From contig JACQXX010000127.1 in assembly GCA_016208495.1 (NCBI GenBank), forward strand, positions 1 to 64,000: a stretch of 64,000 nucleotides of DNA, given 5' to 3'. Origin of the DNA: Acidobacteriota bacterium. Its GTDB lineage: Bacteria; Acidobacteriota; Blastocatellia; Chloracidobacteriales; Chloracidobacteriaceae. Made by a program: the position numbers and the translations under genes. Below, piece after piece: positions 1 to 64,000 of this stretch (positions are counted from its first letter, which is position 1; every line of letters starts with the position of its first letter). Under the pieces are notes generated by a model that was not told where the DNA came from, did no database searches, and saw only the letters and a list, made by a program, of their open reading frames with translations.

Positions 1-319
1 CGCTCATCCGCGACTGCCCTCGCTTGAGTTCTCCTCAGTCTATTTGTCAAAGATCGATGGTCAACTTCTCTTCCAACCCCACCAACTTCTCAATAAACCC
101 GGTTGGATTTTTACAGATTGAGTTCTGCGACACGCTCTAATTATCTTGCGGGACAGCAATCGGAAAATCCTGTCGCCATTGCGGCTGCTCAATTTCGGGC
201 CGGCCATCCGGTGCTGTCGTGAGTGTTTCGATGTCAACTTTCGGCATAAATATCTAACCTTTTTCGAATGAAGAAATTGAGAATACTTTTTCACCTTGTC
301 CCGTGTCCTCGTGTCCACA
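1..319. other. Window edge without a recognisable gene
   Basis: No reading frame here has a ribosome binding site or a protein I recognise; the short open frames look like chance. The stretch may be the remains of a spacer or of a gene lying to the left of the window. Confidence 0.4.
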
Positions 320-473
320 TAAGTGCCAGGATAAGAAACCTCGTGTCCTTTCCGTTGGTATTGAATGACGCCCTTGTCGGGCTTGGGTCTCGTTGTGGGC
401 TGTGACCGTGGGCTTCGCACCACGGCTATTACACGACGACCCTGCGGGCCTGAAATCCTTATCCTGGCGCTTA
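320..473 (+). repeat. Palindromic dispersed element, copy 1
   Basis: Ends are a 16-bp inverted repeat with one mismatch: TAAGTGCCAGGATAAG at 320-335 and CTTATCCTGGCGCTTA at 458-473. The interior contains CCGTGGGCTTCGCACCACGG, itself partly palindromic. A degenerate copy lies on the other strand at about 9131-9262 and shares the order of internal blocks. It looks like a small non-autonomous mobile or REP-like element and carries no gene. Confidence 0.65.
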
Positions 474-492
474 TGCCCCCTTGTCCCCCCTG

Positions 493-540
493 TCACTTTG
501 TCACCTTGTCACTTTGTCACCTTGTCACTTTGTCACCTTG
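493..540 (+). repeat. Octamer tandem repeat
   Basis: Six octamers alternate TCACTTTG and TCACCTTG, making three 16-bp units, and end 17 bp from the stop codon of the ferredoxin gene. A looser version of the same pattern lies near 47220-47270, just past the stop of the TetR gene. Confidence 0.8.
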
Positions 541-557
541 TCCCCCTGTCATCTGTG

Positions 558-1199
558 TCAAATGCCAATCGCGTCCATCAGCATTTCAAGCGTGAAGCTC
601 TGATCAACCGGTTGTTCATTCATGGCGTCGGTCACATTCAGATGCTGGATTGGATTATCTTTGGGAAACAGCATGTTGACCTTGGTGGTAATCACCTGCT
701 GTCCAAACTGAAAGCGGTTATTGGAAACTGACCGCGGTCGAATCTGTTCGATTTCCTCACGTGTACCGAAAAACAGCGCCTGACTTGGGCATACGGTGGC
801 ACACATTGGCTTTTTCCCAACTGATGTCCGGTCGTAACACATATCGCACTTCATCATCAGTTCAAACTCGGTCTTCATTTTCGGGACGCCAAACGGACAG
901 GCCAGAACACAGTTGCTACAGGCAATACACCGGGGCTTGCGTGCGGTTTGAACCACGCCATCTTCGGTTACCTTGATCGCATCAGCCGGACAGACTTCAG
1001 CACAGGTCGGCGTGTTGCAGTGCATACACACGACCGGCGTGGTCTGAACCGAGATCGCCCGGTCAACATATTCGAGGTGGATCATCGGGTGTCCTTTGTG
1101 GGTATCGCATTCACCACACGCCTGGACGCACGATTGACATCCGATACAGCGATTCGGATCAATGAAAAATTCCATGTGTTCGGGCACTGGCATAGGCAA
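558..1199 (-). CDS. Four-cluster [4Fe-4S] ferredoxin subunit of a molybdoenzyme complex
   Basis: A 213-residue electron-transfer protein of the DmsB/NrfC/HycB type. Sixteen cysteines fall into four groups (18-21-24-28, 58-61-66-70, 91-94-97-101, 118-121-133-137), enough for four [4Fe-4S] clusters. There is no Tat signal or membrane segment, so it should sit in the cytoplasm and pass electrons between the membrane subunit and the molybdopterin subunit encoded upstream on the same strand. The start is supported by AAGGA seven bases before the ATG. It is the last gene of the nitrate/nitrite cluster. The exact physiological partner is inferred from gene order. Confidence 0.85.
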
Positions 1200-1206
1200 T
1201 CCTTGG

Positions 1207-1300
1207 TTAGGGTTTAGGATTCAGAGGTTTAAACAAAAGGACATAAAGGGCGAACGGGACATAAAGGACAAAAATTCGAAGACCCGGAACCCGGAACCCT
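1207..1300. repeat. Heptamer-armed palindromic element (copy A)
   Basis: A left arm with TTAGGGTTTAGG and a right arm with CCCGGAACCCGGAACCCTAA flank a core with AAAGGACATAAAGG. The right end provides the stop codon of the molybdopterin subunit gene. The element fills the whole spacer between two genes expected to be cotranscribed. Confidence 0.7.
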
Positions 1301-3509
1301 AATCCCTGGCTTTAAACACTTTCACCGCACAGACCTTGTATTCCGGGATTTTAGAAATTGGATCCTGGGCGGAAATGGTGAGCTGGTTGGCGCTTTGCCG
1401 GCCAGCCCAGTGATAGGGAATAAACACCGTATCAGGCCGAATCGTGGTTACAACGTGGGCTTTGAGTGTGCAATTGCCACGACGTGATTCGACAGTGGTT
1501 AAATCACCATTGGCGATGCCCAGTTTTTCGGCCAGCCGGGGGTGCATTTCAACTCGTGGTTCCGGGTATTGATCAACCAGGGGGCCAATTCGTCGGGTTT
1601 GCGAGCCAGAAAGAAAATGACTGATTACCCGGCCCGTGGTCAGAATGATTGGATATTCGGTATCAACATCTTCGGTCGGCGGTGTGTACCCAGCGACGAC
1701 GAACCGGGCTTTCCCGTCTGGGAAGTAAAACGGCCCGGTACCTTTGGCAATCGGATTCCACGAGCCAGGTTCAAAAAGCCGTGGGGTTCCAGGGTGGTCA
1801 TCGCTCGGACAGGGCCAAAATACCCCGTGCTGACGCTCCACTTTTTCATAGGTAATGCCTGAATAATCCGCCACGCCGCCTTTGGAAGCAATTCTGAGTT
1901 CATCCAGCATTTCCTGTGGGCTGGCAAAGGTAAAGCCTTTTTCCGCTCCCATTTGGCGGGCAATATCCTGGATGATGCGCCAGTCCTGGCGGGCTTCGCC
2001 CGGTGGGTCAATCACCTTGTTGATTTTGATAACCCGGCCTTCAATTTGAGTGACGATCCCTTCATCTTCTTCATGGAGCGAACCAGGGAGCACGATATCA
2101 GCGTGATGCGCCGTTTCATTCAGGAAAAAGTCAATCGCCACATAAAATTCAAGTTTTTCGAGCGCTTTGGTGACAAATGCATTGTCTGGCAGAGAAACCT
2201 TGGGGTTGAAACAAAGTGACAGCAAGCCACGGATTTCACCCTTGTCAATTTTGCGAAAAATTTCATAGGCATCAACGCCAGCCTGGGGAAGGTCATCTGG
2301 TGAAACGTCCCAGACTTTGGCGATATAGGCGCGATGTTCGGGGTTGCTGATATCACGTCCGCCAGGAAGTTGATCGCATTTCTGGCCGTGCTCGCGTCCT
2401 CCCTGGCCATTGCCCTGGCCGGTAATGGTGGCATATCCACAGTTTTCGCGCCCGATTCGGCCTGAAGCCAGCACAATGTTGATGGCACCGAGGACGTTTT
2501 GAACACCGTGGCTGTGGTGCTCGATCCCACGGGCATGCATCAGAAAACTGGTTTTGGCGGTGCCCCACCATTCCGCTGCCTGACGAATTGATTTTTCGGC
2601 AATCCCGGTGACTTTAGCAGTGAATTTAGGCGTCCATTGTTTGACGTGTTCGGCAACGGCTTCGAACCCAACGGTTGAGTTTTGAATGAAATCGTGGTCA
2701 AGCCAGTCATTTTCAATCATTAAATGAAGAATGCCATTAAACAGCGCAATATCCCGACCAGGTTTGATTGGCAGGAACAGGTCGCAAGTTCGGGCAACCG
2801 GCGTGATCCGTGGGTCAACCACGATGATTTTGGCGCCGTGTTCGCGGGCCTGCCAGACGTAGTTGGTCGTGATGGGGGCGCATTCGGCCACGTTGGCACC
2901 ACTGATCCAGACCACATCGGTTTTCAACATATCGGACCACGGATTGGCGGCTCGATCAATCCCAAAAGCTTTTTTATTGCCTGCCCCGGCGCTGACCATA
3001 CAGAGCCGCCCGTTATAATCAATATTGGCGGTTTTGAGCGCGACACGAGCAAATTTTCCCATCAAGTAGGCTTTTTCAGTCGTCAGGCTGGCACCACTGA
3101 GCAGCGCAAAGGCGTCTCGACCGTGAACAGCCTGAATGCGCTTGATTTCGGTTGCCACCCGGTCAATCGCCTCGGCATATGGCATCGGGCTAAACCCCGA
3201 CGGATGTGATGGATCCCGTTTGAGCGCCGTCACTAACCGATCTGGATGTGCTCCCTGCAAATACCGCTTCACGCCCTTGGGGCATAACATCCCACGGTTG
3301 AAGGGAAAGTCTTCCCACGGTTCGAAGCCAATCACCTGATTGTCTTTCACTTTGAGCTGAATCCCACACTGCTGTCCGCAAAAACAACAGTGTGTTTTGA
3401 CCACTGAATCCGGTTCAATGCCGGTTTCCAGGCGATTTCCTGTACTCCGGGCCAGATGTGGACCAAATGATTCGGTAAGTTGTTCGAGCGTAACAGGGAG
3501 TTTAGCCAT
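1299..3509 (-). CDS. Molybdopterin oxidoreductase, assimilatory nitrate reductase (NasA/NarB)-like
   Basis: A 736-residue Mo-bisPGD enzyme, probably reducing nitrate to nitrite. It has an N-terminal [4Fe-4S] motif (Cys41, 44, 48, 76), a probable Mo ligand Cys169 in the [10 protein letters not shown] context, and the [20 protein letters not shown] block typical of assimilatory NasA/NarB and related formate dehydrogenases. The C-terminal molybdopterin-binding domain contains [17 protein letters not shown]. There is no twin-arginine signal, so it is predicted cytoplasmic, unlike NapA. Its company (ferredoxin subunit, cytochrome b-like membrane subunit, NrfHA) suggests a quinol-linked nitrate reductase feeding NrfA. 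Formate dehydrogenase or another oxidoreductase remains possible because substrate cannot be read from these motifs alone. Confidence 0.8.
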
Positions 3510-3518
3510 AAGTCTTCT

Positions 3519-3584
3519 GTAATATCAGTTTGTAGTCAGTAGTCAGTAGCCAGTAGTTCACTAAGTTTATTTGACTGAATCACT
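3519..3584 (-). repeat. GACTACT repeat, degenerate copy of an ATACCA-ended element
   Basis: Carries ATATCAGTTTGTAGTCAG, then repeats of AGTCAGT, then TAGTTCACTAAGTTTATTTG. The same blocks occur at 9418-9531 and 40633-40734 on the other strand and at 27777-27882 on this strand. The outer end is eroded. Confidence 0.6.
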
Positions 3585-3609
3585 AAAACCAGGGCTCAGC
3601 CCTGGTTTT
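3585..3609. terminator. Hairpin over the stop codon of the cytochrome b-like gene
   Basis: Twelve-base perfect arms AAAACCAGGGCT and AGCCCTGGTTTT are separated by one base. The stop codon at 3596-3598 lies inside the stem, so the last residues of the protein are encoded by it. Short A and T tracts flank it on both strands; it may attenuate read-through into the molybdopterin subunit gene. Confidence 0.5.
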
Positions 3610-4633
3610 TCCAGACCTGCCCTTGCGCAATGGCCAGCATTCGTCTTCGGCAGGCCGGGCAAATCCATTGATAATGCTCAACTTCCGAGTCAATTTCGTA
3701 CGTGAACCCCAGTTGCTGCTGAACCTGGATTAAATCCTGGACATGCATTTTTGAGGCGAAGGCTTCACCGCACCGACGACATTGCGCCTGTTCTTCAAGC
3801 TGGCCGATTTCTTTGTAAAAGCTGACCCCAAGCTGGGCCGGGCGTTGAAAAATGTGGAAAAATTTACCAAACGGAAGCCAAAGCAAGGTGAAAATAACGG
3901 TGATGGCATGCAGTATCGCCAAAAATTCATAGCCATAGCCTTTCATCCACGAATAACTGGCGGTCAGCATCAATCCTGTGACGCTGACTGAAAACAAAAG
4001 GATCAGCGGCAGAAAATCTTCACCAAATTGCTGGATGGCCGCCGCGCCGTGGTCACGCATCCGGCGGCGCATGGCGAGCATGACGCCTAAAATCACGGCA
4101 AACGAGGCCCACACCAATCCGTGAAAGATCAGGAAACCAAACAAGGAATGGACTGGAAAGGAAAAGGTCGGGAAGCCGAAAACAAAGGTTCGATACCATT
4201 CCAGGTTTTCAGGGACGGTTTCAAAATGAATCCACCCAAAAACAAGGGGGAAGGTGATGGCGATTGCCAGCACACATCCCCACATAATGAACCAGTGCGC
4301 ACCCCAGCGCGCTTTGCCTCGACGAAAAATAAATTGATTGAATGCAAAATCAGAACTGACCTTTTTCACCCAGTGGATGGCATTGTGAATCAGATACTGA
4401 GGGCGAAAAAACACCTGCCAGCCGCGTTTCCAATACATGGCGGTCGGCGGGCGTTGCAGCCACATCGAATACCGGTAGGTCAACCCGAAGGTCGCAAACA
4501 GAACGGCAAACGTGTAGCCAACCAGCGCGGCATCAAAATGGGTCAGGTTCCGCGAACCAACCACAATCATCCCTGTCAACAACAGTGTGACGACAACTCC
4601 CCAGGCAATGGCTTTCAGTTTTTCAGGTTTCAT
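3596..4633 (-). CDS. Cytochrome b-like membrane subunit with C-terminal zinc ribbon
   Basis: A 345-residue integral membrane protein with about six predicted helices (roughly 8-27, 33-53, 112-135, 161-187, 207-227, 236-256) and scattered helix histidines (His113, His162, His171, His242) able to bind haem, as in NarI-type quinol oxidising subunits. After the last helix comes a soluble tail with CxxC pairs at 285-288 and 325-328, resembling a zinc ribbon, which is unusual for this kind of subunit. It lies between nrfA and the molybdopterin subunit on the same strand and probably anchors the cytoplasmic oxidoreductase and connects it to the quinone pool. Family assignment is by topology and context, not by a recognised signature. 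Confidence 0.65.
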
Positions 4634-4640
4634 ACTGATT

Positions 4641-4828
4641 TAGGGTTCAGGGTTCAGGGTTCGGGGTTCAGGGTTCGGGGTTCGGGGTTCGGGGTTCGGG
4701 GTTCGGGGTTCGGGGTTCGGGGTTCGTTCGGGGTTCTTCGAATTGAGTATCTTTTCGTGATCGTTGTTCTTTTGCTTGTTTCCCCGAAACCCAGTTTTCA
4801 AACCCTGAACCCTGAACCCTGAACCCTA
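4641..4828. repeat. Heptamer-armed palindromic element (copy B)
   Basis: Begins TAGGGTTCAGGGTTCAGGG, continues as about ten GGGTTCG heptamers, then a core of roughly 65 bases, and ends with CCCTGAACCCTGAACCCTA. The two ends are inverted copies of one another. The terminal CTA is the complement of the nrfA stop codon. The G-rich strand has many G3-4 tracts with 3-4 base loops and could form a G-quadruplex. Confidence 0.85.
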
Positions 4829-6283
4829 TTTCGTTGCTTGTGCCGTTTGGGTTGTTGGCGGTGTTGGCGGTGTCAGTGCTTTCGGATCGCGGACGGCCAA
4901 CTGTCCTTTGCGCAAGAAATTAATGGATTCGCCCAAAATCCGGGCGGCTTCCTGTGGGGCGTGGAATCCGGTCGAGTTTTCAGCTTCGACAAAATCCAGG
5001 TAGAACTGTCCCCGGCGTTGGAAATCCTGAGCCAGGGCCAGATCGGCATCAGTCTTGCCAGCAGCTTTGGCCGCTTTGATGTCGTTAATGAGATCCATTA
5101 AGGCATCCATCGCCAGGTTTCTGAGTTGATAGGTTCGTTCCTGAATCGTCTCAACCCGAGCTTTTAATTCAGCTTCCGGCCATTTGTGACACGTCTGGCA
5201 GGCATTATTGATATTGAGCAATGGACTGCGGACGTGGTGGTCGCTGATTTTCATGGCGCCGACCCGTTTGTACGGCATATGGCAGTCAGCACAGGAAACA
5301 CCGGATCTGGCGTGAATGCCCTGATTCCACAATTCAAACTCTGGATGCTGGGCTTTCAAGGTCAGAGCGCCGGTATCGGCGTGCGTCCAGTCCTTAAATT
5401 TGGCTTCGTCATAATAGGCGAGAATATTTTCAACCTTGAGACCTTTGGCCCATGGATAGACCAGCCGTTTTTCCGGTCCTTTAAAGTAATACTCAACGTG
5501 GCATTGACCGCAGACAAAGGTTCGCATTTCCTGACGGGTGGCCATTTTGTTCACGTCATAGTTTTGAATTCCTTGTGACGCTTTGTAAGCAGCGATTCCT
5601 TCCATAAACCCTGGACGGGTGACGCGAAGCTGCATTGTTTGCGAATCGTGGCAGTCAATACAGGCAACCGGATGCTTAAATTCCTTCCGGGCTTCCGTGT
5701 AGGGCATCTGGTTCATGATCTCAAAGCCTTTGGTTAAATCTCCTTTGCCCAGCCGTTTGTAAGGAACATACACCGAGGCATGGCATTGAGCGCAGGTACC
5801 TGGTTGTTTCACAACTTGCTGGCGTTCGGTAAAGCTTTGATCATCAAGCATATAGGCGTGACCGCGTTCTTCGCGAAAGTCTTTGGAAAACGCATAACCA
5901 GCCCACATGGCTTTGAGTCGTGGATCTTCTTCGAGTTTTGACTGAGCGACAATCGAGCGCGGGTCAACCTGGGTGGGTGTTTTTGGAATGGCTTCGCTGC
6001 CCCCAAATCGCGTCCGTTCCTGGTCCACCGTCTTTTTATAATCGTCATATTGGAGCGGAAAATTCTTGCCCCAAATGGCTGGATCTTCGGTTTCGTCAGT
6101 GAGTGGAACCACGGTGAAAAACGGGTTTCTGGCTTCCTGCTTCCGCTCAAAGATGTTGACCAGCAGCGCCGTCAGCCCAATCGTGACCAGGGCGGTTACA
6201 ATAACTGTCCCCAGGATGAGCATGCCTCTGTTTTTTGAAAGAAGTGTTTTTGGCGTTTGTGGTGTGTGTGTGTGTTCAGCCAT
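4826..6283 (-). CDS. nrfA: Ammonia-forming cytochrome c nitrite reductase, catalytic subunit NrfA
   Basis: Reduces nitrite to ammonium with six electrons outside the cytoplasmic membrane. The 485-residue protein has an N-terminal membrane anchor or uncleaved signal (about 20-44) and five haem motifs: CAQCH (164-168), CIDCH (208-212), CGQCH (258-262), CADCH (331-335) and CQTCH (362-366). In classical NrfA the active-site haem is bound by CxxCK; here the first motif is CxxCH, the variant known in a subset of NrfA proteins. Length and motif order fit the family. The partner nrfH lies immediately upstream. The ATG has only a weak ribosome binding site because a repeat fills almost the entire spacer. 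Confidence 0.93.
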   Translation of the reverse strand: MAEHTHTPQTPKTLLSKNRGMLILGTVIVTALVTIGLTALLVNIFERKQEARNPFFTVVPLTDETEDPAIWGKNFPLQYDDYKKTVDQERTRFGGSEAIPKTPTQVDPRSIVAQSKLEEDPRLKAMWAGYAFSKDFREERGHAYMLDDQSFTERQQVVKQPGTCAQCHASVYVPYKRLGKGDLTKGFEIMNQMPYTEARKEFKHPVACIDCHDSQTMQLRVTRPGFMEGIAAYKASQGIQNYDVNKMATRQEMRTFVCGQCHVEYYFKGPEKRLVYPWAKGLKVENILAYYDEAKFKDWTHADTGALTLKAQHPEFELWNQGIHARSGVSCADCHMPYKRVGAMKISDHHVRSPLLNINNACQTCHKWPEAELKARVETIQERTYQLRNLAMDALMDLINDIKAAKAAGKTDADLALAQDFQRRGQFYLDFVEAENSTGFHAPQEAARILGESINFLRKGQLAVRDPKALTPPTPPTTQTAQATK

Positions 6284-6291
6284 ATGTTTAC

Positions 6292-6413
6292 TCAGGGTTC
6301 AGGGTTTGGGGTTCAGGGTTCGGGGTTCAGGGTTCAGGGTTTTTGAATTTTTGTCCTTTTCGTCTCTTTCGTCCTTTATGTCCTTTTTGATTTTGCTTTC
6401 CCGGAACCCGAAG
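6292..6413. repeat. Heptamer-armed palindromic element (copy C)
   Basis: Starts with TCAGGGTTCAGGGTTTGGGG and further heptamers, has a core containing TTGTCCTTTTCGTC and TCCTTTATGTCC, and ends in CCCGGAACCCGAAG directly against the nrfH stop codon. It separates nrfH from nrfA, leaving only eight bases before the nrfA start. Confidence 0.8.
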
Positions 6414-6887
6414 TCAGTGCAGGTGTCCGACGTTGCGATGACACTGCAGGCAATCTAATTGATTTTGTGGAAGTCCGTGCGGCTCAATTGCTTCCACAAT
6501 GCTGGTGTGGCATTTTCGGCAGGCATTTTCGGTAATTTCACGGTTATGCGGCTTAATTTGAATCGGTTCGTGAAACCAACCGGTGGTAAAGCCAAATGAA
6601 TGCCAGAATCCATTTGACGCTTTGTTGGCATATTTGGCCACAAAACCGGATGGAGTGTGACAATCATTGCAGGTCGCGGCGTTGCGATGGCTGGATTTCA
6701 CCCAGCCGTCAAACTGTTCCTGCATGATATGACAGTTGGCACAGGCGTTCGGATCGTTGGTCAAATAGGAATAGCCCTTGGCGTAAATAAAAGTATAAGA
6801 GCCGAGCCCTGTCGCCAGTCCAAGAATGACGCTGATCACAATCAGCTTGGTTTTGGTGAGCCTGGTTAGTCGGGTCGTGAATTTCAT
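6414..6887 (-). CDS. nrfH: NrfH, tetrahaem quinol dehydrogenase subunit
   Basis: The NapC/NirT-family membrane partner that takes electrons from menaquinol and hands them to NrfA. One N-terminal helix (about 15-38) is followed by four haem motifs, CANCH, CNDCH, CRKCH and CLQCH, at residues 49-53, 73-77, 123-127 and 146-150 counted from the ATG at 6887. The 157-residue length is typical. AGGTG five bases before this ATG favours it over the in-frame GTG at 6893. It is the first gene of the cluster, so the cluster promoter should lie in 6890-7300. Confidence 0.92.
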   Translation of the reverse strand: MKFTTRLTRLTKTKLIVISVILGLATGLGSYTFIYAKGYSYLTNDPNACANCHIMQEQFDGWVKSSHRNAATCNDCHTPSGFVAKYANKASNGFWHSFGFTTGWFHEPIQIKPHNREITENACRKCHTSIVEAIEPHGLPQNQLDCLQCHRNVGHLH

Positions 6888-6893
6888 AAGCAC

Positions 6894-7405
6894 CTATCTG
6901 TACCAATGTGGTTTTCCGTTTTCGGTTAAGATGGGATCACTTCCAGGTCACTGTCTCAATTTCGAGGTCAGTCAACGGATTGAATGCTTTGGGGGTATAT
7001 GCTACGGACTGAAGATGAGAATTCGCATACCGTTTTTCCTTTGCCTGGAGATTTTTTACAGAGCTTGCTGGGAATTGATTTTCCTGTCTGCAATCACTGT
7101 TCCAAAGCTGATTTTTCCCCAAAACAGGCTTTAAAGTTGCTTGCTGGATGCAACTTTAAGGAAGAATTCAGGAAAAATTCCCAGCCCGTCAAGGGTAGTG
7201 TGGATTTATTCGCGCCCAAAAGCTGAAAACTGCTCACTGCTGGAACTCAGATTTTCAAAGCAGGAAATCACATCGGCCTGATCAACTCTTTCCGCTTCAA
7301 AAGGGGAGTCTATAAACACTTGAGCCCCAGGGCTGTGACATAAGTCATTTTCCCTGGGGCTTTGCAGGATGGAGAAAAGGGGACATTTATCTTTTGGACA
7401 GAACT
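6894..7405. other. Intergenic region upstream of nrfH
   Basis: No gene recognised. It should contain the nrfH promoter, but no convincing -35/-10 pair or regulator site was identified. The only clear structure is the hairpin at 7323-7361. Confidence 0.5.
7323..7361 (-). terminator. Hairpin downstream of the FG-GAP gene
   Basis: Perfect 10-bp arms AGCCCCAGGG and CCCTGGGGCT are separated by 19 bases, 45 bases past the stop codon at 7406. There is no clear U tract, so it may be a factor-dependent terminator, an mRNA 3' stabiliser or a repeat remnant. Confidence 0.4.
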
Positions 7406-8629
7406 CTACACATTCAACACCACTGTGACTTGCTGTGGCTGGCGGTTGAAAACAATCAAATCCGTCTGATGGTTGCCATCAATATTTCCCGTCACGACCT
7501 GGAGCGGATTGTTTCCAGCCGTCAGTTTGAGTTTCTGCTGGAGTGGTTTTGACGCACTCCCAAACAAAATCACAATTTTCGAAGCGCGATTTCCAAACGG
7601 AGACACCACCACATCCGTGATTCCATCTCCGTTAAAATCTCCTGAATTTACATACAGTTGGCCACTTTGTACTTTTTTTCCCGAGAGGACAGTTTGGGCT
7701 TCGGCAAACGACCCATTTCCAGTCCCAGCCAGGAACATCACGCCGTTGGTTGTCCCAACGACCAGGTCCGGTATTCCATCCTGATTAAAATTTCCGGCAG
7801 CGATGGTCGCGGGTGAGTTTCCGATGTTTTCAATGGTTGTCTGGTCAAAAACAAGGGTTCTGGCTGCCGGTTGAATCGTGGTGTTGATGAGCAAGGAAAC
7901 ATCATTGGATCCGGCATTGGCGGTGGCAATGTCTGGATGCTGGTCGCCGTTGATGTCGGCAATGACCAGCGAACGTGACCCGCGTCCAACTGCAATCCGT
8001 TGGGGGTTCTGAAATCCACCATCTCCGTTTCCCAGGAGAATCGCAACGTTGCTGCCGGCCCCAAACCCAGCTTCAAGCACAACCAGATCCAGTTTTTGGT
8101 CCTGGTTGAAATCTGCAGTTCCCAACCCAACTGGAAAACTGTCGAGTTCCACGCCATTGAGAAATGGAAATATCCCCTCACCGTTACTGGCGTGGATTGC
8201 CAGAAACAGGGTCGTGGTATAGGTCACGGCATAATCGTCTTTCCCATCCCCGGTAAAATCCCCAATCGCCAGCGACGTGGCATCGGCCATGGTCCGAAAC
8301 TCGCTTTCAAGCACAAACCCGCCTTTGCCATCACCAAACCTCACTGACCAAAAATCAACCTGATGGCCATCATCGGCGCCGCTTCCAACCAGAAGCACAT
8401 CCGGGTGATGATCGCCGTTAAAGTCTCCGACGCCGGCCAGACTCGGTAACCCCTGGACGCCGATGGCAATCCGGGTGGCTTTGTCATCGGCATCGGTCAG
8501 GAGGAAATATCCATTGATTGGGTTGAAACATAAAACCACCGTCACCATCAAAAAAACCACGACGGCCAGCTTCCACCGGAAAAAACGCGTACGCTGGATA
8601 GATTTGGAAAATTCATGGACTGAAATCAT
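7406..8629 (-). CDS. FG-GAP/VCBS repeat beta-propeller protein
   Basis: A 407-residue exported or membrane-anchored protein. A hydrophobic segment at about 20-38 follows a basic start and acts as a signal or anchor. The rest is a series of about seven FG-GAP/VCBS blades with calcium-loop motifs such as DFNGDHHPD, DFTGDGKDD, DINGDQHPD, NFNQDGIPD and DFNGDGITD. Such propellers are common on the surface of Acidobacteriota and bind ligands or partners; no catalytic motif is visible, so its function is unknown. It is a single gene, divergent from the DinB gene across a repeat-filled spacer. Confidence 0.85.
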   Translation of the reverse strand: MISVHEFSKSIQRTRFFRWKLAVVVFLMVTVVLCFNPINGYFLLTDADDKATRIAIGVQGLPSLAGVGDFNGDHHPDVLLVGSGADDGHQVDFWSVRFGDGKGGFVLESEFRTMADATSLAIGDFTGDGKDDYAVTYTTTLFLAIHASNGEGIFPFLNGVELDSFPVGLGTADFNQDQKLDLVVLEAGFGAGSNVAILLGNGDGGFQNPQRIAVGRGSRSLVIADINGDQHPDIATANAGSNDVSLLINTTIQPAARTLVFDQTTIENIGNSPATIAAGNFNQDGIPDLVVGTTNGVMFLAGTGNGSFAEAQTVLSGKKVQSGQLYVNSGDFNGDGITDVVVSPFGNRASKIVILFGSASKPLQQKLKLTAGNNPLQVVTGNIDGNHQTDLIVFNRQPQQVTVVLNV

Positions 8630-8783
8630 GGTGCTCTCTTCCTTGCTTCTTTTGGTTCTGGCGGTTTCCGGTGATCGAGGAGGGTGTCATCCTATCTGAT
8701 TTCAACGCGGGAGTTGTTAGGGCAAAGCAAAAAGAACGTTAAGAATGTTAAATGTCAAATTAGTCAGTCGTCAGTCGTCAGTA

Positions 8784-9023
8784 ATGCCAGTTAAGAGTTG
8801 AAAAAATTGTTCGTTGAAAACAAAGGGCTTATCAAAATCTCAAATTTCAGACGTTCAATCTGCTGTCTGTAAGTTGTTGATTTTGAAATCTCAATTTCAA
8901 CCCTTCATTCGCATCAGTGGGGAATGACCCGAATTCCCAGGGCTCGAAGACTCGCCCTGGGCTACGAGCCGGCACCCAGTTCCTGGGCTAAGAACCAAAA
9001 CGGCTTCAACTCTTAACTGGCAT
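8784..9023. mobile_element. 240-bp MITE with perfect 19-bp inverted repeats
   Basis: ATGCCAGTTAAGAGTTGAA at 8784-8802 and its exact reverse complement at 9005-9023 bound an AT-rich then palindromic interior. CAGTA occurs directly on both sides (8779-8783 and 9024-9028), as a 5-bp target duplication would. Removing the element and one CAGTA restores CAGTCGTCAGTAGTTCAC, the dispersed repeat seen elsewhere in the window. There is no coding capacity, so any movement would need a transposase in trans. Confidence 0.85.
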
Positions 9024-9130
9024 CAGTAGTTCACGAAGAGATCGTGGGGAAATCCAGTGGTTTAACCTGCGAAACACATGCCAGCCAATGGCCCAAGTGG
9101 AGTTTTGGAAGTCTCATGTGCATCAAGGGA

Positions 9131-9262
9131 AGGATTTGAGGCCCGAAGGGTCGTTGTTTAATAGCCGTGGTGCGAAGCCCACGGTTATAACCAGATCAAG
9201 GTCCCAGCCCGCCACGGGCGTCGTAAAATGATCAAAACCACAGGCTATTTTCCTTATCCTGG
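9131..9262 (-). repeat. Palindromic dispersed element, copy 2 (degenerate)
   Basis: On the minus strand it repeats the blocks of 320-473 in the same order: CCAGGATAAGGAAA, ACGCCCGTGGCGGGCT, ACCGTGGGCTTCGCACCACG and CGACCCTTCGGGCCT. The terminal inverted repeats have diverged. An open frame running through its right edge (9228-9494) is not regarded as a gene. Confidence 0.6.
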
Positions 9263-9417
9263 TGCGCCTGCAGGACAGATTAAGGTTTGGATTGAGCATC
9301 CTGAGGTTGCTGTGTTGAGTAAGCCGCTTCCACTGGTTGCCTTGCTGGTTGGGGCTGGATTATGTTGCGCCGTTTCATGCCAGGCCGCTCACAAAATTGA
9401 AAAGAACCTCTACCTGT

Positions 9418-9531
9418 TATACCATTTTGGAATGAAGCGGTCGTATCAGAAAACAGTCAAGCTATTCATTCAAATAAACTTAGTGAACTACTGACTACTG
9501 ACTACTGACTACTGACTACAAACTGGTATTA
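9418..9531 (+). repeat. ATACCA-ended dispersed element with GACTACT repeats
   Basis: Runs from ATACCATTTTGGAATGAAGC to GACTACAAACTGGTAT, with imperfect inverted ends and about five ACTGACT repeats. It is nearly identical to the copy at 40633-40734. It ends 15 bases before the start codon of the DinB gene. Confidence 0.75.
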
Positions 9532-9546
9532 TTTCGGAGACACCTT

Positions 9547-10077
9547 ATGACCGACCTTCGCTATCCGGTGGGAAAATTCCCGTTTGAACGCAACGATTAC
9601 TCTGACGCCGACCGGGAGGCTGCGATAGAAGACATTGCCAGCCTGCCGCAAAAGCTCCGCGACGCTGTGGCGGGTTTAACTGATGAGCAGCTTGATACGC
9701 CCTATCGCCCTGACGGCTGGACAATCCGGCAGGTGATCCATCACGTGGCTGATAGTCATGTCAACAGCTACATCCGATTCAAACTCGCGCTCACCGAACA
9801 TGAGCCGACGATCAAGCCTTATGCCGAAGCACTCTGGGCCGAGTTTCCAGATGGGAAAAGCTTCCCGGTGGAAATTTCACTCCAACTGCTCGACGCACTG
9901 CATGCGCGACTGGTCAACCTGCTGAAAACCCGATCCCCCGAAGACTTTGACCGAACCCTGCTGCATCCTGAAATGGGCCCGTTGAACCTTCATAAAATGA
10001 CGGCTTTGTATGGCTGGCACAGCCGCCACCATCTGGCACATATCACTTCGCTCAAAGAACGCCTGGGCTGGCAGTAG
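9547..10077 (+). CDS. DinB/YfiT family putative metal-dependent protein
   Basis: A 176-residue four-helix protein of the YfiT (BstA-like) branch of the DinB superfamily, which contains thiol transferases and metal-dependent hydrolases. The expected metal ligands are visible: a His in IRQVIHHVADSH (65/66) and the HxxxH pair His161/His165 in HSRHHLAHI. The length matches YfiT. GGAG in TTCGGAGACACCTT precedes the ATG. It is monocistronic, closed by a strong hairpin. The thiol or substrate used cannot be deduced. Confidence 0.85.
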   Translation: MTDLRYPVGKFPFERNDYSDADREAAIEDIASLPQKLRDAVAGLTDEQLDTPYRPDGWTIRQVIHHVADSHVNSYIRFKLALTEHEPTIKPYAEALWAEFPDGKSFPVEISLQLLDALHARLVNLLKTRSPEDFDRTLLHPEMGPLNLHKMTALYGWHSRHHLAHITSLKERLGWQ

Positions 10078-10137
10078 GAAGGATGAAGGATGAAATATGA
10101 AGATCTATAGCCCTTCATATTTCATCCTTCATCCTTC
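10078..10137 (+). terminator. Perfect 24-bp hairpin after the DinB gene
   Basis: Arms at 10078-10101 and 10114-10137 are exact inverted copies built from repeats of GAAGGAT/ATCCTTC, with a 12-base loop. It starts directly after the stop codon. It probably ends or stabilises the transcript, and its arms belong to the tandem-repeat hairpin class seen throughout the window. Confidence 0.65.
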
Positions 10138-10213
10138 ATAATTCCAGTCTCCGTCGCACACATTTCAGATTGTCCATTTCATAGAATTCACTACAAGAAG
10201 AGAGGGAAAGCCA

Positions 10214-12640
10214 TTGCGTTTTGAAAACAACACACCGTATCGTCATCTTCGCCAATGGTTGGGGTTCGGACTGGCCGGCTTGATGTTGCTTCCGCTGACA
10301 CCAGTCCCAGCCTTTGCGCAAAAGGAAAAGGAAACTGCCTCCAAACCAGCCTTTGCATTGACGATTGACAACATCATGCGCGGACCGGAACTGGTGGGAA
10401 CGACACCAACCCAGGTTCGCTGGTCGCGTGACAGCCAGAATGTCTATTTCAGTTGGAAAGAACCTGGTGAACCGCGAGAAAAAGACCCGGATACCTTTGT
10501 GGTCAATCGGGATGGAAGCAATCTGCAACGAATGAGCGAAGTTGATGTCAAAAATGCACCGCCCATCACGGCAGACCTTTCGAAGAATAAAGAGTTTTCT
10601 GTTTTTGATCGCTATGGCGACCTGTTCCTCTACAACCACCTCAATGGCCGGTCAACACAATTGACCAAAACCACTGAACCTGAATCAAATCCACACTTTA
10701 CGGTTGATCAAAAGCACATTTTCTTTACCCGGGACGGCAATCTCTTTTTGCTTTCGCTTGAAAGTGGCACCCTCCAGCAGCTTTCGAATTTTCGTTCCAG
10801 GCCCGGTCCCGATGAAAAGGAAAAAGGGACGGACAGCCAGGAATTTCTGAAGCAGGAAGAAAAAACGCTGCTGGAAATAGTCCGGCAACGAGCCAAAAAA
10901 CGTGAAGAACGCGAAGCCAAAGCCAAAGAACGGCTTCCGCTCAAGCCGTTTACCATTCCAGGCAATCTTTCACTGCAAAGCCTCGAACTCACTCCAGACC
11001 AAAAATACATCCTGGCGAGTTTTACCGAAGAACCTTCGCGGTCCAAAATTGCCAATGTTCCATTTTTTGTAACCGAGTCGGCTTATACGGAGCTGGCGCC
11101 AACCCGGAACAATGTCGGCGACCTTCAAACCCGCTACAAAATGGCCGTGGTGACACTGGCCACTGGCGATGTGAAGTTTGTCGAGCACGGTTTAAAAACC
11201 ACCAAAAAGCCAAAACCCGAAGCCGGAAAAGAGCCTGCCGGTGAACCGCAAACCATTGATCGTGATGTGTATTACGGTTCTGTATTTTGGTCCGAAGATG
11301 GATCAAAAGCTGCGTTGCAATTGCGGGCGTTTGACAACAAAGACCAGTGGGTGACGACGCTGGACCCGGCAACCGCCAAAATCAATATTCTCCACACAAT
11401 CCACGACGATGCCTGGGTGGATGGCCCAGGAGTATCAACCCTTGGCTGGCTCCCTGACAATCAGAACTTGTACTTTGAATGGGAACGCGACGGTTATGCC
11501 CATCTCTACACGATTCCAGCCGCTGGCGGACAACCCAAACAATTGACCAGCGGCCAGTTTGAAGTGGATAACGTCCAGATTTCGGAAGACAAAACTAGGT
11601 GGTATTTCACTTCAAATGAAGTTCATCCTGGGGAAATCCATTTTTATTCGATGCCGCTCGAAGGTGGCACCCGGACCAAACTTTCCACTCTGCCTGGATC
11701 AAATCTGGCATCGGTTTCACCAGACGGCACGATGCTGGCGCTGATTCGGTCCTATACCAACCGCCCACCGGAAGTATATCTCCAACCAAATCAGGCTGGC
11801 GCTGAAGCCAAACAAGTGACCACTTCGCCAACGGCTGAATGGCTTGCCTATCCCTGGATTGATCCACCGATTGTAACATTTCAAGCCCGGGACCGAGCCA
11901 CGGTGTATGCCCGTTTGTACAAACCGAAAACCGCCGTCAAAGGTGGCCCGGCAGTGATTTTCGTCCACGGGGCCGGGTATTTGCAGAACGCCCACAAATA
12001 CTGGTCATATTACTATCGTGAATTTATGTTCCATCATTTGTTGATGGAAAAAGGATACACGGTACTTGATGTTGATTATCGTGCCTCGGCTGGGTACGGA
12101 CGTGACTGGCGCACCGGCATCTATCGGCATATGGGTGGAAAAGACCTTGATGATCAGGTGGATGCGGCCCGCTGGCTTGTTTCTGCCCACGGCGTGGATG
12201 CCAAGCGAATCGGTATCTATGGCGGAAGTTACGGCGGATTTATTACGTTGATGGCACTCTTTACCCAGCCGGACGTGTTTGCCTCAGGTGCGGCGTTGCG
12301 TCCGGTGACGGACTGGGCGCATTACAATCACGAATACACGTCAAACATTCTCAATTCACCCCAGGATGACCCCGAAGCCTATCGCCGGAGTTCTCCGATT
12401 TACTTCGCTGAAGGCTTGAAAGGACATTTGCTCATTTGCCATGGCATGGTGGATCTGAATGTGCATTTTCAGGATTCGGTCCGACTCGCCCAACGGCTGA
12501 TCGAATTGCGGAAAGAAAACTGGGAACTGGCTGTCTACCCGGTCGAAGACCACAGCTTTGTCGAAAGCACAAGCTGGGCTGACGAATACAAACGGATTTT
12601 GAAGCTTTTTGAACAGACGTTGAAACCAGCCAGGAAGTGA
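10214..12640 (+). CDS. Secreted S9 family prolyl oligopeptidase / dipeptidyl-peptidase-like
   Basis: An 808-residue serine peptidase exported to the periplasm. A signal peptide ends near AFA-Q (about 35); a beta-propeller with WD40-like/PD40 blades spans about 45-570; the alpha/beta hydrolase domain follows. The triad is readable: Ser672 in GGSYGG, Asp747 in HGMVDLNVHF and His780 in VEDHSF. A charged insertion (about 195-245, rich in Lys, Arg and Glu) interrupts the propeller. The start is a TTG preceded by AGAGGGAAAG; no upstream ATG fits better. It stands alone between hairpin-type repeats. The substrate is probably peptides; exact specificity is unknown. Confidence 0.88.
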   Translation: MRFENNTPYRHLRQWLGFGLAGLMLLPLTPVPAFAQKEKETASKPAFALTIDNIMRGPELVGTTPTQVRWSRDSQNVYFSWKEPGEPREKDPDTFVVNRDGSNLQRMSEVDVKNAPPITADLSKNKEFSVFDRYGDLFLYNHLNGRSTQLTKTTEPESNPHFTVDQKHIFFTRDGNLFLLSLESGTLQQLSNFRSRPGPDEKEKGTDSQEFLKQEEKTLLEIVRQRAKKREEREAKAKERLPLKPFTIPGNLSLQSLELTPDQKYILASFTEEPSRSKIANVPFFVTESAYTELAPTRNNVGDLQTRYKMAVVTLATGDVKFVEHGLKTTKKPKPEAGKEPAGEPQTIDRDVYYGSVFWSEDGSKAALQLRAFDNKDQWVTTLDPATAKINILHTIHDDAWVDGPGVSTLGWLPDNQNLYFEWERDGYAHLYTIPAAGGQPKQLTSGQFEVDNVQISEDKTRWYFTSNEVHPGEIHFYSMPLEGGTRTKLSTLPGSNLASVSPDGTMLALIRSYTNRPPEVYLQPNQAGAEAKQVTTSPTAEWLAYPWIDPPIVTFQARDRATVYARLYKPKTAVKGGPAVIFVHGAGYLQNAHKYWSYYYREFMFHHLLMEKGYTVLDVDYRASAGYGRDWRTGIYRHMGGKDLDDQVDAARWLVSAHGVDAKRIGIYGGSYGGFITLMALFTQPDVFASGAALRPVTDWAHYNHEYTSNILNSPQDDPEAYRRSSPIYFAEGLKGHLLICHGMVDLNVHFQDSVRLAQRLIELRKENWELAVYPVEDHSFVESTSWADEYKRILKLFEQTLKPARK

Positions 12641-12661
12641 AAACTTTAGGCTGAAAGGATT

Positions 12662-12966
12662 GCTTTCACGTGTCGGTTTTTGGTTTTGCACCGCGAAGCG
12701 TTGCGGTTCGGATAGCCGGTCGGTTGGCCGCTTTGGGCCTACCACCGGACCTAAAGGCCACCTCCTTGTCACTCCCCGCTTCGCCCGCGCCCCGCTGGGG
12801 CGCGGGCGAAGCGGGGAGAAATGGAGAGAACGAACCTTTTCCCGGTGGTAGCTCCCAAAACCTCGCAACCAACCGGCTATCCGAACTGCAGCCTTTCAGG
12901 ATGCTCAATCCAATTGTCAATCTGTCCTTCCCCCTGGAAGGAAATTAAAAACCTACGCGTGAAAGC
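12662..12966. repeat. 305-bp long imperfect palindrome with GC-rich core hairpin
   Basis: Outer ends GCTTTCACGTGTCGGTTTTT (12662-12681) and AAAAACCTACGCGTGAAAGC (12947-12966) are inverted copies with two mismatches. Further inverted blocks carry GTTCGGATAGCCGGT. The centre is a perfect 21-bp hairpin (12773-12793 / 12797-12817) with a 3-base loop. The segment GGCCGCTTTGGGCCTACCAC also occurs, slightly changed, in the element at 18631-19001. Open frames inside it are symmetry artefacts. Confidence 0.8.
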
Positions 12967-13081
12967 CGAGGGCTTGGGGCTGAAGAAAACGGGCTGCAGA
13001 CATTGGGTTAAAGAACTGGTTTTATTTCATCCTTCATCCTTCATCCCTCATCCCTTCGATTGCCCTGAGCCCTGGTTCGGT

Positions 13082-14344
13082 TCACATATTTCGAATTGCC
13101 ACCACCGGGTCCATTTTGGCGGCTCGAACTGCCGGGTACATTCCGGCAATCAGTCCCACCGTGGCCGAAGTTCCAAATCCAGCCAGAATCGCCCAAAGTG
13201 GAACCGCCACCGGAAAGCTGATTACCAGACGAATGATCAAGGCAATACCAAGCCCAACCACAATTCCGATGATGCCGCCAAACGTCGTCAAAATCACCGA
13301 TTCAATCAAAAATTGAGTCAAAATATCTCGTTTGCGAGCGCCAATCGCACGCCGAACGCCAATTTCGGCTGTTCGTTCAGTGACTGAAACCAGCATGATA
13401 TTCATCACGCCGACGCCTCCGACCAGAAGTCCGGCCAGTGCAACCGGCACCACGATCAAGGCCAGCCCGGCTAAAATTTGATTGACGGCATCAAAGACCT
13501 GTTCGGCCCGATTGACGCCGAAATTGTTTGGGGCTTCGGTGGAGACTTTCCGGCGGATGCGAAGGGTTGCGGTGACATGGTCAGTAACTTCGTCAACTTT
13601 GCCAGTCGGGGCCCGAACCACAATCACGACGCCTTCGATATTCGGGTATTGTTTGGCAACCGTTTCAAATGGCGCGTAGACGATTCGTTCGTCGAGTTCG
13701 TCGCTGCCAATCACTCCCTGACCTGCCGCCGAGGCCAGCACACCGATGACCCGATACAGGCTACCGTCAATTTTCACTTCTTCACCTATCGGATCCAGGG
13801 TATCAAACAACTGGCGGGCAATCCCTGAGCCAATCACCACCACCTGTGACCGGTTTCGACGCTCGGTCTCAGTAAAAAAGCGTCCATTTTCAATATTGAC
13901 TGAAACCAGATCCGGGAAATTATCCCACACACCCAACACCAGCGGGTTGATTGCTTCGCGGCCACGGGCAGTCATAGTGGGCTTATCCGCTGTCGGTCCG
14001 TAACTCCCGCGAATTTTCTGTGGTGAAACACCCAGCGGAGAATCCAACGCCACTACGGCCAGAGCATCCTCATAGGTCAAGTCTTTGCGCTGGCGTTCTT
14101 CCGGCGTTGGGGAGCGAAATGAAGGGCCAATTTTTTCTTCTTTGGTGAAATAAATCACATTTGGCGCGCTGCGTTCGCTAATGGCGGCAATTCGAGCCGA
14201 AAGCCCGGTCAACACCGCACCAACCATCACCACGACCGTCACACCAATGATGACGCCCAGCAGTGTCAAGGCTGACCGCAGTTTATTGGCCCGCAACGAT
14301 TCCAGAACCGTAATGAAAATGTCTTTTAGAAGTTGGTGACGCAT
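13082..14344 (-). CDS. MacB/FtsX-type ABC transporter permease
   Basis: A 420-residue inner-membrane permease: one N-terminal helix (about 22-45), a periplasmic MacB-PCD-like domain (about 50-260), then three helices and the FtsX core with ISERSAP and the VTERTAEIGVRRAIGARKRD segment before helix 3. It pairs with the permease gene upstream, which has the same layout. No ATPase gene lies beside them, so one must be supplied from elsewhere. The start codon abuts a 90-bp array of GGGTTCG heptamers and has no Shine-Dalgarno sequence, so translation may depend on coupling or on a leaderless message. Substrate unknown. Confidence 0.85.
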   Translation of the reverse strand: MRHQLLKDIFITVLESLRANKLRSALTLLGVIIGVTVVVMVGAVLTGLSARIAAISERSAPNVIYFTKEEKIGPSFRSPTPEERQRKDLTYEDALAVVALDSPLGVSPQKIRGSYGPTADKPTMTARGREAINPLVLGVWDNFPDLVSVNIENGRFFTETERRNRSQVVVIGSGIARQLFDTLDPIGEEVKIDGSLYRVIGVLASAAGQGVIGSDELDERIVYAPFETVAKQYPNIEGVVIVVRAPTGKVDEVTDHVTATLRIRRKVSTEAPNNFGVNRAEQVFDAVNQILAGLALIVVPVALAGLLVGGVGVMNIMLVSVTERTAEIGVRRAIGARKRDILTQFLIESVILTTFGGIIGIVVGLGIALIIRLVISFPVAVPLWAILAGFGTSATVGLIAGMYPAVRAAKMDPVVAIRNM

Positions 14345-14480
14345 GTTCGGGGTTCGGGGTTCGGGGTTCGGGGTTCGGGGTTCGGGGTTCGGGGTTCGGG
14401 GTTCGGGGTTCGGGGTTCGGGGTTCGGGGTTCGGGGGGGCAGAATTTCGAAGACCCTGAACCCTGAACCCCGAACCCTGA
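14345..14480. repeat. Heptamer array and palindromic element (copy D)
   Basis: About thirteen consecutive GGTTCGG heptamers (14345-14437) are followed by a short core with AATTTCGAAG and by CCCTGAACCCTGAACCCCG. It fills the spacer between two permease genes and is the longest perfect heptamer run in the window. Confidence 0.9.
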
Positions 14481-14488
14481 CTCCTAAC

Positions 14489-15778
14489 TCACTCTGTTCT
14501 CAAAGCTTCAATCGGGTCAAGTTTGGCAGCTCTCCGAGCGGGAACAACGCCGAAGACAATACCGACCAGCAGGGATTGCGCCAGCGAAGCGCCCAGCGCC
14601 CAGAGCGGAAGTCGAAGCGGTAACGCCGTGAGTTTGACAACCGTCCAGATTAAACCAGCCGCCAACCCAATTCCGACAACTCCTCCAAAGCTGGTCAGCA
14701 GCACTGATTCAGTTAAAAACTGGATCAGAATATCTTTCTTACTGGCACCAAGCGCCATGCGAATACCGATTTCGCGGGTTCGTTCGGTGACAGAAGCCAG
14801 CATCATGTTCATCACCACGATTCCACCAACCACAAGGGCAATGGTAGTGAGTGGATATAAAACAGCGGCGACAATCCCGGTGATTTGGCCGGCAAAGGCT
14901 TCGATACTTTTCGCGGTTGTAACGCTAAAGTCATTTTCTTCAGAGGGTTGAAGCCGCCGCACCTGACGCATGCCAAATTCGACCTGTTCGACCAGTTCAG
15001 CAGTTGAGAGTTCATATTCCGGCTTCGCTTTGGCAAGGATGGCAATCGAACGCGAACGCGCACCAAAAGCTTTGGCGTACGTTCCCAGCGGCACCTGAAC
15101 AAATCCATCCTGTGAAGCTCCGATTGACGACCCACGTGGAGCATAGACGCCAACCACTTCATATTGATTGGTGCCAAGTTTGATCAGCTTGCCGACGGGA
15201 ATGTCAGTTGGGAACAGATACTCAGCCACGTCCGAGCCAATGACACACACTGCCCGCCGATATTGATCATCAAGCGGTGTTAATTCACGGCCCCATTGCA
15301 ATTTCAAAGCACTGAGTGCCGTGATATTTGGTGTAACCCCTTGAAACACAATGCCATCCAGTGACCGATTCCCGTTTTGAACCGGCAGTGAAGCATCCAC
15401 CTGACCACCGATGTCGAGGCGTTTTCCTAACCGTTCGCGGAGCCGGGATAACTGTTCGATGGTGATATCAGGACGTTTGGCGCGGGCTTCGACAAATGCC
15501 TGGCCGTCACCTTGAAAGTCTTGAAAAGCAGCTTTCTCAATTCGAACAATCCCTGGCCCCAATCCAGCCGCCGTGTCGGCAATAAATCGTTGCGCGCCTT
15601 CCAGCAAAGCAGCCACCAGCGTGACAACCGCGATTCCAATCACGACCCCAATAATGGTCAATCCTGAACGAAGGCGATTGGAAAGCACCGCATCGAGAGC
15701 AATTCGCAACCCTTCAACCCAGCTTTGAAAAAGCCGGAGTTGTGAGCGAATCAGTTTGGTTTGTGAAAGTCGGTTCAT
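14489..15778 (-). CDS. MacB/FtsX-type ABC transporter permease
   Basis: A 429-residue permease with the same architecture as its downstream neighbour: N-terminal helix (about 36-62), extracytoplasmic domain, FtsX helices (about 305-420) and the SVTERTREIGIRMALGASKKD segment. The two proteins probably form a heterodimeric MacB-like exporter or lipoprotein/envelope stress machine. It starts with MNRLSQTKLIRSQ and is divergent from the DUF3160 gene. The ATPase partner is not in the window. Confidence 0.85.
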   Translation of the reverse strand: MNRLSQTKLIRSQLRLFQSWVEGLRIALDAVLSNRLRSGLTIIGVVIGIAVVTLVAALLEGAQRFIADTAAGLGPGIVRIEKAAFQDFQGDGQAFVEARAKRPDITIEQLSRLRERLGKRLDIGGQVDASLPVQNGNRSLDGIVFQGVTPNITALSALKLQWGRELTPLDDQYRRAVCVIGSDVAEYLFPTDIPVGKLIKLGTNQYEVVGVYAPRGSSIGASQDGFVQVPLGTYAKAFGARSRSIAILAKAKPEYELSTAELVEQVEFGMRQVRRLQPSEENDFSVTTAKSIEAFAGQITGIVAAVLYPLTTIALVVGGIVVMNMMLASVTERTREIGIRMALGASKKDILIQFLTESVLLTSFGGVVGIGLAAGLIWTVVKLTALPLRLPLWALGASLAQSLLVGIVFGVVPARRAAKLDPIEALRTE

Positions 15779-15954
15779 TCAAATGAGCGCACGCTTGAAA
15801 GTTGGGGGCAACAGATTTTTACGCTTGTTGATCGGGGCTCGTGCTATGCTTGGGATTCTGTTTCTACCGCTCTTTCTCGATCAGGTCGAGGGAGTTTCGC
15901 TTATTTCTTCCTTTCGTGGACATCGGCGAATTCTATTCAACTGGAGGTAATTCT

Positions 15955-18576
15955 ATGACAGATAAGATTTTATTTGTTCAATCGCCTGAAGAACTCATTG
16001 GGCTGAAAGGTGAACTGGCTGAAGCCCAGGAACACATCGGGCAAATCACAGTCGAGGAGTTTCAAACCCAATTTGACCGCAGCCACACATTTTTGGATCA
16101 CATTTCCTGGAACATTGGGCAGGTTAATCTTGGAAAAGGCTACCTCGCGCCTGAAAAGGCTTTAGAAAAGCCAAATTATGCCGGTTTTGCCGGGCGATTG
16201 CCGTTAACCACTCACGAACAAACTCAGGTGCGAAAGAACGGCTTTGTGATCACAAGTCGTTTACAATCAGATAGTTTTGGGCAACTCTATTACAAAATTT
16301 ATTCTGAAGACTTACCTGTGTTTATCACTTCGGATTCGATTTTGCACGCCTGGCACCGGTCGTTTGATCGCATTTTGACGGACATTGAAGCCAATGGATT
16401 GTCGTGGATGCTCCGTGAAATTTGTGACGGAATGCTGGCTCAAATCTCACATGCCAAAGCTGAATATGGCAGCGGAATTTTGGGTGAAAGCCTCAATGAT
16501 GCCGAGTATTTTCTATCGGTGGCAAAGGCACTGGTTGAAGGCGATGGGTTTATCCCACTTGGAACTGGAAACTGGATTTTTCCTGATCTGAATGAGCGAT
16601 GGGAAATCCTTCGAGAGAATGATCCAGAGCGAGGTGAATTCTGTGAATTTTCGGGGAACTATTTGTGCTATACCCTTCAATCAAAAACGGATCCGTCAAT
16701 CAAATACCATTTAACCCGTGAAGAAAATTCGGTCATCTATTACTCCGAATGCAAACTGACGGTTGAAAACATTCTGTATTATGCCAGCAGACCTGACATT
16801 GAAGATTCTGCTGAGGGTGAAGGGCAGAGATTCTTTTCAATCATTCGGAAATTCCTCGATCTTGGTATCTTAACCCCAGATCAAGTACCAGCCGCATTTT
16901 TGGAAAAACCTGCCTGTTCACCACGGGTAACCTCGACACTGGCAGCCATCAAAGGTGAACAATCACAGCAATTTGAGCTTTTTGGAAAGTCTCGAACTGT
17001 TGATTTTTCACAATTCAAACCACGTGGCAAATATACTGAAACCATTGATTTACAAAACTATTTTCGAGCCATGATGTGGTGTGGGCAGATTGATTTACGG
17101 GTGGCGGAAAACCCGGAAGACTGCTCGCTCCGTGAACTTGGGGTGGCCCTGGTTTTATACGACCTGCTGCAGCGGTCTGGAAAATATGAAACCTGGCAGC
17201 ATTTTGACCGACTGTTGACTGAATTGATTGGACCGGCGGATTCGATGAATTTTGATGACCTCAAGTTCTTGTTTTCAATGGCTGGAATGACCTCAATCTC
17301 AAACATCACGGATGAGTCACAACTTCAACGCCTCCAAACAATGATTGATGAAGGTTTGCTTGGCGTTCAACAGATTGCCGGTGAATCATTTGAATCTCCC
17401 GTTGGACCAGAGCGGAAGATACTCCCCCGGTCATTTTGTCTTTTCGGGCAACGATTTAACCTTGACGGCTGGGCCCTGGGGCAGTGTACCTTTGACCGAA
17501 TCGAATGGAACGGCCAGAAAGTCCCCCGGCGGATCCCATCCTGCCTGGATATCGCTTTTTCAGTACTGGGAAATGATGACACGGTGCCATTTTTAGTGGA
17601 CCGGATTCAAACATCTGACGGTGTTCCGTTTCGGGATGGATTGCCCTATCAGCATCAGTTGGCGGCGCTCCGAAAAGTTATTGATGAGCAGCCCGAACGT
17701 GCGTGGAATTCAAGCATTTATGCCCTCTGGCTGGCGACCTTGCGGGAATTATCCAAACCAACCACCAGCCCGGAATACCCGGAGGTTTTTCGCACCCACG
17801 CCTGGGCGATGAAAACGCTCAACACACAACTGGCTTCGTGGACACAACTCAAACACGACACGCTGCTCTATGCCAAACAGCCGTACACAGGGCACATTGG
17901 ATGTTCGTTCCCGGCGGGGTATGTCGAGCCAGTGCCGGCCTTTTGGGAGCGTTTTCAAACGATGGTCAATCAGTTCCGCACGCTTCTTGAGAGAACAAAA
18001 TTCATACAGCCAGCGGTGACACCCGTAGATATTGAAATCATTGAGACTGATGAGGATACAGAGGTCCGTCATCACCCCCGACCAGAAATTTCAGTCAGAT
18101 GGATTGAATTTCTCACTCGCTTTTCCGACACGCTCAACACACTCAAAGAAATTGCCTGCAAACAACTCAATCACGACGCCCTTTCGGCTGAAGAAATCCG
18201 ATTTTTACGGGACGTGGCCGAGGTCAATGAAGGGTCAGGTCGGGCCGAATATCGCGGGTGGTATCCAAAATTGTTTTATCCCGGGCCGTGGCTGTGTGCC
18301 AGGGAAGATTATGTCATTGCCGATGTCCACACCGCCGGGCCGGATGCGCGGTTAGGCGATCCGGGAGGTGTGCTCCATCAGGCGATTGGCCCGGTCAACT
18401 TGATGGTGGTTGGCGTTGAATCAACGGACGGCACGATTCTCTATGGCGGACCTGTGTTTAGCCATTATGAGTTCCGGTCAACCGGAACCCAACGTCTCAC
18501 CAAAGCTGAATGGACACAATGCGTTGAAAACAACCAGCTTCCGACAGTTCCGGAATGGATGCAAGCGTTGGAGTGA
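15955..18576 (+). CDS. DUF3160 domain protein
   Basis: An 873-residue protein. The DUF3160 hallmark DLPVFITSDSILHAWHRS lies near residues 115-132, and the C-terminal third has the conserved VADVHTAGPDARLGDPGG region and YGGPVFSHYEF. The ATG at 15955 is chosen because CTGGAGGTAATTCT precedes it; the open frame reaches 15841 but the extra 38 residues look non-coding. No signal peptide is seen from this start. The family has no established activity. It is transcribed alone and divergently from the permease pair. Confidence 0.8.
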   Translation: MTDKILFVQSPEELIGLKGELAEAQEHIGQITVEEFQTQFDRSHTFLDHISWNIGQVNLGKGYLAPEKALEKPNYAGFAGRLPLTTHEQTQVRKNGFVITSRLQSDSFGQLYYKIYSEDLPVFITSDSILHAWHRSFDRILTDIEANGLSWMLREICDGMLAQISHAKAEYGSGILGESLNDAEYFLSVAKALVEGDGFIPLGTGNWIFPDLNERWEILRENDPERGEFCEFSGNYLCYTLQSKTDPSIKYHLTREENSVIYYSECKLTVENILYYASRPDIEDSAEGEGQRFFSIIRKFLDLGILTPDQVPAAFLEKPACSPRVTSTLAAIKGEQSQQFELFGKSRTVDFSQFKPRGKYTETIDLQNYFRAMMWCGQIDLRVAENPEDCSLRELGVALVLYDLLQRSGKYETWQHFDRLLTELIGPADSMNFDDLKFLFSMAGMTSISNITDESQLQRLQTMIDEGLLGVQQIAGESFESPVGPERKILPRSFCLFGQRFNLDGWALGQCTFDRIEWNGQKVPRRIPSCLDIAFSVLGNDDTVPFLVDRIQTSDGVPFRDGLPYQHQLAALRKVIDEQPERAWNSSIYALWLATLRELSKPTTSPEYPEVFRTHAWAMKTLNTQLASWTQLKHDTLLYAKQPYTGHIGCSFPAGYVEPVPAFWERFQTMVNQFRTLLERTKFIQPAVTPVDIEIIETDEDTEVRHHPRPEISVRWIEFLTRFSDTLNTLKEIACKQLNHDALSAEEIRFLRDVAEVNEGSGRAEYRGWYPKLFYPGPWLCAREDYVIADVHTAGPDARLGDPGGVLHQAIGPVNLMVVGVESTDGTILYGGPVFSHYEFRSTGTQRLTKAEWTQCVENNQLPTVPEWMQALE

Positions 18577-18630
18577 AGAAAATATTAGTGATTAGTGGTT
18601 AGTGGTTGGTGGTTAGTGGTTAGTGGTTAG

Positions 18631-19001
18631 TACAAGTCCCCATAAATGGGGGATGGAATTTTGGTGATTCCGAATTGGCTTTCGCCCGGATGGGCGCCGG
18701 ACAATAGCCGGTGGTTTGCCGCTTTGGGCATACCACCGGAGTGTCGGTCTGGAGTGGTTCGCGCCCGGATGGGCGCTGGAAGCTGGTTCGGGTCCCGGTT
18801 TTCGTGGAATTTTCGGCTTCTGGCTCACGACTCCTGTTCCAGCGCCCATCCGGGCGCAAACCCGTGATGGCGGCTCTGTCCGGTGGCCGCGTGTCCAAAG
18901 CGACACTTGCCACCGGCTATTTTCCACCGCCCATCCGGGCGAAAACCAATGTTTCTGCCAGCGAGTGGTCGAATTTCATCCCCCTTTTATGGGGACTTGT
19001 A
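18631..19001. mobile_element. 371-bp MITE-like palindromic element with 29-30 bp inverted repeats
   Basis: Ends start TACAAGTCCCCATAAATGGG and finish with the inverted copy (18972-19001), two mismatches in 29. GTTAG occurs directly on both sides (18626-18630, 19002-19006), consistent with a 5-bp target duplication but also part of the surrounding GTGGTTA repeat. Inside are four copies of CGCCCGGATGGGCG, two in each orientation, and AATAGCCGGTGG in inverted pairs, so the whole is one large imperfect palindrome. No gene. Confidence 0.75.
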
Positions 19002-19064
19002 GTTAGTTCTTGGTTCCTGGTTCTTCTCCGAAAGTATTGATTTCTAACCACTAACCACTAACCA

Positions 19065-22000
19065 CTAACCACTTTCTTCTTTCTTCTTTCTTCTTTCTTC
19101 ATTCCCAGAGGGTGCGTCGAGCAGTTCGCGGACGCGTGACAACAACTGCGTAATCGAAAAGGGTTTGGGAAGAAAAGCCGTCCCTTCTGTCAGGAGTTGC
19201 TGGACTGAAACCAGACCTTCGGTATATCCCGAGATATAAAGCACCTTGAGGTCAGGCCGAATTGCCCTGATCTGACTGCTTAATTCAACGCCTCCCAGTC
19301 GGGGCATCACGATATCGGCAATCAATAAATGGATCGGCTCCCGGTAGTTTTTGGCCATATCCCTGGCCAGTGCACCGTCCCCAGCTTCAAAAACTTTATA
19401 CCCCAGGTCCGACAAAATATCCCTGGCCATGGTTCTCACGGCAGGCTCGTCTTCAACGAGTAAGATTGTTTCCGTTCCACGAAAAACCTGCGGTGGAAGG
19501 CTGGGCAGGGTTGATCGGCGATTGGTTTCCTGCCAGACCGGGAAAAAGACTTTAAAGACCGTTCCCACCGTGGGATCACTGTAGAAAGTGATGTGCCCGT
19601 GATTTTGTTTGACGATCCCGTAACAGGTTGAAAGTCCAAGCCCGGTGCCTTTTCCTTGCTCTTTGGTTGTGAAAAAGGGCTCAAAGATATGTTCGAAGTT
19701 GTGCGGGGCAATCCCAACTCCATTATCTGTCACTGAAAGCTGGACATAGGGACCCGGTATCAGGCCAGTGGTCTGCCGGTTAAACTCAGGGCCAAGTTCA
19801 ACGTGCTGGGTTTCGATAACCAGAGTGCCACCTTTGGGCATGGCATCACGGGCGTTGACAATCAGATTGAGCAGAATTTGTTCAAACTGGCTGGAATCAA
19901 TTTTTATTTTCGGCAAGTCTGGGGCCAAAATGGTTTTGACTTCGATGTGCTCACCAATCAGCGGGAGGAGCGTCTCCTGCATCTCCGAGATGCGAGTATT
20001 GAGATTCAAAATATGAGGTTCAATTGTTTGTTGCCGGGCAAAGGCCAACAACTGACGGGTCAGAGTGGCCCCCCGCTCGGCAGCCGTGATAATGCTCAGG
20101 AGCGAGGTCGTCGCGGAACTGTCTTCGTGTTGAAACCGCCGTTTGAGCAACTGGGTGTATCCCAAAATAATGGTCAACAAATTATTGAAATCATGGGCAA
20201 TCCCGCCTGCCAGCCGCCCGATGCTCTCCATTTTTTGGGATTGAGTCAGTTGACCTTGCAACAGTTTGTACTCAGTGATGTCCAGGTGAGTGCCAGCGGC
20301 GCGAATTGCCTTCCCTTCAGGTGACCAGTCAATCACCTTGCCGCTGACCAGAAACCATTTCCAGGTACCATTTTTAGCCTTCAGGCGTTGTTCGGCCTGG
20401 AAAAAAGGAATCAGCTTCTTGAGGTGCGCGGCGATGCTTTCTTCAACCCTGGCTCGATCATCCGGGTGGGTCAATCGCAGTTGTTGTTGAAAGGTAGGTT
20501 CAATCTCATCAGTGGAATACCCCAGCATTTCGGCCCACCGCTGGCTATAGACCACTTTATCACTTTCAAGGTTCCAATCCCATAAACCCAGGTTGGCGCC
20601 TTGCAGGACCAGTTCAAGCCGTTGCTCAGTTTTTAACAGCGCACTTTTAGCCCGCTTGCGCTCCGTGACGTCGGTAATGACCAGGACAAACCCAATGATC
20701 TGGTCATATTGATTCCGCTTGTAGTTCCAATCCACCTGCAAGTCAACCGGACGGTCAAACCTGGTTAAGGTCTGAAGTTCCAACGTGAACGGAAGCGGTT
20801 GTTCATCCAGGAACGATTCAAACTGGGCTTTGACTGTGGGAGACCCATAGGGTTGCAACAATAACCAGGCACTGTGGCCGACGACTTCATTGTTGGTATA
20901 GTCAAAAATGTTGTGCGCATAGGCATTGGCAAAAGTTATGAGACCGTCGGGTTGAATTTCCAGAATGCCATAGGGAATAGTTTCAACCAGCAATGCAATT
21001 TGCTTCTGGCTTTCCAGCAGGGCTTGACTGGCCAGCTTGCGTTCGGTGACATCGAGGCAAACCCCTCGCAGTTGGGTGAGTGACCCGGATTGATCAAACA
21101 CCCCAGCCACGATTTCAGCGATAAACATTGACTGACCATCTTTTCTCAGGACCTGGACTTCAGGATAAAAAAGTCGCTTGTTCAAACATAAATCGGTCAG
21201 AAACGCATCGTGGTCTCTCAGGGTTGAGTACCACGAAGCCATGTTGTGTTGTTTGGCTTCATCCGGGGTTTCAAACCCGAACATGGTGGCAAAGATCTGG
21301 TTGCAGGTGATGAGGGTGCCGTCAGGGTGGGAGATATAGTTGCCGGTAAGGTCGGCCTCAAACATCTCGCGATAGCGTTCTTCGCTTTCCAACAGAGCTC
21401 GTTCGGCTCGTTTGCGCTCGGTGATATCACGAACCAGACTAATAATTTCATTGTCCGGAAAGGGCAAAAACCGGGCTTCAAAATGGCGTTCGGGTCCAGG
21501 CTGGTTATGCAGCGAATACTCAACCGTTGCCATTTTGTCGGTTTGATGGACCCATTGCATTGCCTGGAGCAAGGGATCGGCCACATCGGGGGGCAAAAGG
21601 GTGCTGATTCGCTGCCCAAGCAATTCGCTGGTCGTGACATTGTAATCGGCGGAGGAACCCGCAAAGAAATCCACAATTTTCCCGTCAAGGTCAAGCCGAA
21701 ACATCTGGTCGGGGATGGCTTCAAATACCGCCTGGAGTTCAGCCGTCTTTTCTCGAAGTGCCACTTCGGCTCGTTTGCGTTCAGTGGTATCGCGGCTGAT
21801 GACCACCCAATAGACGTGGCCGCGTTTGTTGGCAAAGGGAACGATGCTTGATTCAACCCAAAACTCGGTGCCTTCCTTGCGGTAATTGATGGCCTCGGTC
21901 ACCACGGGTTTTTCATGGAGGCGAATTGCCCGAAACCGGGCAACTTCGGCGGGATCGGTTTTAGGACCATACAAAATGGTTGGCGGTTTCCCATACACTT

Positions 22001-22862
22001 CGTCAGGTTCATAGCCTGTCAATCGGGTAAAGGCATCATTGACATAGGTAATGACCAGGGTTTGCGGATCCGCCAGACTTGGTTCAAGGATGTAAATACT
22101 GTCCTGGGCGTGAACCACTGCTGACCGGAAAAGATGAAGTTGTTCTTCGGTGCGTTTGCGCTCGGCAATTTCGCCTTTTAACTCACGATACATCACTTCA
22201 AATTGCTGATTTCGCTCATAGACCCGATATTCGAGAAATTCATTGAGCCGCTGCAGATTTTCACTGGCTTGCTGGGCATCGGTTACATCCTGATTCATCA
22301 CCAGCGCCGCCGCAAAAGTATGGGATTCGGTCCAGATGGGAATCGCCGAATTCAAAATCGAACGTCGGTTGCCATTGAGATATTCAATGGTAACGACTTC
22401 CTCATTGAGCGAGGTCTCGCTTTGGGTGATGGCACGGGCAATCGCCCATTCGTGGGCTTTCACCTGCCTGGTTGTTTCAAGCGACCATACGGACTTTGGT
22501 CCCTTGATATTGCTGGATGCCTGCTTCACCCCGGCCCACATCTGTTGCCCAGCCAGGTTTTCATACAGAATGCAACCTGCCCGGTCAATAATCCAGACCC
22601 CAATCGGAAGCACCCGTAATACGGCATTGAGCAACTCGCCATTCGGAGTGGATTGAAAATTGTTTTCGACGATGGGAGTGGCTTCGACAATTTTCCGGGC
22701 TGCCGAAATTCGCGCTCTGGTTTCACGCTCGCGAAGCAATTCCATCGCCCGCTTATAACCGGATTCAAGCGCCCGCAACTGCTCGTTTTCTTCGCGCAGC
22801 GCCTGGAGTTCCTGTAATAAAGCTTCCCGTTCCGGTTGTGGGATGTGGTTAGAATCGTTCAT
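19065..22862 (-). CDS. Cytoplasmic hybrid histidine kinase with six PAS domains and a receiver
   Basis: A 1265-residue sensor without membrane segments. An N-terminal coiled coil (about 10-60) is followed by six PAS/PAC units (roughly 75-195, 245-365, 375-490, 495-610, 620-740, 750-870), a HisKA domain with the phospho-acceptor in GGIAHDFNNLL (about 895), a HATPase domain with DNGVGIAP and GKGTGLGLS, and a C-terminal receiver with phospho-acceptor Asp in LLIADIVMPRLGG. Its ATG overlaps the stop of the upstream transglutaminase gene (TAATG), so translation is coupled. The last residues, NEERRKKKEESG, are encoded by a GAAGAAA tandem repeat. Signal and output are unknown. Confidence 0.9.
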   Translation of the reverse strand: MNDSNHIPQPEREALLQELQALREENEQLRALESGYKRAMELLRERETRARISAARKIVEATPIVENNFQSTPNGELLNAVLRVLPIGVWIIDRAGCILYENLAGQQMWAGVKQASSNIKGPKSVWSLETTRQVKAHEWAIARAITQSETSLNEEVVTIEYLNGNRRSILNSAIPIWTESHTFAAALVMNQDVTDAQQASENLQRLNEFLEYRVYERNQQFEVMYRELKGEIAERKRTEEQLHLFRSAVVHAQDSIYILEPSLADPQTLVITYVNDAFTRLTGYEPDEVYGKPPTILYGPKTDPAEVARFRAIRLHEKPVVTEAINYRKEGTEFWVESSIVPFANKRGHVYWVVISRDTTERKRAEVALREKTAELQAVFEAIPDQMFRLDLDGKIVDFFAGSSADYNVTTSELLGQRISTLLPPDVADPLLQAMQWVHQTDKMATVEYSLHNQPGPERHFEARFLPFPDNEIISLVRDITERKRAERALLESEERYREMFEADLTGNYISHPDGTLITCNQIFATMFGFETPDEAKQHNMASWYSTLRDHDAFLTDLCLNKRLFYPEVQVLRKDGQSMFIAEIVAGVFDQSGSLTQLRGVCLDVTERKLASQALLESQKQIALLVETIPYGILEIQPDGLITFANAYAHNIFDYTNNEVVGHSAWLLLQPYGSPTVKAQFESFLDEQPLPFTLELQTLTRFDRPVDLQVDWNYKRNQYDQIIGFVLVITDVTERKRAKSALLKTEQRLELVLQGANLGLWDWNLESDKVVYSQRWAEMLGYSTDEIEPTFQQQLRLTHPDDRARVEESIAAHLKKLIPFFQAEQRLKAKNGTWKWFLVSGKVIDWSPEGKAIRAAGTHLDITEYKLLQGQLTQSQKMESIGRLAGGIAHDFNNLLTIILGYTQLLKRRFQHEDSSATTSLLSIITAAERGATLTRQLLAFARQQTIEPHILNLNTRISEMQETLLPLIGEHIEVKTILAPDLPKIKIDSSQFEQILLNLIVNARDAMPKGGTLVIETQHVELGPEFNRQTTGLIPGPYVQLSVTDNGVGIAPHNFEHIFEPFFTTKEQGKGTGLGLSTCYGIVKQNHGHITFYSDPTVGTVFKVFFPVWQETNRRSTLPSLPPQVFRGTETILLVEDEPAVRTMARDILSDLGYKVFEAGDGALARDMAKNYREPIHLLIADIVMPRLGGVELSSQIRAIRPDLKVLYISGYTEGLVSVQQLLTEGTAFLPKPFSITQLLSRVRELLDAPSGNEERRKKKEESG

Positions 22863-25108
22863 TAGCTCGGTGTGGTCGGTCGGTGCCCGGCGGTACGAGC
22901 GGGGGGTTGGTCAAGGCTCATTCGACGAACCGTCTCAACTGCCTGGTGAGCCAGTCCACGCAATTGGTGGTGGTGATCGGTTGTCAAACGTGTTGTCTGA
23001 TGGGACGGTGAGTAACGAATATCCTGATAAGCTTCAAAAAACGTGCGAATCTGGCGGAGCGCATCCTGCAAATCAGGCACAGAATGTGGTTTCGAGTCCG
23101 GGTTTCCTGGTTCATCCTCTGTTTTGATGGTCTGTTCAACCCGTTCAATAAACTCAGCCACTGTTTCAGAATCCCGCACAGTGAACCCCGCAACCTGGAA
23201 CGCCCTGAATACATCCGCCAGTAAGTCTTCAGTGGTGGAAACTTCAGGTTTAGTGCGGCGCCACAAGAAAAACTTTGCAAAACGTGTCGCGTTGAGTGAA
23301 CCCAGTGATAATCGGAATCTGATTTTATATAACAGAAAACCAGTCAGGGCAAAAGTCAGGCCGATTCCCCAGGCCGTCAAGCCCGCATTTTTCATGTTGT
23401 TCCAGGATTTTTGCATGAGATTGGCCAGATTCAGGTGAGCAATCTCCACAATGAGCTTTTTTCCAATCAGGCTCAGCCAGGTTATGGCCGCTTTCCACCA
23501 CCGGGCAAATCCTTGCTCCCGGTCATAATTGAGGACGGTGGGCGGGGTTGGGTCAAAAGGTACCCATCGAAGTGATTCCTGGTCATAGACTTCGCACCAG
23601 GCATGGGCGTGTTGCTGGCGAACAATCCACCGCACACTGGCCCCATTGAGTTCCTGGGTGTAAAACCCGGCGGCAACTCGGGCCGGAATCCCTATTGAAC
23701 GTAAAAGCAAAACCATCCCGGAAGCATAGTATTTACAATATGCTGGCCGCCGGTTTTGAATAAAATCAACGATTGGATCCCCCTTCGGATTGAGTTTGAC
23801 ATCCAGCGAATAGACAAACTGGGTGCGGAAAAATGTTTCCACTCGCCGGGCGGCTTCAAGTGATGAGATCGGTGGTCCGCCAATGACGTCGTGCGCAATG
23901 GGTTGTAATTGAGTCACCAGCTCGGGAGGAATGGCCTTCTGAAGCGCCAGTTCACTGTCGGATAGAGTTTGCGGTGAAAGCTGGTCAGTTTGAACTGGAA
24001 ATGGAGCGGAAAACTGATACTGCGTGAGTTTAGCACTCTGAAGACACCAGATGGATGGGCCACGGGATTGCTTCAAACCGATTGATTTATCAACTGTAAA
24101 GCCTGTGGTTCCATAGCTTAACGGCAATACACCATGGAAGTCGGCAAACAATTGAACCTGTCTGGTCAAACCCGATGAGGCGGGATGGGGCGTGTTTCCC
24201 AGAGTTGGGTGGGTTGGAGCAGGGAACAAAACCTGCTGGGCCGTATCGGTTGTCGAAACCCAATCTGATGGGAGTGGTTGCGCCTGGCTTCTCTCGGTTT
24301 CCCATCCGCGTTCGGTATAAACCGAAAAAACCTGGGTCCGTAAATATCCGGGCGGGTTTAAACCATCAACAGTTGCCACAATCGTGGGTTCGAGCACCAA
24401 ACTGCTTTGGCGAGACAGAATTAAACTTCCGGAAGCGCCCATCTGATCCGAAAAGGAATCGAGTCCAGTCCCAGAGGCTGATTCAAGCCAGCCAACAATT
24501 CGAAACAGATTGCGGCTGACCAGATTGAGTGTGGTACTCCCAACCACCGTCATTCCAACAATAACCACACTGATCAAGCAGATGACTCCCCAGTATCTGA
24601 ATTTTTCTCTTTTTGTGGCAAAAGTGCGCTGGTATTGGGTGAGATGCCCCCGAATCAATTCTCCCAACACCTGTATCCCAAACAGGCAAAGCATCAAAAA
24701 GACAAGTTGCCGATTGGCATTATTCAATGACATCCCGGCGGCCAACGCCAGAAAGGTGCTGCAGGCAACCACACCGGCATCCCGCCACTGCCGGCGCGGA
24801 GGAAGATACCAGACCCATACGGCAACCAGCTCAAAGAAAAAACCGCGAATGAGGCTGGCTGCCGGAGTAATGTCTGAAAAGGACACAAAATAGTACCCAA
24901 CCGAAACCAGCAGCAGCACCAGAATTACAATTCCGGTGCTTTTGATTCGATTGAGCGACGGCCATCCAAATTCAAACCGGTTGGCATAAGCGGAAAGAAC
25001 CCCAATGGCACACCCTACCGACAGCGGCCATTCCTGATATGCTAAACCAAATGCCAGCAAGGCAGTCACAATCAACCCGAGTTGGGAGAGGTGAGGTCGG
25101 TGAGACAT
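22862..25108 (-). CDS. TgpA-like membrane transglutaminase-fold protein
   Basis: A 748-residue membrane protein of the DUF3488/TgpA type. About six helices fill 15-205, followed by an extracytoplasmic domain with a transglutaminase core: Cys458 in RPAYCKYYASGM, His in QQHAHAWCEVYD and Asp in WVPFDPTPP form the triad. A further helix (about 595-620) precedes a cytoplasmic DUF4129-like C-terminal part. These proteins often sit with DUF58/MoxR genes; here it is coupled instead to a hybrid histidine kinase, which is unusual. Acyl-transfer or peptidase activity on envelope proteins is inferred from the fold. Confidence 0.85.
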   Translation of the reverse strand: MSHRPHLSQLGLIVTALLAFGLAYQEWPLSVGCAIGVLSAYANRFEFGWPSLNRIKSTGIVILVLLLVSVGYYFVSFSDITPAASLIRGFFFELVAVWVWYLPPRRQWRDAGVVACSTFLALAAGMSLNNANRQLVFLMLCLFGIQVLGELIRGHLTQYQRTFATKREKFRYWGVICLISVVIVGMTVVGSTTLNLVSRNLFRIVGWLESASGTGLDSFSDQMGASGSLILSRQSSLVLEPTIVATVDGLNPPGYLRTQVFSVYTERGWETERSQAQPLPSDWVSTTDTAQQVLFPAPTHPTLGNTPHPASSGLTRQVQLFADFHGVLPLSYGTTGFTVDKSIGLKQSRGPSIWCLQSAKLTQYQFSAPFPVQTDQLSPQTLSDSELALQKAIPPELVTQLQPIAHDVIGGPPISSLEAARRVETFFRTQFVYSLDVKLNPKGDPIVDFIQNRRPAYCKYYASGMVLLLRSIGIPARVAAGFYTQELNGASVRWIVRQQHAHAWCEVYDQESLRWVPFDPTPPTVLNYDREQGFARWWKAAITWLSLIGKKLIVEIAHLNLANLMQKSWNNMKNAGLTAWGIGLTFALTGFLLYKIRFRLSLGSLNATRFAKFFLWRRTKPEVSTTEDLLADVFRAFQVAGFTVRDSETVAEFIERVEQTIKTEDEPGNPDSKPHSVPDLQDALRQIRTFFEAYQDIRYSPSHQTTRLTTDHHHQLRGLAHQAVETVRRMSLDQPPARTAGHRPTTPS

Positions 25109-25111
25109 AAG

Positions 25112-25241
25112 GAATTATGAATTATGAATTATGAATTATGAAATCCAGATCTCTATCGCAAAGTTAGGGTTACCAAGCTGTATTTTACTGAAAACACAAT
25201 CTATTCTTTCTTCATAATTCATAATTCATAATTCATAATTT
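25112..25241. repeat. AATTATG-armed palindrome
   Basis: Arms of about 31 bases, four tandem AATTATG units at 25112-25142 and their inverted copy at 25211-25241 with one mismatch, flank a 68-base core. It fills the spacer between the exported unknown protein gene and the transglutaminase gene and could fold into a long cruciform or an mRNA hairpin. Confidence 0.85.
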
Positions 25242-25245
25242 CAAA

Positions 25246-26349
25246 TCAATCTACAATCTTCACATCGGTTTCAAACTTGCTGTATTTGTGGAAGGCAATA
25301 CAGTTCATTCCGGTGGTGTTGACCTGTTTGCTCGTCAACGTGACCTGGGCATAGACCGGAAGCAGGAAATCACGGTCGCTGAGCGATACCCAGCCGAAAT
25401 CAACCGTCGAGGAAGCAGCCGTTAACGGAAAATCAGATGGAATTTCAACGGCTTCCTGTTCCATCCGCAGCACCTGCCATGTGTCGCGGTGGATGTAGAC
25501 CTGTCCACGGTACCCGGTTACAACCTGGGCTTTTTCAACCTTGAGCAACTGTTTGGAATTAGGTTTGGCCACACGGTAGGAATACACAATACATGGCTGA
25601 CCGTAAAAATTGACTTTTCCCTGTTCGACAAACTCGGCTTTTGATTCTGGACTAAAAAGGGAAGCCAGTTGGCCCGCAAACTGGCCAGTCGAGGTCAACC
25701 CTCCGATTTGATCCAGGGTGAGATTGGTTGAGCTACCGTTCTTCTGTTTGAGCTTGAGTTCTTCACCCCGTTCAGCAAGGTAACTGACCTCAATTTCCAG
25801 GTAATCGCCTAATTTCCAGGGTGTTGATGGTTGCTTGAGGTATCGCTGGACTTGCTCCCGAACCACAAAATTCGGCAGGCTGCTGACATAGGCGAGCGCC
25901 ATGACACGGGCCTGTTCAATGAAAGGAAGGGATTTGAACTCCGGTTTGTCCTGTTCAGGGTGATCATCCAGGGTTTGGGGGTTGAGAGGGCGGGCGATCA
26001 AGGCTTTGCGGCGATCTTCTGCCCGCCACAGGGCATTGGAGACCACGGCGGCCCGGAAGAATTTGATTTTGTTGGCATACGCCGACTCCACGGCAAAATC
26101 AATTCCCCGGCGGTCAATGTCAGCCGCAATATCATCCGGGTCAAGGGCCTTTGAATAGGCTGTCCGGACGCGCGCCATAATTTCATCCTGGGTCAACGGA
26201 GCACCAAAGGGGGAGGGAGCGCTAGAGACCTGCATTTCCTGAACCTGGGCTACGGCAGTTCCAGGGTGCATCAGCCCAAAGCCACTGCCCGAAACTGCCA
26301 GCATCGCCAGAGCAATGCCTAAACCAGGTCTTCTCAACATGTGTGCCAT
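25246..26349 (-). CDS. Exported protein of unknown function
   Basis: 367 residues. A signal peptide (about 1-35, cleaved near AVAQ) leads to a mixed alpha/beta protein with no motif I recognise. The segment YIHRDTWQVLRMEQEAVEIP and the C-terminal FHKYSKFETDVKI resemble a group of periplasmic Acidobacteriota proteins distantly like outer-membrane lipoprotein-sorting factors; this is only an impression. It may form a unit with the downstream transglutaminase gene, 137 bases away across a palindromic spacer. Confidence 0.6.
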   Translation of the reverse strand: MAHMLRRPGLGIALAMLAVSGSGFGLMHPGTAVAQVQEMQVSSAPSPFGAPLTQDEIMARVRTAYSKALDPDDIAADIDRRGIDFAVESAYANKIKFFRAAVVSNALWRAEDRRKALIARPLNPQTLDDHPEQDKPEFKSLPFIEQARVMALAYVSSLPNFVVREQVQRYLKQPSTPWKLGDYLEIEVSYLAERGEELKLKQKNGSSTNLTLDQIGGLTSTGQFAGQLASLFSPESKAEFVEQGKVNFYGQPCIVYSYRVAKPNSKQLLKVEKAQVVTGYRGQVYIHRDTWQVLRMEQEAVEIPSDFPLTAASSTVDFGWVSLSDRDFLLPVYAQVTLTSKQVNTTGMNCIAFHKYSKFETDVKIVD

Positions 26350-26428
26350 AACAATCTTCCTGAATCTGTAGGGTGGTGTGGGAGTTTGCTGAGATTAGTA
26401 CAGCGGACCAGGAGTTTGCCATGTGAAT

Positions 26429-26450
26429 TCCGGGTTCCGGGTTCCGGGTT
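26429..26450 (-). repeat. GGGTTCC heptamer remnant
   Basis: Three CCGGGTT units in the spacer between the exported protein gene and the first ATPase gene, a lone arm of the heptamer repeat family. Confidence 0.6.
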
Positions 26451-26498
26451 GTTTTTGGCGCTGGCTCAAGTATTGAATTGACAGTTTTTCTGATTTGC

Positions 26499-26552
26499 TA
26501 TACAACAGGATTGTTATACAACAGATTTGTTGTATAACAATCCTGTTGTATA
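26499..26552. promoter_or_regulatory. Perfect 25-bp inverted repeat upstream of the ATPase gene
   Basis: Arms at 26499-26523 and 26528-26552 match exactly around a 4-base loop (GATT). Each arm contains two copies of TATACAACA, so four copies of a 9-base motif are arranged with dyad symmetry. It ends 14 bases before the ATG at 26567. It could be an operator for an autoregulator or a strong 5'-UTR hairpin hiding the ribosome binding site AAAGGAAAA. Confidence 0.7.
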
Positions 26553-26566
26553 AAGGAAAATTGAGT

Positions 26567-27778
26567 ATGCTCAATAACCAGGTTGGTCCACCAGTCCGAG
26601 GAGATGATTTTTTTGGGAGGGAAGGGATTGTCAACCTGATCTCAACCAAACTCAAAACAACCAATATCCTGCTGGCAGCACCGCGTCGGTTTGGGAAAAC
26701 AAGCGTGATGTATCGGCTCATGGACGTCCCACAATGGGAATACAAAATTGTGCATGCTGATGTCGAACATGTCTGTGACCCGGCTGATCTGCTGATCAAG
26801 CTGGTGGAGCAATTTGCCAGAGATTCGGCACTTTCTAAAATTCTTGACACCGTTACCTGGATCCCAAAACAGGGATTTGGCCTTTTCAAAAAGCATATTC
26901 AGGAAATCGAACTGGTAAAGGTCAAGATCAAGATGAAGGAAGAGATTGCCACCAGATGGCAGGCTCATGGAGATGAACTGTTTAAAAAAATCGCCGATTC
27001 ACCAACTCCAGTTATTTTTTTTCTGGATGAATTCCCAGTCATGATTGACCGGATGGCGCGAATGAACGATGCCAGACGGCAGGAAGTCATCACCTTGCTC
27101 AGGTGGTTTCGGGCGCTTCGTCAGGCCCCAGGGCAAACCAAAGTTCGGTTTGTGATTGCCGGGTCCATTGGAATTGATCGTGTTTTGAATGAACTTGGGG
27201 AAATTGCTTCAATCAACGACCTGGAAAAAATCAAATTGGACCCGTTCCCCAAACAAGTTGCTGAAGCCTTTCTCGATAAACTTTCCCAACGGGCCAACCT
27301 GCCATTTTCAAATCCCTGTAAACGCAAGGTTCTGCAGGTGATTGGCGAGGGAGTTCCCTATTTCATCCAGATTCTGTTTTCTGAGATTATCAAAGCCCAG
27401 GCTCAGTCACCGACTCAACTCACACCCGGCTTGATTGAAAAAATCTACCGCGACAAAGTTCTAGGCGTAGACTGTAAGTCATATTTTGATCACTATTTCG
27501 GGCGACTCCACGGCTACTATTTGCCACACCAAGAAAAGGCTCTTAAACGCATTTTACGCGAGCTGGCAGTGGTCAGTGGTCTCACGCAAGACGCAGCCTA
27601 TCAGTTATATAAAGGTGAAGTTTCTCAGCCTTCACATGAAGAATTCAGCCGGTTGATGACCGACCTGGAAAATGATTTTTATGTGGGCTTTGATTCAAGA
27701 GGCAGGAAATATAGCTTTGCCTGCAAGTTATTGCGTGATTGGTGGCTTCGGCACTATGGAATGTCCATTACCATCTAA
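26567..27778 (+). CDS. AAA/STAND-type ATPase, archaeal-ATPase-like
   Basis: A 403-residue P-loop ATPase. Walker A is APRRFGKTSV (about residues 37-46 from this start), Walker B VIFFLDEFP, and the sensor region VIAGSIGIDRV follows, resembling the ATPase_2/archaeal AAA family; the C-terminal part looks winged-helix-like. The ATG at 26567 is preferred; the frame extends to a TTG at 26495, but that extension translates the inverted repeat. The next gene encodes a second ATPase 120 bases downstream, so they may work together. No nuclease, toxin or transmembrane effector is attached. Role unknown. Confidence 0.75.
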   Translation: MLNNQVGPPVRGDDFFGREGIVNLISTKLKTTNILLAAPRRFGKTSVMYRLMDVPQWEYKIVHADVEHVCDPADLLIKLVEQFARDSALSKILDTVTWIPKQGFGLFKKHIQEIELVKVKIKMKEEIATRWQAHGDELFKKIADSPTPVIFFLDEFPVMIDRMARMNDARRQEVITLLRWFRALRQAPGQTKVRFVIAGSIGIDRVLNELGEIASINDLEKIKLDPFPKQVAEAFLDKLSQRANLPFSNPCKRKVLQVIGEGVPYFIQILFSEIIKAQAQSPTQLTPGLIEKIYRDKVLGVDCKSYFDHYFGRLHGYYLPHQEKALKRILRELAVVSGLTQDAAYQLYKGEVSQPSHEEFSRLMTDLENDFYVGFDSRGRKYSFACKLLRDWWLRHYGMSITI

Positions 27779-27882
27779 TACCAGTTTATAGTCAGTAGTC
27801 AGTAGTCAGTAGTTTGCTAAGTTTATTTGATTGAATTATTTGACTGTTCACACAGGCAAGAACTTCACTGTAAACTGGTTTA
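27777..27882 (-). repeat. ATACCA-ended dispersed element, copy 3
   Basis: Begins AATACCAGTTTATAGTCAG one base inside the ATPase stop codon, carries AGTCAGT repeats and CTAAGTTTATTTGATTGAAT, and ends TGTAAACTGGTTTAAC. The ends are imperfect inverted repeats. The inner half differs from the 9.4- and 40.6-kb copies. Confidence 0.6.
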
Positions 27883-27898
27883 ACACAGAGGAGTCGTC

Positions 27899-30184
27899 AT
27901 GGAGTTTTTTTACAACCTGGACTCAATGCGGGAAGAGGAGATCAAAGAAACATTTGTTGGCCGACAGGGTCTCCTGGACGAGTTGGTTGAACTCATTCGT
28001 CGCCAGCCGGACGGGGCCGGAGTTCAACATGCCGTTATTCTGGCCCCGCGCGGCATGGGAAAAACCACCATGCTCTTGATGCTCCAATTTGCAGCCCGTG
28101 ATGGAGAGTTGAAAGAAAACTGGCAACCGGTCAGATTTCCTGAAGAATCGTATGGAATCAATGATTTAGCAGATTTTTGGATTGAATCACTCACCATTTT
28201 GGCAGCCGACACCAATGATGAAGAACTCCGAAAACAAACTGAACAGCTTGAGGTTGAATACTCAAACAGTGATGAATTACAGGAAATTGGGCTGGCGGCG
28301 CTCAAAGATTGGCGGAACAAGCACGGGAAGCGGCTTCTCTTGCTCGTTGACAATTTCGACATGATTTTGGAGCAAATCAATGATGAACGCGATAACGCCC
28401 GGCTCAGAGATGTGTTGATGAACGATGGCACCCTGATGCTCATTGGTGGTACCGTGTCCTTTTTTCGGGAGGCACGAGCCTATGATCAGCCGCTGTATAA
28501 TTTTTTTAAAATCTTTGAGTTAAAGCATTTAACCTTTGATCAAATGCTTGAATTGTTACGCCGGAGAGCCGAAGTTGACCAGATTGAAAATTTTGAGGAG
28601 AAGCTCAAAGCCAACCTGACCCGGCTCCGCGTGCTGGAATATTTTGCGGCTGGAAATCCCCGACTGGTGTTGATGCTCTATCGGGTCGTCACTCAATCAG
28701 ATCTCACTGAGGTCAGGCTGGCACTGGAGAAATTACTTGACGAGGTAACCCCTTACTTTAAAGCCAAAATCGAAAGCCTTCCGCCACAACAGCGAAAAAT
28801 CCTGGATTACATTGCCCGTATCAGCAGCAAAACCAACGAAGGACTGACGCCGACTGAGATTGCCACCCATACCCGCCTTTCACCCAATCAAGTCAGCGCA
28901 CAACTCAAACGCTTGTCGGAGCTTGGCTACGTTCGGTCGGCAAATTTGTCTGGAAGAAGCTCGTTTTACACGCTTTCCGAGCCGCTCTATGCCATCTGGC
29001 ACCAAATGCGGTTTGGCCGCGACGCCCGGCAAAAGATGCAGTGGCTGGTCAACTTTCTAAAATCGTGGTTCAGCCCTGAAGAAATAAAAGTAGAAAGCCA
29101 AAAATTAGCTGAGCGTTTTCTGGAATTTATTCAATTGAATCACTTAAGCAAAGCTAGTAACACACTTGACTATCGCCAGCTAGTGGCTGAAGCAATGGAA
29201 GATGAAGAGGAAAAAATCAAAGTTACTGAAAGAATCAATCAAGATATACAAAAATATGTAGAGGTAGCTAAAACTACTCTAAGTAAAGTAAAAAAGATGA
29301 AACTTCTTTTCAATGAAAGCCAAAATGCGCTAGCTAACGGACAGCCTTTGGAAGCCTTACAAAAACTAGAAGAGGTGTCGAAAATTGATCCGAGAGGGGA
29401 AAGCACATGGATACTGAAAGGAAGAATTCTCCAAGAGCTTGGGCAATTGGAGGAAGCAGGGGCAAACTTTGATCAAGCGCTAACTATCAACCCAAATAAT
29501 TGCGATACTTTATTGGACAGTGGGCTCATTCAATTAAAGCAGGGTAACTTCGAACAAGCGATCAACAGTTTTGATAAACTACTAAGAATCACTCCAAATG
29601 ATACATTAGCCTTGTGTGCACGAGGTCTAGCCCAAATTCTCTATGCTATTCACTCTATTGAGTTTGAAAAGATTAGTGATTCAATCAAGTTTATAAAACA
29701 AGCACTCAAGCTCGATCCAGAAGACGAATTGGCCAAGGGTGAATTAGCAATTGCCTATTGGGGATTATTTAGCTGGGAAGTTATAAAAGGCAACTTTGAA
29801 TCAGCAGAACAAAACTGGAAATTAGGTTTGGATAATTTTAATGATTTGTCAGGTAAGTTGAAACAAGCATTATTGAATTTGGTTTCATTTACCTTCAATC
29901 AGCTTGTTGAATGGGAACAGATCAATTTTGCCCGAAGATTGATAAGCGAATCTCCTCTGGAAGACCAGTTCTTTCCTCTAGTCCGGGCGATTGATTACCT
30001 GAAAACCGGCGACGAGGCCCTGATTGAAAAACTCTCGCCCGAAGTGCGGCAAATTGTGGAGCAGGTCGTTGAAACGCTCCGACCATTGGTTCCTGAAGCG
30101 CTGAACAGAAACGTTGCCAAACCAGTTCGGAAAGCGACCGCTGGACCACGACATCGCAGTCGAAAACAACTCGATAAAACATGA
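27899..30184 (+). CDS. AAA/STAND-type ATPase with winged helix and TPR region
   Basis: A 761-residue protein. The N-terminal P-loop domain has APRGMGKTTML (about 48-58) and LLLLVDNFD; a winged-helix domain follows (about 300-360, with TPTEIATHTRLSPNQVSAQL), then a coiled segment and about four TPR-like repeats (about 475-640; NPNNCDTLLDSGLIQLKQGN). This order, NTPase-wHTH-TPR, is that of STAND signalling ATPases. CAGAGGAG lies before the ATG. DNA from about 29140 to 29950, encoding the coiled/TPR part, is clearly richer in A+T and in codons such as CTA, AGA and ATA than either flank, suggesting a domain acquired separately. Function unknown; signalling or defence are both possible. Confidence 0.75.
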   Translation: MEFFYNLDSMREEEIKETFVGRQGLLDELVELIRRQPDGAGVQHAVILAPRGMGKTTMLLMLQFAARDGELKENWQPVRFPEESYGINDLADFWIESLTILAADTNDEELRKQTEQLEVEYSNSDELQEIGLAALKDWRNKHGKRLLLLVDNFDMILEQINDERDNARLRDVLMNDGTLMLIGGTVSFFREARAYDQPLYNFFKIFELKHLTFDQMLELLRRRAEVDQIENFEEKLKANLTRLRVLEYFAAGNPRLVLMLYRVVTQSDLTEVRLALEKLLDEVTPYFKAKIESLPPQQRKILDYIARISSKTNEGLTPTEIATHTRLSPNQVSAQLKRLSELGYVRSANLSGRSSFYTLSEPLYAIWHQMRFGRDARQKMQWLVNFLKSWFSPEEIKVESQKLAERFLEFIQLNHLSKASNTLDYRQLVAEAMEDEEEKIKVTERINQDIQKYVEVAKTTLSKVKKMKLLFNESQNALANGQPLEALQKLEEVSKIDPRGESTWILKGRILQELGQLEEAGANFDQALTINPNNCDTLLDSGLIQLKQGNFEQAINSFDKLLRITPNDTLALCARGLAQILYAIHSIEFEKISDSIKFIKQALKLDPEDELAKGELAIAYWGLFSWEVIKGNFESAEQNWKLGLDNFNDLSGKLKQALLNLVSFTFNQLVEWEQINFARRLISESPLEDQFFPLVRAIDYLKTGDEALIEKLSPEVRQIVEQVVETLRPLVPEALNRNVAKPVRKATAGPRHRSRKQLDKT

Positions 30185-30271
30185 TCTGTCGAATGACAGA
30201 AAATTTGGGACCTTTGGGATTTGGGGCTCTCAATCTTCGAACTATTAGCCCTTTTCATCCCTTTTGTTTTC

Positions 30272-30312
30272 CCCCGACCCCTGAACCCTGAACCCTAAAC
30301 CCTGAACCCTAA
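30272..30312. repeat. CCCTGAA heptamers
   Basis: ACCCCTGAACCCTGAACCCT followed by further heptamers in the spacer before the TonB-receptor-like gene; the opposite arm is degenerate. The rest of 30185-30569 shows no gene. Confidence 0.7.
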
Positions 30313-30569
30313 GAATTTGTCCTAAGAAACCAAACATCTTCTTGCGCGGGGTTTTGCCGGCGTGCTAGAAAAGATCGTTCCAATTTGTTCATTTTCCCGC
30401 ATTTGCGACCTTTCGGTCATTGGTCATCAGTTCAATTCCAATTTGATTCGTGGCACAGCCAATCAAGTCTGTTTCACCCGCTCTTCTGTCTGATTTCGCC
30501 GCATTCAGAGGTCATTTTTTCAAGGGATTTTCCAATCTCACTAAGAATTTGAAGGGAGACGAAGCTTGT

Positions 30570-33500
30570 ATGCGCAGGTATGTCCAAACGTGGGTACTGT
30601 GTCTGGTGCTCGGGTGTTTGGTAAGCCCGGTCTGCAATACCCCAATTTACGCCCAATCTCAGGTTAACGCTGCGGATTTACTCGGCCAGGTCACTGACCC
30701 AAATGGTGCGGCACTGGCCGGTGTCAAAGTCACGCTCCGCAATCCTCAAACCGGGTACACCCGTGAAACCACGTCGAAAGAAGACGGCACCTATCAGTTT
30801 TTGGCCGTACCTTCCGGCAAATATGAAATTGCCGCCGAAGCCGAGGGGTTTTCCAAGTATCTGAGTCAGGATATTTCCCTCACCATCGGTCAGGTGGCAA
30901 AATTTGAAGTTGTCATGCAGGTTGGCAACGTCACCGACGAAGTCATTACCGTCACGGCCACGCAACTGATTGAAACCGGTCGAACGTCAGTGGCCGAAAC
31001 CATCAACCAGACCGCCATCAACAACTTACCGTCAAATGGCCGCAGCTATGTGAACTTCACGCTGCTCACCTCGACAACCACGCGTGACAACCAGCCGTCG
31101 CTGGGTCCGGCGCCGACCTCAGGGTTGAACTTCGGTGGTCAACGCGCGCGGGCCAACAACGTTTCAATTGACGGCGCCGATGCCACTGATAACGCCACCA
31201 ACGGCGTGCGGGCCACGGTTTCACAAGAAGCCGTCCAGGAATTTCAGATTCAGACCAACAGTTATGCCGCCGAATTTGGTCGCGCCTCATCCGCCGTGAT
31301 CAATATCGTGAGCAAGACCGGCAGTAATGACATTCACGGCAATGTCTTTGCCTTTTTGCGCGATCAATCAGTTTCAGCCCGAAACCCGTTTTCCCTTGAT
31401 CCAGATTATCCGGCCACCCGGTTCCAGGGCGGGTTTACATTGGGCGGCCCCATCAAACGGGACCGTACCTTTTTCTTCCTTGCCTTTGAAGCCACTCAGC
31501 GTCAGGAAACGGGTTTCAACCAGATTGGGAATGACAATTTCGGGTTGTCGGCAGTATCCCCCGGTGATCTGGCGGCGGCGGTTGGGCCATTTCCGGCCCT
31601 GCTGACACCTGCTCAACAGGCATTTGTCCAAAACTCAGCCGTGCCGTTTGCCACGCGTGCGACCTATTTTGGTCTGGCGCGCGAAGCTTCAACCGTGGCG
31701 CTGACTGGCCGCACTCTGGCCGGGCTGCCAATATTCCCAGCCACGCGGGTGCCTCTTCCAGGGAGCTACGTGGCACTGCGCTCACTGCTGGGGAACTATC
31801 CGCAGTCGGAAAAGACCTATTTCCCGTCATTGCGCATTGATCATCGGTTTAACAACAATAACAATTTCTTTGTCCGGGGAAGTTTTACTTCAACAACCGT
31901 GACCGGGACACCGTCAAATGGTCAAAACCAGCCAACCGGGATCAATGCCCTCTCGCGCACCGGTTTTACCGGGTCGCGTGACTTCTCGTTGGTGGCTCAA
32001 AACGTGACCACCGGGGCGTCGTATGTGAACGAAGCCCGTTTCCAGTATGCCCGACGCGGGTTGAACTATGGTCCACAAGGCTCAACCGTTGCCGTTGAAG
32101 TCTCTGGATTTGCCTCATTTGGCCGTGAGCCGTTTTCGCCGGTGTTTCGAACCGAACAACGCTTCCAGGCCACCGACAATATGACCTTGATTCGAGGCGA
32201 TCACACCATCAAGTTCGGAGTGGATTATAACCTCGTCAAAACAAACGCTTTGTTTGAAGTAAATTTCAGCGGTTTGTATTCGTTTAACAACCTGCTGGTG
32301 ACCGATCCCTTGCTGGCCTCGCTGCAGTTCCCAGCCAACGCACCGCCGTTTTCACCAGTTCAATCCTATGGATTGGGTTTTCCTGAGTCGTTTGTTCAGT
32401 CGTTTGGCGACCCAACCAGCGTGTTTAACAACCCGGAAATCGGCGCGTTTGTCCAGGATAGCTGGAAAATTACGCCGCACCTGACGTTGAACTATGGGGT
32501 TCGATATGACGTGGAACTGACCGAGACCTTCCCCGCCGTAACCGAATTGAACCGACTCGCGGAAGATTACCTCAATATCCAGCAGGGATTGCCCCGTGAT
32601 TATAACAACGTGGCCCCGCGCATCGCGATTTCGTGGGATCCATTCAAGGATGGAAAAACGGCCATCAAAGCCGCGTACGGGCTGTTTTATGGCCGGCCAC
32701 TGTTGGGCGTGTCCTTCCTTTCAGACGTCAATGATGGGGCACAATCTCCATTCCTGGCCGTGCCGGGACTGGTTGGCGGCGTCAATTTGTTCCAGGGCGC
32801 TCAAATCACCCCTGGTCCGGGGCCCACAGTCCCAGGTTACTTGCAGGGGCAACAACGGTTTGATCCATTCAATCCGGCGTTGGGAAATCAGGCCACCTTG
32901 CTGCAGATTTCGCCGATTTTGCCGCAAACGCTGCACCTGTCCCGCAATTTCAAATATGACTATACCGGGCAGGCCAATCTTTCAGTTGAACGTCAGCTCA
33001 CCTCCGACATCGGCCTGGGCGTGACCTACAGCTTTATCAAAGGCTCACAGTTGCTGCGTCCGCGAAACATCAATCAGGCCAACCAGGACTTGCTGTTCCA
33101 GTTCCGACGAGGTCTGGCTGGTGATCGTTCCAGTCCACTGTTTGCGCTGGCCCAGATTGTCGGTCCTGGCGGAGAGTTGATTTTCAATCAGTTCCGAGCC
33201 ACGGGTCCAAACTTTGCCTTTGCCCAGGCTCAAGGCTTGCCCGAAGTGACGGTTCGCCAACTGGCAGCGGCGTTTGGATTGCCACAGGTGCCGGGGATGT
33301 TCATTCCGTTTTTCAACGTGAAGAACTATGAATCAAGCGGCAGTTCGGTCTACCACGCGCTGACGGTCAACGTCAACAAGCGCTTTTCCAACAACTTCCA
33401 GTTGCTGGGTTCCTACACATGGTCACATGCGATTGATGATTCAACTGATATTCAGACCCAGCAGGAACCACAGGATAACAGCAATCCGGGTCAGGATCGG

Positions 33501-34031
33501 TCAAATTCAAACTTTGACCAGCGCCACCGGTTTGTCTTTAACAGCGTGTTCCAATCGCCATTCAAGCGCAAGGATGGCGGGGCGTTAAACTACTTCCTGG
33601 CCGACTGGACGTTTTCACCGATTATTGAACTGTCTTCCGGTCGCCCATTCAACATTTTCACCAATGATGACCGGACATCGGTGAACAGCGCCAGCACCGC
33701 TCGACCAAACGTGGTGCCGCTCGGAACGGCAGGTTCCTTCCCGTCACCGGACGGTAAAGTTGGGCTGGCTCTGCCGCCATTGGGGTCAGTTGGAAATCTG
33801 GCCCGGAATTTCTATCGCACGCCGGGCTACGCCTCGGTTGATTTCCGGCTGGCGCGGAAATTCTTCCTGCCACCCAACGAACGCGCCAACATTGAGTTCA
33901 TCTTCGAGGCGTTCAACGTGTTTAACCGAACCAATGTCAGCGAAGTGCTCTTTTTCTATGAACGCGCCGGACAGCCGTCCAACGCCTTTCCAGCCCGTCA
34001 GTTGCAGTTTGCGCTGAAGGTCAATTTTTAA
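30570..34031 (+). CDS. TonB-dependent receptor-like protein with carboxypeptidase-regulatory domain
   Basis: A 1153-residue outer-membrane protein of the Oar-like type that is abundant in Acidobacteriota. A signal peptide (about 1-29, ending IYAQS) leads into a CarboxypepD_reg beta-sandwich (LLGQVTDPNGAALAGVKVTL), a plug-like domain (INNLPSNGRSYVNFTLLTS) and a large beta-barrel that ends in the aromatic residue of LKVNF. The ATG at 30570 has GAAGGGAG upstream and begins a good signal peptide; the open frame starts 120 bases earlier but those residues are not export-like. No TonB box was recognised. Likely imports or binds a large polymer or peptide; ligand unknown. Confidence 0.88.
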   Translation: MRRYVQTWVLCLVLGCLVSPVCNTPIYAQSQVNAADLLGQVTDPNGAALAGVKVTLRNPQTGYTRETTSKEDGTYQFLAVPSGKYEIAAEAEGFSKYLSQDISLTIGQVAKFEVVMQVGNVTDEVITVTATQLIETGRTSVAETINQTAINNLPSNGRSYVNFTLLTSTTTRDNQPSLGPAPTSGLNFGGQRARANNVSIDGADATDNATNGVRATVSQEAVQEFQIQTNSYAAEFGRASSAVINIVSKTGSNDIHGNVFAFLRDQSVSARNPFSLDPDYPATRFQGGFTLGGPIKRDRTFFFLAFEATQRQETGFNQIGNDNFGLSAVSPGDLAAAVGPFPALLTPAQQAFVQNSAVPFATRATYFGLAREASTVALTGRTLAGLPIFPATRVPLPGSYVALRSLLGNYPQSEKTYFPSLRIDHRFNNNNNFFVRGSFTSTTVTGTPSNGQNQPTGINALSRTGFTGSRDFSLVAQNVTTGASYVNEARFQYARRGLNYGPQGSTVAVEVSGFASFGREPFSPVFRTEQRFQATDNMTLIRGDHTIKFGVDYNLVKTNALFEVNFSGLYSFNNLLVTDPLLASLQFPANAPPFSPVQSYGLGFPESFVQSFGDPTSVFNNPEIGAFVQDSWKITPHLTLNYGVRYDVELTETFPAVTELNRLAEDYLNIQQGLPRDYNNVAPRIAISWDPFKDGKTAIKAAYGLFYGRPLLGVSFLSDVNDGAQSPFLAVPGLVGGVNLFQGAQITPGPGPTVPGYLQGQQRFDPFNPALGNQATLLQISPILPQTLHLSRNFKYDYTGQANLSVERQLTSDIGLGVTYSFIKGSQLLRPRNINQANQDLLFQFRRGLAGDRSSPLFALAQIVGPGGELIFNQFRATGPNFAFAQAQGLPEVTVRQLAAAFGLPQVPGMFIPFFNVKNYESSGSSVYHALTVNVNKRFSNNFQLLGSYTWSHAIDDSTDIQTQQEPQDNSNPGQDRSNSNFDQRHRFVFNSVFQSPFKRKDGGALNYFLADWTFSPIIELSSGRPFNIFTNDDRTSVNSASTARPNVVPLGTAGSFPSPDGKVGLALPPLGSVGNLARNFYRTPGYASVDFRLARKFFLPPNERANIEFIFEAFNVFNRTNVSEVLFFYERAGQPSNAFPARQLQFALKVNF

Positions 34032-34033
34032 GA

Positions 34034-34110
34034 CAGGGTTCAGGGTTCGGGGTTCAGGGTTCGAAACTTGATTAGGGTTCGGGGTTCAGGGTTCAGGGTT
34101 CGAAACTTGA
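34034..34110 (+). repeat. GGGTTCA/G heptamers, direct duplicate
   Basis: Two direct copies of a block GGGTTCGGGGTTCAGGGTTC followed by GAAACTTGA, one after the other, directly after the TonB-receptor-like gene. Unlike other members, both blocks point the same way; the inverted arm is at 34249-34282. Confidence 0.75.
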
Positions 34111-34243
34111 GATGAAAAATGGTACTTCTTACAGGTACACATCAAACCAGTCTGTTGATATCTAAAGTGGCCTTGGAAGAAGTCTTATTTGACAAATCCA
34201 AAGTGAAAACCCTGTATTTGGTAGGTTGTTCAATCTCAGAATT

Positions 34244-35473
34244 ATGAAAACCCGGAACCCCGAACCCCGAACCCCGAACCCTACATTTCAACCCCGATTC
34301 CGCTTTGCCCTGAAAGACTTTCATCATCTTCAACCAGGGTTTGTCAGTGATCAGGCAACGATTACCGGGTGGTTGGGTTGGGCACATGCCAACGCGCAAG
34401 AGAAGATTCACCACCGCGAAGAGGCGTTTGATCGGGTCGGATTTGAGGCTCACATCCAACGCTTGTTGCGGCGTTTAAACCATCGAGCCGATGCCGTCGT
34501 CACCAGACAACACGCGCTCAAAGATTTTCTCCATTTTGATCAATCAGCCATGCGAATTTTTGGGAGTGACCAGCCTCCGACCGGAGCGGTTGCCCAGGAT
34601 CGCATGGCTTTTTTTCAGGAAATTGCCACCACGGCCTTTGCCGAGTTTTTCCCCCTCGCTGATTCTCCTCCAACCGATCTGATCCATGTGACCTGCACCG
34701 GGTATTTAGCGCCAAGCTGTGCCCAACAACTGGTTGAAAAACGTCACTGGAGCACCATCACACGGGTCACCCACGCCTACCATATGGGGTGTTATGCAGC
34801 GTTTCCAACGTTGCGGCTCGCAGGTGGGTTTTTGAGCCGTGAACGGTTTGAAGGAAACACCCGTGCCCGCGTGGATGTGGTTCACACCGAACTCTGTACT
34901 CTGCACCTGAATCCGGCCCTCCATTCCATTGAACAGCTTGTCATCCAAAGCCTGTTTGCCGATGGGTTGATCAAGTATTCGGCGGTCAATCTTGAACCTG
35001 AAACTGTGATTGGGTCACCACACCTCACGGTTTTCGCCCAGCACGAACAAATTCTTCCCGATTCAGCCGATGCCATGACCTGGGTTTGCTCAGAGTGGGG
35101 TATGCACATGACGCTGGCGCGAACCGTTCCGGAACTGATTGCCCGTGCCCTGCCTGCATTTTTGGAAGTACTTTCCCAAAAAGCTGGGTTTGACGCCGAA
35201 GGGCTCAGATCAGGTGCTCGCTTTGCTATTCACCCGGGAGGCCCGAAGATTGTGGCGGATATTCAATCCTTACTCAAATTAAGCGAAGTCCAGGTGGCCG
35301 CCAGCAAGCAGGTGCTGGCGGAATGTGGAAACATGTCGTCAGCAACCCTGCCGCATATTTGGGAGCGGCTTTTAAAAGATGACAGAGTCCCATCTGGAAC
35401 AATGATTGTTAGCCTCGCTTTTGGTCCGGGCCTGACCATGTGCGGCACTGTGATGGAAAAACAGGCCGAATGA
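34244..35473 (+). CDS. Type III polyketide synthase (chalcone/stilbene synthase-like)
   Basis: About 409 residues. Condenses an acyl-CoA starter with malonyl-CoA to make alkylpyrone, alkylresorcinol or similar products. The Cys-His-Asn triad is present: Cys183 in HAYHMGCYAAFP, His330 in IHPGGPKI and Asn363 in CGNMSSAT, as in thiolase-fold type III enzymes. The N-terminal residues RNPEPRTPNP are encoded by a CCCCGAA heptamer repeat, so the true start may be later; the ATG at 34244 lacks a clear ribosome site. A small membrane protein and a methyltransferase follow on the same strand, a common arrangement for making methylated lipid phenols or quinone-like molecules. Confidence 0.88.
   Translation: MKTRNPEPRTPNPTFQPRFRFALKDFHHLQPGFVSDQATITGWLGWAHANAQEKIHHREEAFDRVGFEAHIQRLLRRLNHRADAVVTRQHALKDFLHFDQSAMRIFGSDQPPTGAVAQDRMAFFQEIATTAFAEFFPLADSPPTDLIHVTCTGYLAPSCAQQLVEKRHWSTITRVTHAYHMGCYAAFPTLRLAGGFLSRERFEGNTRARVDVVHTELCTLHLNPALHSIEQLVIQSLFADGLIKYSAVNLEPETVIGSPHLTVFAQHEQILPDSADAMTWVCSEWGMHMTLARTVPELIARALPAFLEVLSQKAGFDAEGLRSGARFAIHPGGPKIVADIQSLLKLSEVQVAASKQVLAECGNMSSATLPHIWERLLKDDRVPSGTMIVSLAFGPGLTMCGTVMEKQAE
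34249..34282 (-). repeat. CCCCGAA heptamers inside the polyketide synthase N-terminus
   Basis: AACCCCGAACCCCGAACCCC lies within the predicted coding region and encodes PEPRTPNP. It is the inverted partner of the GGGTTCG blocks at 34034-34110. Confidence 0.75.
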
Positions 35474-35668
35474 AGAATTGAGAAGTTGTTTTTCAGCAAA
35501 AAAGTTCCTGTGGGAACAATTTTATAACTCAAATATATTCATGAGTTTACAGCCAAAAGTTTGTTTTCTCCGCTTTTTAGACTACGTTGGATTCACTTGT
35601 ATCTCAAGCTATTGATAATAAATGATCTAGCTCTTAATTCTTAATTCTTAATTCTTAATTCGAAAAAG
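35474..35668. repeat. Short spacer with TTAATTC tandem repeat
   Basis: About four TTAATTC/TTAATTCT units at 35632-35660 stand directly before the next start codon. Nothing else was recognised; the polyketide synthase and the following genes may still be cotranscribed. Confidence 0.6.
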
Positions 35669-36160
35669 ATGCTATTTCTGATTGGATTTATTTTTTCAGT
35701 TCAAATTGTGGTGATCCTGGTGGATGAGTTTTATTTCCACTACCGGCGTGAAATCCCACGCTGGGAACGGATTGGACATCCGCTCGATACGTTGACCGTT
35801 CTGGCCTGCTATGGGTATGCCCTTTCATTTGAGTACAGCCCACGGACAGTTGGTCCATTTATCGGCATGGCCCTTTTTTCGACGATCTTTGTGACCAAGG
35901 ATGAATTTGTCCATGCCAGATATTGCGAACCAGGTGAACACTGGCTCCATGCGGTGTTGTTTGCCTTTCATCCCCTGGTTTTGGTGGCAATCGCAGCCCT
36001 CTGGTCGGGTGTTAGTGCCAGTAATCCACTTGGATTGCCAGCCGTTGTGGCGGGTGTTCCGCTGAAAATCATGCTCATTGCCCAGTGTTTGCTCACTGGC
36101 GTTTTTGGAATCTATCAGACGGTTTATTGGAACTGGATATGCCGCAACAACCCCGCGTAG
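35669..36160 (+). CDS. Small multi-helix membrane protein of the polyketide cluster
   Basis: 163 residues with about four predicted helices (near 2-18, 44-58, 88-112, 128-155) and conserved-looking polar segments DEFYFHYRREIPRWERIGHP and KDEFVHARYCEPGEHWLH. Its Glu and His residues next to the membrane hint at metal or lipid binding. It overlaps the methyltransferase gene by 22 bases, so translational coupling is likely. I do not recognise the family; its setting suggests a role in modifying or handling the polyketide product in the membrane. Confidence 0.7.
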   Translation: MLFLIGFIFSVQIVVILVDEFYFHYRREIPRWERIGHPLDTLTVLACYGYALSFEYSPRTVGPFIGMALFSTIFVTKDEFVHARYCEPGEHWLHAVLFAFHPLVLVAIAALWSGVSASNPLGLPAVVAGVPLKIMLIAQCLLTGVFGIYQTVYWNWICRNNPA

Positions 36161-36891
36161 CGGTCAACAATGAAATCTATCATCAACTTGGCGAACGCTG
36201 GTACACGGCTCAGGACGATCCGGTGGCGCTGCTGCGGGCCGAAGCCGCGCTACGCAACCCCTGGATGGTTGAACAAATCCAGAACCACTTTGAAACCAGT
36301 CAGTTATCGGTTCTTGATATCGGATGTGGTGGCGGTTTTTTAACCAATTTACTGGCGAAGCCCGGATTTCGAGTGGTGGGCCTTGACCAGTCAGTTGAAA
36401 GCCTGGCCGTGGCCCGACTCTATGACACAACAGGAACAGTTCAGTATGACCAGGGAGATGCGTACCGGTTGCCCTATCCGGATCAATCATTTGACGTTGT
36501 TTGTTCAATGGACTTTCTGGAACATGTTGATGACCCAAAACAGGTTGTCGCCGAAGCTTCGCGCGTCATCAAACCCGGCGGAATGTTTTTCTTTTCAACG
36601 TTTAACCGGAATCCGCTGAGCTGGCTGGTGGTTATCAAAGGCGTTGAATGGTTTGTCAAAAATACACCGCCTCACATGCACGTCTATCATCTCTTTATAA
36701 AACCATCTGAACTGGGCCGGTTTTGCCTCGATTGTGGGTTTGCCGATCCAACCTTCTACGGATTGCGCCCCAGCCTCAATCGAGCGTTTTTTCAGATGCT
36801 GGTCACACGCGTCGTCCCACCCGATTTTTCCTTCACTTTTTCAAACTCATTGCAAACCGGGTATTTAGGCGTTGCAATAAAACAACCCTAA
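36139..36891 (+). CDS. UbiG/UbiE-like SAM-dependent methyltransferase
   Basis: A 250-residue class I methyltransferase. SAM motif I is VLDIGCGGGFLTNLL, followed by VVGLDQSVESL, the motif II region SFDVVCSMDFLEHVDDP, and VIKPGGMFFFSTFNRN, closest in feel to the UbiG O-methyltransferase. The ATG at 36139 lies inside the end of the membrane protein gene; the frame runs 54 bases further upstream without a convincing start. Probably O- or C-methylates the aromatic or pyrone product of the upstream type III synthase, though quinone methylation cannot be excluded. Confidence 0.83.
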   Translation: MPQQPRVAVNNEIYHQLGERWYTAQDDPVALLRAEAALRNPWMVEQIQNHFETSQLSVLDIGCGGGFLTNLLAKPGFRVVGLDQSVESLAVARLYDTTGTVQYDQGDAYRLPYPDQSFDVVCSMDFLEHVDDPKQVVAEASRVIKPGGMFFFSTFNRNPLSWLVVIKGVEWFVKNTPPHMHVYHLFIKPSELGRFCLDCGFADPTFYGLRPSLNRAFFQMLVTRVVPPDFSFTFSNSLQTGYLGVAIKQP

Positions 36892-37115
36892 ATTGGGTTT
36901 CAGGCAGGAACAGTCTGCCGGTGAAACCATATTCGGTTTGAACCATCACTCAAATCCAAATTCAATTCTGACGAAACATCCTCAGCTCAGTGAAGCCTGG
37001 GATTTAGCTTGCGGTTGGAAAACTTTTCCTGACAGGTGAGGAGTTTTCTGACTGAAATCAGAATTGCCGTGGAAACCCAGGCAGGCGGCACAATTTCCCT
37101 CTGGAGGTCATTCCC

Positions 37116-40100
37116 ATGGCATCGCTCACCTGGGAAGATAAGCTGTTGCAGCGCGCCGTTGATCAGGGCCTGGTGCCAGCCTCGGTGTTTCTTGAACCAG
37201 TTACCATCACCATTCCGGCGGCCAATCTCAATCGAGACACCCCTTTTCGATATGGACCCAAGGTAGATCCTCTCATTGATCAGGGAATTATTTCTGAGTT
37301 CCAGGTTCAGTCGCTGCTTCGGCAAATGAAAGCTGAAGGGAGTTTCGATGCGAACCAGGAAGGTGTCTCCCGATGGCCAACTCACTTTTTGGAAGACAGT
37401 CTGCCCAATGGGGAACTGACTCTTCAGCCCAAAACGCTGACTGACCCCAACCCTTACCCGCCGATTGAAGATCCTTTTCCAGTTGAGAATTGGGATCGAT
37501 ATGAATTCTTGGGCCGACTGGGCGAAGGGGGGATGGGATGTGTCTATCTGGCCTGGGATAAACAGCTTAGCCGTACCGTTGCGCTGAAATTTATTCGCAG
37601 CGGAAGCCGTCAACTCGAAGAACGTTTTAAACTCGAAGCCCGCGCTCAGGCCCGCATTGAGCATGAAAATATCTGCAAAGTTTTTGAGGTTGGCGAGGTG
37701 AACGGGCAAACCTACATCGCGATGCAGTTTATTACTGGAAAGTCCCTGCATGACGCCCACAAAGAAATGACTCTGAGCCAGAAAGTGTTTGTCATCAAAA
37801 CAGTGGCCGAAGCCCTCCACACCGCACATCGGCTGGGAATCATTCACCGCGATATTAAGCCAGCCAATATCATAGTTGAAACAACCGATGAGGGCAGCCT
37901 CCGGCCAGTGGTGATGGACTTTGGGTTAGCACGCGAAGCAGGCGCGGATGGAATGACTGAAACGGGGGCGATTTTGGGAACTCCAGCCTATATGTCGCCC
38001 GAACAGGCACGTGGGGAAATCCATCATCTGGACCGGCGAACTGACGTCTATAGCCTGGGGGCCACGCTCTATGAATTAGTCACGGGTCGCCCTCCGTTCC
38101 AGGCTGAAAACGCAATCAAAACGGTGCTCAAGGTCATCCATCACGATCCGGTTCCGATTGGAAATCTGGTGCCCCAGATTCCGGCTGATGTTCAAACCAT
38201 TGTTATGAAGTGTTTGGAAAAAGAGCCGTTACGCCGTTATGACTCAGCCCTGGATCTGGCTGGAGATTTGCAGCGCTATCTGGATGGTGAGCCGATTACC
38301 GCCCGCTATTCGACTATTTTCTATCGGATCAAAAAACGGCTGTTGAAAAACAAACTGGCGTTTGGCATCGCGGTTACTTCGCTCTTGTTGATGACCGGGA
38401 TGGCTGGAATTGCCCTCAGAAATGAAATGCGAACCCGCCAGCAAGCCCAACTGGCTCAAATGTTTATCTCTGAAGCCGAACAGATTGAGACCAACCTTCG
38501 ATTGGCATATATGTCGCCGGCCCACGATGTACGGGCAGAGCAGCAGGCAGTTCGCCAACACCTGAAACACCTTGAGGAACGCATCGAAGAAGCAGGTAGT
38601 CTGGCTGAAGGGGTTGGAAATTATGCACTGGGGCGGGCCTATCTAGCACTCACTGATTATGATCAGGCAAATACCCACCTGCAGGTGGCCGAAAATGCCG
38701 GAATGAAAAGCCCTGAACTGGATTATGCCCTTGGTCGCACACTCGGCGAATTTTTTCGGCGTGAACTGGCCCGGCAGGTCCCGGCGGAATCCGAACGAGA
38801 ACGGAAGCAGCGCTTGAAAGGACTTGAGGAAACCTATGCGGTTCCAGCTTTAAAACATTTGGAAGCCTACGCCAATTCTGGCGGTTGGATGCGCACCGAA
38901 GAAGCCGCCTATGTTCGAGGATTGATTGCCTTTTATCGGCGTGACTATCCCCAGGCCCTGGAGAAAGCTCAGGAAGCACTGGTCCAAAGACCCTGGTTTT
39001 CTGAGGCAGTGCTTTTGATTGGCGATATTCATCGAACCCAGGGCAATGAATATCTCGCTTTAAAAAAGATTGAGAAGTCACTTGAGCAGTTTCAACTGGC
39101 CCACGGGGCGTATGCACAGGCGACTGAAATCAGCCGGAGCCATCCCCAGGTTTTTGAATCAAAAGCTGATTGTGCGGCTTCGGTTTTTGAGGCAATTGTG
39201 TATCGCAATGCCTTTGAAACCCGCGAAGATACCGAAATTCGCCAACAGTTTGCACAGACAATCCTGATTTGTGATCAGGCGCTGGCGGTTCAACCTGATA
39301 ATCCACGGGTGTGGTTGGCCAAAGCCCGATGCAAATGGCGAATGGCAGATATTCTGGCCGTTTGGCGACAGTTTACCGAATCTGAAAAACTGGTTGACGA
39401 CGCCCTGGAATCCGCCACCCAAGCGCTCGAAATCAATCCTCAATTCGCCGATGCCAATGCCACAATTGGCCGCATCTGGTACATCAAAGGTTTGAACGCC
39501 AATGATTTAAAGCAGGATGTTACACCCTTTCTTCAGAACTCAATTCGATATCTGGAACAGGCCATCCACCAAAAACCAGACCAGGCTCTATTTCACTATA
39601 ATCTTGGATTGGCGTATTTCTTGCTGGATTTGTACCAACGACGGCATGGCCTGGATAATACATTAGCCCAGCAACAACTCATCATGGCACTGGAGGCGTC
39701 TCTTCAGCATAATCCAACCCACATCAGGTCATTGATTACACTGGCTGGGGCCTATGCCGAACAGGCTCATCAGGAATGGCAACGCGGCAACTCACCACTC
39801 TTTTTTTACCGGCAGGCCATATCGCTTGTTGAACGCGCATTGCAGGTCAATGAGACTGACCTGCGTGCAATCGAAGCCGTTGGAACGCTTTACCTGGAAC
39901 GAGCCACATTTGAAATCCTTCGAGGTCAAGATGCCAGTTCCTGGATTCAACTCGCCGCCGAAGCAAAGCAAAAATTACATGCCTTGTCACGCGAAAAACC
40001 AACTGAGGTCTATCTGGCGGGGTATATTGAATTCACCAAAGCTCGGAACGAGTTTGAAATCCTGAATCATCTTTCACCGGATCTGAGAACTGCCCGCAAT

Positions 40101-40607
40101 CTATTCAAACAAGTCGAATATGAACTCCTTCCGGAATCGTTCACTCCAGACTATTTCCAAACCCTGGGCAATCTGGAGCTGCTTGAGGCACAAATCGCCA
40201 TTCGAAATGGAAAAACGCCAACCCAGGCGTTTGCAAATTCCAGAGCCTCTTTCACCAAAGCGCTTGCGGCTGAGCCAGCCAATCCAAACATCCTGTTTTT
40301 GATCGTGAAAAGCTACAATTTGGAACTCAACCACCTGTGGGCACAACGCAAGCCAATGCAGTCAGTTATCGAGGCATCAACCAGATTTGCGGAATTGCTG
40401 GCCGGCACGCCTTTCCTTGAAAATGAGAAAAAAGCGGAACTGGCACTCTGGCGACTCCATCAGGCACAGGCTGAGTCGGGTGATACTCGATTGCAGAAAA
40501 TACAAATCGCTCATGACCAGCTCCAGGAAATCATCTCTGGAAATCAATGGCTGACCAGATCATATCAACACTTCTTGAGCGACAACCCAGAGAAAATTGA
40601 GAATTGA
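37116..40607 (+). CDS. Transmembrane Ser/Thr protein kinase with TPR-like extracytoplasmic region
   Basis: 1163 residues. After about 125 variable residues comes a Hanks-type kinase domain (130-390): glycine loop LGEGGMGCVYLA (135-146), Lys158 in VALKF, HRDIKPAN (244-251), DFGLA (268-272) and GTPAYMSPEQA. A helix at about 414-434 crosses the membrane, and some 730 residues of TPR-like helical repeats lie beyond it. CTGGAGG precedes the ATG. A typical Acidobacteriota signalling kinase; it stands alone, and the stimulus and targets are unknown. Confidence 0.9.
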   Translation: MASLTWEDKLLQRAVDQGLVPASVFLEPVTITIPAANLNRDTPFRYGPKVDPLIDQGIISEFQVQSLLRQMKAEGSFDANQEGVSRWPTHFLEDSLPNGELTLQPKTLTDPNPYPPIEDPFPVENWDRYEFLGRLGEGGMGCVYLAWDKQLSRTVALKFIRSGSRQLEERFKLEARAQARIEHENICKVFEVGEVNGQTYIAMQFITGKSLHDAHKEMTLSQKVFVIKTVAEALHTAHRLGIIHRDIKPANIIVETTDEGSLRPVVMDFGLAREAGADGMTETGAILGTPAYMSPEQARGEIHHLDRRTDVYSLGATLYELVTGRPPFQAENAIKTVLKVIHHDPVPIGNLVPQIPADVQTIVMKCLEKEPLRRYDSALDLAGDLQRYLDGEPITARYSTIFYRIKKRLLKNKLAFGIAVTSLLLMTGMAGIALRNEMRTRQQAQLAQMFISEAEQIETNLRLAYMSPAHDVRAEQQAVRQHLKHLEERIEEAGSLAEGVGNYALGRAYLALTDYDQANTHLQVAENAGMKSPELDYALGRTLGEFFRRELARQVPAESERERKQRLKGLEETYAVPALKHLEAYANSGGWMRTEEAAYVRGLIAFYRRDYPQALEKAQEALVQRPWFSEAVLLIGDIHRTQGNEYLALKKIEKSLEQFQLAHGAYAQATEISRSHPQVFESKADCAASVFEAIVYRNAFETREDTEIRQQFAQTILICDQALAVQPDNPRVWLAKARCKWRMADILAVWRQFTESEKLVDDALESATQALEINPQFADANATIGRIWYIKGLNANDLKQDVTPFLQNSIRYLEQAIHQKPDQALFHYNLGLAYFLLDLYQRRHGLDNTLAQQQLIMALEASLQHNPTHIRSLITLAGAYAEQAHQEWQRGNSPLFFYRQAISLVERALQVNETDLRAIEAVGTLYLERATFEILRGQDASSWIQLAAEAKQKLHALSREKPTEVYLAGYIEFTKARNEFEILNHLSPDLRTARNLFKQVEYELLPESFTPDYFQTLGNLELLEAQIAIRNGKTPTQAFANSRASFTKALAAEPANPNILFLIVKSYNLELNHLWAQRKPMQSVIEASTRFAELLAGTPFLENEKKAELALWRLHQAQAESGDTRLQKIQIAHDQLQEIISGNQWLTRSYQHFLSDNPEKIEN

Positions 40608-40612
40608 GAATG

Positions 40613-40780
40613 AAGAAAGTGGTTAGTGGTTATACCATTTTGGAATGAAGCGGTCGTATTAGAAAACAGTCAAGTCATTCAATAAAATGAACTTAGTGAA
40701 CTACTGACTACTGACTACTGACTACAAACTGGTATAACCACTAACCACTAACCACTTTCTTCATTCTTCATTCTCAATTC
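40613..40780. repeat. GTGGTTA-armed palindrome interrupted by an ATACCA-ended element
   Basis: Outer arms GAAGAAAGTGGTTAGTGG and CCACTAACCACTTTCTTC are inverted copies. Exactly between them sits a 102-bp copy (40633-40734) of the dispersed element also found at 9418-9531, flanked on both sides by TA (40631-40632, 40735-40736). Removing it with one TA restores a continuous hairpin, so this is a nested insertion. Confidence 0.8.
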
Positions 40781-40791
40781 TTTATTCAAAG

Positions 40792-43700
40792 TTACCACTG
40801 AAAGGCTTCAATTCGGCCCAGGGCTGCCGCCAGATTGATGCGGGCGGCGGTGTACTGATAGAGCGCCGTGATGCGCGCATCACGGGCATTGGCCAGCGCG
40901 GTCTGGGCATTGGTGACTTCGATGTTGTCGCCAAGGCCGACTTCAAAGCGTTCACGAGCCAGTTCCAGTTCACGTTGGGCCAGCGAAAGCCCCTGTTCGG
41001 CGCTGGTTAATTGCGTTCCAGCCAGGGCCAGCGTCTTGACGGCCAGCCGAACATCCTGTTTGACCTGGGTTTGGACATCCGCCAGTTGAGCCAGTGCCTG
41101 CCGTTTGCGACTGGTACTTTCCAGGATTCGACCATACGTGGCACCACCATCAAAAATTGGAACGTTGACCCGAACGCCAAAAGTACGCGTTGGCAGCGTC
41201 AGTTGACCTGGGCGCGGACCGCTCAGCCCATAATCGGCAACGGCTTCGACCGATGGGGTCCAGTCGGCCTGCGAAGCTTTTTGGTCAAGTTCCTGACGCT
41301 TGAGTTCGTGGCCGGCAATTTGAACTTCCAGCCGTTCGGTGAGCGCTGATTCAATCGCTTTCTGTTCTTCCGGGAGCGTTTCGGGCAAATACCGGAGTTC
41401 ACTCGTCAACACCAGGTTTTGATCAAGTGGTAACCCCGTAACTCGGAGCAGGCCCAGCCGGGCGCGTTCGGCATTGGTTTCAGCCTGGACCCGTTTGACT
41501 TCTTCATCAGAAAGTCGTGTCCCGGCCCGGACGACATCCAGAGCGGTTGCCAGCCCGGCATCACGCTGGTTTTGCGCCAGTTTGAGCAGGGAACGGGCGA
41601 GTTCGACATTGGCCTGGGCGGCTTTGACAGATTGTTCAGCCCGGACAAGCTCCAGATATCCAAGGAGCGCGGCATTTGTGACCTGTTCTTTGGCAAATAC
41701 CAGTTGGGAATCAGCGATTTTCTTTTCAATTTGACTGCTCTGGTACCGTCGAATGGCTGACAGGCTAAACAGGTTTTGAACCAGCTCCAGTCGAGCGTCA
41801 AACGTGTCATAGGCAAACACCGCCGACTGACCCGCCAGCAACTCAGGCGGAAATCCTTGAGCCGCCAGGTTGACCGAGGTATTCAACCGACCAACCCGGC
41901 CAGAGACATTGGGCAACAGGGCCGAAAGCGATTGCCACACCCGGCCCTGAACTTCCTGGCGCTGCTCCTGGGCCAGAATTGTCTGAAGATTGTTCTTGAC
42001 GGCCAGTTCGATGGCTCGCTCCGGCGTCAACGAAAGTGGTTCAAGGTGTGGTTCAGGAGACACCACTGATGTCGCTGGAAGTGGTGAAACTGCTTGAGGT
42101 TGTGTCAACCCAGCCAGCACAAGGCCAGGGATGTGGAGTTTGCGTCTTGAAGACCCAACGAGGGGCTGGGGGCTGGGGGCCAGGGGTTGGGGGATAGACA
42201 TAATTTCCCCATATCCTCGTGTCGCGCCGTTTTGTTCCTGGGCAGTCACTGGTGGACAAACCAGGAAGAGCGCCAGAATCAAACCAGTGGTGACTTTCAA
42301 CGCTTCAGCCGCCTTTGGTTTTCGAGAACTGGAAAAGAAACGGACCCACACTTCGCCAATTTGTTTCCAGCCTGCCCAGTTGGCCCAGTCGTCAAACACT
42401 GAGTAAAACACCGGCACGACCACCAGCGTGAGCAACAGACAGAGCGTTTGCCCGCCAACCACCAGGACGCCAATTGAGCGGTTAGTTCCAGCGCCAGGGC
42501 CGGTTGCCAGAATTAACGGCAACATGCCAGCCACAAAGGCAATGGTTGTCATCAGGATTGGCCGCAAGCGTTCGCGGTTGGCCTGCAAAATCGCTGCCAG
42601 CCGATCCATTCCTTTGGCTCGCAGGCCGTTGGTGTGGTCAATTTGCAAAATGGCGTTTTTCTTCACCACGGCAAACAGCACCAGCAACCCAAGTCCTGAA
42701 AAAATGTTGAGTGACTGCCCGGTGACCAAAAGCGAGAGCAAACCGAAGGGAATCGCCAGCGGCAGCGTGAGCAAAATAGTGACCGGATGGATAAATGATT
42801 CAAACTGGGCTGCCAGCACGATGTACATAAAGATAAAGGTCAGGGCAAACGCCAGCACGAAATAGAAGGCAGCGTCATTGAGTTCTTTGGCATCGCCCGC
42901 GAGAACTCGCGAATATCCTGGCTCCAACTCAAGACCAGCAAAAACCTGGTCAATCTGGGTGGTAACTTCTGACAGCGACCCGCCCGGCGCAATGTTGGCC
43001 AGCAGGGTCACCTGACGTTGCCGGTTGAGACGTTCGATAACGGCGGGCCCGCGGCTTTCAACAAACGACACCACGTTTTCCAAAGGCACCGCTCCGGACC
43101 GGGTTGAAGGCACCGTCATTTGGGCCAGTTGCTCGGGCTTGATGCGCTGGGCTTCAAGCGCCCGCACGCGAACCTCAAACTGGTCATTTCCACGGGTCAG
43201 CCGCGACGCTTCGACTCCGGCCACAAAAATATTGAGTGACGTGGCGATGTCTTCGACCGCCACACCCAGGTCAGCCGCACGCTGGCGATCAATCACGGCC
43301 CGGACTTCGGGTTGCCCAAGTGCGAGCGTTGAGTCAATGTCCACCAGGTTTGGAATTTTCTTGAGCTGTTCTTTCAGGGTGTCGGCATACAGTCCCAGCT
43401 TTTCCAGGTCGGGACCGTTCAAAACATATTGAACGGTCGAATTGCGATATCCGCCGCCTGAAAACGGAGGCACTGGTTGCAGACTGGTTCGCCACTCTTT
43501 CGGATAGCGAGCCAGCAACTCGCGGGCTTTGACAATCAGTTCGGCCTGCGAGGCGTCGCGTTCGTGGATTGGACGCAGCTTGACATAGATATAGGCGTTG
43601 TTGGCTTCCTGTTGTTCACCGCTTCCAATTGTGGTCAGCGTGTCGGTCACACCGGGAAGCGCGCGCAAATCGGTGGCAACTCGCTCCAGCAGGGTTGAGG

Positions 43701-45426
43701 TCTGGGCCAAGGTGGTGCCTTCAGGCATCCGGAGGTTGATCTCAAACTGTGATTCGTCATCCAGCGCAATAAAATCACCGCCCACCATTCCACCAATCGG
43801 CACCACCGACACGATGACCAGAACACAGACGGCAATCACTGTTTTGCGATGGGTCATAGACCAGTGCAGCAGCCGTGTATACCACTGCTCAACCGGGCCA
43901 AACCAGCGATCAGCCGGAGTCTTTGCCTCGTGTCCATCTTCTTTGGAATGTGGTTTTAAGATCCGAGCACACAGCATCGGTGTCAGGGTAAATGACACCA
44001 GCATCGAGATGCCGACCGAAGCGGCGGCGGTCAATCCAAACGGCGCCAAAAAGCGGCCCACAATACCGCCCATAAACGCGGTTGGAATAAACACCGCCAT
44101 CAAGGAAAGCGTCGTGGCCAGTACAGCCAGTCCAATCTCACGGGTGGCTTCGATGGCTGCCGGAAATGGCGCAAAGCCTTTTTCACGGATAAATCGCTCG
44201 ATGTTTTCAAGCACCACAATTGCATCGTCAATCACCACACCCACCATCAGCGTCAATGCCAGCAGGGTAATGATGTCGAGCGTGTATCCAAAGGCCGCCA
44301 TCAGGGCAAAAGTTCCAATGATTGAAATTGGAATGGCAATCCCGGCAATGAGTGTGAGCCCAAATCGCCACAAAAACAGAAATACAATCAAACAGGCGAG
44401 CAGGCTGCCTTCAAAAAGGTGGGTTTTGACATCATTCACGGCGGCTTCGACAAAAACCGACTGGTCGGAAACAATCTGAAAGGTGACATCAGAGGGAAGG
44501 GTTGGGCGGATTTCTTCCAACCGCTCTTTGACGGCGCCAATCACGGCAACAGTATTTTCACCAGAACGCTTTGAAATCAAAAGAGTTACGGCTGACTGGC
44601 CATTGAGCAACGAAAGCGAGCGTTGTTCTTCAGTACCGTCTTCAATCGTGGCAATATCGCGCAGTCGCACCACGAAGTCACCGCGCTGGATGACCGGAAT
44701 CGTTTCAAAATCTGGCACTTCCAGCAGTTTCCCCAGGGTGCGGAGGGTAAATTCCTGGCTTCCCTGAGGAATTCGGCCACCTGGAACTTCAAGATTCTGG
44801 CGGCGAACCGCTTCGACAACTTCGACGGCTGATACACCATAGGCTCGCATTCGGTCTGGATTGACCAGGACTTTGATCTCGCGCTTGTTGCCACCGATGA
44901 TGCGGACCTGTCCGATTCCGGGAATGTTTTCGATCCGTTCCTTGATCAACTTTTTGGCGATGTCGGTTACCTGCACCAGTGGTCGAGGCGCTGCCACCGC
45001 CACCTGCATCACTGGCGAAGAGTTGGTTTCAAACTTCTGAACCGTCGGGGTCTCAATCGTTTTGGGAAGATCGGAAATGACCAGATTCACTTTGTCACGA
45101 ACTTCTTGAGCCGCGACGTCAAAGTTTTTATCCAGATTGAACTGGATAAACACCTGGGACACACTTTCAACCGAAGTTGATCGTAACTCTTTGATTCCAC
45201 TGATGGTATTGACCGCAGCTTCGATCTTATCGGTAATTTCGGTTTCGATTTCAGCCGGAGACGATCCCGGATTGGCCACCGTCACCGTGATGACCGGAAA
45301 ATCTACCTTCGGGAAACGATCCACTCCCAGTGAAAAGTAAGAAAATGCACCAGCCACCGTCAGTGCCAGGATCAGCATGGTGGCAAAAACCGGGCGATTG
45401 ACACAGATTTCGGCTAATTTTTGCAT
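40792..45426 (-). CDS. RND efflux pump fused to a TolC-like outer-membrane channel
   Basis: A single frame of 1544 residues. Residues 1 to about 1040 are a complete HAE1/AcrB-type inner-membrane pump with N-terminal helix, two porter loops and TM4 acidic pair in GVVIDDAIVVLENIERF. Then comes a basic stretch, a hydrophobic segment ending PPVTAQE (about 1043-1065) that looks like a signal peptide, a linker, and an outer-membrane factor domain (about 1100-1544; LTPERAIELAVKNN and two TolC-like coiled repeats). I see no stop or frameshift at the junction. The product may be cut at the internal signal to give two proteins. The frame extends upstream to 45528 but those residues come from a repeat; the ATG at 45426 begins the normal RND N-terminus. 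Second gene of the TetR-controlled operon. Confidence 0.9.
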   Translation of the reverse strand: MQKLAEICVNRPVFATMLILALTVAGAFSYFSLGVDRFPKVDFPVITVTVANPGSSPAEIETEITDKIEAAVNTISGIKELRSTSVESVSQVFIQFNLDKNFDVAAQEVRDKVNLVISDLPKTIETPTVQKFETNSSPVMQVAVAAPRPLVQVTDIAKKLIKERIENIPGIGQVRIIGGNKREIKVLVNPDRMRAYGVSAVEVVEAVRRQNLEVPGGRIPQGSQEFTLRTLGKLLEVPDFETIPVIQRGDFVVRLRDIATIEDGTEEQRSLSLLNGQSAVTLLISKRSGENTVAVIGAVKERLEEIRPTLPSDVTFQIVSDQSVFVEAAVNDVKTHLFEGSLLACLIVFLFLWRFGLTLIAGIAIPISIIGTFALMAAFGYTLDIITLLALTLMVGVVIDDAIVVLENIERFIREKGFAPFPAAIEATREIGLAVLATTLSLMAVFIPTAFMGGIVGRFLAPFGLTAAASVGISMLVSFTLTPMLCARILKPHSKEDGHEAKTPADRWFGPVEQWYTRLLHWSMTHRKTVIAVCVLVIVSVVPIGGMVGGDFIALDDESQFEINLRMPEGTTLAQTSTLLERVATDLRALPGVTDTLTTIGSGEQQEANNAYIYVKLRPIHERDASQAELIVKARELLARYPKEWRTSLQPVPPFSGGGYRNSTVQYVLNGPDLEKLGLYADTLKEQLKKIPNLVDIDSTLALGQPEVRAVIDRQRAADLGVAVEDIATSLNIFVAGVEASRLTRGNDQFEVRVRALEAQRIKPEQLAQMTVPSTRSGAVPLENVVSFVESRGPAVIERLNRQRQVTLLANIAPGGSLSEVTTQIDQVFAGLELEPGYSRVLAGDAKELNDAAFYFVLAFALTFIFMYIVLAAQFESFIHPVTILLTLPLAIPFGLLSLLVTGQSLNIFSGLGLLVLFAVVKKNAILQIDHTNGLRAKGMDRLAAILQANRERLRPILMTTIAFVAGMLPLILATGPGAGTNRSIGVLVVGGQTLCLLLTLVVVPVFYSVFDDWANWAGWKQIGEVWVRFFSSSRKPKAAEALKVTTGLILALFLVCPPVTAQEQNGATRGYGEIMSIPQPLAPSPQPLVGSSRRKLHIPGLVLAGLTQPQAVSPLPATSVVSPEPHLEPLSLTPERAIELAVKNNLQTILAQEQRQEVQGRVWQSLSALLPNVSGRVGRLNTSVNLAAQGFPPELLAGQSAVFAYDTFDARLELVQNLFSLSAIRRYQSSQIEKKIADSQLVFAKEQVTNAALLGYLELVRAEQSVKAAQANVELARSLLKLAQNQRDAGLATALDVVRAGTRLSDEEVKRVQAETNAERARLGLLRVTGLPLDQNLVLTSELRYLPETLPEEQKAIESALTERLEVQIAGHELKRQELDQKASQADWTPSVEAVADYGLSGPRPGQLTLPTRTFGVRVNVPIFDGGATYGRILESTSRKRQALAQLADVQTQVKQDVRLAVKTLALAGTQLTSAEQGLSLAQRELELARERFEVGLGDNIEVTNAQTALANARDARITALYQYTAARINLAAALGRIEAFQW

Positions 45427-45442
45427 AATTGATGACCATTTT

Positions 45443-45594
45443 GGGGTTCCGGGTTCCGGGTATGAAAAAAACAAAAAGGACAAAAAGGACGAAAAGGACG
45501 AAAAGGGAACAAGGTGAAGTAAAAGCACTATTGCGTTGAACCTCGCCTGCTTTCGAAAACCCTGAACCCTGAACCCCGAACCCTGAACCCTGTA
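45443..45594. repeat. Heptamer-armed palindromic element (copy I)
   Basis: Left arm TTCCGGGTTCCGGG, core with repeated AAAAAGGAC/GAAAAGGAC, right arm CCCTGAACCCTGAACCCCG and more. The right arm ends directly at the stop codon of the adaptor gene, inside the efflux operon. Confidence 0.8.
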
Positions 45595-46893
45595 TTATTT
45601 CGACTGAATTTCAACCAGTGCTCCGTCAATGAGTTTGGCGGGTGGGCCCACGACAACCTGATCCTCCGGCGTCAACCCGGTCAGGATTTCGATTTCCTCT
45701 CCGTCGCGGGAACCAGGCTGCACGATTCGAAGCCGGGCTTTATTCCCTTCAATCACATACACCCCGGAGGCATTGAGTGCCGGTTGGTAAAACACCGCTT
45801 TGGCTGGCACAAACACAGCGGCACGTTGTTCGGGCTGTGCGATACGGGCTTTGACAAACATTCCAGGACGCAGCACGCCGTCGGGGTTTGCCAGTTGGGC
45901 TTCGACCATCAGTGAGCGGGCGTTCTGGTCAACGATTGGGTTGAGTGCCGTGACTTTGGCAGCAAATTTCCGGTCTGGAAACGCATCGCTGGCGAGGGAT
46001 ACTTCCTGGCCAATTGTGACTTTGGAAAGCTGGGTTTCTGAAATCTGAAGCTGGACCTTGATTGGATCCTGACGCACAATCATCGCCACCGGAGTGTCCG
46101 GCATGACGTATTCGCCTTGATTGGAAAGCCGCTCCACGACAAATCCGGAAAACGGCGCCCGAATCGTCAAGTCAGCACGGCTTTTTTCAGCCAGTGCGAC
46201 CTGGAGCCGGGCCTGCTCAAGTGAAGCGCGGGCGGCGGCGACAGATTGAAATTCCTGGCGGGCAACTTTGATCGTCACATCCAACTGCCGTTGAGCCGCT
46301 GTGGCATTGGCTCGTGCCGTTTCAACCTGGTGCCGTGCCTGATCAAACTGGACGCGGGGAATGTTGTCGTTTTGAGCCAGTTTTTCATAGCGTTTGAAAT
46401 TGGATTCAGCCAGCCGAACCGCACTTTCAGCCGCTTCGAGGTTGGCCTGGGCCGAAGCGACTTCAGCCATTTTCATCGGGTCAAATTCTGCATCACCCGT
46501 CACGCCCAGCCGGCTTTCGGCCTGTTTCAAAGCGGCTTCAGCCTGTGCAACACCAGCTTTGGCCTGATCAAGCCGAAGATTGGCTTCACGCGGATCCAGT
46601 CGCGCAAGCGTGGTTCCTTCTTTGACAAAGTCACCCGACTGAATAGGGATTTCAGCAATCAATCCAGTGGCATTCGCCGCAACTTTCGAACTTTGAATTG
46701 CGGAAATACTCCCTGTTGTCTCCAAATAGGTTGGGAGCGTCCGCTGAAAAACCGGTTTTACCTGAACCATCAACGGAGCTGGCGGTGCCGCGTCAGCCCG
46801 AGTTGGTGTAGAGGCTTTCCCCTGACAGCCAGCCAGTCCGACAAGGCAAAAAATGCCCAATCCAAAAAGTGAAAAAGTAGATTTATTTTTCAT
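45595..46893 (-). CDS. RND periplasmic adaptor (membrane fusion) lipoprotein
   Basis: A 432-residue HlyD/AcrA-type adaptor. Lipobox LAGC with Cys23 as the lipidation site; a lipoyl/barrel-sandwich half motif near 70-110; a coiled-coil hairpin rich in Ala, Gln and Glu (about 105-215); then TIRAPFSGFVVERLSNQGEY and the beta-barrel and membrane-proximal domains. It connects the downstream pump to the outer-membrane channel. A TetR operator lies 13 bases before the ATG, so it is the first gene of a repressed drug-efflux operon. Confidence 0.92.
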   Translation of the reverse strand: MKNKSTFSLFGLGIFCLVGLAGCQGKASTPTRADAAPPAPLMVQVKPVFQRTLPTYLETTGSISAIQSSKVAANATGLIAEIPIQSGDFVKEGTTLARLDPREANLRLDQAKAGVAQAEAALKQAESRLGVTGDAEFDPMKMAEVASAQANLEAAESAVRLAESNFKRYEKLAQNDNIPRVQFDQARHQVETARANATAAQRQLDVTIKVARQEFQSVAAARASLEQARLQVALAEKSRADLTIRAPFSGFVVERLSNQGEYVMPDTPVAMIVRQDPIKVQLQISETQLSKVTIGQEVSLASDAFPDRKFAAKVTALNPIVDQNARSLMVEAQLANPDGVLRPGMFVKARIAQPEQRAAVFVPAKAVFYQPALNASGVYVIEGNKARLRIVQPGSRDGEEIEILTGLTPEDQVVVGPPAKLIDGALVEIQSK

Positions 46894-46906
46894 ATTTTTT
46901 CAATGT

Positions 46907-46920
46907 ACCGTCCAGACGGT
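46907..46920. promoter_or_regulatory. TetR operator upstream of the efflux operon
   Basis: ACCGTCCAGACGGT, an inverted repeat apart from its centre, 13 bases before the adaptor ATG. The same 14-bp sequence, with one mismatch at an edge, occurs twice in the promoter of the neighbouring TetR gene. It should block transcription or initiation of the efflux operon when bound. Confidence 0.85.
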
Positions 46921-46998
46921 TTGTAAAAAAATGAAGACAGTCACCCAATAAAAAGAATGAAGAATGAAGAATGAAAAAAAGTGGTTAGTGGTTAGTGC

Positions 46999-47218
46999 TT
47001 AGGGACTGTAAAAATACAACTTCCCGTTTTTATCGAAAGTCACCCGGAGAGATCCAATTTCAGAACAGGAAACCACGAAAAAACACGAAAAACACGAAAA
47101 AGAAATCTAAAGACTTCAATGGGTTCTGAGCTTTTGTCAGGGAAAGTGCCACCGAACTCAAAAGAAAATGGCTTCAACCCAAATGAAAATCGGGAAGTTG
47201 TTTTTTAACGCTCCCTTA
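46999..47218. mobile_element. About 220-bp MITE-like element
   Basis: Ends TTAGGGACTGTAAAAATACA followed by ACTTCCCG (left) and the inverted CGGGAAGTTGTTTTTTAACG followed by CTCCCTTA (right) match in about 23 of 28 positions. The interior has CACGAAAAA repeats and no gene. It lies between GTGGTTAGTG repeats and a TCACCTTATCAC repeat in the spacer between tetR and the adaptor gene. Confidence 0.6.
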
Positions 47219-47267
47219 GTCACCTTATCACTCTGTCACCTTGTCACCTTATCACTCTGCCACCTTG

Positions 47268-47858
47268 TCATTTGTCACCCTGGGTCATCTCCAACATGAC
47301 CGCCACAAGGTTGTCCTGTTGTTCCTGAGACATCGTCCATAGGCCAAGCATTTTAAAAAAGAACATCGCATCCGAAGCCAGCGCCGCAATCAACGCCGGA
47401 GTTGGGGTAAGGCTGTCCTGGGCCATCAATTCATACCAGCCGTGCAATTTTTCCCGGAAAGGACCAACCAGTTCGTGGTTATTGGCGACTGCAGCCAGAA
47501 TCGCGGCGCCAACTGAAAAATTCTCCTGGGTCGCATTGGCCGGGTCGAGGTTTGATTTGATGTAGGCTCTGGCCCACGAACCAGGAATATCACCTTCAGT
47601 TTCCCGATGATTGAGCAAAATGGCTTCATACTCGGAACACAAGGAATCAACCATCCCCTGGATCAGGGCTTCCTTGGTTTTAAAGTGGTAGAGCACTCCA
47701 CCTTTACTCACGCCCGATTCACGTGCCACGGCGTCAATCGTCAGTGCATTGACCCCGTCACGAACAACGATTTGTTGCGCGGCCTGTAAAATTGCAATCC
47801 TGGTGTTGGCGGCAGCCGTGGCAATTTGAGCGCGTGATTTTCGGGGGGCTTTTTCCAT
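47268..47858 (-). CDS. TetR family transcriptional repressor of the efflux operon
   Basis: A 196-residue TetR regulator. The N-terminal HTH is clear (LTIDAVARESGVSKGGVLYH, about 39-58) and is followed by FKTKEALI; the rest is the helical ligand-binding domain. The gene precedes the adaptor and pump genes on the same strand. Its own promoter is overlaid by a 46-bp palindrome containing two copies of the operator found before the adaptor gene, so it almost certainly represses itself and the pump and is released by a pump substrate. Inducer unknown. Confidence 0.92.
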   Translation of the reverse strand: MEKAPRKSRAQIATAAANTRIAILQAAQQIVVRDGVNALTIDAVARESGVSKGGVLYHFKTKEALIQGMVDSLCSEYEAILLNHRETEGDIPGSWARAYIKSNLDPANATQENFSVGAAILAAVANNHELVGPFREKLHGWYELMAQDSLTPTPALIAALASDAMFFFKMLGLWTMSQEQQDNLVAVMLEMTQGDK

Positions 47859-47899
47859 AAGTTTTCAATTTTTTTGCGAGTGGGAATAAGTGTTGTATG

Positions 47900-47951
47900 C
47901 ACCGTCCGTCTGGACGGTATATATATACCGTCCAGACGGACGGTGTGTCAA
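47900..47951 (-). promoter_or_regulatory. TetR gene promoter overlapped by a 46-bp palindromic operator
   Basis: A perfect palindrome spans 47900-47945, centred on ATATATAT, and contains CCGTCTGGACGGT and its inverse. On the minus strand TTGACA (47951-47946), an 18-base spacer and TATATA (47927-47922) form a near-consensus sigma-70 promoter; the spacer is one operator half, so binding would shut off the promoter. Confidence 0.88.
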
Positions 47952-47962
47952 CAGAAAAATCC

Positions 47963-48146
47963 TGGGTTTGGGGTTCAGGGTTCAAGGTTTAGAAAAAAAA
48001 AGGACATCAAGGACCAAAAAGACATAAAGGACATAAATTCAAAAACCCGGAACCCGAAATCCTGACAAGATGACCGACTGACAAGGTGACAAGATGATTT
48101 CTTTCATCCTTCATCCCTCATCCCTTCAGGAACCCGGAACCCGAAG
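47963..48146. repeat. Heptamer element (copy J) and a second CCCGGAA arm
   Basis: GGGTTTGGGGTTCAGGG, a core with AAAGGACATCAAGGACC and GACATAAAGGACATAAAT, then AACCCGGAACCCGAAA. After a GACAAGGTGACAAGATG repeat and a TTCATCCTTCATCC repeat, a second arm AACCCGGAACCCGAAG ends two bases before the stop codon of the Rieske gene. Confidence 0.75.
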
Positions 48147-48148
48147 AC

Positions 48149-49171
48149 TCACACCCAAAATTCAATTTCGACCTTTTTCTCAGGCAGCAGGCGTGGGTCA
48201 CGACCAGCGGCAAGTTCGTTGCGGATTGATTCAATCAAGACGTGGATGGTGTCGGCTTCGGTGTTGGAAAATTCAGCTCCAAACTGGCGAATCGTCTGCA
48301 TCTGGTTGTTCAAAATAGCAATATCCTGGTCAATGATACGTTGGGCCAACCAGCGAATCAGTGGCCGTGCCGGGAGATTCCAGATACCATAGTTGTAGGT
48401 CAAATCCGTATAAACCAGCGTTTCGTCATCACTCACTGGAATTGATTGTGAAGTAATGATAAAGCGTCGTTTTTGGCTGAAAATATAATCAACCGAAGTG
48501 ATATTTGGCAGATGGAATGAATCAGTGTGCTGGATTTCGCGAGCCGTGGGGTTCAGAAACTTTGAAAACCACCCAAAATTGGACCGTTCGTTGTGATACG
48601 CAACCACCACGGAACCGTTTTTTCGGGTGATCTGAGCGGTAAATCGTTCGGCTTTGGCATCGCGGAAAATGCGGGGATGAACAAAGGTGGTATGCGGAAT
48701 ATCAACAAAATTCTCGACACAATTGGTCACGGTATTGTGAAAGCGGTTTTTAAGTCGAATAGCTGCCCAACCAGGAGTTCCATAAAAGGGAATCGCAAAG
48801 GGGGAAAACTGATGTTCGCAGGTTTGGGAGAGCCTGACATAGAGATACCCATCCTGCTCACATACCGGAAAGCTCCGAGCACAACGATTTTTTCGAACTT
48901 TGCTTTCCGGGCCTTCAGATGGAACACTTACCACCTGTCCCATTCCATCATAGATCCAGCCGTGATACCCACACTGAAGCTTCCCGGCATGTACTTTTCC
49001 AGTTGAAAGCTGTGCACAGCGATGCAGACAGCGATCTTCGAGCGCGACTGGGCGGCCCGTCTCATCCCGAAACAAAACGAGCCATTCGTCCAAAATTTGA
49101 ACCGGCCAGAGGCAATCTGATCGGAGGTCTTTTGATTCGGCAGCAATGTACCAGAAGTCTTTGAAATCCAT
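48149..49171 (-). CDS. Rieske non-haem iron oxygenase
   Basis: A 340-residue oxygenase alpha-subunit-like protein. The [2Fe-2S] Rieske centre is Cys48-x-His50 and Cys67-x2-His70 (CLHRC and CGYHGW); the mononuclear iron site has Asp157, His160 and His165 in NFVDIPHTTFVHP. The size fits one-component-type Rieske enzymes (VanA, PaO or KshA-like) that need a separate reductase or ferredoxin. A 2Fe-2S ferredoxin gene is directly upstream on the same strand. Likely a monooxygenase or demethylase acting on an organic substrate that the cluster does not reveal. Confidence 0.9.
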   Translation of the reverse strand: MDFKDFWYIAAESKDLRSDCLWPVQILDEWLVLFRDETGRPVALEDRCLHRCAQLSTGKVHAGKLQCGYHGWIYDGMGQVVSVPSEGPESKVRKNRCARSFPVCEQDGYLYVRLSQTCEHQFSPFAIPFYGTPGWAAIRLKNRFHNTVTNCVENFVDIPHTTFVHPRIFRDAKAERFTAQITRKNGSVVVAYHNERSNFGWFSKFLNPTAREIQHTDSFHLPNITSVDYIFSQKRRFIITSQSIPVSDDETLVYTDLTYNYGIWNLPARPLIRWLAQRIIDQDIAILNNQMQTIRQFGAEFSNTEADTIHVLIESIRNELAAGRDPRLLPEKKVEIEFWV

Positions 49172-49189
49172 GGGTGGTTAGATGGGGCT

Positions 49190-49222
49190 GAAAAAACCGG
49201 GGCTCAGGGCTCAGCCCTGGTT
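49190..49222 (-). terminator. Hairpin with U tract after the ferredoxin gene
   Basis: On the minus strand an inner stem AGGGCT/AGCCCT and an outer AAAACC/GGTTTT pair are followed by TTTTTT, just past the stop codon at 49226 and before the Rieske start. It may reduce read-through into the Rieske gene. A related hairpin is at 3585-3609. Confidence 0.45.
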
Positions 49223-49225
49223 TTC

Positions 49226-49537
49226 TCATCCCAGGTATTTCACCTTCAAGGAAGCTGTCAATTGCAATTGACAGGCAAGCCGGGCCCGTGGATTGGCGGG
49301 CGCAACGATGTCGAGGACTTCGAGTTCATCGGGGAGCGGGTCAGCCAGATGGCCGTCCGAAACGTCTTCGATTTCAATCAAACAGGTGCCACAAATTCCG
49401 GTTCGGCAGCCAAATAAAATCGGTGAGTTCCCAACATCCAGATGATCAGCCAGCCACTCGCCTTCCGGCAATGTAACTGGTGGTAACGGGCTTTGGCTAT
49501 AAGAAATTTCTTTGAAGGGTCGTGATTGATTGGACAT
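49226..49537 (-). CDS. Plant-type [2Fe-2S] ferredoxin
   Basis: A 103-residue electron carrier. The cluster motif is FGCRTGICGTC plus the distal Cys in RLACQ, the usual C-x4-C-x2-C...C arrangement. The ATG at 49537 is chosen because the 24 further residues of the open frame are translated from a heptamer repeat (RTLNPKPRTLNP). It lies between the diiron oxygenase gene and the Rieske gene and is the obvious electron donor to one or both. No reductase gene is nearby. Confidence 0.88.
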   Translation of the reverse strand: MSNQSRPFKEISYSQSPLPPVTLPEGEWLADHLDVGNSPILFGCRTGICGTCLIEIEDVSDGHLADPLPDELEVLDIVAPANPRARLACQLQLTASLKVKYLG

Positions 49538-49542
49538 TAAAT

Positions 49543-49644
49543 CAGGGTTCAGGGTTCGGGGTTTGGGGTTCAGGGTTCGGGAAAAGGACAAAAGGGACAT
49601 AAAGGACATAAATTCGAAACCCTGAAACCCGAAACCCGAACCCT
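49543..49644. repeat. Heptamer-armed palindromic element (copy L)
   Basis: TCAGGGTTCAGGGTTCGGGG, a core with AAAGGGACATAAAGGACATA, and CCCTGAAACCCGAAACCCGA ending at the stop codon of the diiron oxygenase gene. It fills the gap to the ferredoxin gene. Confidence 0.85.
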
Positions 49645-50841
49645 TTAAAAGTCTATTTCCCGAAAGAACGCTTTCAACGCCTTTTGGTTGGTCTTCAGAT
49701 GTTCGGTAATTGAATTGCGGCCCATGATTGTCATTTCGCGGTTGGTCTGGTCAACATATTGCAGGTCAGCCAGGTACTCTTTATACGATTCCATGGCAAT
49801 TTCACGGCTTTTGGCACTCAGGTGTAAGCCTTCTGATTCTTCAGCAAAACAGCGCCACATCATTTGACGAGCCTCGGCATCAGTCATCGAAAAGAGTGGT
49901 GATCGCAAAATCTCATACACGTTCCGAAACAGCGCCGGGTCATACCAGAACAACCCGTTTACCGCCGTTGAGAAATGAAAATGGTCCCGCTGTGTGCCGT
50001 GGAGCGTCCGATTGGCAACCCATTTTTCAAATGGAGTTGGATCGGGCAAGGCGGTCAAAACATCATGCGAAATGATCGTCGAACTGTTGAAATGAAACGA
50101 TTCGTCCAAAAAGTGGAAGTAGCTGATTTGGGCTGGGACCGGTGAGGTTTCCTTCTCAGGTGAACGGGCGTAAAACTGGCTCAATTTGTGTTGAACGAGT
50201 TTCCCGTTAAGCGTTCGAACTCCGCGAACGGCAAAATACTGACAGGCAATAAAGGCATTATTTGATGACAGTAACGAATAGGAATTGAGTTGGAGTTGTC
50301 GCCAGAAGTCCATCACCCGGTTGCTATTGCGAAACATCATGGTTGCCACATACGGACCTCGCATTGGGTAGGTAAACAACCGTTTGCCAAATACCGCCAG
50401 TTCAAAAGCTTCACCAATGGTTTTAAAGGCGTTGATATGCGCTCGTTCCTGGGCAGATTCCAGGTCGAGGATATCACACACGGTCCGGAAATCTTCCAGG
50501 GCGTAAAGTCCTGCCGCACTGGTCTGATTAAAGAAAATAGTCGCGATTTCAGCCGAAATAATCTGTGAATAATAGGCCACCCAGTACAACTGGTTTAATT
50601 TGATGCGCTGCTCACTCGTGGCGCTCTCCCACAATGGCGTGGCAAAGAGCAGTGAAAAGGCTTCTGGATTCCAGTACTGATCCTGACAGGTCTTAAAATC
50701 AAACTGTACTGCCAGGCGATCTATTTCCTGAGTGCTGTCCTGGTCACGATTTTTCCGGAGATTCAGCTCCAATTTGCGACAGGTTTTCTGGTCGTCAAGG
50801 AGTGAACGGCGAGTTAGCGGGTGAGAGAAAGTGTGGTTCAT
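49645..50841 (-). CDS. Probable AurF-like diiron oxygenase
   Basis: 398 residues, mostly helical. Possible diiron ligands follow the AurF/CmlI pattern of paired carboxylate and histidine motifs: SAEIATIFFN, then ESAQERAHINAF, EAFE, and later DESFHF and EESEGLH. The family oxidises amines to nitro groups or hydroxylates substrates. The ATG at 50841 is preferred, 44 bases after the stop of the upstream ferritin-like gene; the longer frame to 50985 would overlap that gene by 101 bases. Assignment rests on motif pattern and on the adjoining iron enzymes. Confidence 0.6.
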   Translation of the reverse strand: MNHTFSHPLTRRSLLDDQKTCRKLELNLRKNRDQDSTQEIDRLAVQFDFKTCQDQYWNPEAFSLLFATPLWESATSEQRIKLNQLYWVAYYSQIISAEIATIFFNQTSAAGLYALEDFRTVCDILDLESAQERAHINAFKTIGEAFELAVFGKRLFTYPMRGPYVATMMFRNSNRVMDFWRQLQLNSYSLLSSNNAFIACQYFAVRGVRTLNGKLVQHKLSQFYARSPEKETSPVPAQISYFHFLDESFHFNSSTIISHDVLTALPDPTPFEKWVANRTLHGTQRDHFHFSTAVNGLFWYDPALFRNVYEILRSPLFSMTDAEARQMMWRCFAEESEGLHLSAKSREIAMESYKEYLADLQYVDQTNREMTIMGRNSITEHLKTNQKALKAFFREIDF

Positions 50842-50884
50842 GGAAATAGCCTGATCAAGCCGGTTTTGGCATCGAATAGATTCG

Positions 50885-51811
50885 TCACCAGACCGGGAGC
50901 GAATCACCAAAAGTTGCCCTTCCTGGAGTAAAACACCCTTTTGCGTCCAGGGTTTCAACCAGATTGGAAGTTGCGGGAACAGCACGAATCAAATTCTGAA
51001 TCAGCCGAAGTTTTCTCAAAGTTGATTCTTCGGCGTCGAGTTCACAATAAAGGCGCGATTTTTGGGATAAGGAAAGGTGGCCTTTTACCTGCTCAACCTG
51101 ACCCAAAACCATGACCGGACCAATTTGAATCATCCGCAGAAACACCATCACGATTTCCGCAATCCGATCAAGAGCTGGCGCGGCAAACATCCGCTCAGAA
51201 CAAAGAACAACCCCGCTCCCATGATGGCGGGCTTCATCTTTTAAAATTCGTTCCAGAACACCACCAAAATCAGGCATGAGACAGGCTTTGGCCAGGTTCC
51301 GGTAATGGGCAATTCCCCAGCCCTCAAGAACAACTTGAATCAAAAATTGCAACACGGCGGGTGATTCGGTTTCAAGGATCTGGGCTAAAAATGTGACAAA
51401 GGGGTTTTCAGAGGGTGATGAAACGGTTGTGAGACCGAGAAACTGAGAAATCAATTGAAAATGGGTGGCTTCCTCAGCCGCAAACTGGCAATACAGCATC
51501 TGGGTTTCCAACGATTCGGCCATCAGGGCCATTTTCGGGGCAAAATACATGCCACATTTTTCAATCCAAAACGCTTCTTCGAGGATGGCTCGACTGCACC
51601 CAGCCAGAATTGCCGATCGTTCTTCAACTGTAGCTTCCTGGAAGATCTGTGACCGATCAAGCTGAAAAAATGAAGCCGGCCAGAGCGGGCCCCGGTCAGT
51701 GGCCTGGTTGGCGAGTCCAACTTCTGGCACCCGTGAATCCAGAAGACGCTGGAGGCGATGGTGTTGATGTAGCTCTGGAAGTTCTAATCGAAGTGGAATC
51801 ATGTCGCCCAT
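50885..51811 (-). CDS. Ferritin-like diiron protein
   Basis: 308 residues with a four-helix ferritin-like core. Candidate ligands are Glu in ILEEAFWIEKCGMYF, EExxH in FAAEEATHFQLI, Glu in LEGWGIAHY and DExxHH in KDEARHHGSG, a complete diiron set. There is no signal peptide. First gene of the minus-strand iron-enzyme group, with GAGAG before the ATG. It could be an oxygenase, an oxidase or an iron-handling partner; substrate unknown. Confidence 0.7.
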   Translation of the reverse strand: MGDMIPLRLELPELHQHHRLQRLLDSRVPEVGLANQATDRGPLWPASFFQLDRSQIFQEATVEERSAILAGCSRAILEEAFWIEKCGMYFAPKMALMAESLETQMLYCQFAAEEATHFQLISQFLGLTTVSSPSENPFVTFLAQILETESPAVLQFLIQVVLEGWGIAHYRNLAKACLMPDFGGVLERILKDEARHHGSGVVLCSERMFAAPALDRIAEIVMVFLRMIQIGPVMVLGQVEQVKGHLSLSQKSRLYCELDAEESTLRKLRLIQNLIRAVPATSNLVETLDAKGCFTPGRATFGDSLPVW

Positions 51812-52120
51812 CTCTCACATTCTCGAAGAATATCTCCCAACCAGGGGGCTCCCCCAACACAGTGGATGAAAGTCAGGTGGCTTCACAGAGTTTCCGCTCC
51901 CAGTCGTTATGTCAAGAGCAGATGTGACAGTTGCTCAATATTGACAAACACGACTAGCCTCATCTGACGGAATATGCTAAATAGCGAAATTCATTCCATC
52001 TTGCCAAACGTGCCTCCAAGAAATTCTCATCGCGTCAATTGTTCCGAGTAAATTGGCAATGAACCTGGATAATTTTAAAGGTTCGCCCCTACCCAAGCCT
52101 TTTCTTTTCTATTGTTTCCT
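51812..52120. other. Divergent spacer between the iron-enzyme group and the desaturase gene
   Basis: No gene, no heptamer repeat. It must contain promoters for both directions; no confident -35/-10 pair was picked. Confidence 0.5.
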
Positions 52121-53041
52121 ATGCTTGCAGGATCAAAATTCACTTCTCAGTTGTTCAAGACCGTTGCCTCCCTGGTTCAATGGATCGATTCTGACTTTGC
52201 CAGTAAAAAGCTCAAGGAAATGGATTTACCTGATCGGGTTGACCTGATTCGGACCGTTCCGTTCATTGCCTTGCACCTGATGTGTCTGGCGGTGTTTATT
52301 GTGGGTTGGAGCTGGACGGCTGTCCTGACAGCGATTGCGCTGTATTTTGTCAGGATGTTTGCCATCACCGGGTTCTATCATCGCTATTTTTCGCATAAGA
52401 CATTCCATACCTCCCGGATAGCACAATTCCTGTTTGCGGTGCTTGGGGCTTCAGCCGTCCAACGCGGCCCGCTCTGGTGGGCCTATATCCACCGTCATCA
52501 CCACCAACATTCAGACAAAGAAGGCGACTTTCATTCACCTATCCAGCGAGGGTTTTGGTGGTCTCATATCGGCTGGATTACCAGCCCCAGGAATTTTCCA
52601 ACTGATTATAACCGGGTTCGTGATCTGGCCAAATTCCCAGAACTGGTCTTCCTGAACCGGTTTGACACACTTGTTCCGACCGCGCTGGCAGTTGGGTTGT
52701 TTTTCTTTGGAAAAGTGTTGGAATGGTATGTTCCAGGCGCCGGTACAACCGGGGTCCAGATGCTGGTGTGGGGTTTTTTTGTGAGCACCACCGTGCTCTT
52801 TCACGCCACCGCTTCGATCAATTCCTTAGCCCACCTTTTTGGCCGCCGCCGATTTCAAACCGGTGACTGGAGTCGCAACAATTTTCTTTTGGCCTTGATC
52901 ACCTTGGGCGAAGGTTGGCACAACAATCACCACAAATATATGTCAACCATGCGAGCCGGCATTCGCTGGTGGGAGATTGATATCACGTTTTATGTGCTGA
53001 AAATGATGTCCTGGATGCGGATTATCTGGAATGTGAAGTGA
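52121..53041 (+). CDS. Membrane acyl-CoA/acyl-lipid desaturase
   Basis: A 306-residue integral membrane fatty-acid desaturase of the delta-9 type. The three histidine boxes are HRYFSH, HRHHHQHSD and HNNHHKY, and hydrophobic pairs lie before and after the first two boxes. It introduces double bonds into acyl chains using O2 and reduced ferredoxin or cytochrome b5. The start at 52121 has no strong ribosome site. It diverges from the ferritin-like gene; the 2Fe-2S ferredoxin in that group could serve it. Confidence 0.92.
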   Translation: MLAGSKFTSQLFKTVASLVQWIDSDFASKKLKEMDLPDRVDLIRTVPFIALHLMCLAVFIVGWSWTAVLTAIALYFVRMFAITGFYHRYFSHKTFHTSRIAQFLFAVLGASAVQRGPLWWAYIHRHHHQHSDKEGDFHSPIQRGFWWSHIGWITSPRNFPTDYNRVRDLAKFPELVFLNRFDTLVPTALAVGLFFFGKVLEWYVPGAGTTGVQMLVWGFFVSTTVLFHATASINSLAHLFGRRRFQTGDWSRNNFLLALITLGEGWHNNHHKYMSTMRAGIRWWEIDITFYVLKMMSWMRIIWNVK

Positions 53042-53048
53042 GGATTTT

Positions 53049-53097
53049 GGGCTGAAGAAAACGGGATGGGGTTGCTTATACCCGACTTCTTCAGCCC
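53049..53097. terminator. Bidirectional hairpin between convergent genes
   Basis: Arms GGGCTGAAGAA and TTCTTCAGCCC with an inner CGGG/CCCG pair, eight bases after the desaturase stop codon and 23 bases from the end of the convergent E1 gene. No long U tract. Confidence 0.55.
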
Positions 53098-53119
53098 GAA
53101 GTTTTCAGCCCTGGATTTC

Positions 53120-54595
53120 TCAGTATTTCGGAACACTCGGATCAACATCAGTTGACCAGGCGGTGATGCCGCCTTTGAGGTTGATCAACCGGCCAGGAAA
53201 GCCCGCTTCTTTGAGTTGAGCAATTGCTTTTGCGCTCCGACCACCCATTTTGCAATGCACCACGGTTGTCAGTGTCGGGTCAATTTCAGATTGACGACCG
53301 ACGACCTGCCCAAGCGGGATCAGTTTGGTATAAGGTAAGCGTGCGATTTCATATTCATAAGATTCACGCACGTCAATAATTTGCAGGTTCTCTCCGGCAT
53401 CAATCCGCTGTTTTAATTCCACGGCTGTGATTTCAGCCAGTTCATCTTTTGGTGAACTGCCAGGAGTTGCTGGAGGAGGCTTTAATCCGCAGAATTCCTC
53501 ATAGTCAATCAAGGCATTGATCGTGCGGTTTGGACCGCAAATCGGGCAATTTGGGTCTTTGCGCAGTTTCAATTCCTTAAAACGCATCCGCCACGCGTCA
53601 AAATGAATCAGCCGATTGATCAGGGTATCTTCAGCCCCAAGAATAATTTTGATCACTTCAGCCGCCTGAATCGAGCCAACAATCCCTGGTAAAACCCCCA
53701 AAACGCCGCCTTCGGCACAAGATGGAACCAATCCGGGCGGAGGAGGTTCAGGATAAAGACACCGGTAGCAGGCGCCTTTTTCGGCCCAAAACACCGTGGC
53801 CTGCCCCTCAAACCGGAAGATTGAGCCATACACATTTGGCTTGCCCAACAATACACAGGCATCGTTGACCAGATAGCGGGTCGGAAAATTGTCAGTTCCA
53901 TCCACAATCACATCATAATCCTGGAACAATTCCAGGGCATTCTGGCTGGTCAGGCGTGTTTCGTAGGGAATCACTTCAATATGTGGGTTGATGTCCAGCA
54001 ATCGGTCGCGGGCTGAGGCAATTTTGGGGCGGCCAACATCTTTCGTTCCGTGGATAACCTGCCGTTGCAAATTTGAGGCATCAACCACATCAAAATCAAC
54101 AATTCCCAGGTGACCCACGCCGGCTGCGGCCAGATACAAGCCCAGTGGAGCGCCTAGACCACCGGTCCCAATCATCAGAACCCGGGCGGCTTTCAACTTT
54201 TTTTGACCTTCAATCCCAACTTCAGGAAGGATCAAATGCCGGCTATATCGGGCCAGTTCAGCATTTGAAAGCTCGACAGCACTGCTTTGGCAGGTTTCTG
54301 TAACACATTCCTCAACCTCCACACCTCCGGCAATTGCGGGAACGATCATGACGGTATCACCATCCTTGATTGGGGTTTCCAATCCTGATGAATGGCGAAT
54401 ATCCGTATCATTCACATACACATTCACAAAGCTCCGCAGTTTGGCAGCGTCACTGTACAGATGTTTGCGAAGATCGCCGTGGGTAGTGGTGAGAAAGGTT
54501 AAGGCATCCGCCACCGTCGTGGCATCGCATGAAAACTCGGTGTTCCCGTTGGCAAACTGCCTGAGCGCGGTTGGAATGAAGATTGTCACTGACAT
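53120..54595 (-). CDS. Fusion of ubiquitin-like sulfur carrier, E1 (MoeB/ThiF) and rhodanese
   Basis: 491 residues in three parts. Residues 1-91 are a MoaD/ThiS/CysO-like ubiquitin fold ending in the characteristic Gly90-Gly91 (PAIAGG). Residues about 112-350 are an adenylating E1 domain with the nucleotide loop GTGGLGAP, CYRC and CPIC zinc pairs and the conserved Cys293 in PSCAEGGVLG. Residues about 390-485 are a rhodanese with active Cys448 in HCKMGGRS. Carrier, activator and sulfur donor are thus on one chain. The di-glycine is internal, so it must be released, probably by the JAMM peptidase encoded next, before thiocarboxylation. CAGGAG precedes the ATG. Role: protein-thiocarboxylate route to cysteine. 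Confidence 0.9.
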   Translation of the reverse strand: MSVTIFIPTALRQFANGNTEFSCDATTVADALTFLTTTHGDLRKHLYSDAAKLRSFVNVYVNDTDIRHSSGLETPIKDGDTVMIVPAIAGGVEVEECVTETCQSSAVELSNAELARYSRHLILPEVGIEGQKKLKAARVLMIGTGGLGAPLGLYLAAAGVGHLGIVDFDVVDASNLQRQVIHGTKDVGRPKIASARDRLLDINPHIEVIPYETRLTSQNALELFQDYDVIVDGTDNFPTRYLVNDACVLLGKPNVYGSIFRFEGQATVFWAEKGACYRCLYPEPPPPGLVPSCAEGGVLGVLPGIVGSIQAAEVIKIILGAEDTLINRLIHFDAWRMRFKELKLRKDPNCPICGPNRTINALIDYEEFCGLKPPPATPGSSPKDELAEITAVELKQRIDAGENLQIIDVRESYEYEIARLPYTKLIPLGQVVGRQSEIDPTLTTVVHCKMGGRSAKAIAQLKEAGFPGRLINLKGGITAWSTDVDPSVPKY

Positions 54596-54701
54596 AGATC
54601 AAGCTCCTGGAATTCGGTGAAATAGCATTGGATGGTTATTTTTTCGAAAAGTTCACTCTTTTGATTCAATCAATTACAAAAGAAAAATGATACAATTGAA
54701 G

Positions 54702-55148
54702 CTACCTGGCAACGAACACGCCATCACAGATCTCAAGCTGTTCCGGGTTAAATCGGCTCCGGTCAGCTTCCAGTTCCCACGATAACACATCCCCGGCCTG
54801 TCCTCTGGCTACCGCAACAATGATGTAGGAATACGTCGGCCAGGCATGGTCCTGGTCAAATCCAGAAGGGATAGCCGGGTGATCCGGGTGAGAATGATAA
54901 AATCCAACCACATCCAGTTTTTTTGATCGGGCATATCGCTCACCCTGCATTAATTCTTGCGGCAGAATCAAAAACCGATTGCGTTTGGCGGCTTCTTCAC
55001 GAGCATTTGAAATCGGATATACTTCGACGACCTGTTTTTTTCCATCGGTGGACAAGTGACCAATGAGCAGCCCGCAGCATTCGTATGGATAATCAGATTC
55101 TCCGTGATGCTGAATGGATTCAATATGTTCAGATGAAAGTTCAATCAC
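54702..55148 (-). CDS. JAMM/MPN+ metalloprotease, Mec-like
   Basis: A 148-residue zinc isopeptidase of the JAB/Mov34 type. All catalytic positions are present: Glu23, His85-x-His87, Ser95 and Asp98 (YHSHPDHPAIPSGFD). In the CysO pathway such an enzyme (Mec) removes the newly formed cysteine from the end of the carrier protein; here it could also cut the fused precursor after its di-glycine. The GTG at 55148 is favoured because GGAGGG lies four bases upstream; an in-frame TTG at 55160 would place that signal inside the gene. Flanked by the carrier-E1 fusion and cysteine synthase genes. Confidence 0.88.
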   Translation of the reverse strand: MIELSSEHIESIQHHGESDYPYECCGLLIGHLSTDGKKQVVEVYPISNAREEAAKRNRFLILPQELMQGERYARSKKLDVVGFYHSHPDHPAIPSGFDQDHAWPTYSYIIVAVARGQAGDVLSWELEADRSRFNPEQLEICDGVFVAR

Positions 55149-55187
55149 ATTTCCCTCCAAAAAATTTAGCAGGGTTGAAGGCTTCGT

Positions 55188-56144
55188 TCAGTCGGCGACT
55201 TCATCCCAAAAAGGATCACTCAAATGTCTGGTTCCTGAATCACATAAAATCGTGGCCACCACCGATCCAGGTTTGAGTTGCCGGGCTAACCTGATGGCGG
55301 CAAAAACATTGGCTCCAGTGCTAATACCAACAAAAATTCCGGCTTCACGGGCCAGCCGACGGGTTGTGGCCTGGGCATCCTCAGTTGACACTTCAACATT
55401 GTCATCAGCCAGATGCGGATTATAAATGCCAGGCACCAGTGCCGTCGCCATATGTTTCATGCCTTCCAGTCCATGCATGGGCAGGTCTGGCTGGACTGAA
55501 ATACATTGAATATCAGGGTTCAATTCACGGAGCTTGCGGGTGGTGCCGGTAAACGTGCCAGAGGTGCCAATCCCAGTGATGAAGTGCGTTAACCGTTCTT
55601 CGGTCTGGTGCCAGAGTTCAGGGGCCGTTGTACGGTAATGAGCCAGCCAGTTGGCCGGGTTGTTGTACTGATCAGGATAGAAATAAATCCCAGGATTGGC
55701 ATCAACCAGCCGGCGGGCTTCAATCTGTGCCCCATCTGACCCTTGAAGCGGATCAGTTTCGATGAGATGAGCGCCAAGTGCCCGCAAGATTCGCTTCCGT
55801 TCTGAACTCGCATTTTTTGAAATGCACAAATGGACCTGATACCCACGAGCAGCGCCGATCATGGCGTAGGAAATCCCGGCATTCCCACTGGTCGCGTCCA
55901 GAATAATTTTATCGTGGGTTAGCCGCCCCCGTTCTTCACCATCAAGGATGATTGACAAAATACCGCGATCTTTGACTGAACCACTTGGGTTGAGATACTC
56001 AGCTTTGGCATATAACTCGACACCGGCTGGAAGCTCTTTTTCAAATGCCCGGAGCCTGAGTAAAGGAGTATTCCCAACCTGGTCAATCAGATCATGGGTC
56101 ATTTTCAACCCTGGGGGTTGGCTTATTGTCGGGGACCGTTTCAT
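55188..56144 (-). CDS. cysM: PLP-dependent cysteine synthase, CysM-like
   Basis: A 318-residue beta-replacement enzyme that adds sulfur from a thiocarboxylated carrier or sulfide to O-phospho- or O-acetylserine. PLP lysine Lys58 is in NPSGSVKDRG; substrate loop SGNAG and phosphate loop GIGTSGTFTG are present. The ATG at 56144 has GGGAG eight bases upstream; an internal ATG at 56102 (MTHDLIDQVGNTPLL) is the other candidate. First gene of a three-gene unit with the JAMM peptidase and carrier-E1 fusion, matching the CysM-CysO-Mec system known in actinobacteria. Confidence 0.9.
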   Translation of the reverse strand: MKRSPTISQPPGLKMTHDLIDQVGNTPLLRLRAFEKELPAGVELYAKAEYLNPSGSVKDRGILSIILDGEERGRLTHDKIILDATSGNAGISYAMIGAARGYQVHLCISKNASSERKRILRALGAHLIETDPLQGSDGAQIEARRLVDANPGIYFYPDQYNNPANWLAHYRTTAPELWHQTEERLTHFITGIGTSGTFTGTTRKLRELNPDIQCISVQPDLPMHGLEGMKHMATALVPGIYNPHLADDNVEVSTEDAQATTRRLAREAGIFVGISTGANVFAAIRLARQLKPGSVVATILCDSGTRHLSDPFWDEVAD

Positions 56145-56396
56145 GAAGATAGCTCCCATTGCGAACTCCCATACCACCTAAAAAATCATGAGATTATCAC
56201 TATAACGTCATCTTGTACGCTATATTTTCACTTCAAGTCAATCAGAGGCCGCAGGTTGGGCACCTGATTCAAGCCTGATTCAGTTTGGTAGCGGGAATGT
56301 TGGATTACTGACTGTTACCAATGACGGAAAGAACAGGTGGGTGAATGAGATACTGGACGAATCGGCGGGGAAGAACTCAATCCTGGCAATAGCGAC

Positions 56397-57038
56397 TTAT
56401 TTCTCAGATTCACTATAGGTCATCACCAGATACATCACCGTATCTTGTTTCCACGAGTTCTCATACACATGGGGTACATCAGCTCGAAAATAAACGGCGT
56501 CTCCAGCACTTAATTCAAGTGGCGGTTGGTCACCAACAATCAGTCTGAGCTTACCGGAATGAACCACCAGGTTTTCATAGGTTCCCGAAGCATGAGCTTC
56601 AGCACGTTCGGTGTGGCCACCCCGGAGCCGCAATTCATAAAACTCAGCCCGGCGCTGGGTATCAAAGGGAAAGAGCGCCCGGCTTTCAAAGCTCCCATCG
56701 CCAGATCGAAGAATCTTTGAGGATTTGGCCGGCAGAAATTTCACATCATCACCGGCCTCATCTCCAAGCAAATCGGCAAATCGCACCCCTAAACCGCGAG
56801 AAACTTTCCAGAGTAAGGAAATGGTCGGGGCACTTTCACCAGTCTCAATTTGGCTGAGCATTGTCCGGCTGACACCTGAGAGGGTTGCCAGTCGTTCCAG
56901 GCTCAACCCTCGGCTTCGACGCAATCGCTCGATGGTTTCACCGACCCGGCGCTTGAGTTCCTGGGCTTCAGGGTCCTCGGAATGGCGTTTTTGTTTTGGC
57001 TCATCTAAAAGGATAGGATTATTTTTGGTTGGGGCCAT
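56397..57038 (-). CDS. XRE-family regulator with C-terminal cupin domain
   Basis: About 213 residues. An N-terminal XRE helix-turn-helix (about 30-85; LERLATLSGVSRTMLSQIE) is joined to a cupin barrel (about 145-210; GDAVYFRADVPHVYEN). Proteins of this layout sense small molecules and often control amino-acid, sulfur or polyamine genes. The ATG at 57038 is one option; the open frame continues to a TTG at 57098. It lies upstream of the cysM operon on the same strand but 250 bases away, so control of it is possible but unproven. Confidence 0.85.
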   Translation of the reverse strand: MAPTKNNPILLDEPKQKRHSEDPEAQELKRRVGETIERLRRSRGLSLERLATLSGVSRTMLSQIETGESAPTISLLWKVSRGLGVRFADLLGDEAGDDVKFLPAKSSKILRSGDGSFESRALFPFDTQRRAEFYELRLRGGHTERAEAHASGTYENLVVHSGKLRLIVGDQPPLELSAGDAVYFRADVPHVYENSWKQDTVMYLVMTYSESEK

Positions 57039-57118
57039 ATGTTGAAAAATAGAGATGAAGAGCCCCTGCCGTTTATTCAAAGGGACAACCCTGTTCAATT
57101 CACGGCCTGGGTTGAGGG

Positions 57119-58093
57119 TTATGGGGATATTTTCCGAGCCAGCTCGTTTTCGGGCCGAATGGTTTTTGAGTTGAGATCAACTGTCCACTCGGCCATTTCT
57201 TCCTTTCCACCTTTGGTTCGATACATAAATTTGACTTTCATGCGTGAAGCGGCAGCCCCTTCGCACCACCAGCCATCTATTTGATCGAGTGAACCTTTGG
57301 CCGCCAGGTCTTCCATCTGAACCGTAAGATACTGATCAACAGTTGAGGCTTCTTTTGCCTTGGATTGGCTGACAAGTTGAATTGCTTCGGCAGACGGATT
57401 CGCCTGGGTTTGGTTCTGCTGGACATAGAGCGTAAGCCAGAAACTGAGACCAGAAAACAGGACCACCATCACCACACATACACCCGCAATTTGCCATTTG
57501 TTAAGGGGAATCTGGGCCGTTCGATAATTTTTAATGGCGCTTTCCCAGGTTGGCGGCTGATTTTCCAATAAAGACTTCAACCGCTTTGTTTTCCGAGCTT
57601 CACGGGCTTCCTTTTCCTTTTGTGCTGCCTCCCGCTGGGCAGCAAACTGTTTGGATCGGGCGTCATTATCACGACAAATCGAGCACTCACCCGAAATCGG
57701 CATTTCATTATGACATTTTGGGCACCGGGTCGTCTCCATTTCCGCCAGGCTACAAATCGGACAGTCCATGGTAGCGGGAATTTCAAGCCCACACTTTGGG
57801 CATTGAACCATCGGCACCGCTTCCTCAGCCTCGGTCTGGCTTTCAGTCACTGAAGGTTGAAGATCACCTTCCGGCTCACCTGGCTGAAGCTGACGTTCCA
57901 CCACGTCAGAATCTCGATGTTCAGAGTTAATAGTGGATGAAATCTCATCACCGGATGCGACTTCAGGAGAGGCAGTCAAAATTGGTTCATGGGGTTCAGT
58001 TTGAGTAAGCGGATTTACTTCGGGCTGACAGTTTAGACAGACTCCGCCAGAGGAAATTTCAGCACCACAGGTTAGGCAAGAAATTGGTTCCAT
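57119..58093 (-). CDS. Zinc-ribbon protein with one membrane helix
   Basis: 324 residues. Four or five CxxC pairs form zinc ribbons at the N-terminus (SCLTCG...CLNC) and at about 109-155 (QCPKCG, CPIC, RCPKCH, CSIC), separated by an acidic linker. A charged helix (about 155-190) and a single transmembrane segment (about 207-230) follow, and the C-terminal domain lies outside. No enzymatic motif is seen; function unknown. Transcribed divergently from the pilin-like gene. Confidence 0.75.
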   Translation of the reverse strand: MEPISCLTCGAEISSGGVCLNCQPEVNPLTQTEPHEPILTASPEVASGDEISSTINSEHRDSDVVERQLQPGEPEGDLQPSVTESQTEAEEAVPMVQCPKCGLEIPATMDCPICSLAEMETTRCPKCHNEMPISGECSICRDNDARSKQFAAQREAAQKEKEAREARKTKRLKSLLENQPPTWESAIKNYRTAQIPLNKWQIAGVCVVMVVLFSGLSFWLTLYVQQNQTQANPSAEAIQLVSQSKAKEASTVDQYLTVQMEDLAAKGSLDQIDGWWCEGAAASRMKVKFMYRTKGGKEEMAEWTVDLNSKTIRPENELARKISP

Positions 58094-58559
58094 ACACGTT
58101 TTCCGACAAAGCTTTCCCTACAATAGAAGTGGCTCAGCTTCATCGCTGGATTGGTTTTGGGATTTTAAGTTGGTTGTCATCGGCCAGGAATCAACCGAAG
58201 CCAAGCCAGCATCGTGCGGTGGTAGATTATTACATCAGGTTTCAACTAATAACAAATCTTGATACTTTGTGAAACCAAACTTGACAATTTATGTTAATTT
58301 TTGTGGTGTTTTTTCGAGTGTGCTTCTGGCCTTAATTTTTCTGTGGTGTTTGTGTAAGCATATGAATACTTGACTTTTCTCGGTCTGTCGCCGGGACTGT
58401 GGTTGAAGTACAGGGCGAACGGAAGTACCTATCAGGATCAAACTCCAAACCTGGCATTCAAATTGCTCAAAGTAAGCGGACTTTTCATCAATCACTTTAT
58501 TCCTTATTTCTATCCCTCAAATTCCCTGAGCCTCTCAGTTCTGTCAACGGAGGTGCATC
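58094..58559. other. Divergent spacer before the pilin-like gene
   Basis: 466 bases without a recognisable gene or repeat family; expected to contain promoters for both flanking genes. Confidence 0.5.
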
Positions 58560-59093
58560 ATGCAGATACTGCCACGCAAAAGACATCGTGCCGCCAACGG
58601 TTTTTCTTTGATTGAAATGCTGATTGTTGTCGTTGTTATTGGTATCCTTTCCGCAATCGCCGTCCCCAATTTTATTGTGGCCCGCCAACAAGCACGAGCG
58701 GGGTTTTTCGTTGCAACAGCTCGATCCATCGGATCATCGCTTGAGGTTTTTTCTCATACCCATCGAGGTCGTTACCCACGTGATGGTTTTCTATTCAATG
58801 CTCCAGGAAACAACAGCACGGTTTGGGATCGCGATTCTGGCCTTATCTGGCTTCCAGGGTGGAAAATTGATTACGAGGTCCACGATAACGGCAATGGGGC
58901 AAACTACGTTGGGTTGAGTTATCAGGGAAATAAGAGATTTGGCGAATCCCTTTTTGCGGTTCATACCAATATTGCAAATTCCCGCAACGAGTATGGCCGG
59001 GGCGAGACAATCCCAGGAACTCGCGAGTTGATTTTTATTTATTACGAGGGTGTTCCCGCCAGTCAAATCTGCCCAGATGCCACGTGTAACTGA
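58560..59093 (+). CDS. Type IV pilin-like / pseudopilin protein
   Basis: 177 residues. The prepilin peptidase site and methylated Phe are evident in NG-FSLIEMLIVVVVIGIL, followed by the hydrophobic N-helix. The globular part has no family I recognise and ends with a Cys pair (CPDATC) that may form a disulfide loop. AACGGAGG lies before the ATG. No other pilus genes are nearby, so it is an orphan minor pilin or type II secretion pseudopilin. A strong terminator follows. Confidence 0.9.
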   Translation: MQILPRKRHRAANGFSLIEMLIVVVVIGILSAIAVPNFIVARQQARAGFFVATARSIGSSLEVFSHTHRGRYPRDGFLFNAPGNNSTVWDRDSGLIWLPGWKIDYEVHDNGNGANYVGLSYQGNKRFGESLFAVHTNIANSRNEYGRGETIPGTRELIFIYYEGVPASQICPDATCN

Positions 59094-59133
59094 CTCGTTG
59101 GCATAAAATCGAACCAGTCCAGAAAGCCCTATG

Positions 59134-59178
59134 AAAGGCAAAAGACCTCTTAAAAAACCGGGGAGGTCTTTTGCCTTT
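59134..59178 (+). terminator. Strong intrinsic-type hairpin after the pilin-like gene
   Basis: Perfect 16-bp arms AAAGGCAAAAGACCTC and GAGGTCTTTTGCCTTT with a 13-base loop, 40 bases past the stop codon. The flanks hold A and T tracts so it can act in both directions. Confidence 0.8.
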
Positions 59179-59296
59179 CGTCGTCTTTGGGTGACGGGTA
59201 GTGACAATTCAGACTTTACATTTGAAAGAATTTTTGGTTTGAATAGACTTTACTATTTTCTGATCCATACTTTCTTTAACGAGGTCCTTCATTGTT

Positions 59297-59512
59297 ATGA
59301 GCCTATGTGAAAAATGTGCCGTGCTTCCTGAAAAATTGGAAAAGCTTCCCCCCAATAGCCAATTGGCCCATCTGGGTCCCGAAAAACGAGTTGGCGATTC
59401 TTCCCCTCACTTTCCAAAAAAGTATATCCGTGAATGCCCTCTTTGCGGTACCCGTTGGGGAATTATTCATACTTCAGCCTGGGACTCAAAATGGGTCCAC
59501 ATTATGGACTAA
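59297..59512 (+). CDS. Small protein with two CxxC motifs
   Basis: 71 residues with CEKC near the start and CPLC in the second half, enough for one zinc site, and an otherwise soluble sequence. A GAGG lies about 14 bases before the ATG. It is not recognised and could be a zinc-ribbon fragment. Kept because both CxxC pairs and a plausible start are present. Confidence 0.45.
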   Translation: MSLCEKCAVLPEKLEKLPPNSQLAHLGPEKRVGDSSPHFPKKYIRECPLCGTRWGIIHTSAWDSKWVHIMD

Positions 59513-59749
59513 AATCAGAGGAACCAAGCCATCTGTTCAGTTTCTGCGCCATCTGGGTTGGTGTGTTTTTACACCTGATCAAGCTGGTGGCTTTTTCGAC
59601 TTCGGATTTTTCTTCAATTGAGTTCAAGCTGTATCTTTAAAGTCTCGTTCCTACCTCTTCTGCCACAAGTTATGTTGCTCCCCTCAAAAAACTTTCTCTT
59701 GAGCCCAAGAGTTTTTATCAAAATGGTTTGTGAGAATTTCGGCATATTA

Positions 59750-60238
59750 GGAATATTTGTCGGGGTTATCCTGGCTAAAGTACCTCTTACTGCCTCCCAT
59801 GAACCCTGATTACAGGCCGGGCACAGCAATCGTATTTTGACAATAACTCCAACTAAGTCAGTATTTTGAGCCCACCTCATTTTGTTTTTTCAGGCACAAA
59901 GTCACCCCTAAGACTACTTATTTTCGGAAATATGCCTCAACGATCACAGGAATATTTGTCGGGGTTATCCTGGCAAGATGGCCAATCTCTCTCCAGGCAT
60001 TGATTCCAGATTGAAAAAAATTTGCAAAAACTGAGGATACAACTCTCTCTTCATATGGCCTTCCTTGGCGTTTATCTGCCCGTAGAGCCTTCCAATCCTG
60101 CTTTTCGCCATTTGGTATACCCAGAATTATTCCTGGGCTTAAATTCGATTTTAAAGCGATTTGGGCACTTCATAATTCCTTCCGGAATATTTTTTCACCA
60201 AAATCAGCCTTAAGGAATATTTGTCGGGGTTATCGTGG
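59750..60238 (+). repeat. Three dispersed 25-bp direct repeats
   Basis: GGAATATTTGTCGGGGTTAT plus CSTGG occurs at 59750-59774, 59949-59973 and 60214-60238, all in the same orientation. The last 16 bases match the tandem array that follows. Confidence 0.85.
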
Positions 60239-60259
60239 TCAATTTTTTTCGACAACAGG

Positions 60260-60369
60260 TCACATGTCGGGGTTATCGTGGTCACATGTCGGGGTTATCG
60301 TGGTCACATGTCGGGGTTATCGTGGTCACATGTCGGGGTTATCGTGGTCACATGTCGGGGTTATCGTGG
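60260..60369 (+). repeat. Five perfect 22-bp tandem repeats (iteron-like)
   Basis: The unit TCACATGTCGGGGTTATCGT plus GG is repeated five times without change. A sixth, degenerate unit precedes it in the same register, two repeat lengths from the dispersed copy at 60214. There are no spacers, so this is not CRISPR. Identical head-to-tail units of this size are typical of initiator-protein binding sites; the primase-like gene begins 231 bases downstream. Confidence 0.9.
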
Positions 60370-60492
60370 CAGAAAACACCACTTAACTTCTTTAGAATCA
60401 ACAATATTCCTGGCCTAATAATAGTAATTATATTAAATATTTTAAAGGGAATATGCCTGACGACATATTCCCTGTTGTAAAATCCCGCGTTT

Positions 60493-60524
60493 GCCTCCCT
60501 GAAACGCTGAGGGAAGGCTTTTTT
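60493..60524 (+). terminator. Probable intrinsic terminator
   Basis: GCCTCCCT and AGGGAAGGC pair with a one-base bulge around a 9-base loop and are followed by TTTTTT. It lies upstream of the primase-like gene and would stop transcripts entering from the repeat region. Confidence 0.6.
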
Positions 60525-60600
60525 GCGGTTTAGAGAGAAATTCAACTGGTTTCGTCCAGCCAGATCCTTTGGTTGGTTTTTCCTTACCCGAGGTGTAGCA

Positions 60601-61617
60601 ATGAATCAGATTTCCTTGCTGAAACAACAAGCTGATATTGTTCAAATCATTTCAGGTTTTATTCACCTCAAGCAAAAAGGTACGGTGTGGATTGGGTTGT
60701 GCCCATTTCACCAGGAAAAAACGCCAAGTTTCACCGTCAGTAAACCCAAACAGATTTTCAAGTGTTTTGGATGTGGTGAAGGCGGCGATGTGTTAACGTT
60801 TTTGTCCAAATTCGAGCGCATTTCGCTTGGGGTAGCCATTCAGCGACTCAAAGAACTAACATCCTCGCCCAATGTGGCCGCGCTTCACGGAAAAACCGAG
60901 GTGGCGCCAACCCGGTCCAGTGATTGCTCTTCCGTGCCTTCCTCTGCGGTTGAAACAACCCTGGATTATGATTTGACTCGATTGCTAACAGGGTATCAGG
61001 CAGCACTTCCGGGAAGTGTTGGGGAAACATTTCTCAATTACCGGGGAATTTCATTAAAAACCGCGCAGAAATTTGGCCTGGGGTATGCTGCCAACGGACG
61101 ATGGGAGCATCGACTGCCAACGGGGAAACTGGCTCGAAACTGGAAGTGGGGAAGGCTGGTTTTTCCACATACTGATCCTGCCGGGAGGGTAGTCAATTTG
61201 TATGGTCGAGCTGTGGGGATTGATTCCAGGGTACCGCGGGACCAGCGTCACGATCACTTACCTGGCAGGAAGGGCTATTTCAATTCACAAGCCCTGGCTC
61301 ACTCCGTTTCACCTGTATGGTGTGAGGGGACTTTCGATGCGTTAACTCTTTTGGAACTCGGAATTCCCGCAGTTGCTATTTTTGGAATTGATGGATGGCA
61401 CTGGGAATGGGTCCAATCTATTACAAATTTCTATTTTGCCTTTGACGCGGATGCTGCTGGGCAAACAGGGTGGAAACGGCTGGCACGCCAATGTATTTTG
61501 CGAGGCAAAAAGGTGTGGTTTATCCCTCCAGAGGTTTATGGGCAGCATAAAGATATCAATGCTGCCCATTGTGCCGGCACGCTGCAGGTAACCGCTTTTG
61601 AAAAACTGTCGGGTTAA
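60601..61617 (+). CDS. Compact DnaG-like primase (CHC2 zinc finger plus Toprim)
   Basis: 338 residues. An N-terminal zinc-binding domain (Cys34, His37, Cys55, Cys58; LCPFH and CFGCG) and a Toprim domain with Glu242 in CEGTFDA and Asp282/Asp284 in FDADAAG identify a bacterial-type RNA primase. It is far shorter than chromosomal DnaG (about 600 residues) and lacks the helicase-interaction domain, as do primases of plasmids, phages and integrated elements. ACCCGAGGTG precedes the ATG at 60601. The iteron-like array just upstream supports a replication role; no helicase or initiator gene is in the window. Confidence 0.85.
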   Translation: MNQISLLKQQADIVQIISGFIHLKQKGTVWIGLCPFHQEKTPSFTVSKPKQIFKCFGCGEGGDVLTFLSKFERISLGVAIQRLKELTSSPNVAALHGKTEVAPTRSSDCSSVPSSAVETTLDYDLTRLLTGYQAALPGSVGETFLNYRGISLKTAQKFGLGYAANGRWEHRLPTGKLARNWKWGRLVFPHTDPAGRVVNLYGRAVGIDSRVPRDQRHDHLPGRKGYFNSQALAHSVSPVWCEGTFDALTLLELGIPAVAIFGIDGWHWEWVQSITNFYFAFDADAAGQTGWKRLARQCILRGKKVWFIPPEVYGQHKDINAAHCAGTLQVTAFEKLSG

Positions 61618-62381
61618 TGCGTCCCAGCGGTGCATTTTGCCTTTTCGCCAAAAACCGAAAATTGCTGGTTGGGCTTGAACCTGATGTCTTGAATCCAGAA
61701 TCAGATGTCAATTTTTTAGACAGTTCTTGTCATTTCCCTGGCAGGTCACTGTGGGAAGTGACAGGGAGGAATCAGAACAAAGCAAGTTCCCAGACTTTTT
61801 TTCCTATCAGTTCCAGTGAACTGGAATCGTGTATGTTTTCTGCTTTGATCTGATAGATAACTATATTATTTTCTGATATTTATTCATTATTTTAGAGTCA
61901 TTGTTTTCTACTCTAAGTATTTCAAATGTTGGGTTCAGTCAGTCCCTGATTCCAAAAAAATCAACTTAATTTTTCCAGTTGGTCAAAGTGGCACGATTTT
62001 TGTTAAATCGTTGCTGAACACTTTTTCATCTTTCCAAAATCAAAGACACAGGCTGTATCGCTGCGGTTCCTGTCTGAAATTCGATGAAATTTTTTCAGTT
62101 GTGTTTGATGGGAAGCCTCAATAAAAGCTGGGAATTTCTTTTTCCAGTCACCCCTCAAAATCCAGCACATTGCCCCTTGCTGGAAATCCTTTCGTGCTCT
62201 GGGGGATTTCAGTTCAGACTCGTCAAATTTGAATTTTATCGGAAAAAATTTCAATCATTTACATGGTATTAGAGTCTTACTCTGCGCTGATTTCCAGGGT
62301 TGGGTTTTCTTGCGGAAATACTTTTGTTGGTGGATTCCACCAACATTAACTACATACTAACTTCAGAGGAGAAAAGAGTTT
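61618..62381. other. AT-rich spacer without a recognised gene
   Basis: 764 bases. Short frames occur on both strands but none has a ribosome site plus a recognisable protein. A stem around CCCTGGCAGGTCACTGTGGG is the only local structure noted. Confidence 0.5.
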
Positions 62382-62789
62382 ATGGGAAAAATGGATGACG
62401 CATGCCGCGATGTGGTAACAAAAGTTGATGGGGCAGTGGCCTGTGGTGTGGTTGACCTTGAAACCGGAATGTTACTTGGGATTTACAACATTGCCCAGTA
62501 TACACAAACCCTCAATGAGATTGTGGCTGCGGCAACAATGGATTTGTTTCGAGGGGCAAACATCGGTCGGGTTGAGCAGCTTGTTCGAGCGCACCGTGGC
62601 CAGCCAGAGAATGGGGAACACTATTTTCAGGAAATTCACGTTACCTCCAACCACAACTATCACTTTGCCAAAACGTTAAAAGGTGGCCGGGCGGTGGTTA
62701 TGTTGGTTACAAAGAAAACAACCAACATTGGAATGGGTTGGGCTATGCTCAAATCAGTATTACCTACCCTTGAGGTTTTGGTACCATAA
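62382..62789 (+). CDS. Roadblock/LC7-like small protein
   Basis: 135 residues with the alpha/beta pattern of the roadblock/longin fold: an initial helix (DDACRDVVTKVDGAVACGVV), a GMLLGIY strand, a long helix and C-terminal strands VVMLVTKKT. Such proteins partner small GTPases or signalling kinases. CAGAGGAGAAAAG precedes the ATG. The neighbour downstream is a kinase-like protein. Family call is by pattern only. Confidence 0.6.
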   Translation: MGKMDDACRDVVTKVDGAVACGVVDLETGMLLGIYNIAQYTQTLNEIVAAATMDLFRGANIGRVEQLVRAHRGQPENGEHYFQEIHVTSNHNYHFAKTLKGGRAVVMLVTKKTTNIGMGWAMLKSVLPTLEVLVP

Positions 62790-62842
62790 ATTGGAATTGA
62801 TTCAGGTTCTTTTTAGGGAGTCGGATGGAAATATCATACCAC

Positions 62843-62955
62843 CAGGGTTCAGGGTTCAGGGTTCAGGGCCAGATACTCCACGTTGCGTGGTACCCGCCAG
62901 TTCCCCAGTCTTCATCTTGAGTGGGATCAGTCAACTCATCGCCGAAACCCTGAAT
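62843..62955. repeat. Heptamer element (copy M, degenerate)
   Basis: AGGGTTCAGGGTTCAGGGTT at 62843-62868 and a weak inverted arm GAAACCCTGAAT at 62944-62955, in the spacer between the roadblock-like and kinase-like genes. Confidence 0.6.
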
Positions 62956-63106
62956 ACCTCAACTTGCTTTAGATGAAGTGGCAACTCCGGCTGGTTTCAT
63001 TTTGTTCCGTACCTTCAATCAGTCTGACTTTAGAAAACCTCCCACATTTTATGGATTGCTAAGAATACACTCACTATCTTCATTTTATTGAGATTGTTAG
63101 GTAATT

Positions 63107-63931
63107 ATGTCTGACTCCTCAACTCTTCCTGTTTTGCCAACTCCAACTGTTCCCTCAGGCTATATTTGGCCTGCTGCAATTGGTCGAGGTGTGATTCGCC
63201 AAATTGAGTTTGACCGGGTAATTTCACGAGTTGATTTAATTGGCCAGCAAGGATTGTCTGACGGAAGTGGCAAATCAGACACGGTGATTATTCAGGCCGG
63301 AGATTGGTGTCTCAAAACTGCAGGTCGAAAACATTTTCATGACCTGGATGATGGTCGAACTTTCTTGGTGGAGGCAGCCCGGCGGAAATTGCAACTTGGG
63401 TCTCTGCTGGCGCCAAACACCGTTTTGGTTCTTCAGCCCGATGATTTGGGGGGAGGCTGGGTGTGGACCATCTCGCCCTGGATGAAAACCTTACGAACAA
63501 TGATGAATCAGGCAATCACCACGGCCAATGAAAGTGTTTTGGGCCAGGCGCTTGAAATATTTGCCAGAGCAGCAGTTCGGGCCTTAGTCTTGGCTTCTCG
63601 ACAAAACCTGGTACTCGATGTACACCCAAGTAACTTTGCTCTCAATGATGATCAGATTTCATTTGTCTATATTGATGATGATATTGGCCATGGGTCTTTA
63701 ATTCCCGCGATCAGTTTTTGTTTTCTCCGGCGATTTGATGAATATGCCGAGTTTGGGCAGGCGCTGGCGGCATATCTGGAAGCAATTGAAGTGGCAATGG
63801 AGATGCGCCTTGAGTTTTCTGATGTCAAAACCTTGAACTTGATTCAGGATTTTGAGCATTGTCAGGTTCGCACCAAGGTAGCCGAACAGGCCCAAACCCG
63901 AATCATACAAATTTTGCGACAACGGCGGTGA
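63107..63931 (+). CDS. Kinase-fold protein of unknown specificity
   Basis: 274 residues. The segment LDVHPSNFAL (Asp171, His173, Asn176) followed by VYIDDD (190-192) resembles the catalytic loop and metal-binding motif of aminoglycoside-phosphotransferase or lipopolysaccharide-kinase-like folds. The N-terminal lobe is divergent and the ATP-binding lysine is not certain (possibly in DWCLKTAGRKHF). No signal peptide or membrane helix. It follows the roadblock-like gene. A degenerate or novel kinase is equally possible. Confidence 0.5.
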   Translation: MSDSSTLPVLPTPTVPSGYIWPAAIGRGVIRQIEFDRVISRVDLIGQQGLSDGSGKSDTVIIQAGDWCLKTAGRKHFHDLDDGRTFLVEAARRKLQLGSLLAPNTVLVLQPDDLGGGWVWTISPWMKTLRTMMNQAITTANESVLGQALEIFARAAVRALVLASRQNLVLDVHPSNFALNDDQISFVYIDDDIGHGSLIPAISFCFLRRFDEYAEFGQALAAYLEAIEVAMEMRLEFSDVKTLNLIQDFEHCQVRTKVAEQAQTRIIQILRQRR

Positions 63932-63948
63932 TCTGTTGATCTGATACT

Positions 63949-64000
63949 ATGCGACTGGCTGTTCTCTCAGATATTCATTCAAACATTGCCGCACTCGAAG
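63949..64000 (+). CDS. Metallophosphoesterase, N-terminus only (cut by window end)
   Basis: The last 52 bases encode MRLAVLSDIHSNIAALE, the first metal-binding motif (DxH, here SDIHSN) of calcineurin-like phosphoesterases of the YfcE/ApaH/MPP type. The start is 15 bases after the stop of the kinase-like gene, so the two are probably cotranscribed. The rest lies outside the window. Confidence 0.8.
   Translation, partial: MRLAVLSDIHSNIAALE

Follow-up and report, generated by a model that had tools for sequence, protein, structure and literature searches.

The GGGTTC heptamer is one of several heptamers used in a common G-arm/C-arm layout in the genome of an Acidobacteriota bacterium (G000, referred to as the own genome) and in G001, a genome from another genus of the same family. 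The GGGTTC palindromes are close to repeats already described in Xanthomonas, and the use of several unrelated words in one layout sets the two genomes apart from these.

The window, i.e. the whole analyzed stretch of 64,000 nucleotides, contains 57 matches to GGGTTCRGGGTTCR with at most one mismatch, compared to 0.17 expected as the mean of 100 shuffles. The following elements were identified (where no strand is given, none was assigned):

1207..1300, plus strand: GGGTTC palindrome with GGAC core, occupying the whole gap from an Fe-S subunit gene (558-1199, minus strand) to a molybdopterin oxidoreductase gene (1299-3509, minus strand)
4641..4828: GGGTTC palindrome (12 G and 5 C units) whose core has diverged; it begins at the nrfA stop and leaves about 8 bp to the next start
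6292..6413, minus strand: GGAC-core GGGTTC palindrome between nrfH and nrfA, from just past the nrfH stop to about 8 bp before nrfA
10078..10139: GAAGGAT / ATCCTTC heptamer palindrome, immediately past the stop of 9547-10077, additional to the ten copies listed previously
14345..14480: GGGTTCG palindrome, 12 G and 4 C units, 16-nt middle, filling the spacer between two MacB/FtsX permease genes
18585..19073: inverted pair TTAGTGG / CTAACCA with a long middle, framing a convergent spacer
25112..25240: heptamer palindrome of the GAATTAT / ATAATTC type, with a start codon about 3 bp away and a stop codon about 5 bp away, additional to the ten copies listed previously
30272..30312: single C-rich array of the GGGTTC family, G-rich partner not detected
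34034..34282: GGGTTC palindrome whose 39-bp left arm is duplicated and whose core differs, past the stop of a TonB-dependent receptor-like gene
45443..45594, plus strand: GGGTTC palindrome with GGAC core, between an HlyD-type gene (45595-46893) and an RND reading frame
47963..48146, plus strand: GGGTTC palindrome with GGAC core (47963-48058), beyond which lie 8-mer repeats as well as a second C-rich array (48130-48142)
49543..49644, plus strand: GGAC-core GGGTTC palindrome that adjoins the stop codon of 49645-50985 (minus strand)
62813..62955: GGGTTC arms in a partial MITE-like repeat (its AGGGAGTCGG... end), core unrelated to GGAC

The preliminary description had presented at least ten copies of a single design with variants of a shared core. 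Heptamers are indeed present in all ten and flank the middle on both sides in nine, although several second arms are degenerate or have shrunk to a single unit, namely on the left of 1207-1300 and on the right of 6292-6413 and of 62843-62955. The AAAGGACATAAAGG-like GGAC core, assigned by inspection, is clear in five of the ten (1207, 6292, 45443, 47963, 49543), diverged at 4641, and absent or different at 14345, 30272, 34034 and 62843. GGGTTC arms plus core was too narrow as a family definition, since several heptamers share the layout and the GGAC core does not define it. The called start of the RND reading frame (45528) extends into the element at 45443..45594. At 18585..19073, the TTAGTGG array lies about 8 bp past the stop of 15841-18576 (plus strand) and the CTAACCA array overlaps the stop of 19065-22862 (minus strand); this pair is absent from the pair counts, as arrays more than 250 bp apart were excluded. 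The MITE-like repeat at 62813..62955 recurs elsewhere, and its other end was not seen at this place. TNA-like flanks were noted by eye for this repeat. A search of the window against Rfam RNA families gave no match at the gathering score.

The proposal that the heptamer palindromes form a genome-wide family holds. The own genome contains 1392 + 1196 exact matches to the heptamer pattern versus 35 + 38 for the reversed pattern, and a density extrapolated from 40 sampled stretches only, because others had partly been picked around listed matches, corresponds to approximately 1,080 heptamer array loci per genome. Arrays of GGGTTC(A/G/C) were analyzed in 1.104 Mb of the own genome. For G001, a first sample of 355 kb was used for GGGTTC arm order, array contexts, target-site duplications, period counts and core orientation, and 1.012 Mb were used for the pair scan, synteny, stop and start distances, cores, outward direction, divergent spacers and folding. 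Opposite GGGTTC arms within 250 bp of each other are arranged with the G-arm before the C-arm in 42 cases in the own sample and 20 in the 355 kb of G001, and the reverse order occurs in neither. As previously suggested, arm length varies by whole heptamers, from 2 to 21 units in 40 paired elements. The two arms agree in their majority seventh base in 19 of the 40 GGGTTC pairs (13.8 after shuffling, P 0.051), and stems are therefore at most weakly kept perfect. Among 143 arrays in the own sample, 17 could not be placed; 104 of the 126 placed ones are in spacers and 22 within called ORFs. The G-arm/C-arm layout is present in four separate genomes (G000, G001, G021 and G029), so an artefact of a single assembly is unlikely. 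The distribution of GGGTTC elements across the class is patchy.

A scan that ignored the heptamer sequence found period-7 arrays paired as inverted neighbours 43 times in the own genome and 66 times in G001, compared to 10.5 (maximum 19) upon unit shuffling, and 80 control loci with 19 arrays gave no inverted pair. The first arm is richer in G than in C in 43/43 own and 64/66 G001 pairs (107/109 together). Neighbours built of another heptamer are just as frequent as inverted neighbours in the own genome (44 vs. 43). Period 7 dominates the tandem arrays of period 2-15 (217/265 own, 92/108 G001), versus 8/28 in 744 kb of control loci. The arms of the AATTGAG, AGTGGTT and AGCGAGT families have no GGG tract. 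Stop codons in the sense heptamer were also considered; they occur in 12 of 17 non-GGGTY families against a letter-shuffled mean of 10.5 (P 0.28), and this feature was dropped.

The heptamers are specific to each of the two genomes compared: two consecutive ACTGAGG units occur 1,533 times in G001 and never in the own genome, and two AGTGGTT units 776 times in the own genome and never in G001. Eight syntenic spacers, which were not randomly chosen, were compared after two of ten gene pairs with only 24-28% identity had been left out. Both genomes have arrays at five of the eight, and the heptamers differ at four of these, against a background in which period-7 runs occupy 189/449 own and 129/389 G001 spacers. 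GGGTTC arrays are found in five of the own syntenic spacers, and only one of these also has GGGTTC in G001. The G001 spacer orthologous to 1207..1300 has ACTGAGG arms instead, that orthologous to 6292..6413 has an AGGACTG array, and no array was found in that orthologous to 4641..4828. A mirrored pair is present in both genomes at one of the eight spacers by a strict test (L020), or at three by eye if degenerate arms are allowed.

Gene calls were home-made, with reliable stops and less reliable starts. Edges of inverted pairs lie within 15 bp of a stop codon in 21/40 own and 53/72 G001 cases (random 0.057) and within 25 bp of a start in 16/42 and 30/44 cases (random 0.083 and 0.091, respectively). 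G001 arrays even extend into gene ends, with stop distances down to -22. REPs of E. coli are also located close to stop codons. When period-7 arrays that lie no more than 40 bp from a gene edge are counted, including singles and omitting arrays with equal G and C, the G-rich strand reads outward in 158 versus 6 cases in the own genome and in 130 versus 12 in G001. A smaller share of paired than of single arrays falls in divergent spacers, both in the own genome (2/74 vs. 19/177, Fisher p 0.044) and in G001 (1/109 vs. 7/79, p 0.010); only 1/41 own and 0/58 G001 placed pairs lie there. When all GGGTTC arrays of the own sample are considered, contexts match the spacer background (73 tandem, 17 divergent and 14 convergent vs. 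305/72/69), with 17/104 arrays in divergent spacers against 72/446 of spacers overall. There is thus no enrichment between convergent genes, and a terminator reading was set aside on these context counts. In tandem spacers, scorable cores are oriented antisense in 22 and sense in 8 own cases (80 loci had no scorable core and 24 were at edges), and sense in 3 and antisense in 1 G001 case.

Tandem heptanucleotides, known as STRR, are also found in the cyanobacterium Calothrix. The preliminary description knew of no named repeat with such a structure; the GGGAATC heptamers of Xanthomonas, which are very similar, have in fact been published. In the available text of Rehm et al. 2015 (PMC4692102), which also mentions the Calothrix tandem heptamers, GGGAATC and GGGGA(C/T)T heptamers of Xanthomonas and Nostoc are intergenic, genome-wide, and comprise 2-26 units. 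The Xanthomonas GGGAATC repeats form 70 and 75 convergent inverted pairs. On the coding strand they sit near stop codons and on the non-coding strand ahead of ORFs; few occur between divergent ORFs, and they are described there as generally unlinked to mobile elements (PMC4692102). The GGGTTC repeats share most of these features: they are tandem GGG-containing heptamers of at least two units, genome-wide and mostly intergenic, they form convergent inverted pairs (42:0 own, 20:0 G001), and, as counted for all period-7 arrays near gene edges, the G strand lies near stops on the coding strand and near starts on the non-coding strand. As far as the available text of that source goes, the own genome differs in belonging to another phylum, in its approximately 1,080 loci (extrapolated) versus 186 and 183, and in its dispersed GGAC-core subfamily. 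Moreover, both the own genome and G001 use several unrelated heptamers, including GGG-free ones, in the same layout, and their orthologous spacers mostly carry different heptamers, whereas Xcc and Xac, which are closer relatives than the own genome and G001, kept 83% of repeats in place (PMC4692102). TAACTGA repeats of Beggiatoaceae, cyanobacteria, and Bacteroidetes (MacGregor 2015, PMC4679880) are likewise intergenic heptamer arrays near start codons, with 7-nt length steps between close strains; in the accessible part of that source they run as direct repeats without paired arms, and the principal genome examined there has just one inverted set. REP, BIME, and REPIN elements are similarly inverted doublets outside genes for which a hairpin fold is predicted (PMC3116915), and the elements studied here are inverted doublets that fold into hairpins by prediction. 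In contrast to the fixed 16-mer family in the accessible part of that source, their arms are heptamer arrays, they do not lie beside RAYT genes, and many cores are unique. Titles and abstract openings in a literature search with subscription journals mostly outside its scope did not point to such repeats in Blastocatellia or Acidobacteria.

A non-autonomous transposon (MITE or REPIN), with the arms as terminal inverted repeats, a transposase acting in trans and later lengthening by slippage, is possible, yet we consider it somewhat unlikely. The paper on REPINs and RAYTs is reportedly by Bertels and Rainey. Related cores, in both orientations, were found for GGGTTC (15/21 own, 10/18 G001), AGTAGTC (3/3), and AGTGGTT (4/5) elements, in a comparison that left out 7/109 pairs with short middles; the patchy distribution within the class, presence or absence at orthologous spacers and nine Y1_Tnp matches in the own genome also fit this explanation. 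The same core comparison found no related core for 21/21 AATTGAG, 4/4 AGCGAGT, and 16/20 ACTGAGG elements, and when ACTGAGG cores were compared with the whole samples, 17/20 had no further match, one had 32 more, and two had one. A target-site duplication signal was not seen, the longest flank match averaging 2.84 against 2.84 after shuffling in one comparison and 2.47 against 2.90 in the other. RAYT loci were examined at 7 of 9 own and 5 of 11 G001 Y1_Tnp matches, one being cut by a contig end; a GGGTTC arm lies within 500 bp of 1/7 and 0/5 of these, respectively, and the RAYT flanks at L119 and L202 carry another, CTGCTTCGCAGG-like palindrome, leaving an origin from RAYT/REPIN by proximity unsupported. 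Since AATTGAG and ACTGAGG cores are mostly unique, no target duplications were seen and RAYT genes are not adjacent, the elements are not simply one transposon. The unique cores, the dominance of period 7 across unrelated sequences, and the G001 arrays that run into gene ends are consistent with a purely mutational origin, in which 7-nt slippage and template switching at hairpins act in unconstrained spacers and genes set the outer limit of growth of functionless arrays; the available text of Rehm et al. mentions polymerase slippage, favoured by how large a segment the polymerase binds (PMC4692102). By itself, this process leaves the G-rich-first order in 107/109 pairs and the scarcity of paired relative to single arrays in divergent spacers unexplained, and we regard it as unlikely.

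The translational bridge, in which the stem loops out the spacer and brings a stop codon beside the ribosome-binding site of the next gene, is improbable. In 6/26 own and 9/18 G001 GGGTTC pairs (the latter from the 355-kb sample), each end has a gene no more than 15 bp away, against 0.003-0.004 at random, and AAGGA or GAGG was seen by eye between the right arm and the start in several spacers, but 14 G001 pairs lie between convergent genes with no start downstream. Moreover, the stop-to-start path through the predicted fold is not clearly shorter than in array-free spacers (medians 17 vs. 15 own, 12.5 vs. 15 G001). G-quadruplexes acting on DNA or RNA are a highly improbable explanation. The capacity proposed for the G-rich strand would exist in the 96/194 GGGTTC arms with at least four GGG units. 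GGGAATC-type oligonucleotides form G-quadruplexes in vitro according to the available text of Rehm et al. (PMC4692102), and repeats of that type favour four units. This capacity is not the common denominator, as 98/194 arms have fewer units; the AATTGAG, AGTGGTT, AGCGAGT, and AATTATG families have the same layout and position without GGG tracts, and the positional bias is equal in families with and without them.

In our preferred reading, to which we give about an even chance as a whole, the elements are inverted repeats that bound spacers and have arms built of tandem heptamers, perhaps kept as REP/BIME-like hairpins and perhaps functioning as hairpins at gene ends. On either strand, such an element consists of a G-rich array, a middle, and a C-rich array. 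Pair-bearing spacers have stronger predicted folds than array-free ones, with medians of -0.35 compared to -0.25 kcal/mol per base in the own genome (23 vs. 135 spacers) and of -0.37 compared to -0.29 in G001 (30 vs. 122). The arms would grow and shrink by 7-nt replication slippage, each largely independently of the other, and some subfamilies (the GGAC core, AGTAGTC, AGTGGTT, and the arms in the MITE-like repeat) were probably also copied to new sites. More tentatively, the elements may persist because they act as REP/BIME-like hairpins and because divergent, promoter-only spacers tolerate pairs poorly; an mRNA stem directly past the stop codon might affect how stable the 3' end is, how often read-through occurs, or how the next gene is translated.

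A bolder and doubtful reading is that the spacers of these Blastocatellia represent a slot of fixed architecture (stop, G-rich array, any middle, mirror array, next gene). Whatever the sequence, this architecture would be selected for or generated. Words would be replaced wholesale between genera while the mirrored layout stays, and some process would write the same array mirrored on both borders of unrelated sequences. The available text of Rehm et al. closes on the question of what makes some bacterial genomes prefer heptamers as their tandem unit, and of whether the arrays have a role (PMC4692102). The same mirrored layout with different heptamers in two related genomes makes structure separable from sequence, and selection for hairpins thereby becomes testable against a mutational origin.

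The window belongs to contig C127, one of the 177 contigs in a draft genome of 8.38 Mb. Its NrfA shares 79% identity with a Blastocatellia MAG protein, the first of the matches listed and among its nearest named relatives, and the OMP_b-brl_4 and ADOP matches in the window are consistent with Acidobacteriota. With no more than one mismatch allowed, the 14-mer GGGTTCRGGGTTCR is found 57 times in the window, where 0.17 matches would be expected. The genome-wide family proposed in the preliminary description is borne out by 2,588 exact matches to GGGTTCRGGGTTCR in the genome, compared with 73 for the reversed pattern. The search for the arms across this and related genomes, which it had also proposed, was run and found the 14-mer in 27 of the 162 genomes of the class, own genome counted; most matches after the own genome were in G001, a relative from another genus of Chloracidobacteriaceae (1,321), and in three other Blastocatellia, G021 (199), G029 (45), and G044 (41). 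An own-genome sample of 1.104 Mb (the window and 60 stretches) contained 143 array loci, defined by at least two units of GGGT(T/C)(C/T), of which 40 were paired and 103 single by this definition. In the 40 stretches picked without regard to earlier matches, 88 GGGTTC array loci were found in 684 kb, which extrapolates to approximately 1,080 per genome if they are evenly spread. Two genes were also noted in the window, the first an apparent fusion judging from its reading frame:

40792-45528, RND efflux permease (residues 40-1046) and TolC-type outer membrane protein (residues 1170-1574) in one 1578-aa reading frame
53120-54595, MoeB-like adenylyltransferase with an N-terminal ubiquitin-like small modifier match and a C-terminal rhodanese match

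The GGGTTC arms follow one order. Among opposite neighbouring GGGTTC arms no more than 250 bp apart, the G-rich arm preceded the C-rich arm in all 42 cases in the own sample (reverse order, 0) and in all 20 in a first G001 sample of 355 kb (reverse, 0); G021 and G029 likewise show a G-arm, an unrelated middle, and a C-arm. The GGGTTC middle is often made up of 9-nt repeats built around AAAGGACAT, after which comes TTCGAAAACCC, and several G001 copies carry ATTGACAATGGACA repeats bordered by the same TTCGAAAACCC as the own copies. Related middles were found in 15/21 GGGTTC, 4/5 AGTGGTT, and 3/3 AGTAGTC copies of the own genome and in 10/18 GGGTTC copies of G001, in 0/21 AATTGAG and 0/4 AGCGAGT copies, and in 4/20 ACTGAGG copies, these being two neighbour pairs, each on a single contig. 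One part of the set thus behaves like dispersed elements, another like arrays mirrored on either side of sequences that share no relation. In 19 of 40 GGGTTC pairs the two arms had the same majority base at the seventh position of the unit, where shuffling gave 13.8 (P 0.051), a link that is at most weak and suggests that each arm expands largely independently. Arrays of 8-nt units, CCTTGTCA / TGACAAGG, occur at window positions 479-560 and 47214-47279 and recur in spacers and within some palindromes. Among tandem periods in the own sample, period 8 ranks second (29/265 arrays).

The layout extends well beyond GGGTTC. Among exact tandem arrays with periods of 2-15 and three or more copies, period 7 accounted for 217/265 in the own sample and 92/108 in the first G001 sample, against 8/28 in controls (744 kb, 80 named loci, many phyla). 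A sequence-blind scan for period-7 arrays of at least 17 nt returned 311 from the own sample and 250 from a larger G001 sample (1.012 Mb). Neighbours within 250 bp were inverted copies of one heptamer in 43 and 66 cases, respectively, direct copies in 16 and 8, and other heptamers in 44 and 16; shuffling units among arrays gave 10.5 inverted neighbours (maximum 19) in either genome, and the 80 control loci gave none from 19 arrays. The inverted pairs are not all independent, since they span about two dozen heptamer words (24). G exceeded C in the first arm of 43/43 own and 64/66 G001 pairs. Paired families include AGTGGTT, AGCGAGT, AGTAGTC, and AATTATG in the own genome, and AATTGAG and ACTGAGG in G001. 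The words are genome-specific: tandem ACTGAGG x2 is absent from the own genome (0) but has 1,533 occurrences in G001, and tandem AGTGGTT x2 has 776 and 0, respectively.

Other repeats were also observed. A MITE-like repeat whose ends read AGGGACCCAGAAG... and AGGGAGTCGGATGG... bears GGGTTCA arms internally, is flanked by TNA-like triplets (by eye), and was found at the following sites:

L015, ~5770-5960
L024, ~12940-13130 (nested in an AGTGGTT palindrome)
L019, L022, L129, L131, L133, and L147
window, 62813-62955

Y1_Tnp (RAYT-like) genes at loci L119 and L202 are bordered by CTGCTTCGCAGG / CCGCGAAGCGG-like palindromes, likely a separate REP system; locus L201 holds yet another repeat. At window positions 60258-60369, the 22-bp unit GGTCACATGTCGGGGTTATCGT is present in five perfect copies.

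Gene edges were taken from a simple script, with approximate start positions. A stop codon lay within 15 bp of the stop-side edge of inverted pairs in 21/40 own and 53/72 G001 cases (random insertion, 0.057), and a start within 25 bp of an edge in 16/42 and 30/44 (random, 0.083 and 0.091), alike for GGGTTC and other heptamers. Arrays no more than 40 bp from a gene edge, single ones included, were G-rich when read away from the gene in 158/164 own and 130/142 G001 cases. Divergent spacers, 16% and 14% of all spacers, held 2/74 own and 1/109 G001 paired arrays and 19/177 and 7/79 single ones, the paired being rarer (Fisher p 0.044 and 0.010); GGGTTC arrays pooled over the own sample showed no depletion there (17/104).

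The preliminary description knew of no named bacterial repeat with such a structure, but the GGGAATC repeats of Xanthomonas are a precedent (Rehm et al. 2015, PMC4692102). As described there, they are intergenic, form inverted pairs, stand in sense after stops and in antisense before starts, and are few in divergent spacers. The present palindromes are of the same kind, with scarcity in divergent spacers seen for their pairs and not for the pooled own GGGTTC arrays. Compared with them, the present repeats belong to a new phylum and add a greater number of copies and unique middles; several heptamers, GGG-free ones too, share one layout, and orthologous spacers carry unlike heptamers.

It is conceivable that the spacer is a slot whose mirrored-array layout at gene ends is fixed, being selected or generated regardless of heptamer sequence. 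In a small, non-random set of eight spacers between adjacent orthologous genes, arrays were present in 7/8 own and 5/8 G001 spacers, in both genomes at 5/8, and the heptamer differed in 4 of these 5; GGGTTC was retained in G001 at one of five own GGGTTC spacers. Across 74 named loci that carry nrfH and nrfA together, the spacer between them is estimated at -46 to 199 bp, with a median of 28.5; in the own genome the palindrome fills it. By eye, with degenerate arms allowed, both genomes also carry mirrored pairs at the psr spacer (GGGTTCC vs ACTGAGG) and the L024 spacer. We consider a fixed slot unlikely, the more so as under a strict test mirrored pairs coincide at just 1/8 spacers, L020 (TTAGTGG vs AATTGAG). 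Another palindrome family, GTTCCGCCTTGAGGCGG-like, lies in the same spacer type of relatives, before a psrA-like gene (L170, G001) and between nrfH and nrfA (L030).

No target duplication was seen at the palindromes, and RAYT genes were not their regular neighbours, a GGGTTC arm lying within 500 bp of 1/7 own and 0/5 G001 RAYT loci. In predicted folds, the stop-to-start path was not clearly shorter in spacers with paired arrays than in array-free spacers; per-base stability was higher in those with pairs, the array-free ones being shorter in the own genome. From this analysis, the most likely account is one in which arms would grow by slippage on spacer hairpins, which would be retained or tolerated at the 3' ends of genes and may work there like REP/BIME hairpins.

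Follow-up and report, generated by a model that had tools for sequence, protein, structure and literature searches.

The four minus-strand genes described here probably form the redox operon of a conserved pathway, known chiefly from cyanobacteria, whose genes in other genomes lie together in a single cluster. This pathway would oxidize a fatty-acid-derived lipid scaffold, the product most likely being an oxidized, possibly chlorinated, fatty amide or aminolipid. They lie in a 64,000-nt stretch of an Acidobacteriota contig (hereafter the window) and encode a ferritin-like diiron protein of 308 aa, whose gene opens the operon (FERR; 50885–51811), a CylC-type diiron protein of 398 aa (AURF; 49645–50841), a plant-type [2Fe-2S] ferredoxin of 103 aa (FDX; 49226–49537), and a VanA_C-type Rieske non-heme iron oxygenase of 340 aa (RO; 48149–49171). 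On the plus strand, an acyl-CoA-type fatty acid desaturase gene of the FA_desaturase family (DES; 52112–53041) diverges from the operon. All five genes were confirmed at these positions with the domains originally ascribed to them.

Four of the five genes form a conserved unit

AURF is carried by 3 of the 396 Acidobacteriota sampled and by 5 of 98 relatives. Its homologues are scattered over phyla, the cyanobacterial members being the largest group found (mostly 56–62% identity) and non-cyanobacterial homologues accounting for 23 of the best 80 loci. To quantify linkage, we scored the 58 loci with flanks of 5 kb or more on both sides; there the AURF-like gene is accompanied by the ferredoxin gene in 56, the ferritin-like gene in 54, the Rieske gene in 49, and all three in 47; over 80 loci, FDX was found near AURF and on the same strand in 73. 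This linkage is far above chance and is seen in many phyla, evidencing that FERR, AURF, FDX, and RO form a real unit. The original prediction of a five-gene set thus holds for the four minus-strand genes but not for the desaturase, as none of the 80-odd AURF loci contains a DES homologue. DES is an ordinary acyl-CoA-type enzyme (8.6e-27 against acyl-CoA desaturase 4ymk) that is present in 37 of the 98 relatives. Among these is the closest relative, which itself lacks AURF, encodes a 71% identical orthologue, and also has different genes next to it. Furthermore, DES shows no detectable similarity to the desaturase that a sister cluster of relative G026 encodes. On these grounds, namely its absence from AURF loci, its ordinary family, and its retention in a relative without AURF, DES was rejected as a fifth member.

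AURF belongs to a branch of the CylC-type diiron enzymes

Judged from its sequence and AurF-like fold and by the criteria of PMC12101540 and PMC12871659, the protein originally termed AurF-like is a CylC-type diiron (dimetal-carboxylate) enzyme of a Rieske-cluster clade. Comparison by hhalign with four CylC-type proteins that have ACP, FAAL, or PKS genes among their neighbors yielded a probability of 100 and an E-value of 3.6e-64 over 382 columns, at 30% identity. AURF displays the clade-invariant motifs ExxQExxH (E128-xx-Q131-E132-xx-H135) and HxxDExxH (H243-xx-D246-E247-xx-H250), and in the alignment the ligands E98, Q131-E132-xx-H135, and H243-xx-D246-E247-xx-H250 (398-aa numbering) are invariant in 81 of 81 sequences. 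CylC and NocO, whose proven substrates are fatty acyl chains (PMC12101540), share with AURF the fold, these motifs, and eight of nine active-site residues. They differ in the ninth, which is Glu in the halogenases (NocO E252, CylC E283) and Gln217 in AURF, and AURF is also devoid of an acyl carrier protein partner. Gln217 is invariant throughout the AURF clade (81/81), whereas the four carrier-type CylC proteins examined all have Glu; at the sequence level, this clade-wide substitution appears to separate the AURF branch from the proven halogenases.

There is about an even chance that, within the same pathway, enzymes of this clade do not halogenate but hydroxylate, desaturate, or epoxidize a free, rather than carrier-bound, fatty chain, which is a sub-question of the pathway proposed here and compatible with it. 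The Gln217 substitution and the inactivity of NocO E252A (PMC12101540) speak for such chemistry, and so does a cluster that lacks ACP and FAAL genes, as also described in PMC8406957. On the other hand, AURF keeps the Gln of ExxQExxH, described as halogenase-specific (PMC12871659), and a small E-to-Q subset is counted among the CylC homologues in PMC12101540.

The AlphaFold2 model of AURF (pLDDT 90.2) finds its best solved match in AurF (3chh, Z 17.9), while a sequence search among PDB chains returned no match. AurF-type N-oxygenation of an aromatic amine would accord with this fold and with the weak hit to Pfam AurF PF11583, but we consider it the least credible reading of all. The hit, at 23.9 bits, falls under the 29.6 gathering cut-off, kinship to CylC-type proteins is clear, and the cluster context is of fatty-acid type. 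With the arylamine N-oxygenases AurF and CmlI, AURF shares the ferritin-like diiron helix-bundle fold (Z ~17–18); it differs in genomic context, in overall sequence (~12% identity), and in two AurF ligands, Asp135 and the seventh ligand Glu196, replaced by Gln131 and Gln217. Asp135 of AurF corresponds to a halogenase-type Gln in AURF, which disfavors an aromatic amine as the substrate. The multi-step oxidative pathway proposed originally, perhaps on a lipid or an aromatic amine, is supported for what is probably a lipid, and not favored for the amine.

FERR, FDX, and RO retain their metal ligands

FERR scores slightly under the cut-off of Pfam Ferritin_2 (7.2e-5), yet has two E...ExxH helix pairs that provide four carboxylates and two His, with E84, E114-xx-H117, E163, and E193-xx-H196 invariant in 65 of 65 aligned sequences. 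R2, R2lox, and aldehyde-deformylating oxygenase are tied as the nearest solved folds (Z ~18) to its AlphaFold2 model (pLDDT 90.0). Sequence and model thus fit a ferritin-like diiron oxidase or oxygenase, whose particular reaction is not named by either fold or ligands. Both diiron candidates, AURF and FERR, therefore retain their ligands in the alignments, contrary to the loss that would have spoken against the original prediction. FDX matches Pfam Fer2 (2e-7), its four Cys are conserved in at least 64 of 65 sequences, and it is presumed to be an electron carrier. RO matches Pfam Rieske (1.1e-21) and VanA_C (1.2e-10), with the ligands C48/H50/C67/H70 and D157/H160/H165/D283 invariant in 66 of 66 homologues; its closest solved relatives are NdmA, dicamba monooxygenase, and SxtDIOX/SxtT.

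Homologues of genes clustered elsewhere are dispersed in the window's genome

In other genomes, the full cluster adds a GH3 protein, an OlsE-like FA_hydroxylase, a hexapeptide acyltransferase, a GNAT-like protein, an SDR, an Mpo1-like protein, and more Rieske oxygenases. The scaffold genes adjoin the operon in most of these genomes but map to other contigs in that of the window, where we sought the remaining modules by profile. Contig C13 encodes the SDR (61% identical), the hexapeptide protein (60%), and, adjoining the latter, the OlsE-like hydroxylase (56%); contig C159 carries an orthologue of the second Rieske protein, RO2 (66%, 522 bits), and contig C71 the GNAT-like (41%) and GH3 (32%) proteins. 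The pathway genes of this draft genome, which has one AURF copy, are thus split among contigs C127, C13, C71, and C159 rather than arranged in one cluster. The earlier remark that no scaffold-building gene lies inside the group needs correcting to the extent that GH3, hexapeptide acyltransferase, and GNAT-like genes do exist, on these other contigs.

The dispersal of these loci makes the association of each individual member less secure. Among the 98 relatives, the hexapeptide protein (>300 bits) occurs in exactly the five AURF genomes (hypergeometric 1.5e-8), and the second Rieske protein (>500 bits) in four of these five and in no other (1.4e-6). Similarly, AURF distances, computed over the non-cyanobacterial members, co-vary with those of every other member (r 0.57–0.93; 0/2000 permutations). 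The GH3 and GNAT-like pair of the host may serve another pathway, because it is divergent and a similar pair is found in a relative without AURF.

The cluster GH3 protein of relative G014 has all three GH3 domains (N-terminal, central, and C-terminal) but reaches only 49.6 bits against OlsH (NCBIfam NF052613; cut-off 620); the cluster hydroxylase reaches 72 bits against the OlsE NCBIfam (cut-off 475). Both scores are far under the cut-offs and so do not define the amine or the site of hydroxylation. Tailoring of a sterol or hopanoid by methyl oxidation would draw on the SDR and the FA_hydroxylase-superfamily protein of the cluster, and the best curated match of the Rieske proteins is indeed NCBIfam SdmA (73 and 95 bits), but these scores are far under its cut-off of 600. 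Nor do the sterol and hopanoid routes known to us involve GH3, GNAT-like, or hexapeptide proteins, rendering this option improbable.

Proposed pathway and relation to known systems

In the fatty-acid-based pathway that we favor, the GH3-type ligase would use ATP to activate a fatty acid for coupling with an amine or amino acid; the hexapeptide and GNAT-like acyltransferases would finish the lipid scaffold. The CylC-type enzyme may then chlorinate or hydroxylate an unactivated C–H position of this scaffold or of the fatty acid. Further stepwise oxidation would fall to the ferritin-like diiron enzyme, two to three Rieske oxygenases, and the OlsE-like membrane hydroxylase, with the SDR converting a hydroxyl to a ketone and the ferredoxin passing electrons from a general reductase to the diiron and Rieske enzymes. 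A precedent for the scaffold is OlsH, a bacterial GH3 protein that uses ornithine and fatty acids to make lyso-ornithine lipid (PMC12493201). Ornithine-lipid synthesis by OlsH and OlsE likewise combines a GH3-type amide synthetase and an FA_hydroxylase-family hydroxylase in a single pathway, but the cluster contains many more oxygenases.

The same enzymes, acting on a fatty acid and an amine, could instead make a small diffusible signal or antibiotic, which we regard as a plausible but less probable outcome than a membrane lipid. The patchy occurrence of AURF and its scatter over phyla are suggestive of horizontal transfer, as is typical for accessory metabolism; however, the clustered neighbors include no recurrent NRPS, PKS, carrier protein, or dedicated exporter family, and the resemblance of two partners to OlsE and OlsH speaks for membrane aminolipids.

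The original prediction knew of no described pathway with this gene set, but its class is already on record, albeit without a product. CylC-type diiron and Rieske proteins define the largest orphan CylC cluster class of cyanobacteria (36/95 clusters), described in 2021 by Eusebio et al. as "Rieske-containing" and devoid of ACP/FAAL (PMC8406957). Our literature search retrieved no product or activity for any member. We assign the operon to this class as a dispersed member from the Acidobacteriota: the class combines a single CylC homologue with two to four Rieske proteins, which the host has at genome level rather than at the locus (RO, and RO2 on C159), and most members have a sterol-desaturase-superfamily (FA_hydroxylase) protein, here on C13, outside the window, and likewise no carrier protein. 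Genes are customarily, not universally, in one cluster, and related Synechocystis clusters also have other functions dispersed in the genome (PMC8406957). Distinctive here are the Acidobacteriota host, the spread over four contigs, homologues outside cyanobacteria that are not rare, and the GH3 ligase, absent from the main text of PMC8406957.

The GH3, OlsE-like, hexapeptide, and GNAT-like links, co-inherited even if scattered, provide this orphan class, the largest of the cyanobacterial CylC classes, with a testable prediction, that is, an oxidized, perhaps chlorinated, fatty amide or aminolipid. More speculatively, the AURF clade might be a carrier-free branch of the diiron halogenase family that acts on a membrane fatty amide by chlorination or hydroxylation. 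Aminolipids that are halogenated or highly oxidized would then be overlooked products of many phyla (cyanobacteria, Acidobacteriota, Bdellovibrio relatives, Elusimicrobia, Myxococcota, and others). A carrier-free relative of these halogenases would be a useful C–H functionalization catalyst.

Gene starts and flanking elements

The AURF start was placed at the ATG at 50841, which is likelier than the mechanically listed one at 50985 because the latter overlaps the upstream gene. For FDX, the ATG at 49537 was adopted; a longer start at 49609 extends into an intergenic repeat. Promoter and terminator scans performed no better than on shuffled sequences. The TetR gene (47268–47858) and the RND pump were rejected as operon members, as neither family recurs beside it elsewhere. 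A separate TetR-RND unit is consistent with the palindrome ACCGTCCAGACGGT at 46907 and with the related sites at 47901–47946.

Operon layout and conservation

Gene and domain calls bore out the predicted arrangement. Encoded in this order on the minus strand, from 51811 to 48149, are FERR (a ferritin-like diiron protein), AURF (an AurF-like diiron protein of the CylC type), FDX (a plant-type [2Fe-2S] ferredoxin) and RO (a Rieske oxygenase); a fatty acid desaturase gene (DES) lies upstream and diverges from them. The short intergenic gaps of about 43, 107 and 54 bases (AURF starts at 50841 and FDX at 49537) are compatible with a single operon. The genes lie on contig C127, part of a draft genome of 8.4 Mb.

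An AURF query against 84,980 species, each represented by a single genome, returned 121 confirmed relatives. The best 80 of these 121, 55-70% identical, come mainly from Nostocales and other cyanobacteria, and 23 of the 80 from other groups: Acidobacteriota, Elusimicrobia, relatives of Bacteriovorax and Halobacteriovorax, Bdellovibrionaceae, Accumulibacter, gammaproteobacteria, Planctomycetota, Myxococcota, Melainabacteria and one doubtful bin. The source of one locus (L031), titled Streptomyces griseus, is a 3.2-Mb bin with an AURF-type cluster, and its name is probably wrong. Among the best 80, 58 loci extend at least 5 kb to both sides of AURF; FDX lies beside it in 56, FERR in 54 and RO in 49, 47 loci have the three together, and a DES homologue is present in 0/58. 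Conservation of the originally predicted five-gene set thus holds for FERR, AURF, FDX and RO but not for DES, which resembles acyl-CoA desaturases. Besides the 0/58 count, DES is ruled out as a fifth member by its 71% identical counterpart in the closest relative, whose genome lacks AURF, and by its spread over 37 of 98 relatives.

Metal sites and kinship with CylC

In alignments of 65-81 homologues, the metal ligands of FERR, AURF, FDX and RO are invariant or nearly so, which settles the earlier question of whether the two diiron candidates might lack them; judged from sequence, the iron sites of all four proteins are real. Both diiron candidates also gave confident AlphaFold2 models (pLDDT 90.2 for AURF, 90.0 for FERR). 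AURF is nearest to AurF itself (Z 17.9, 4.0 Å over 286 residues), with CmlI also among the top matches; AurF and CmlI outscore R2 proteins by about 2 Z units. The FERR model indicates a ferritin-like diiron fold, for which R2, R2lox and aldehyde-deformylating oxygenase, equal at Z about 18, single out no reaction.

The diiron enzymes CylC and NocO install chlorine at unactivated carbons of fatty acyl chains; NocO has nine essential active-site residues, seven within QExxH and HxxDExxH motifs, with Gln where AurF has Asp135 (PMC12101540). The annotation motifs of a preprint, ExxQExxH and HxxDExxH (PMC12871659), are both present in AURF. We compared AURF with CylC-type paralogues from four cyanobacteria also carrying the Rieske type, whose neighbours include ACP, FAAL or PKS genes. 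Identity was ~28% (hhalign probability 100, E 3.6e-64, 382 columns), and AURF shares eight of the nine active-site residues with them. The remaining one is Glu in all four paralogues (position 283 in the protein of locus L163, as in CylC) and Gln217 in AURF, with Gln in 81/81 of its clade. A small subset of CylC homologues bears Gln there (PMC12101540), and we infer that the AURF clade is very probably this subset. There is about an even chance that AURF adds no halogen.

Eusebio et al. 2021 (PMC8406957) describe 36 cyanobacterial 'Rieske-containing' CylC clusters, give no product for them, report a sterol-desaturase-family protein in most and propose fatty acid intermediates as their substrates; 'GH3' has no occurrence in the main text. 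The window operon is a member of this class, and the original statement that no described pathway with this set was known is superseded.

Pathway modules beyond the operon

Proteins around AURF were clustered into neighbour families at 57 loci whose flanks are complete according to gene calling. Additional Rieske proteins occur in 54/57 (36 loci encode three Rieske proteins in total), GNAT-like proteins in 49, FA_hydroxylase in 48, hexapeptide proteins in 44, GH3 in 41, SDR in 8, and in 19 a short protein family with one member matching Mpo1-like (2-hydroxy fatty acid dioxygenase). Among Pfam and NCBIfam models, the nearest curated ones to the cluster GH3 and FA_hydroxylase are those of the ornithine-lipid enzymes OlsH and OlsE, respectively, both well under cut-off. 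OlsH is a bacterial GH3 protein coupling ornithine with fatty acids (PMC12493201).

The window's genome carries counterparts on contigs C13 (SDR 61%, hexapeptide protein 60%, OlsE-like hydroxylase 56%), C159 (second Rieske 66%) and C71 (adjoining GNAT-like 41% and GH3 32%). On C159 (261-5472), DyP-type peroxidase and cytochrome P450 genes lie close to the second Rieske. The GNAT-GH3 and C13 loci are both well inside their contigs; the splitting could partly be an assembly effect, the genome being a draft. AURF occurs in 5/98 relatives' genomes, and the hexapeptide family (>300 bits) in the same five and no others (hypergeometric 1.5e-8). The second Rieske (>500 bits) is found in four of the five (1.4e-6), the fifth being a fragmented assembly, and the GNAT-like family in four plus one other genome (6.9e-6). 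All three probabilities take the genomes as independent and leave shared ancestry out of account. Pairwise distances of AURF correlate with those of each other member.

A relative without AURF, G026, carries a sister cluster (contig C34, about 1644-9217) encoding GNAT-like, AurF-family (2e-14, above the Pfam cut-off), FA_desaturase (different from DES), hexapeptide, Rieske, SnoaL-like and GH3 proteins, with no CylC-type gene. This is perhaps a related pathway using other oxygenases. The sister cluster suggests a common scaffold with interchangeable oxygenases, and it calls for caution over the divergent GNAT-GH3 pair of the window's genome.

From the demonstrated families, linkage and ligands we infer substrate, order, electron route and any halogenation as follows. 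GH3 would convert a fatty acid to an amide, acyltransferases would complete the lipid, and diiron, Rieske and membrane hydroxylase enzymes would oxidise it with electrons from ferredoxin. We lean towards a fatty amide or aminolipid as product.

Other features of the window

A single 1578-aa ORF (40792-45528, minus strand) fuses an AcrB-type RND pump (residues 40-1045) with a TolC-like outer membrane efflux domain that extends to about residue 1571, so that pump and outer membrane channel form one polypeptide; an HlyD-type adaptor gene lies upstream. A perfect palindrome, ACCGTCCAGACGGT (46907-46920), precedes the adaptor gene, with a double copy at 47901-47946 upstream of a TetR gene; these sites are likely operators by which TetR represses itself and the pump. 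At 53120-56177 (minus strand), a ThiS-ThiF/MoeB-rhodanese fusion, a JAB (Mov34) protease and a CysM-type cysteine synthase are consecutive, resembling the CysO-Mec-CysM sulfur-carrier cysteine route, from which they differ in that the carrier is fused to its activating enzyme. Gene gaps within 46953-49640 hold many short arrays of the 7-base units AAGAATG, AGTGGTT, GGGTTCA, TTCATCC, TCAGGGT and CGAAACC.
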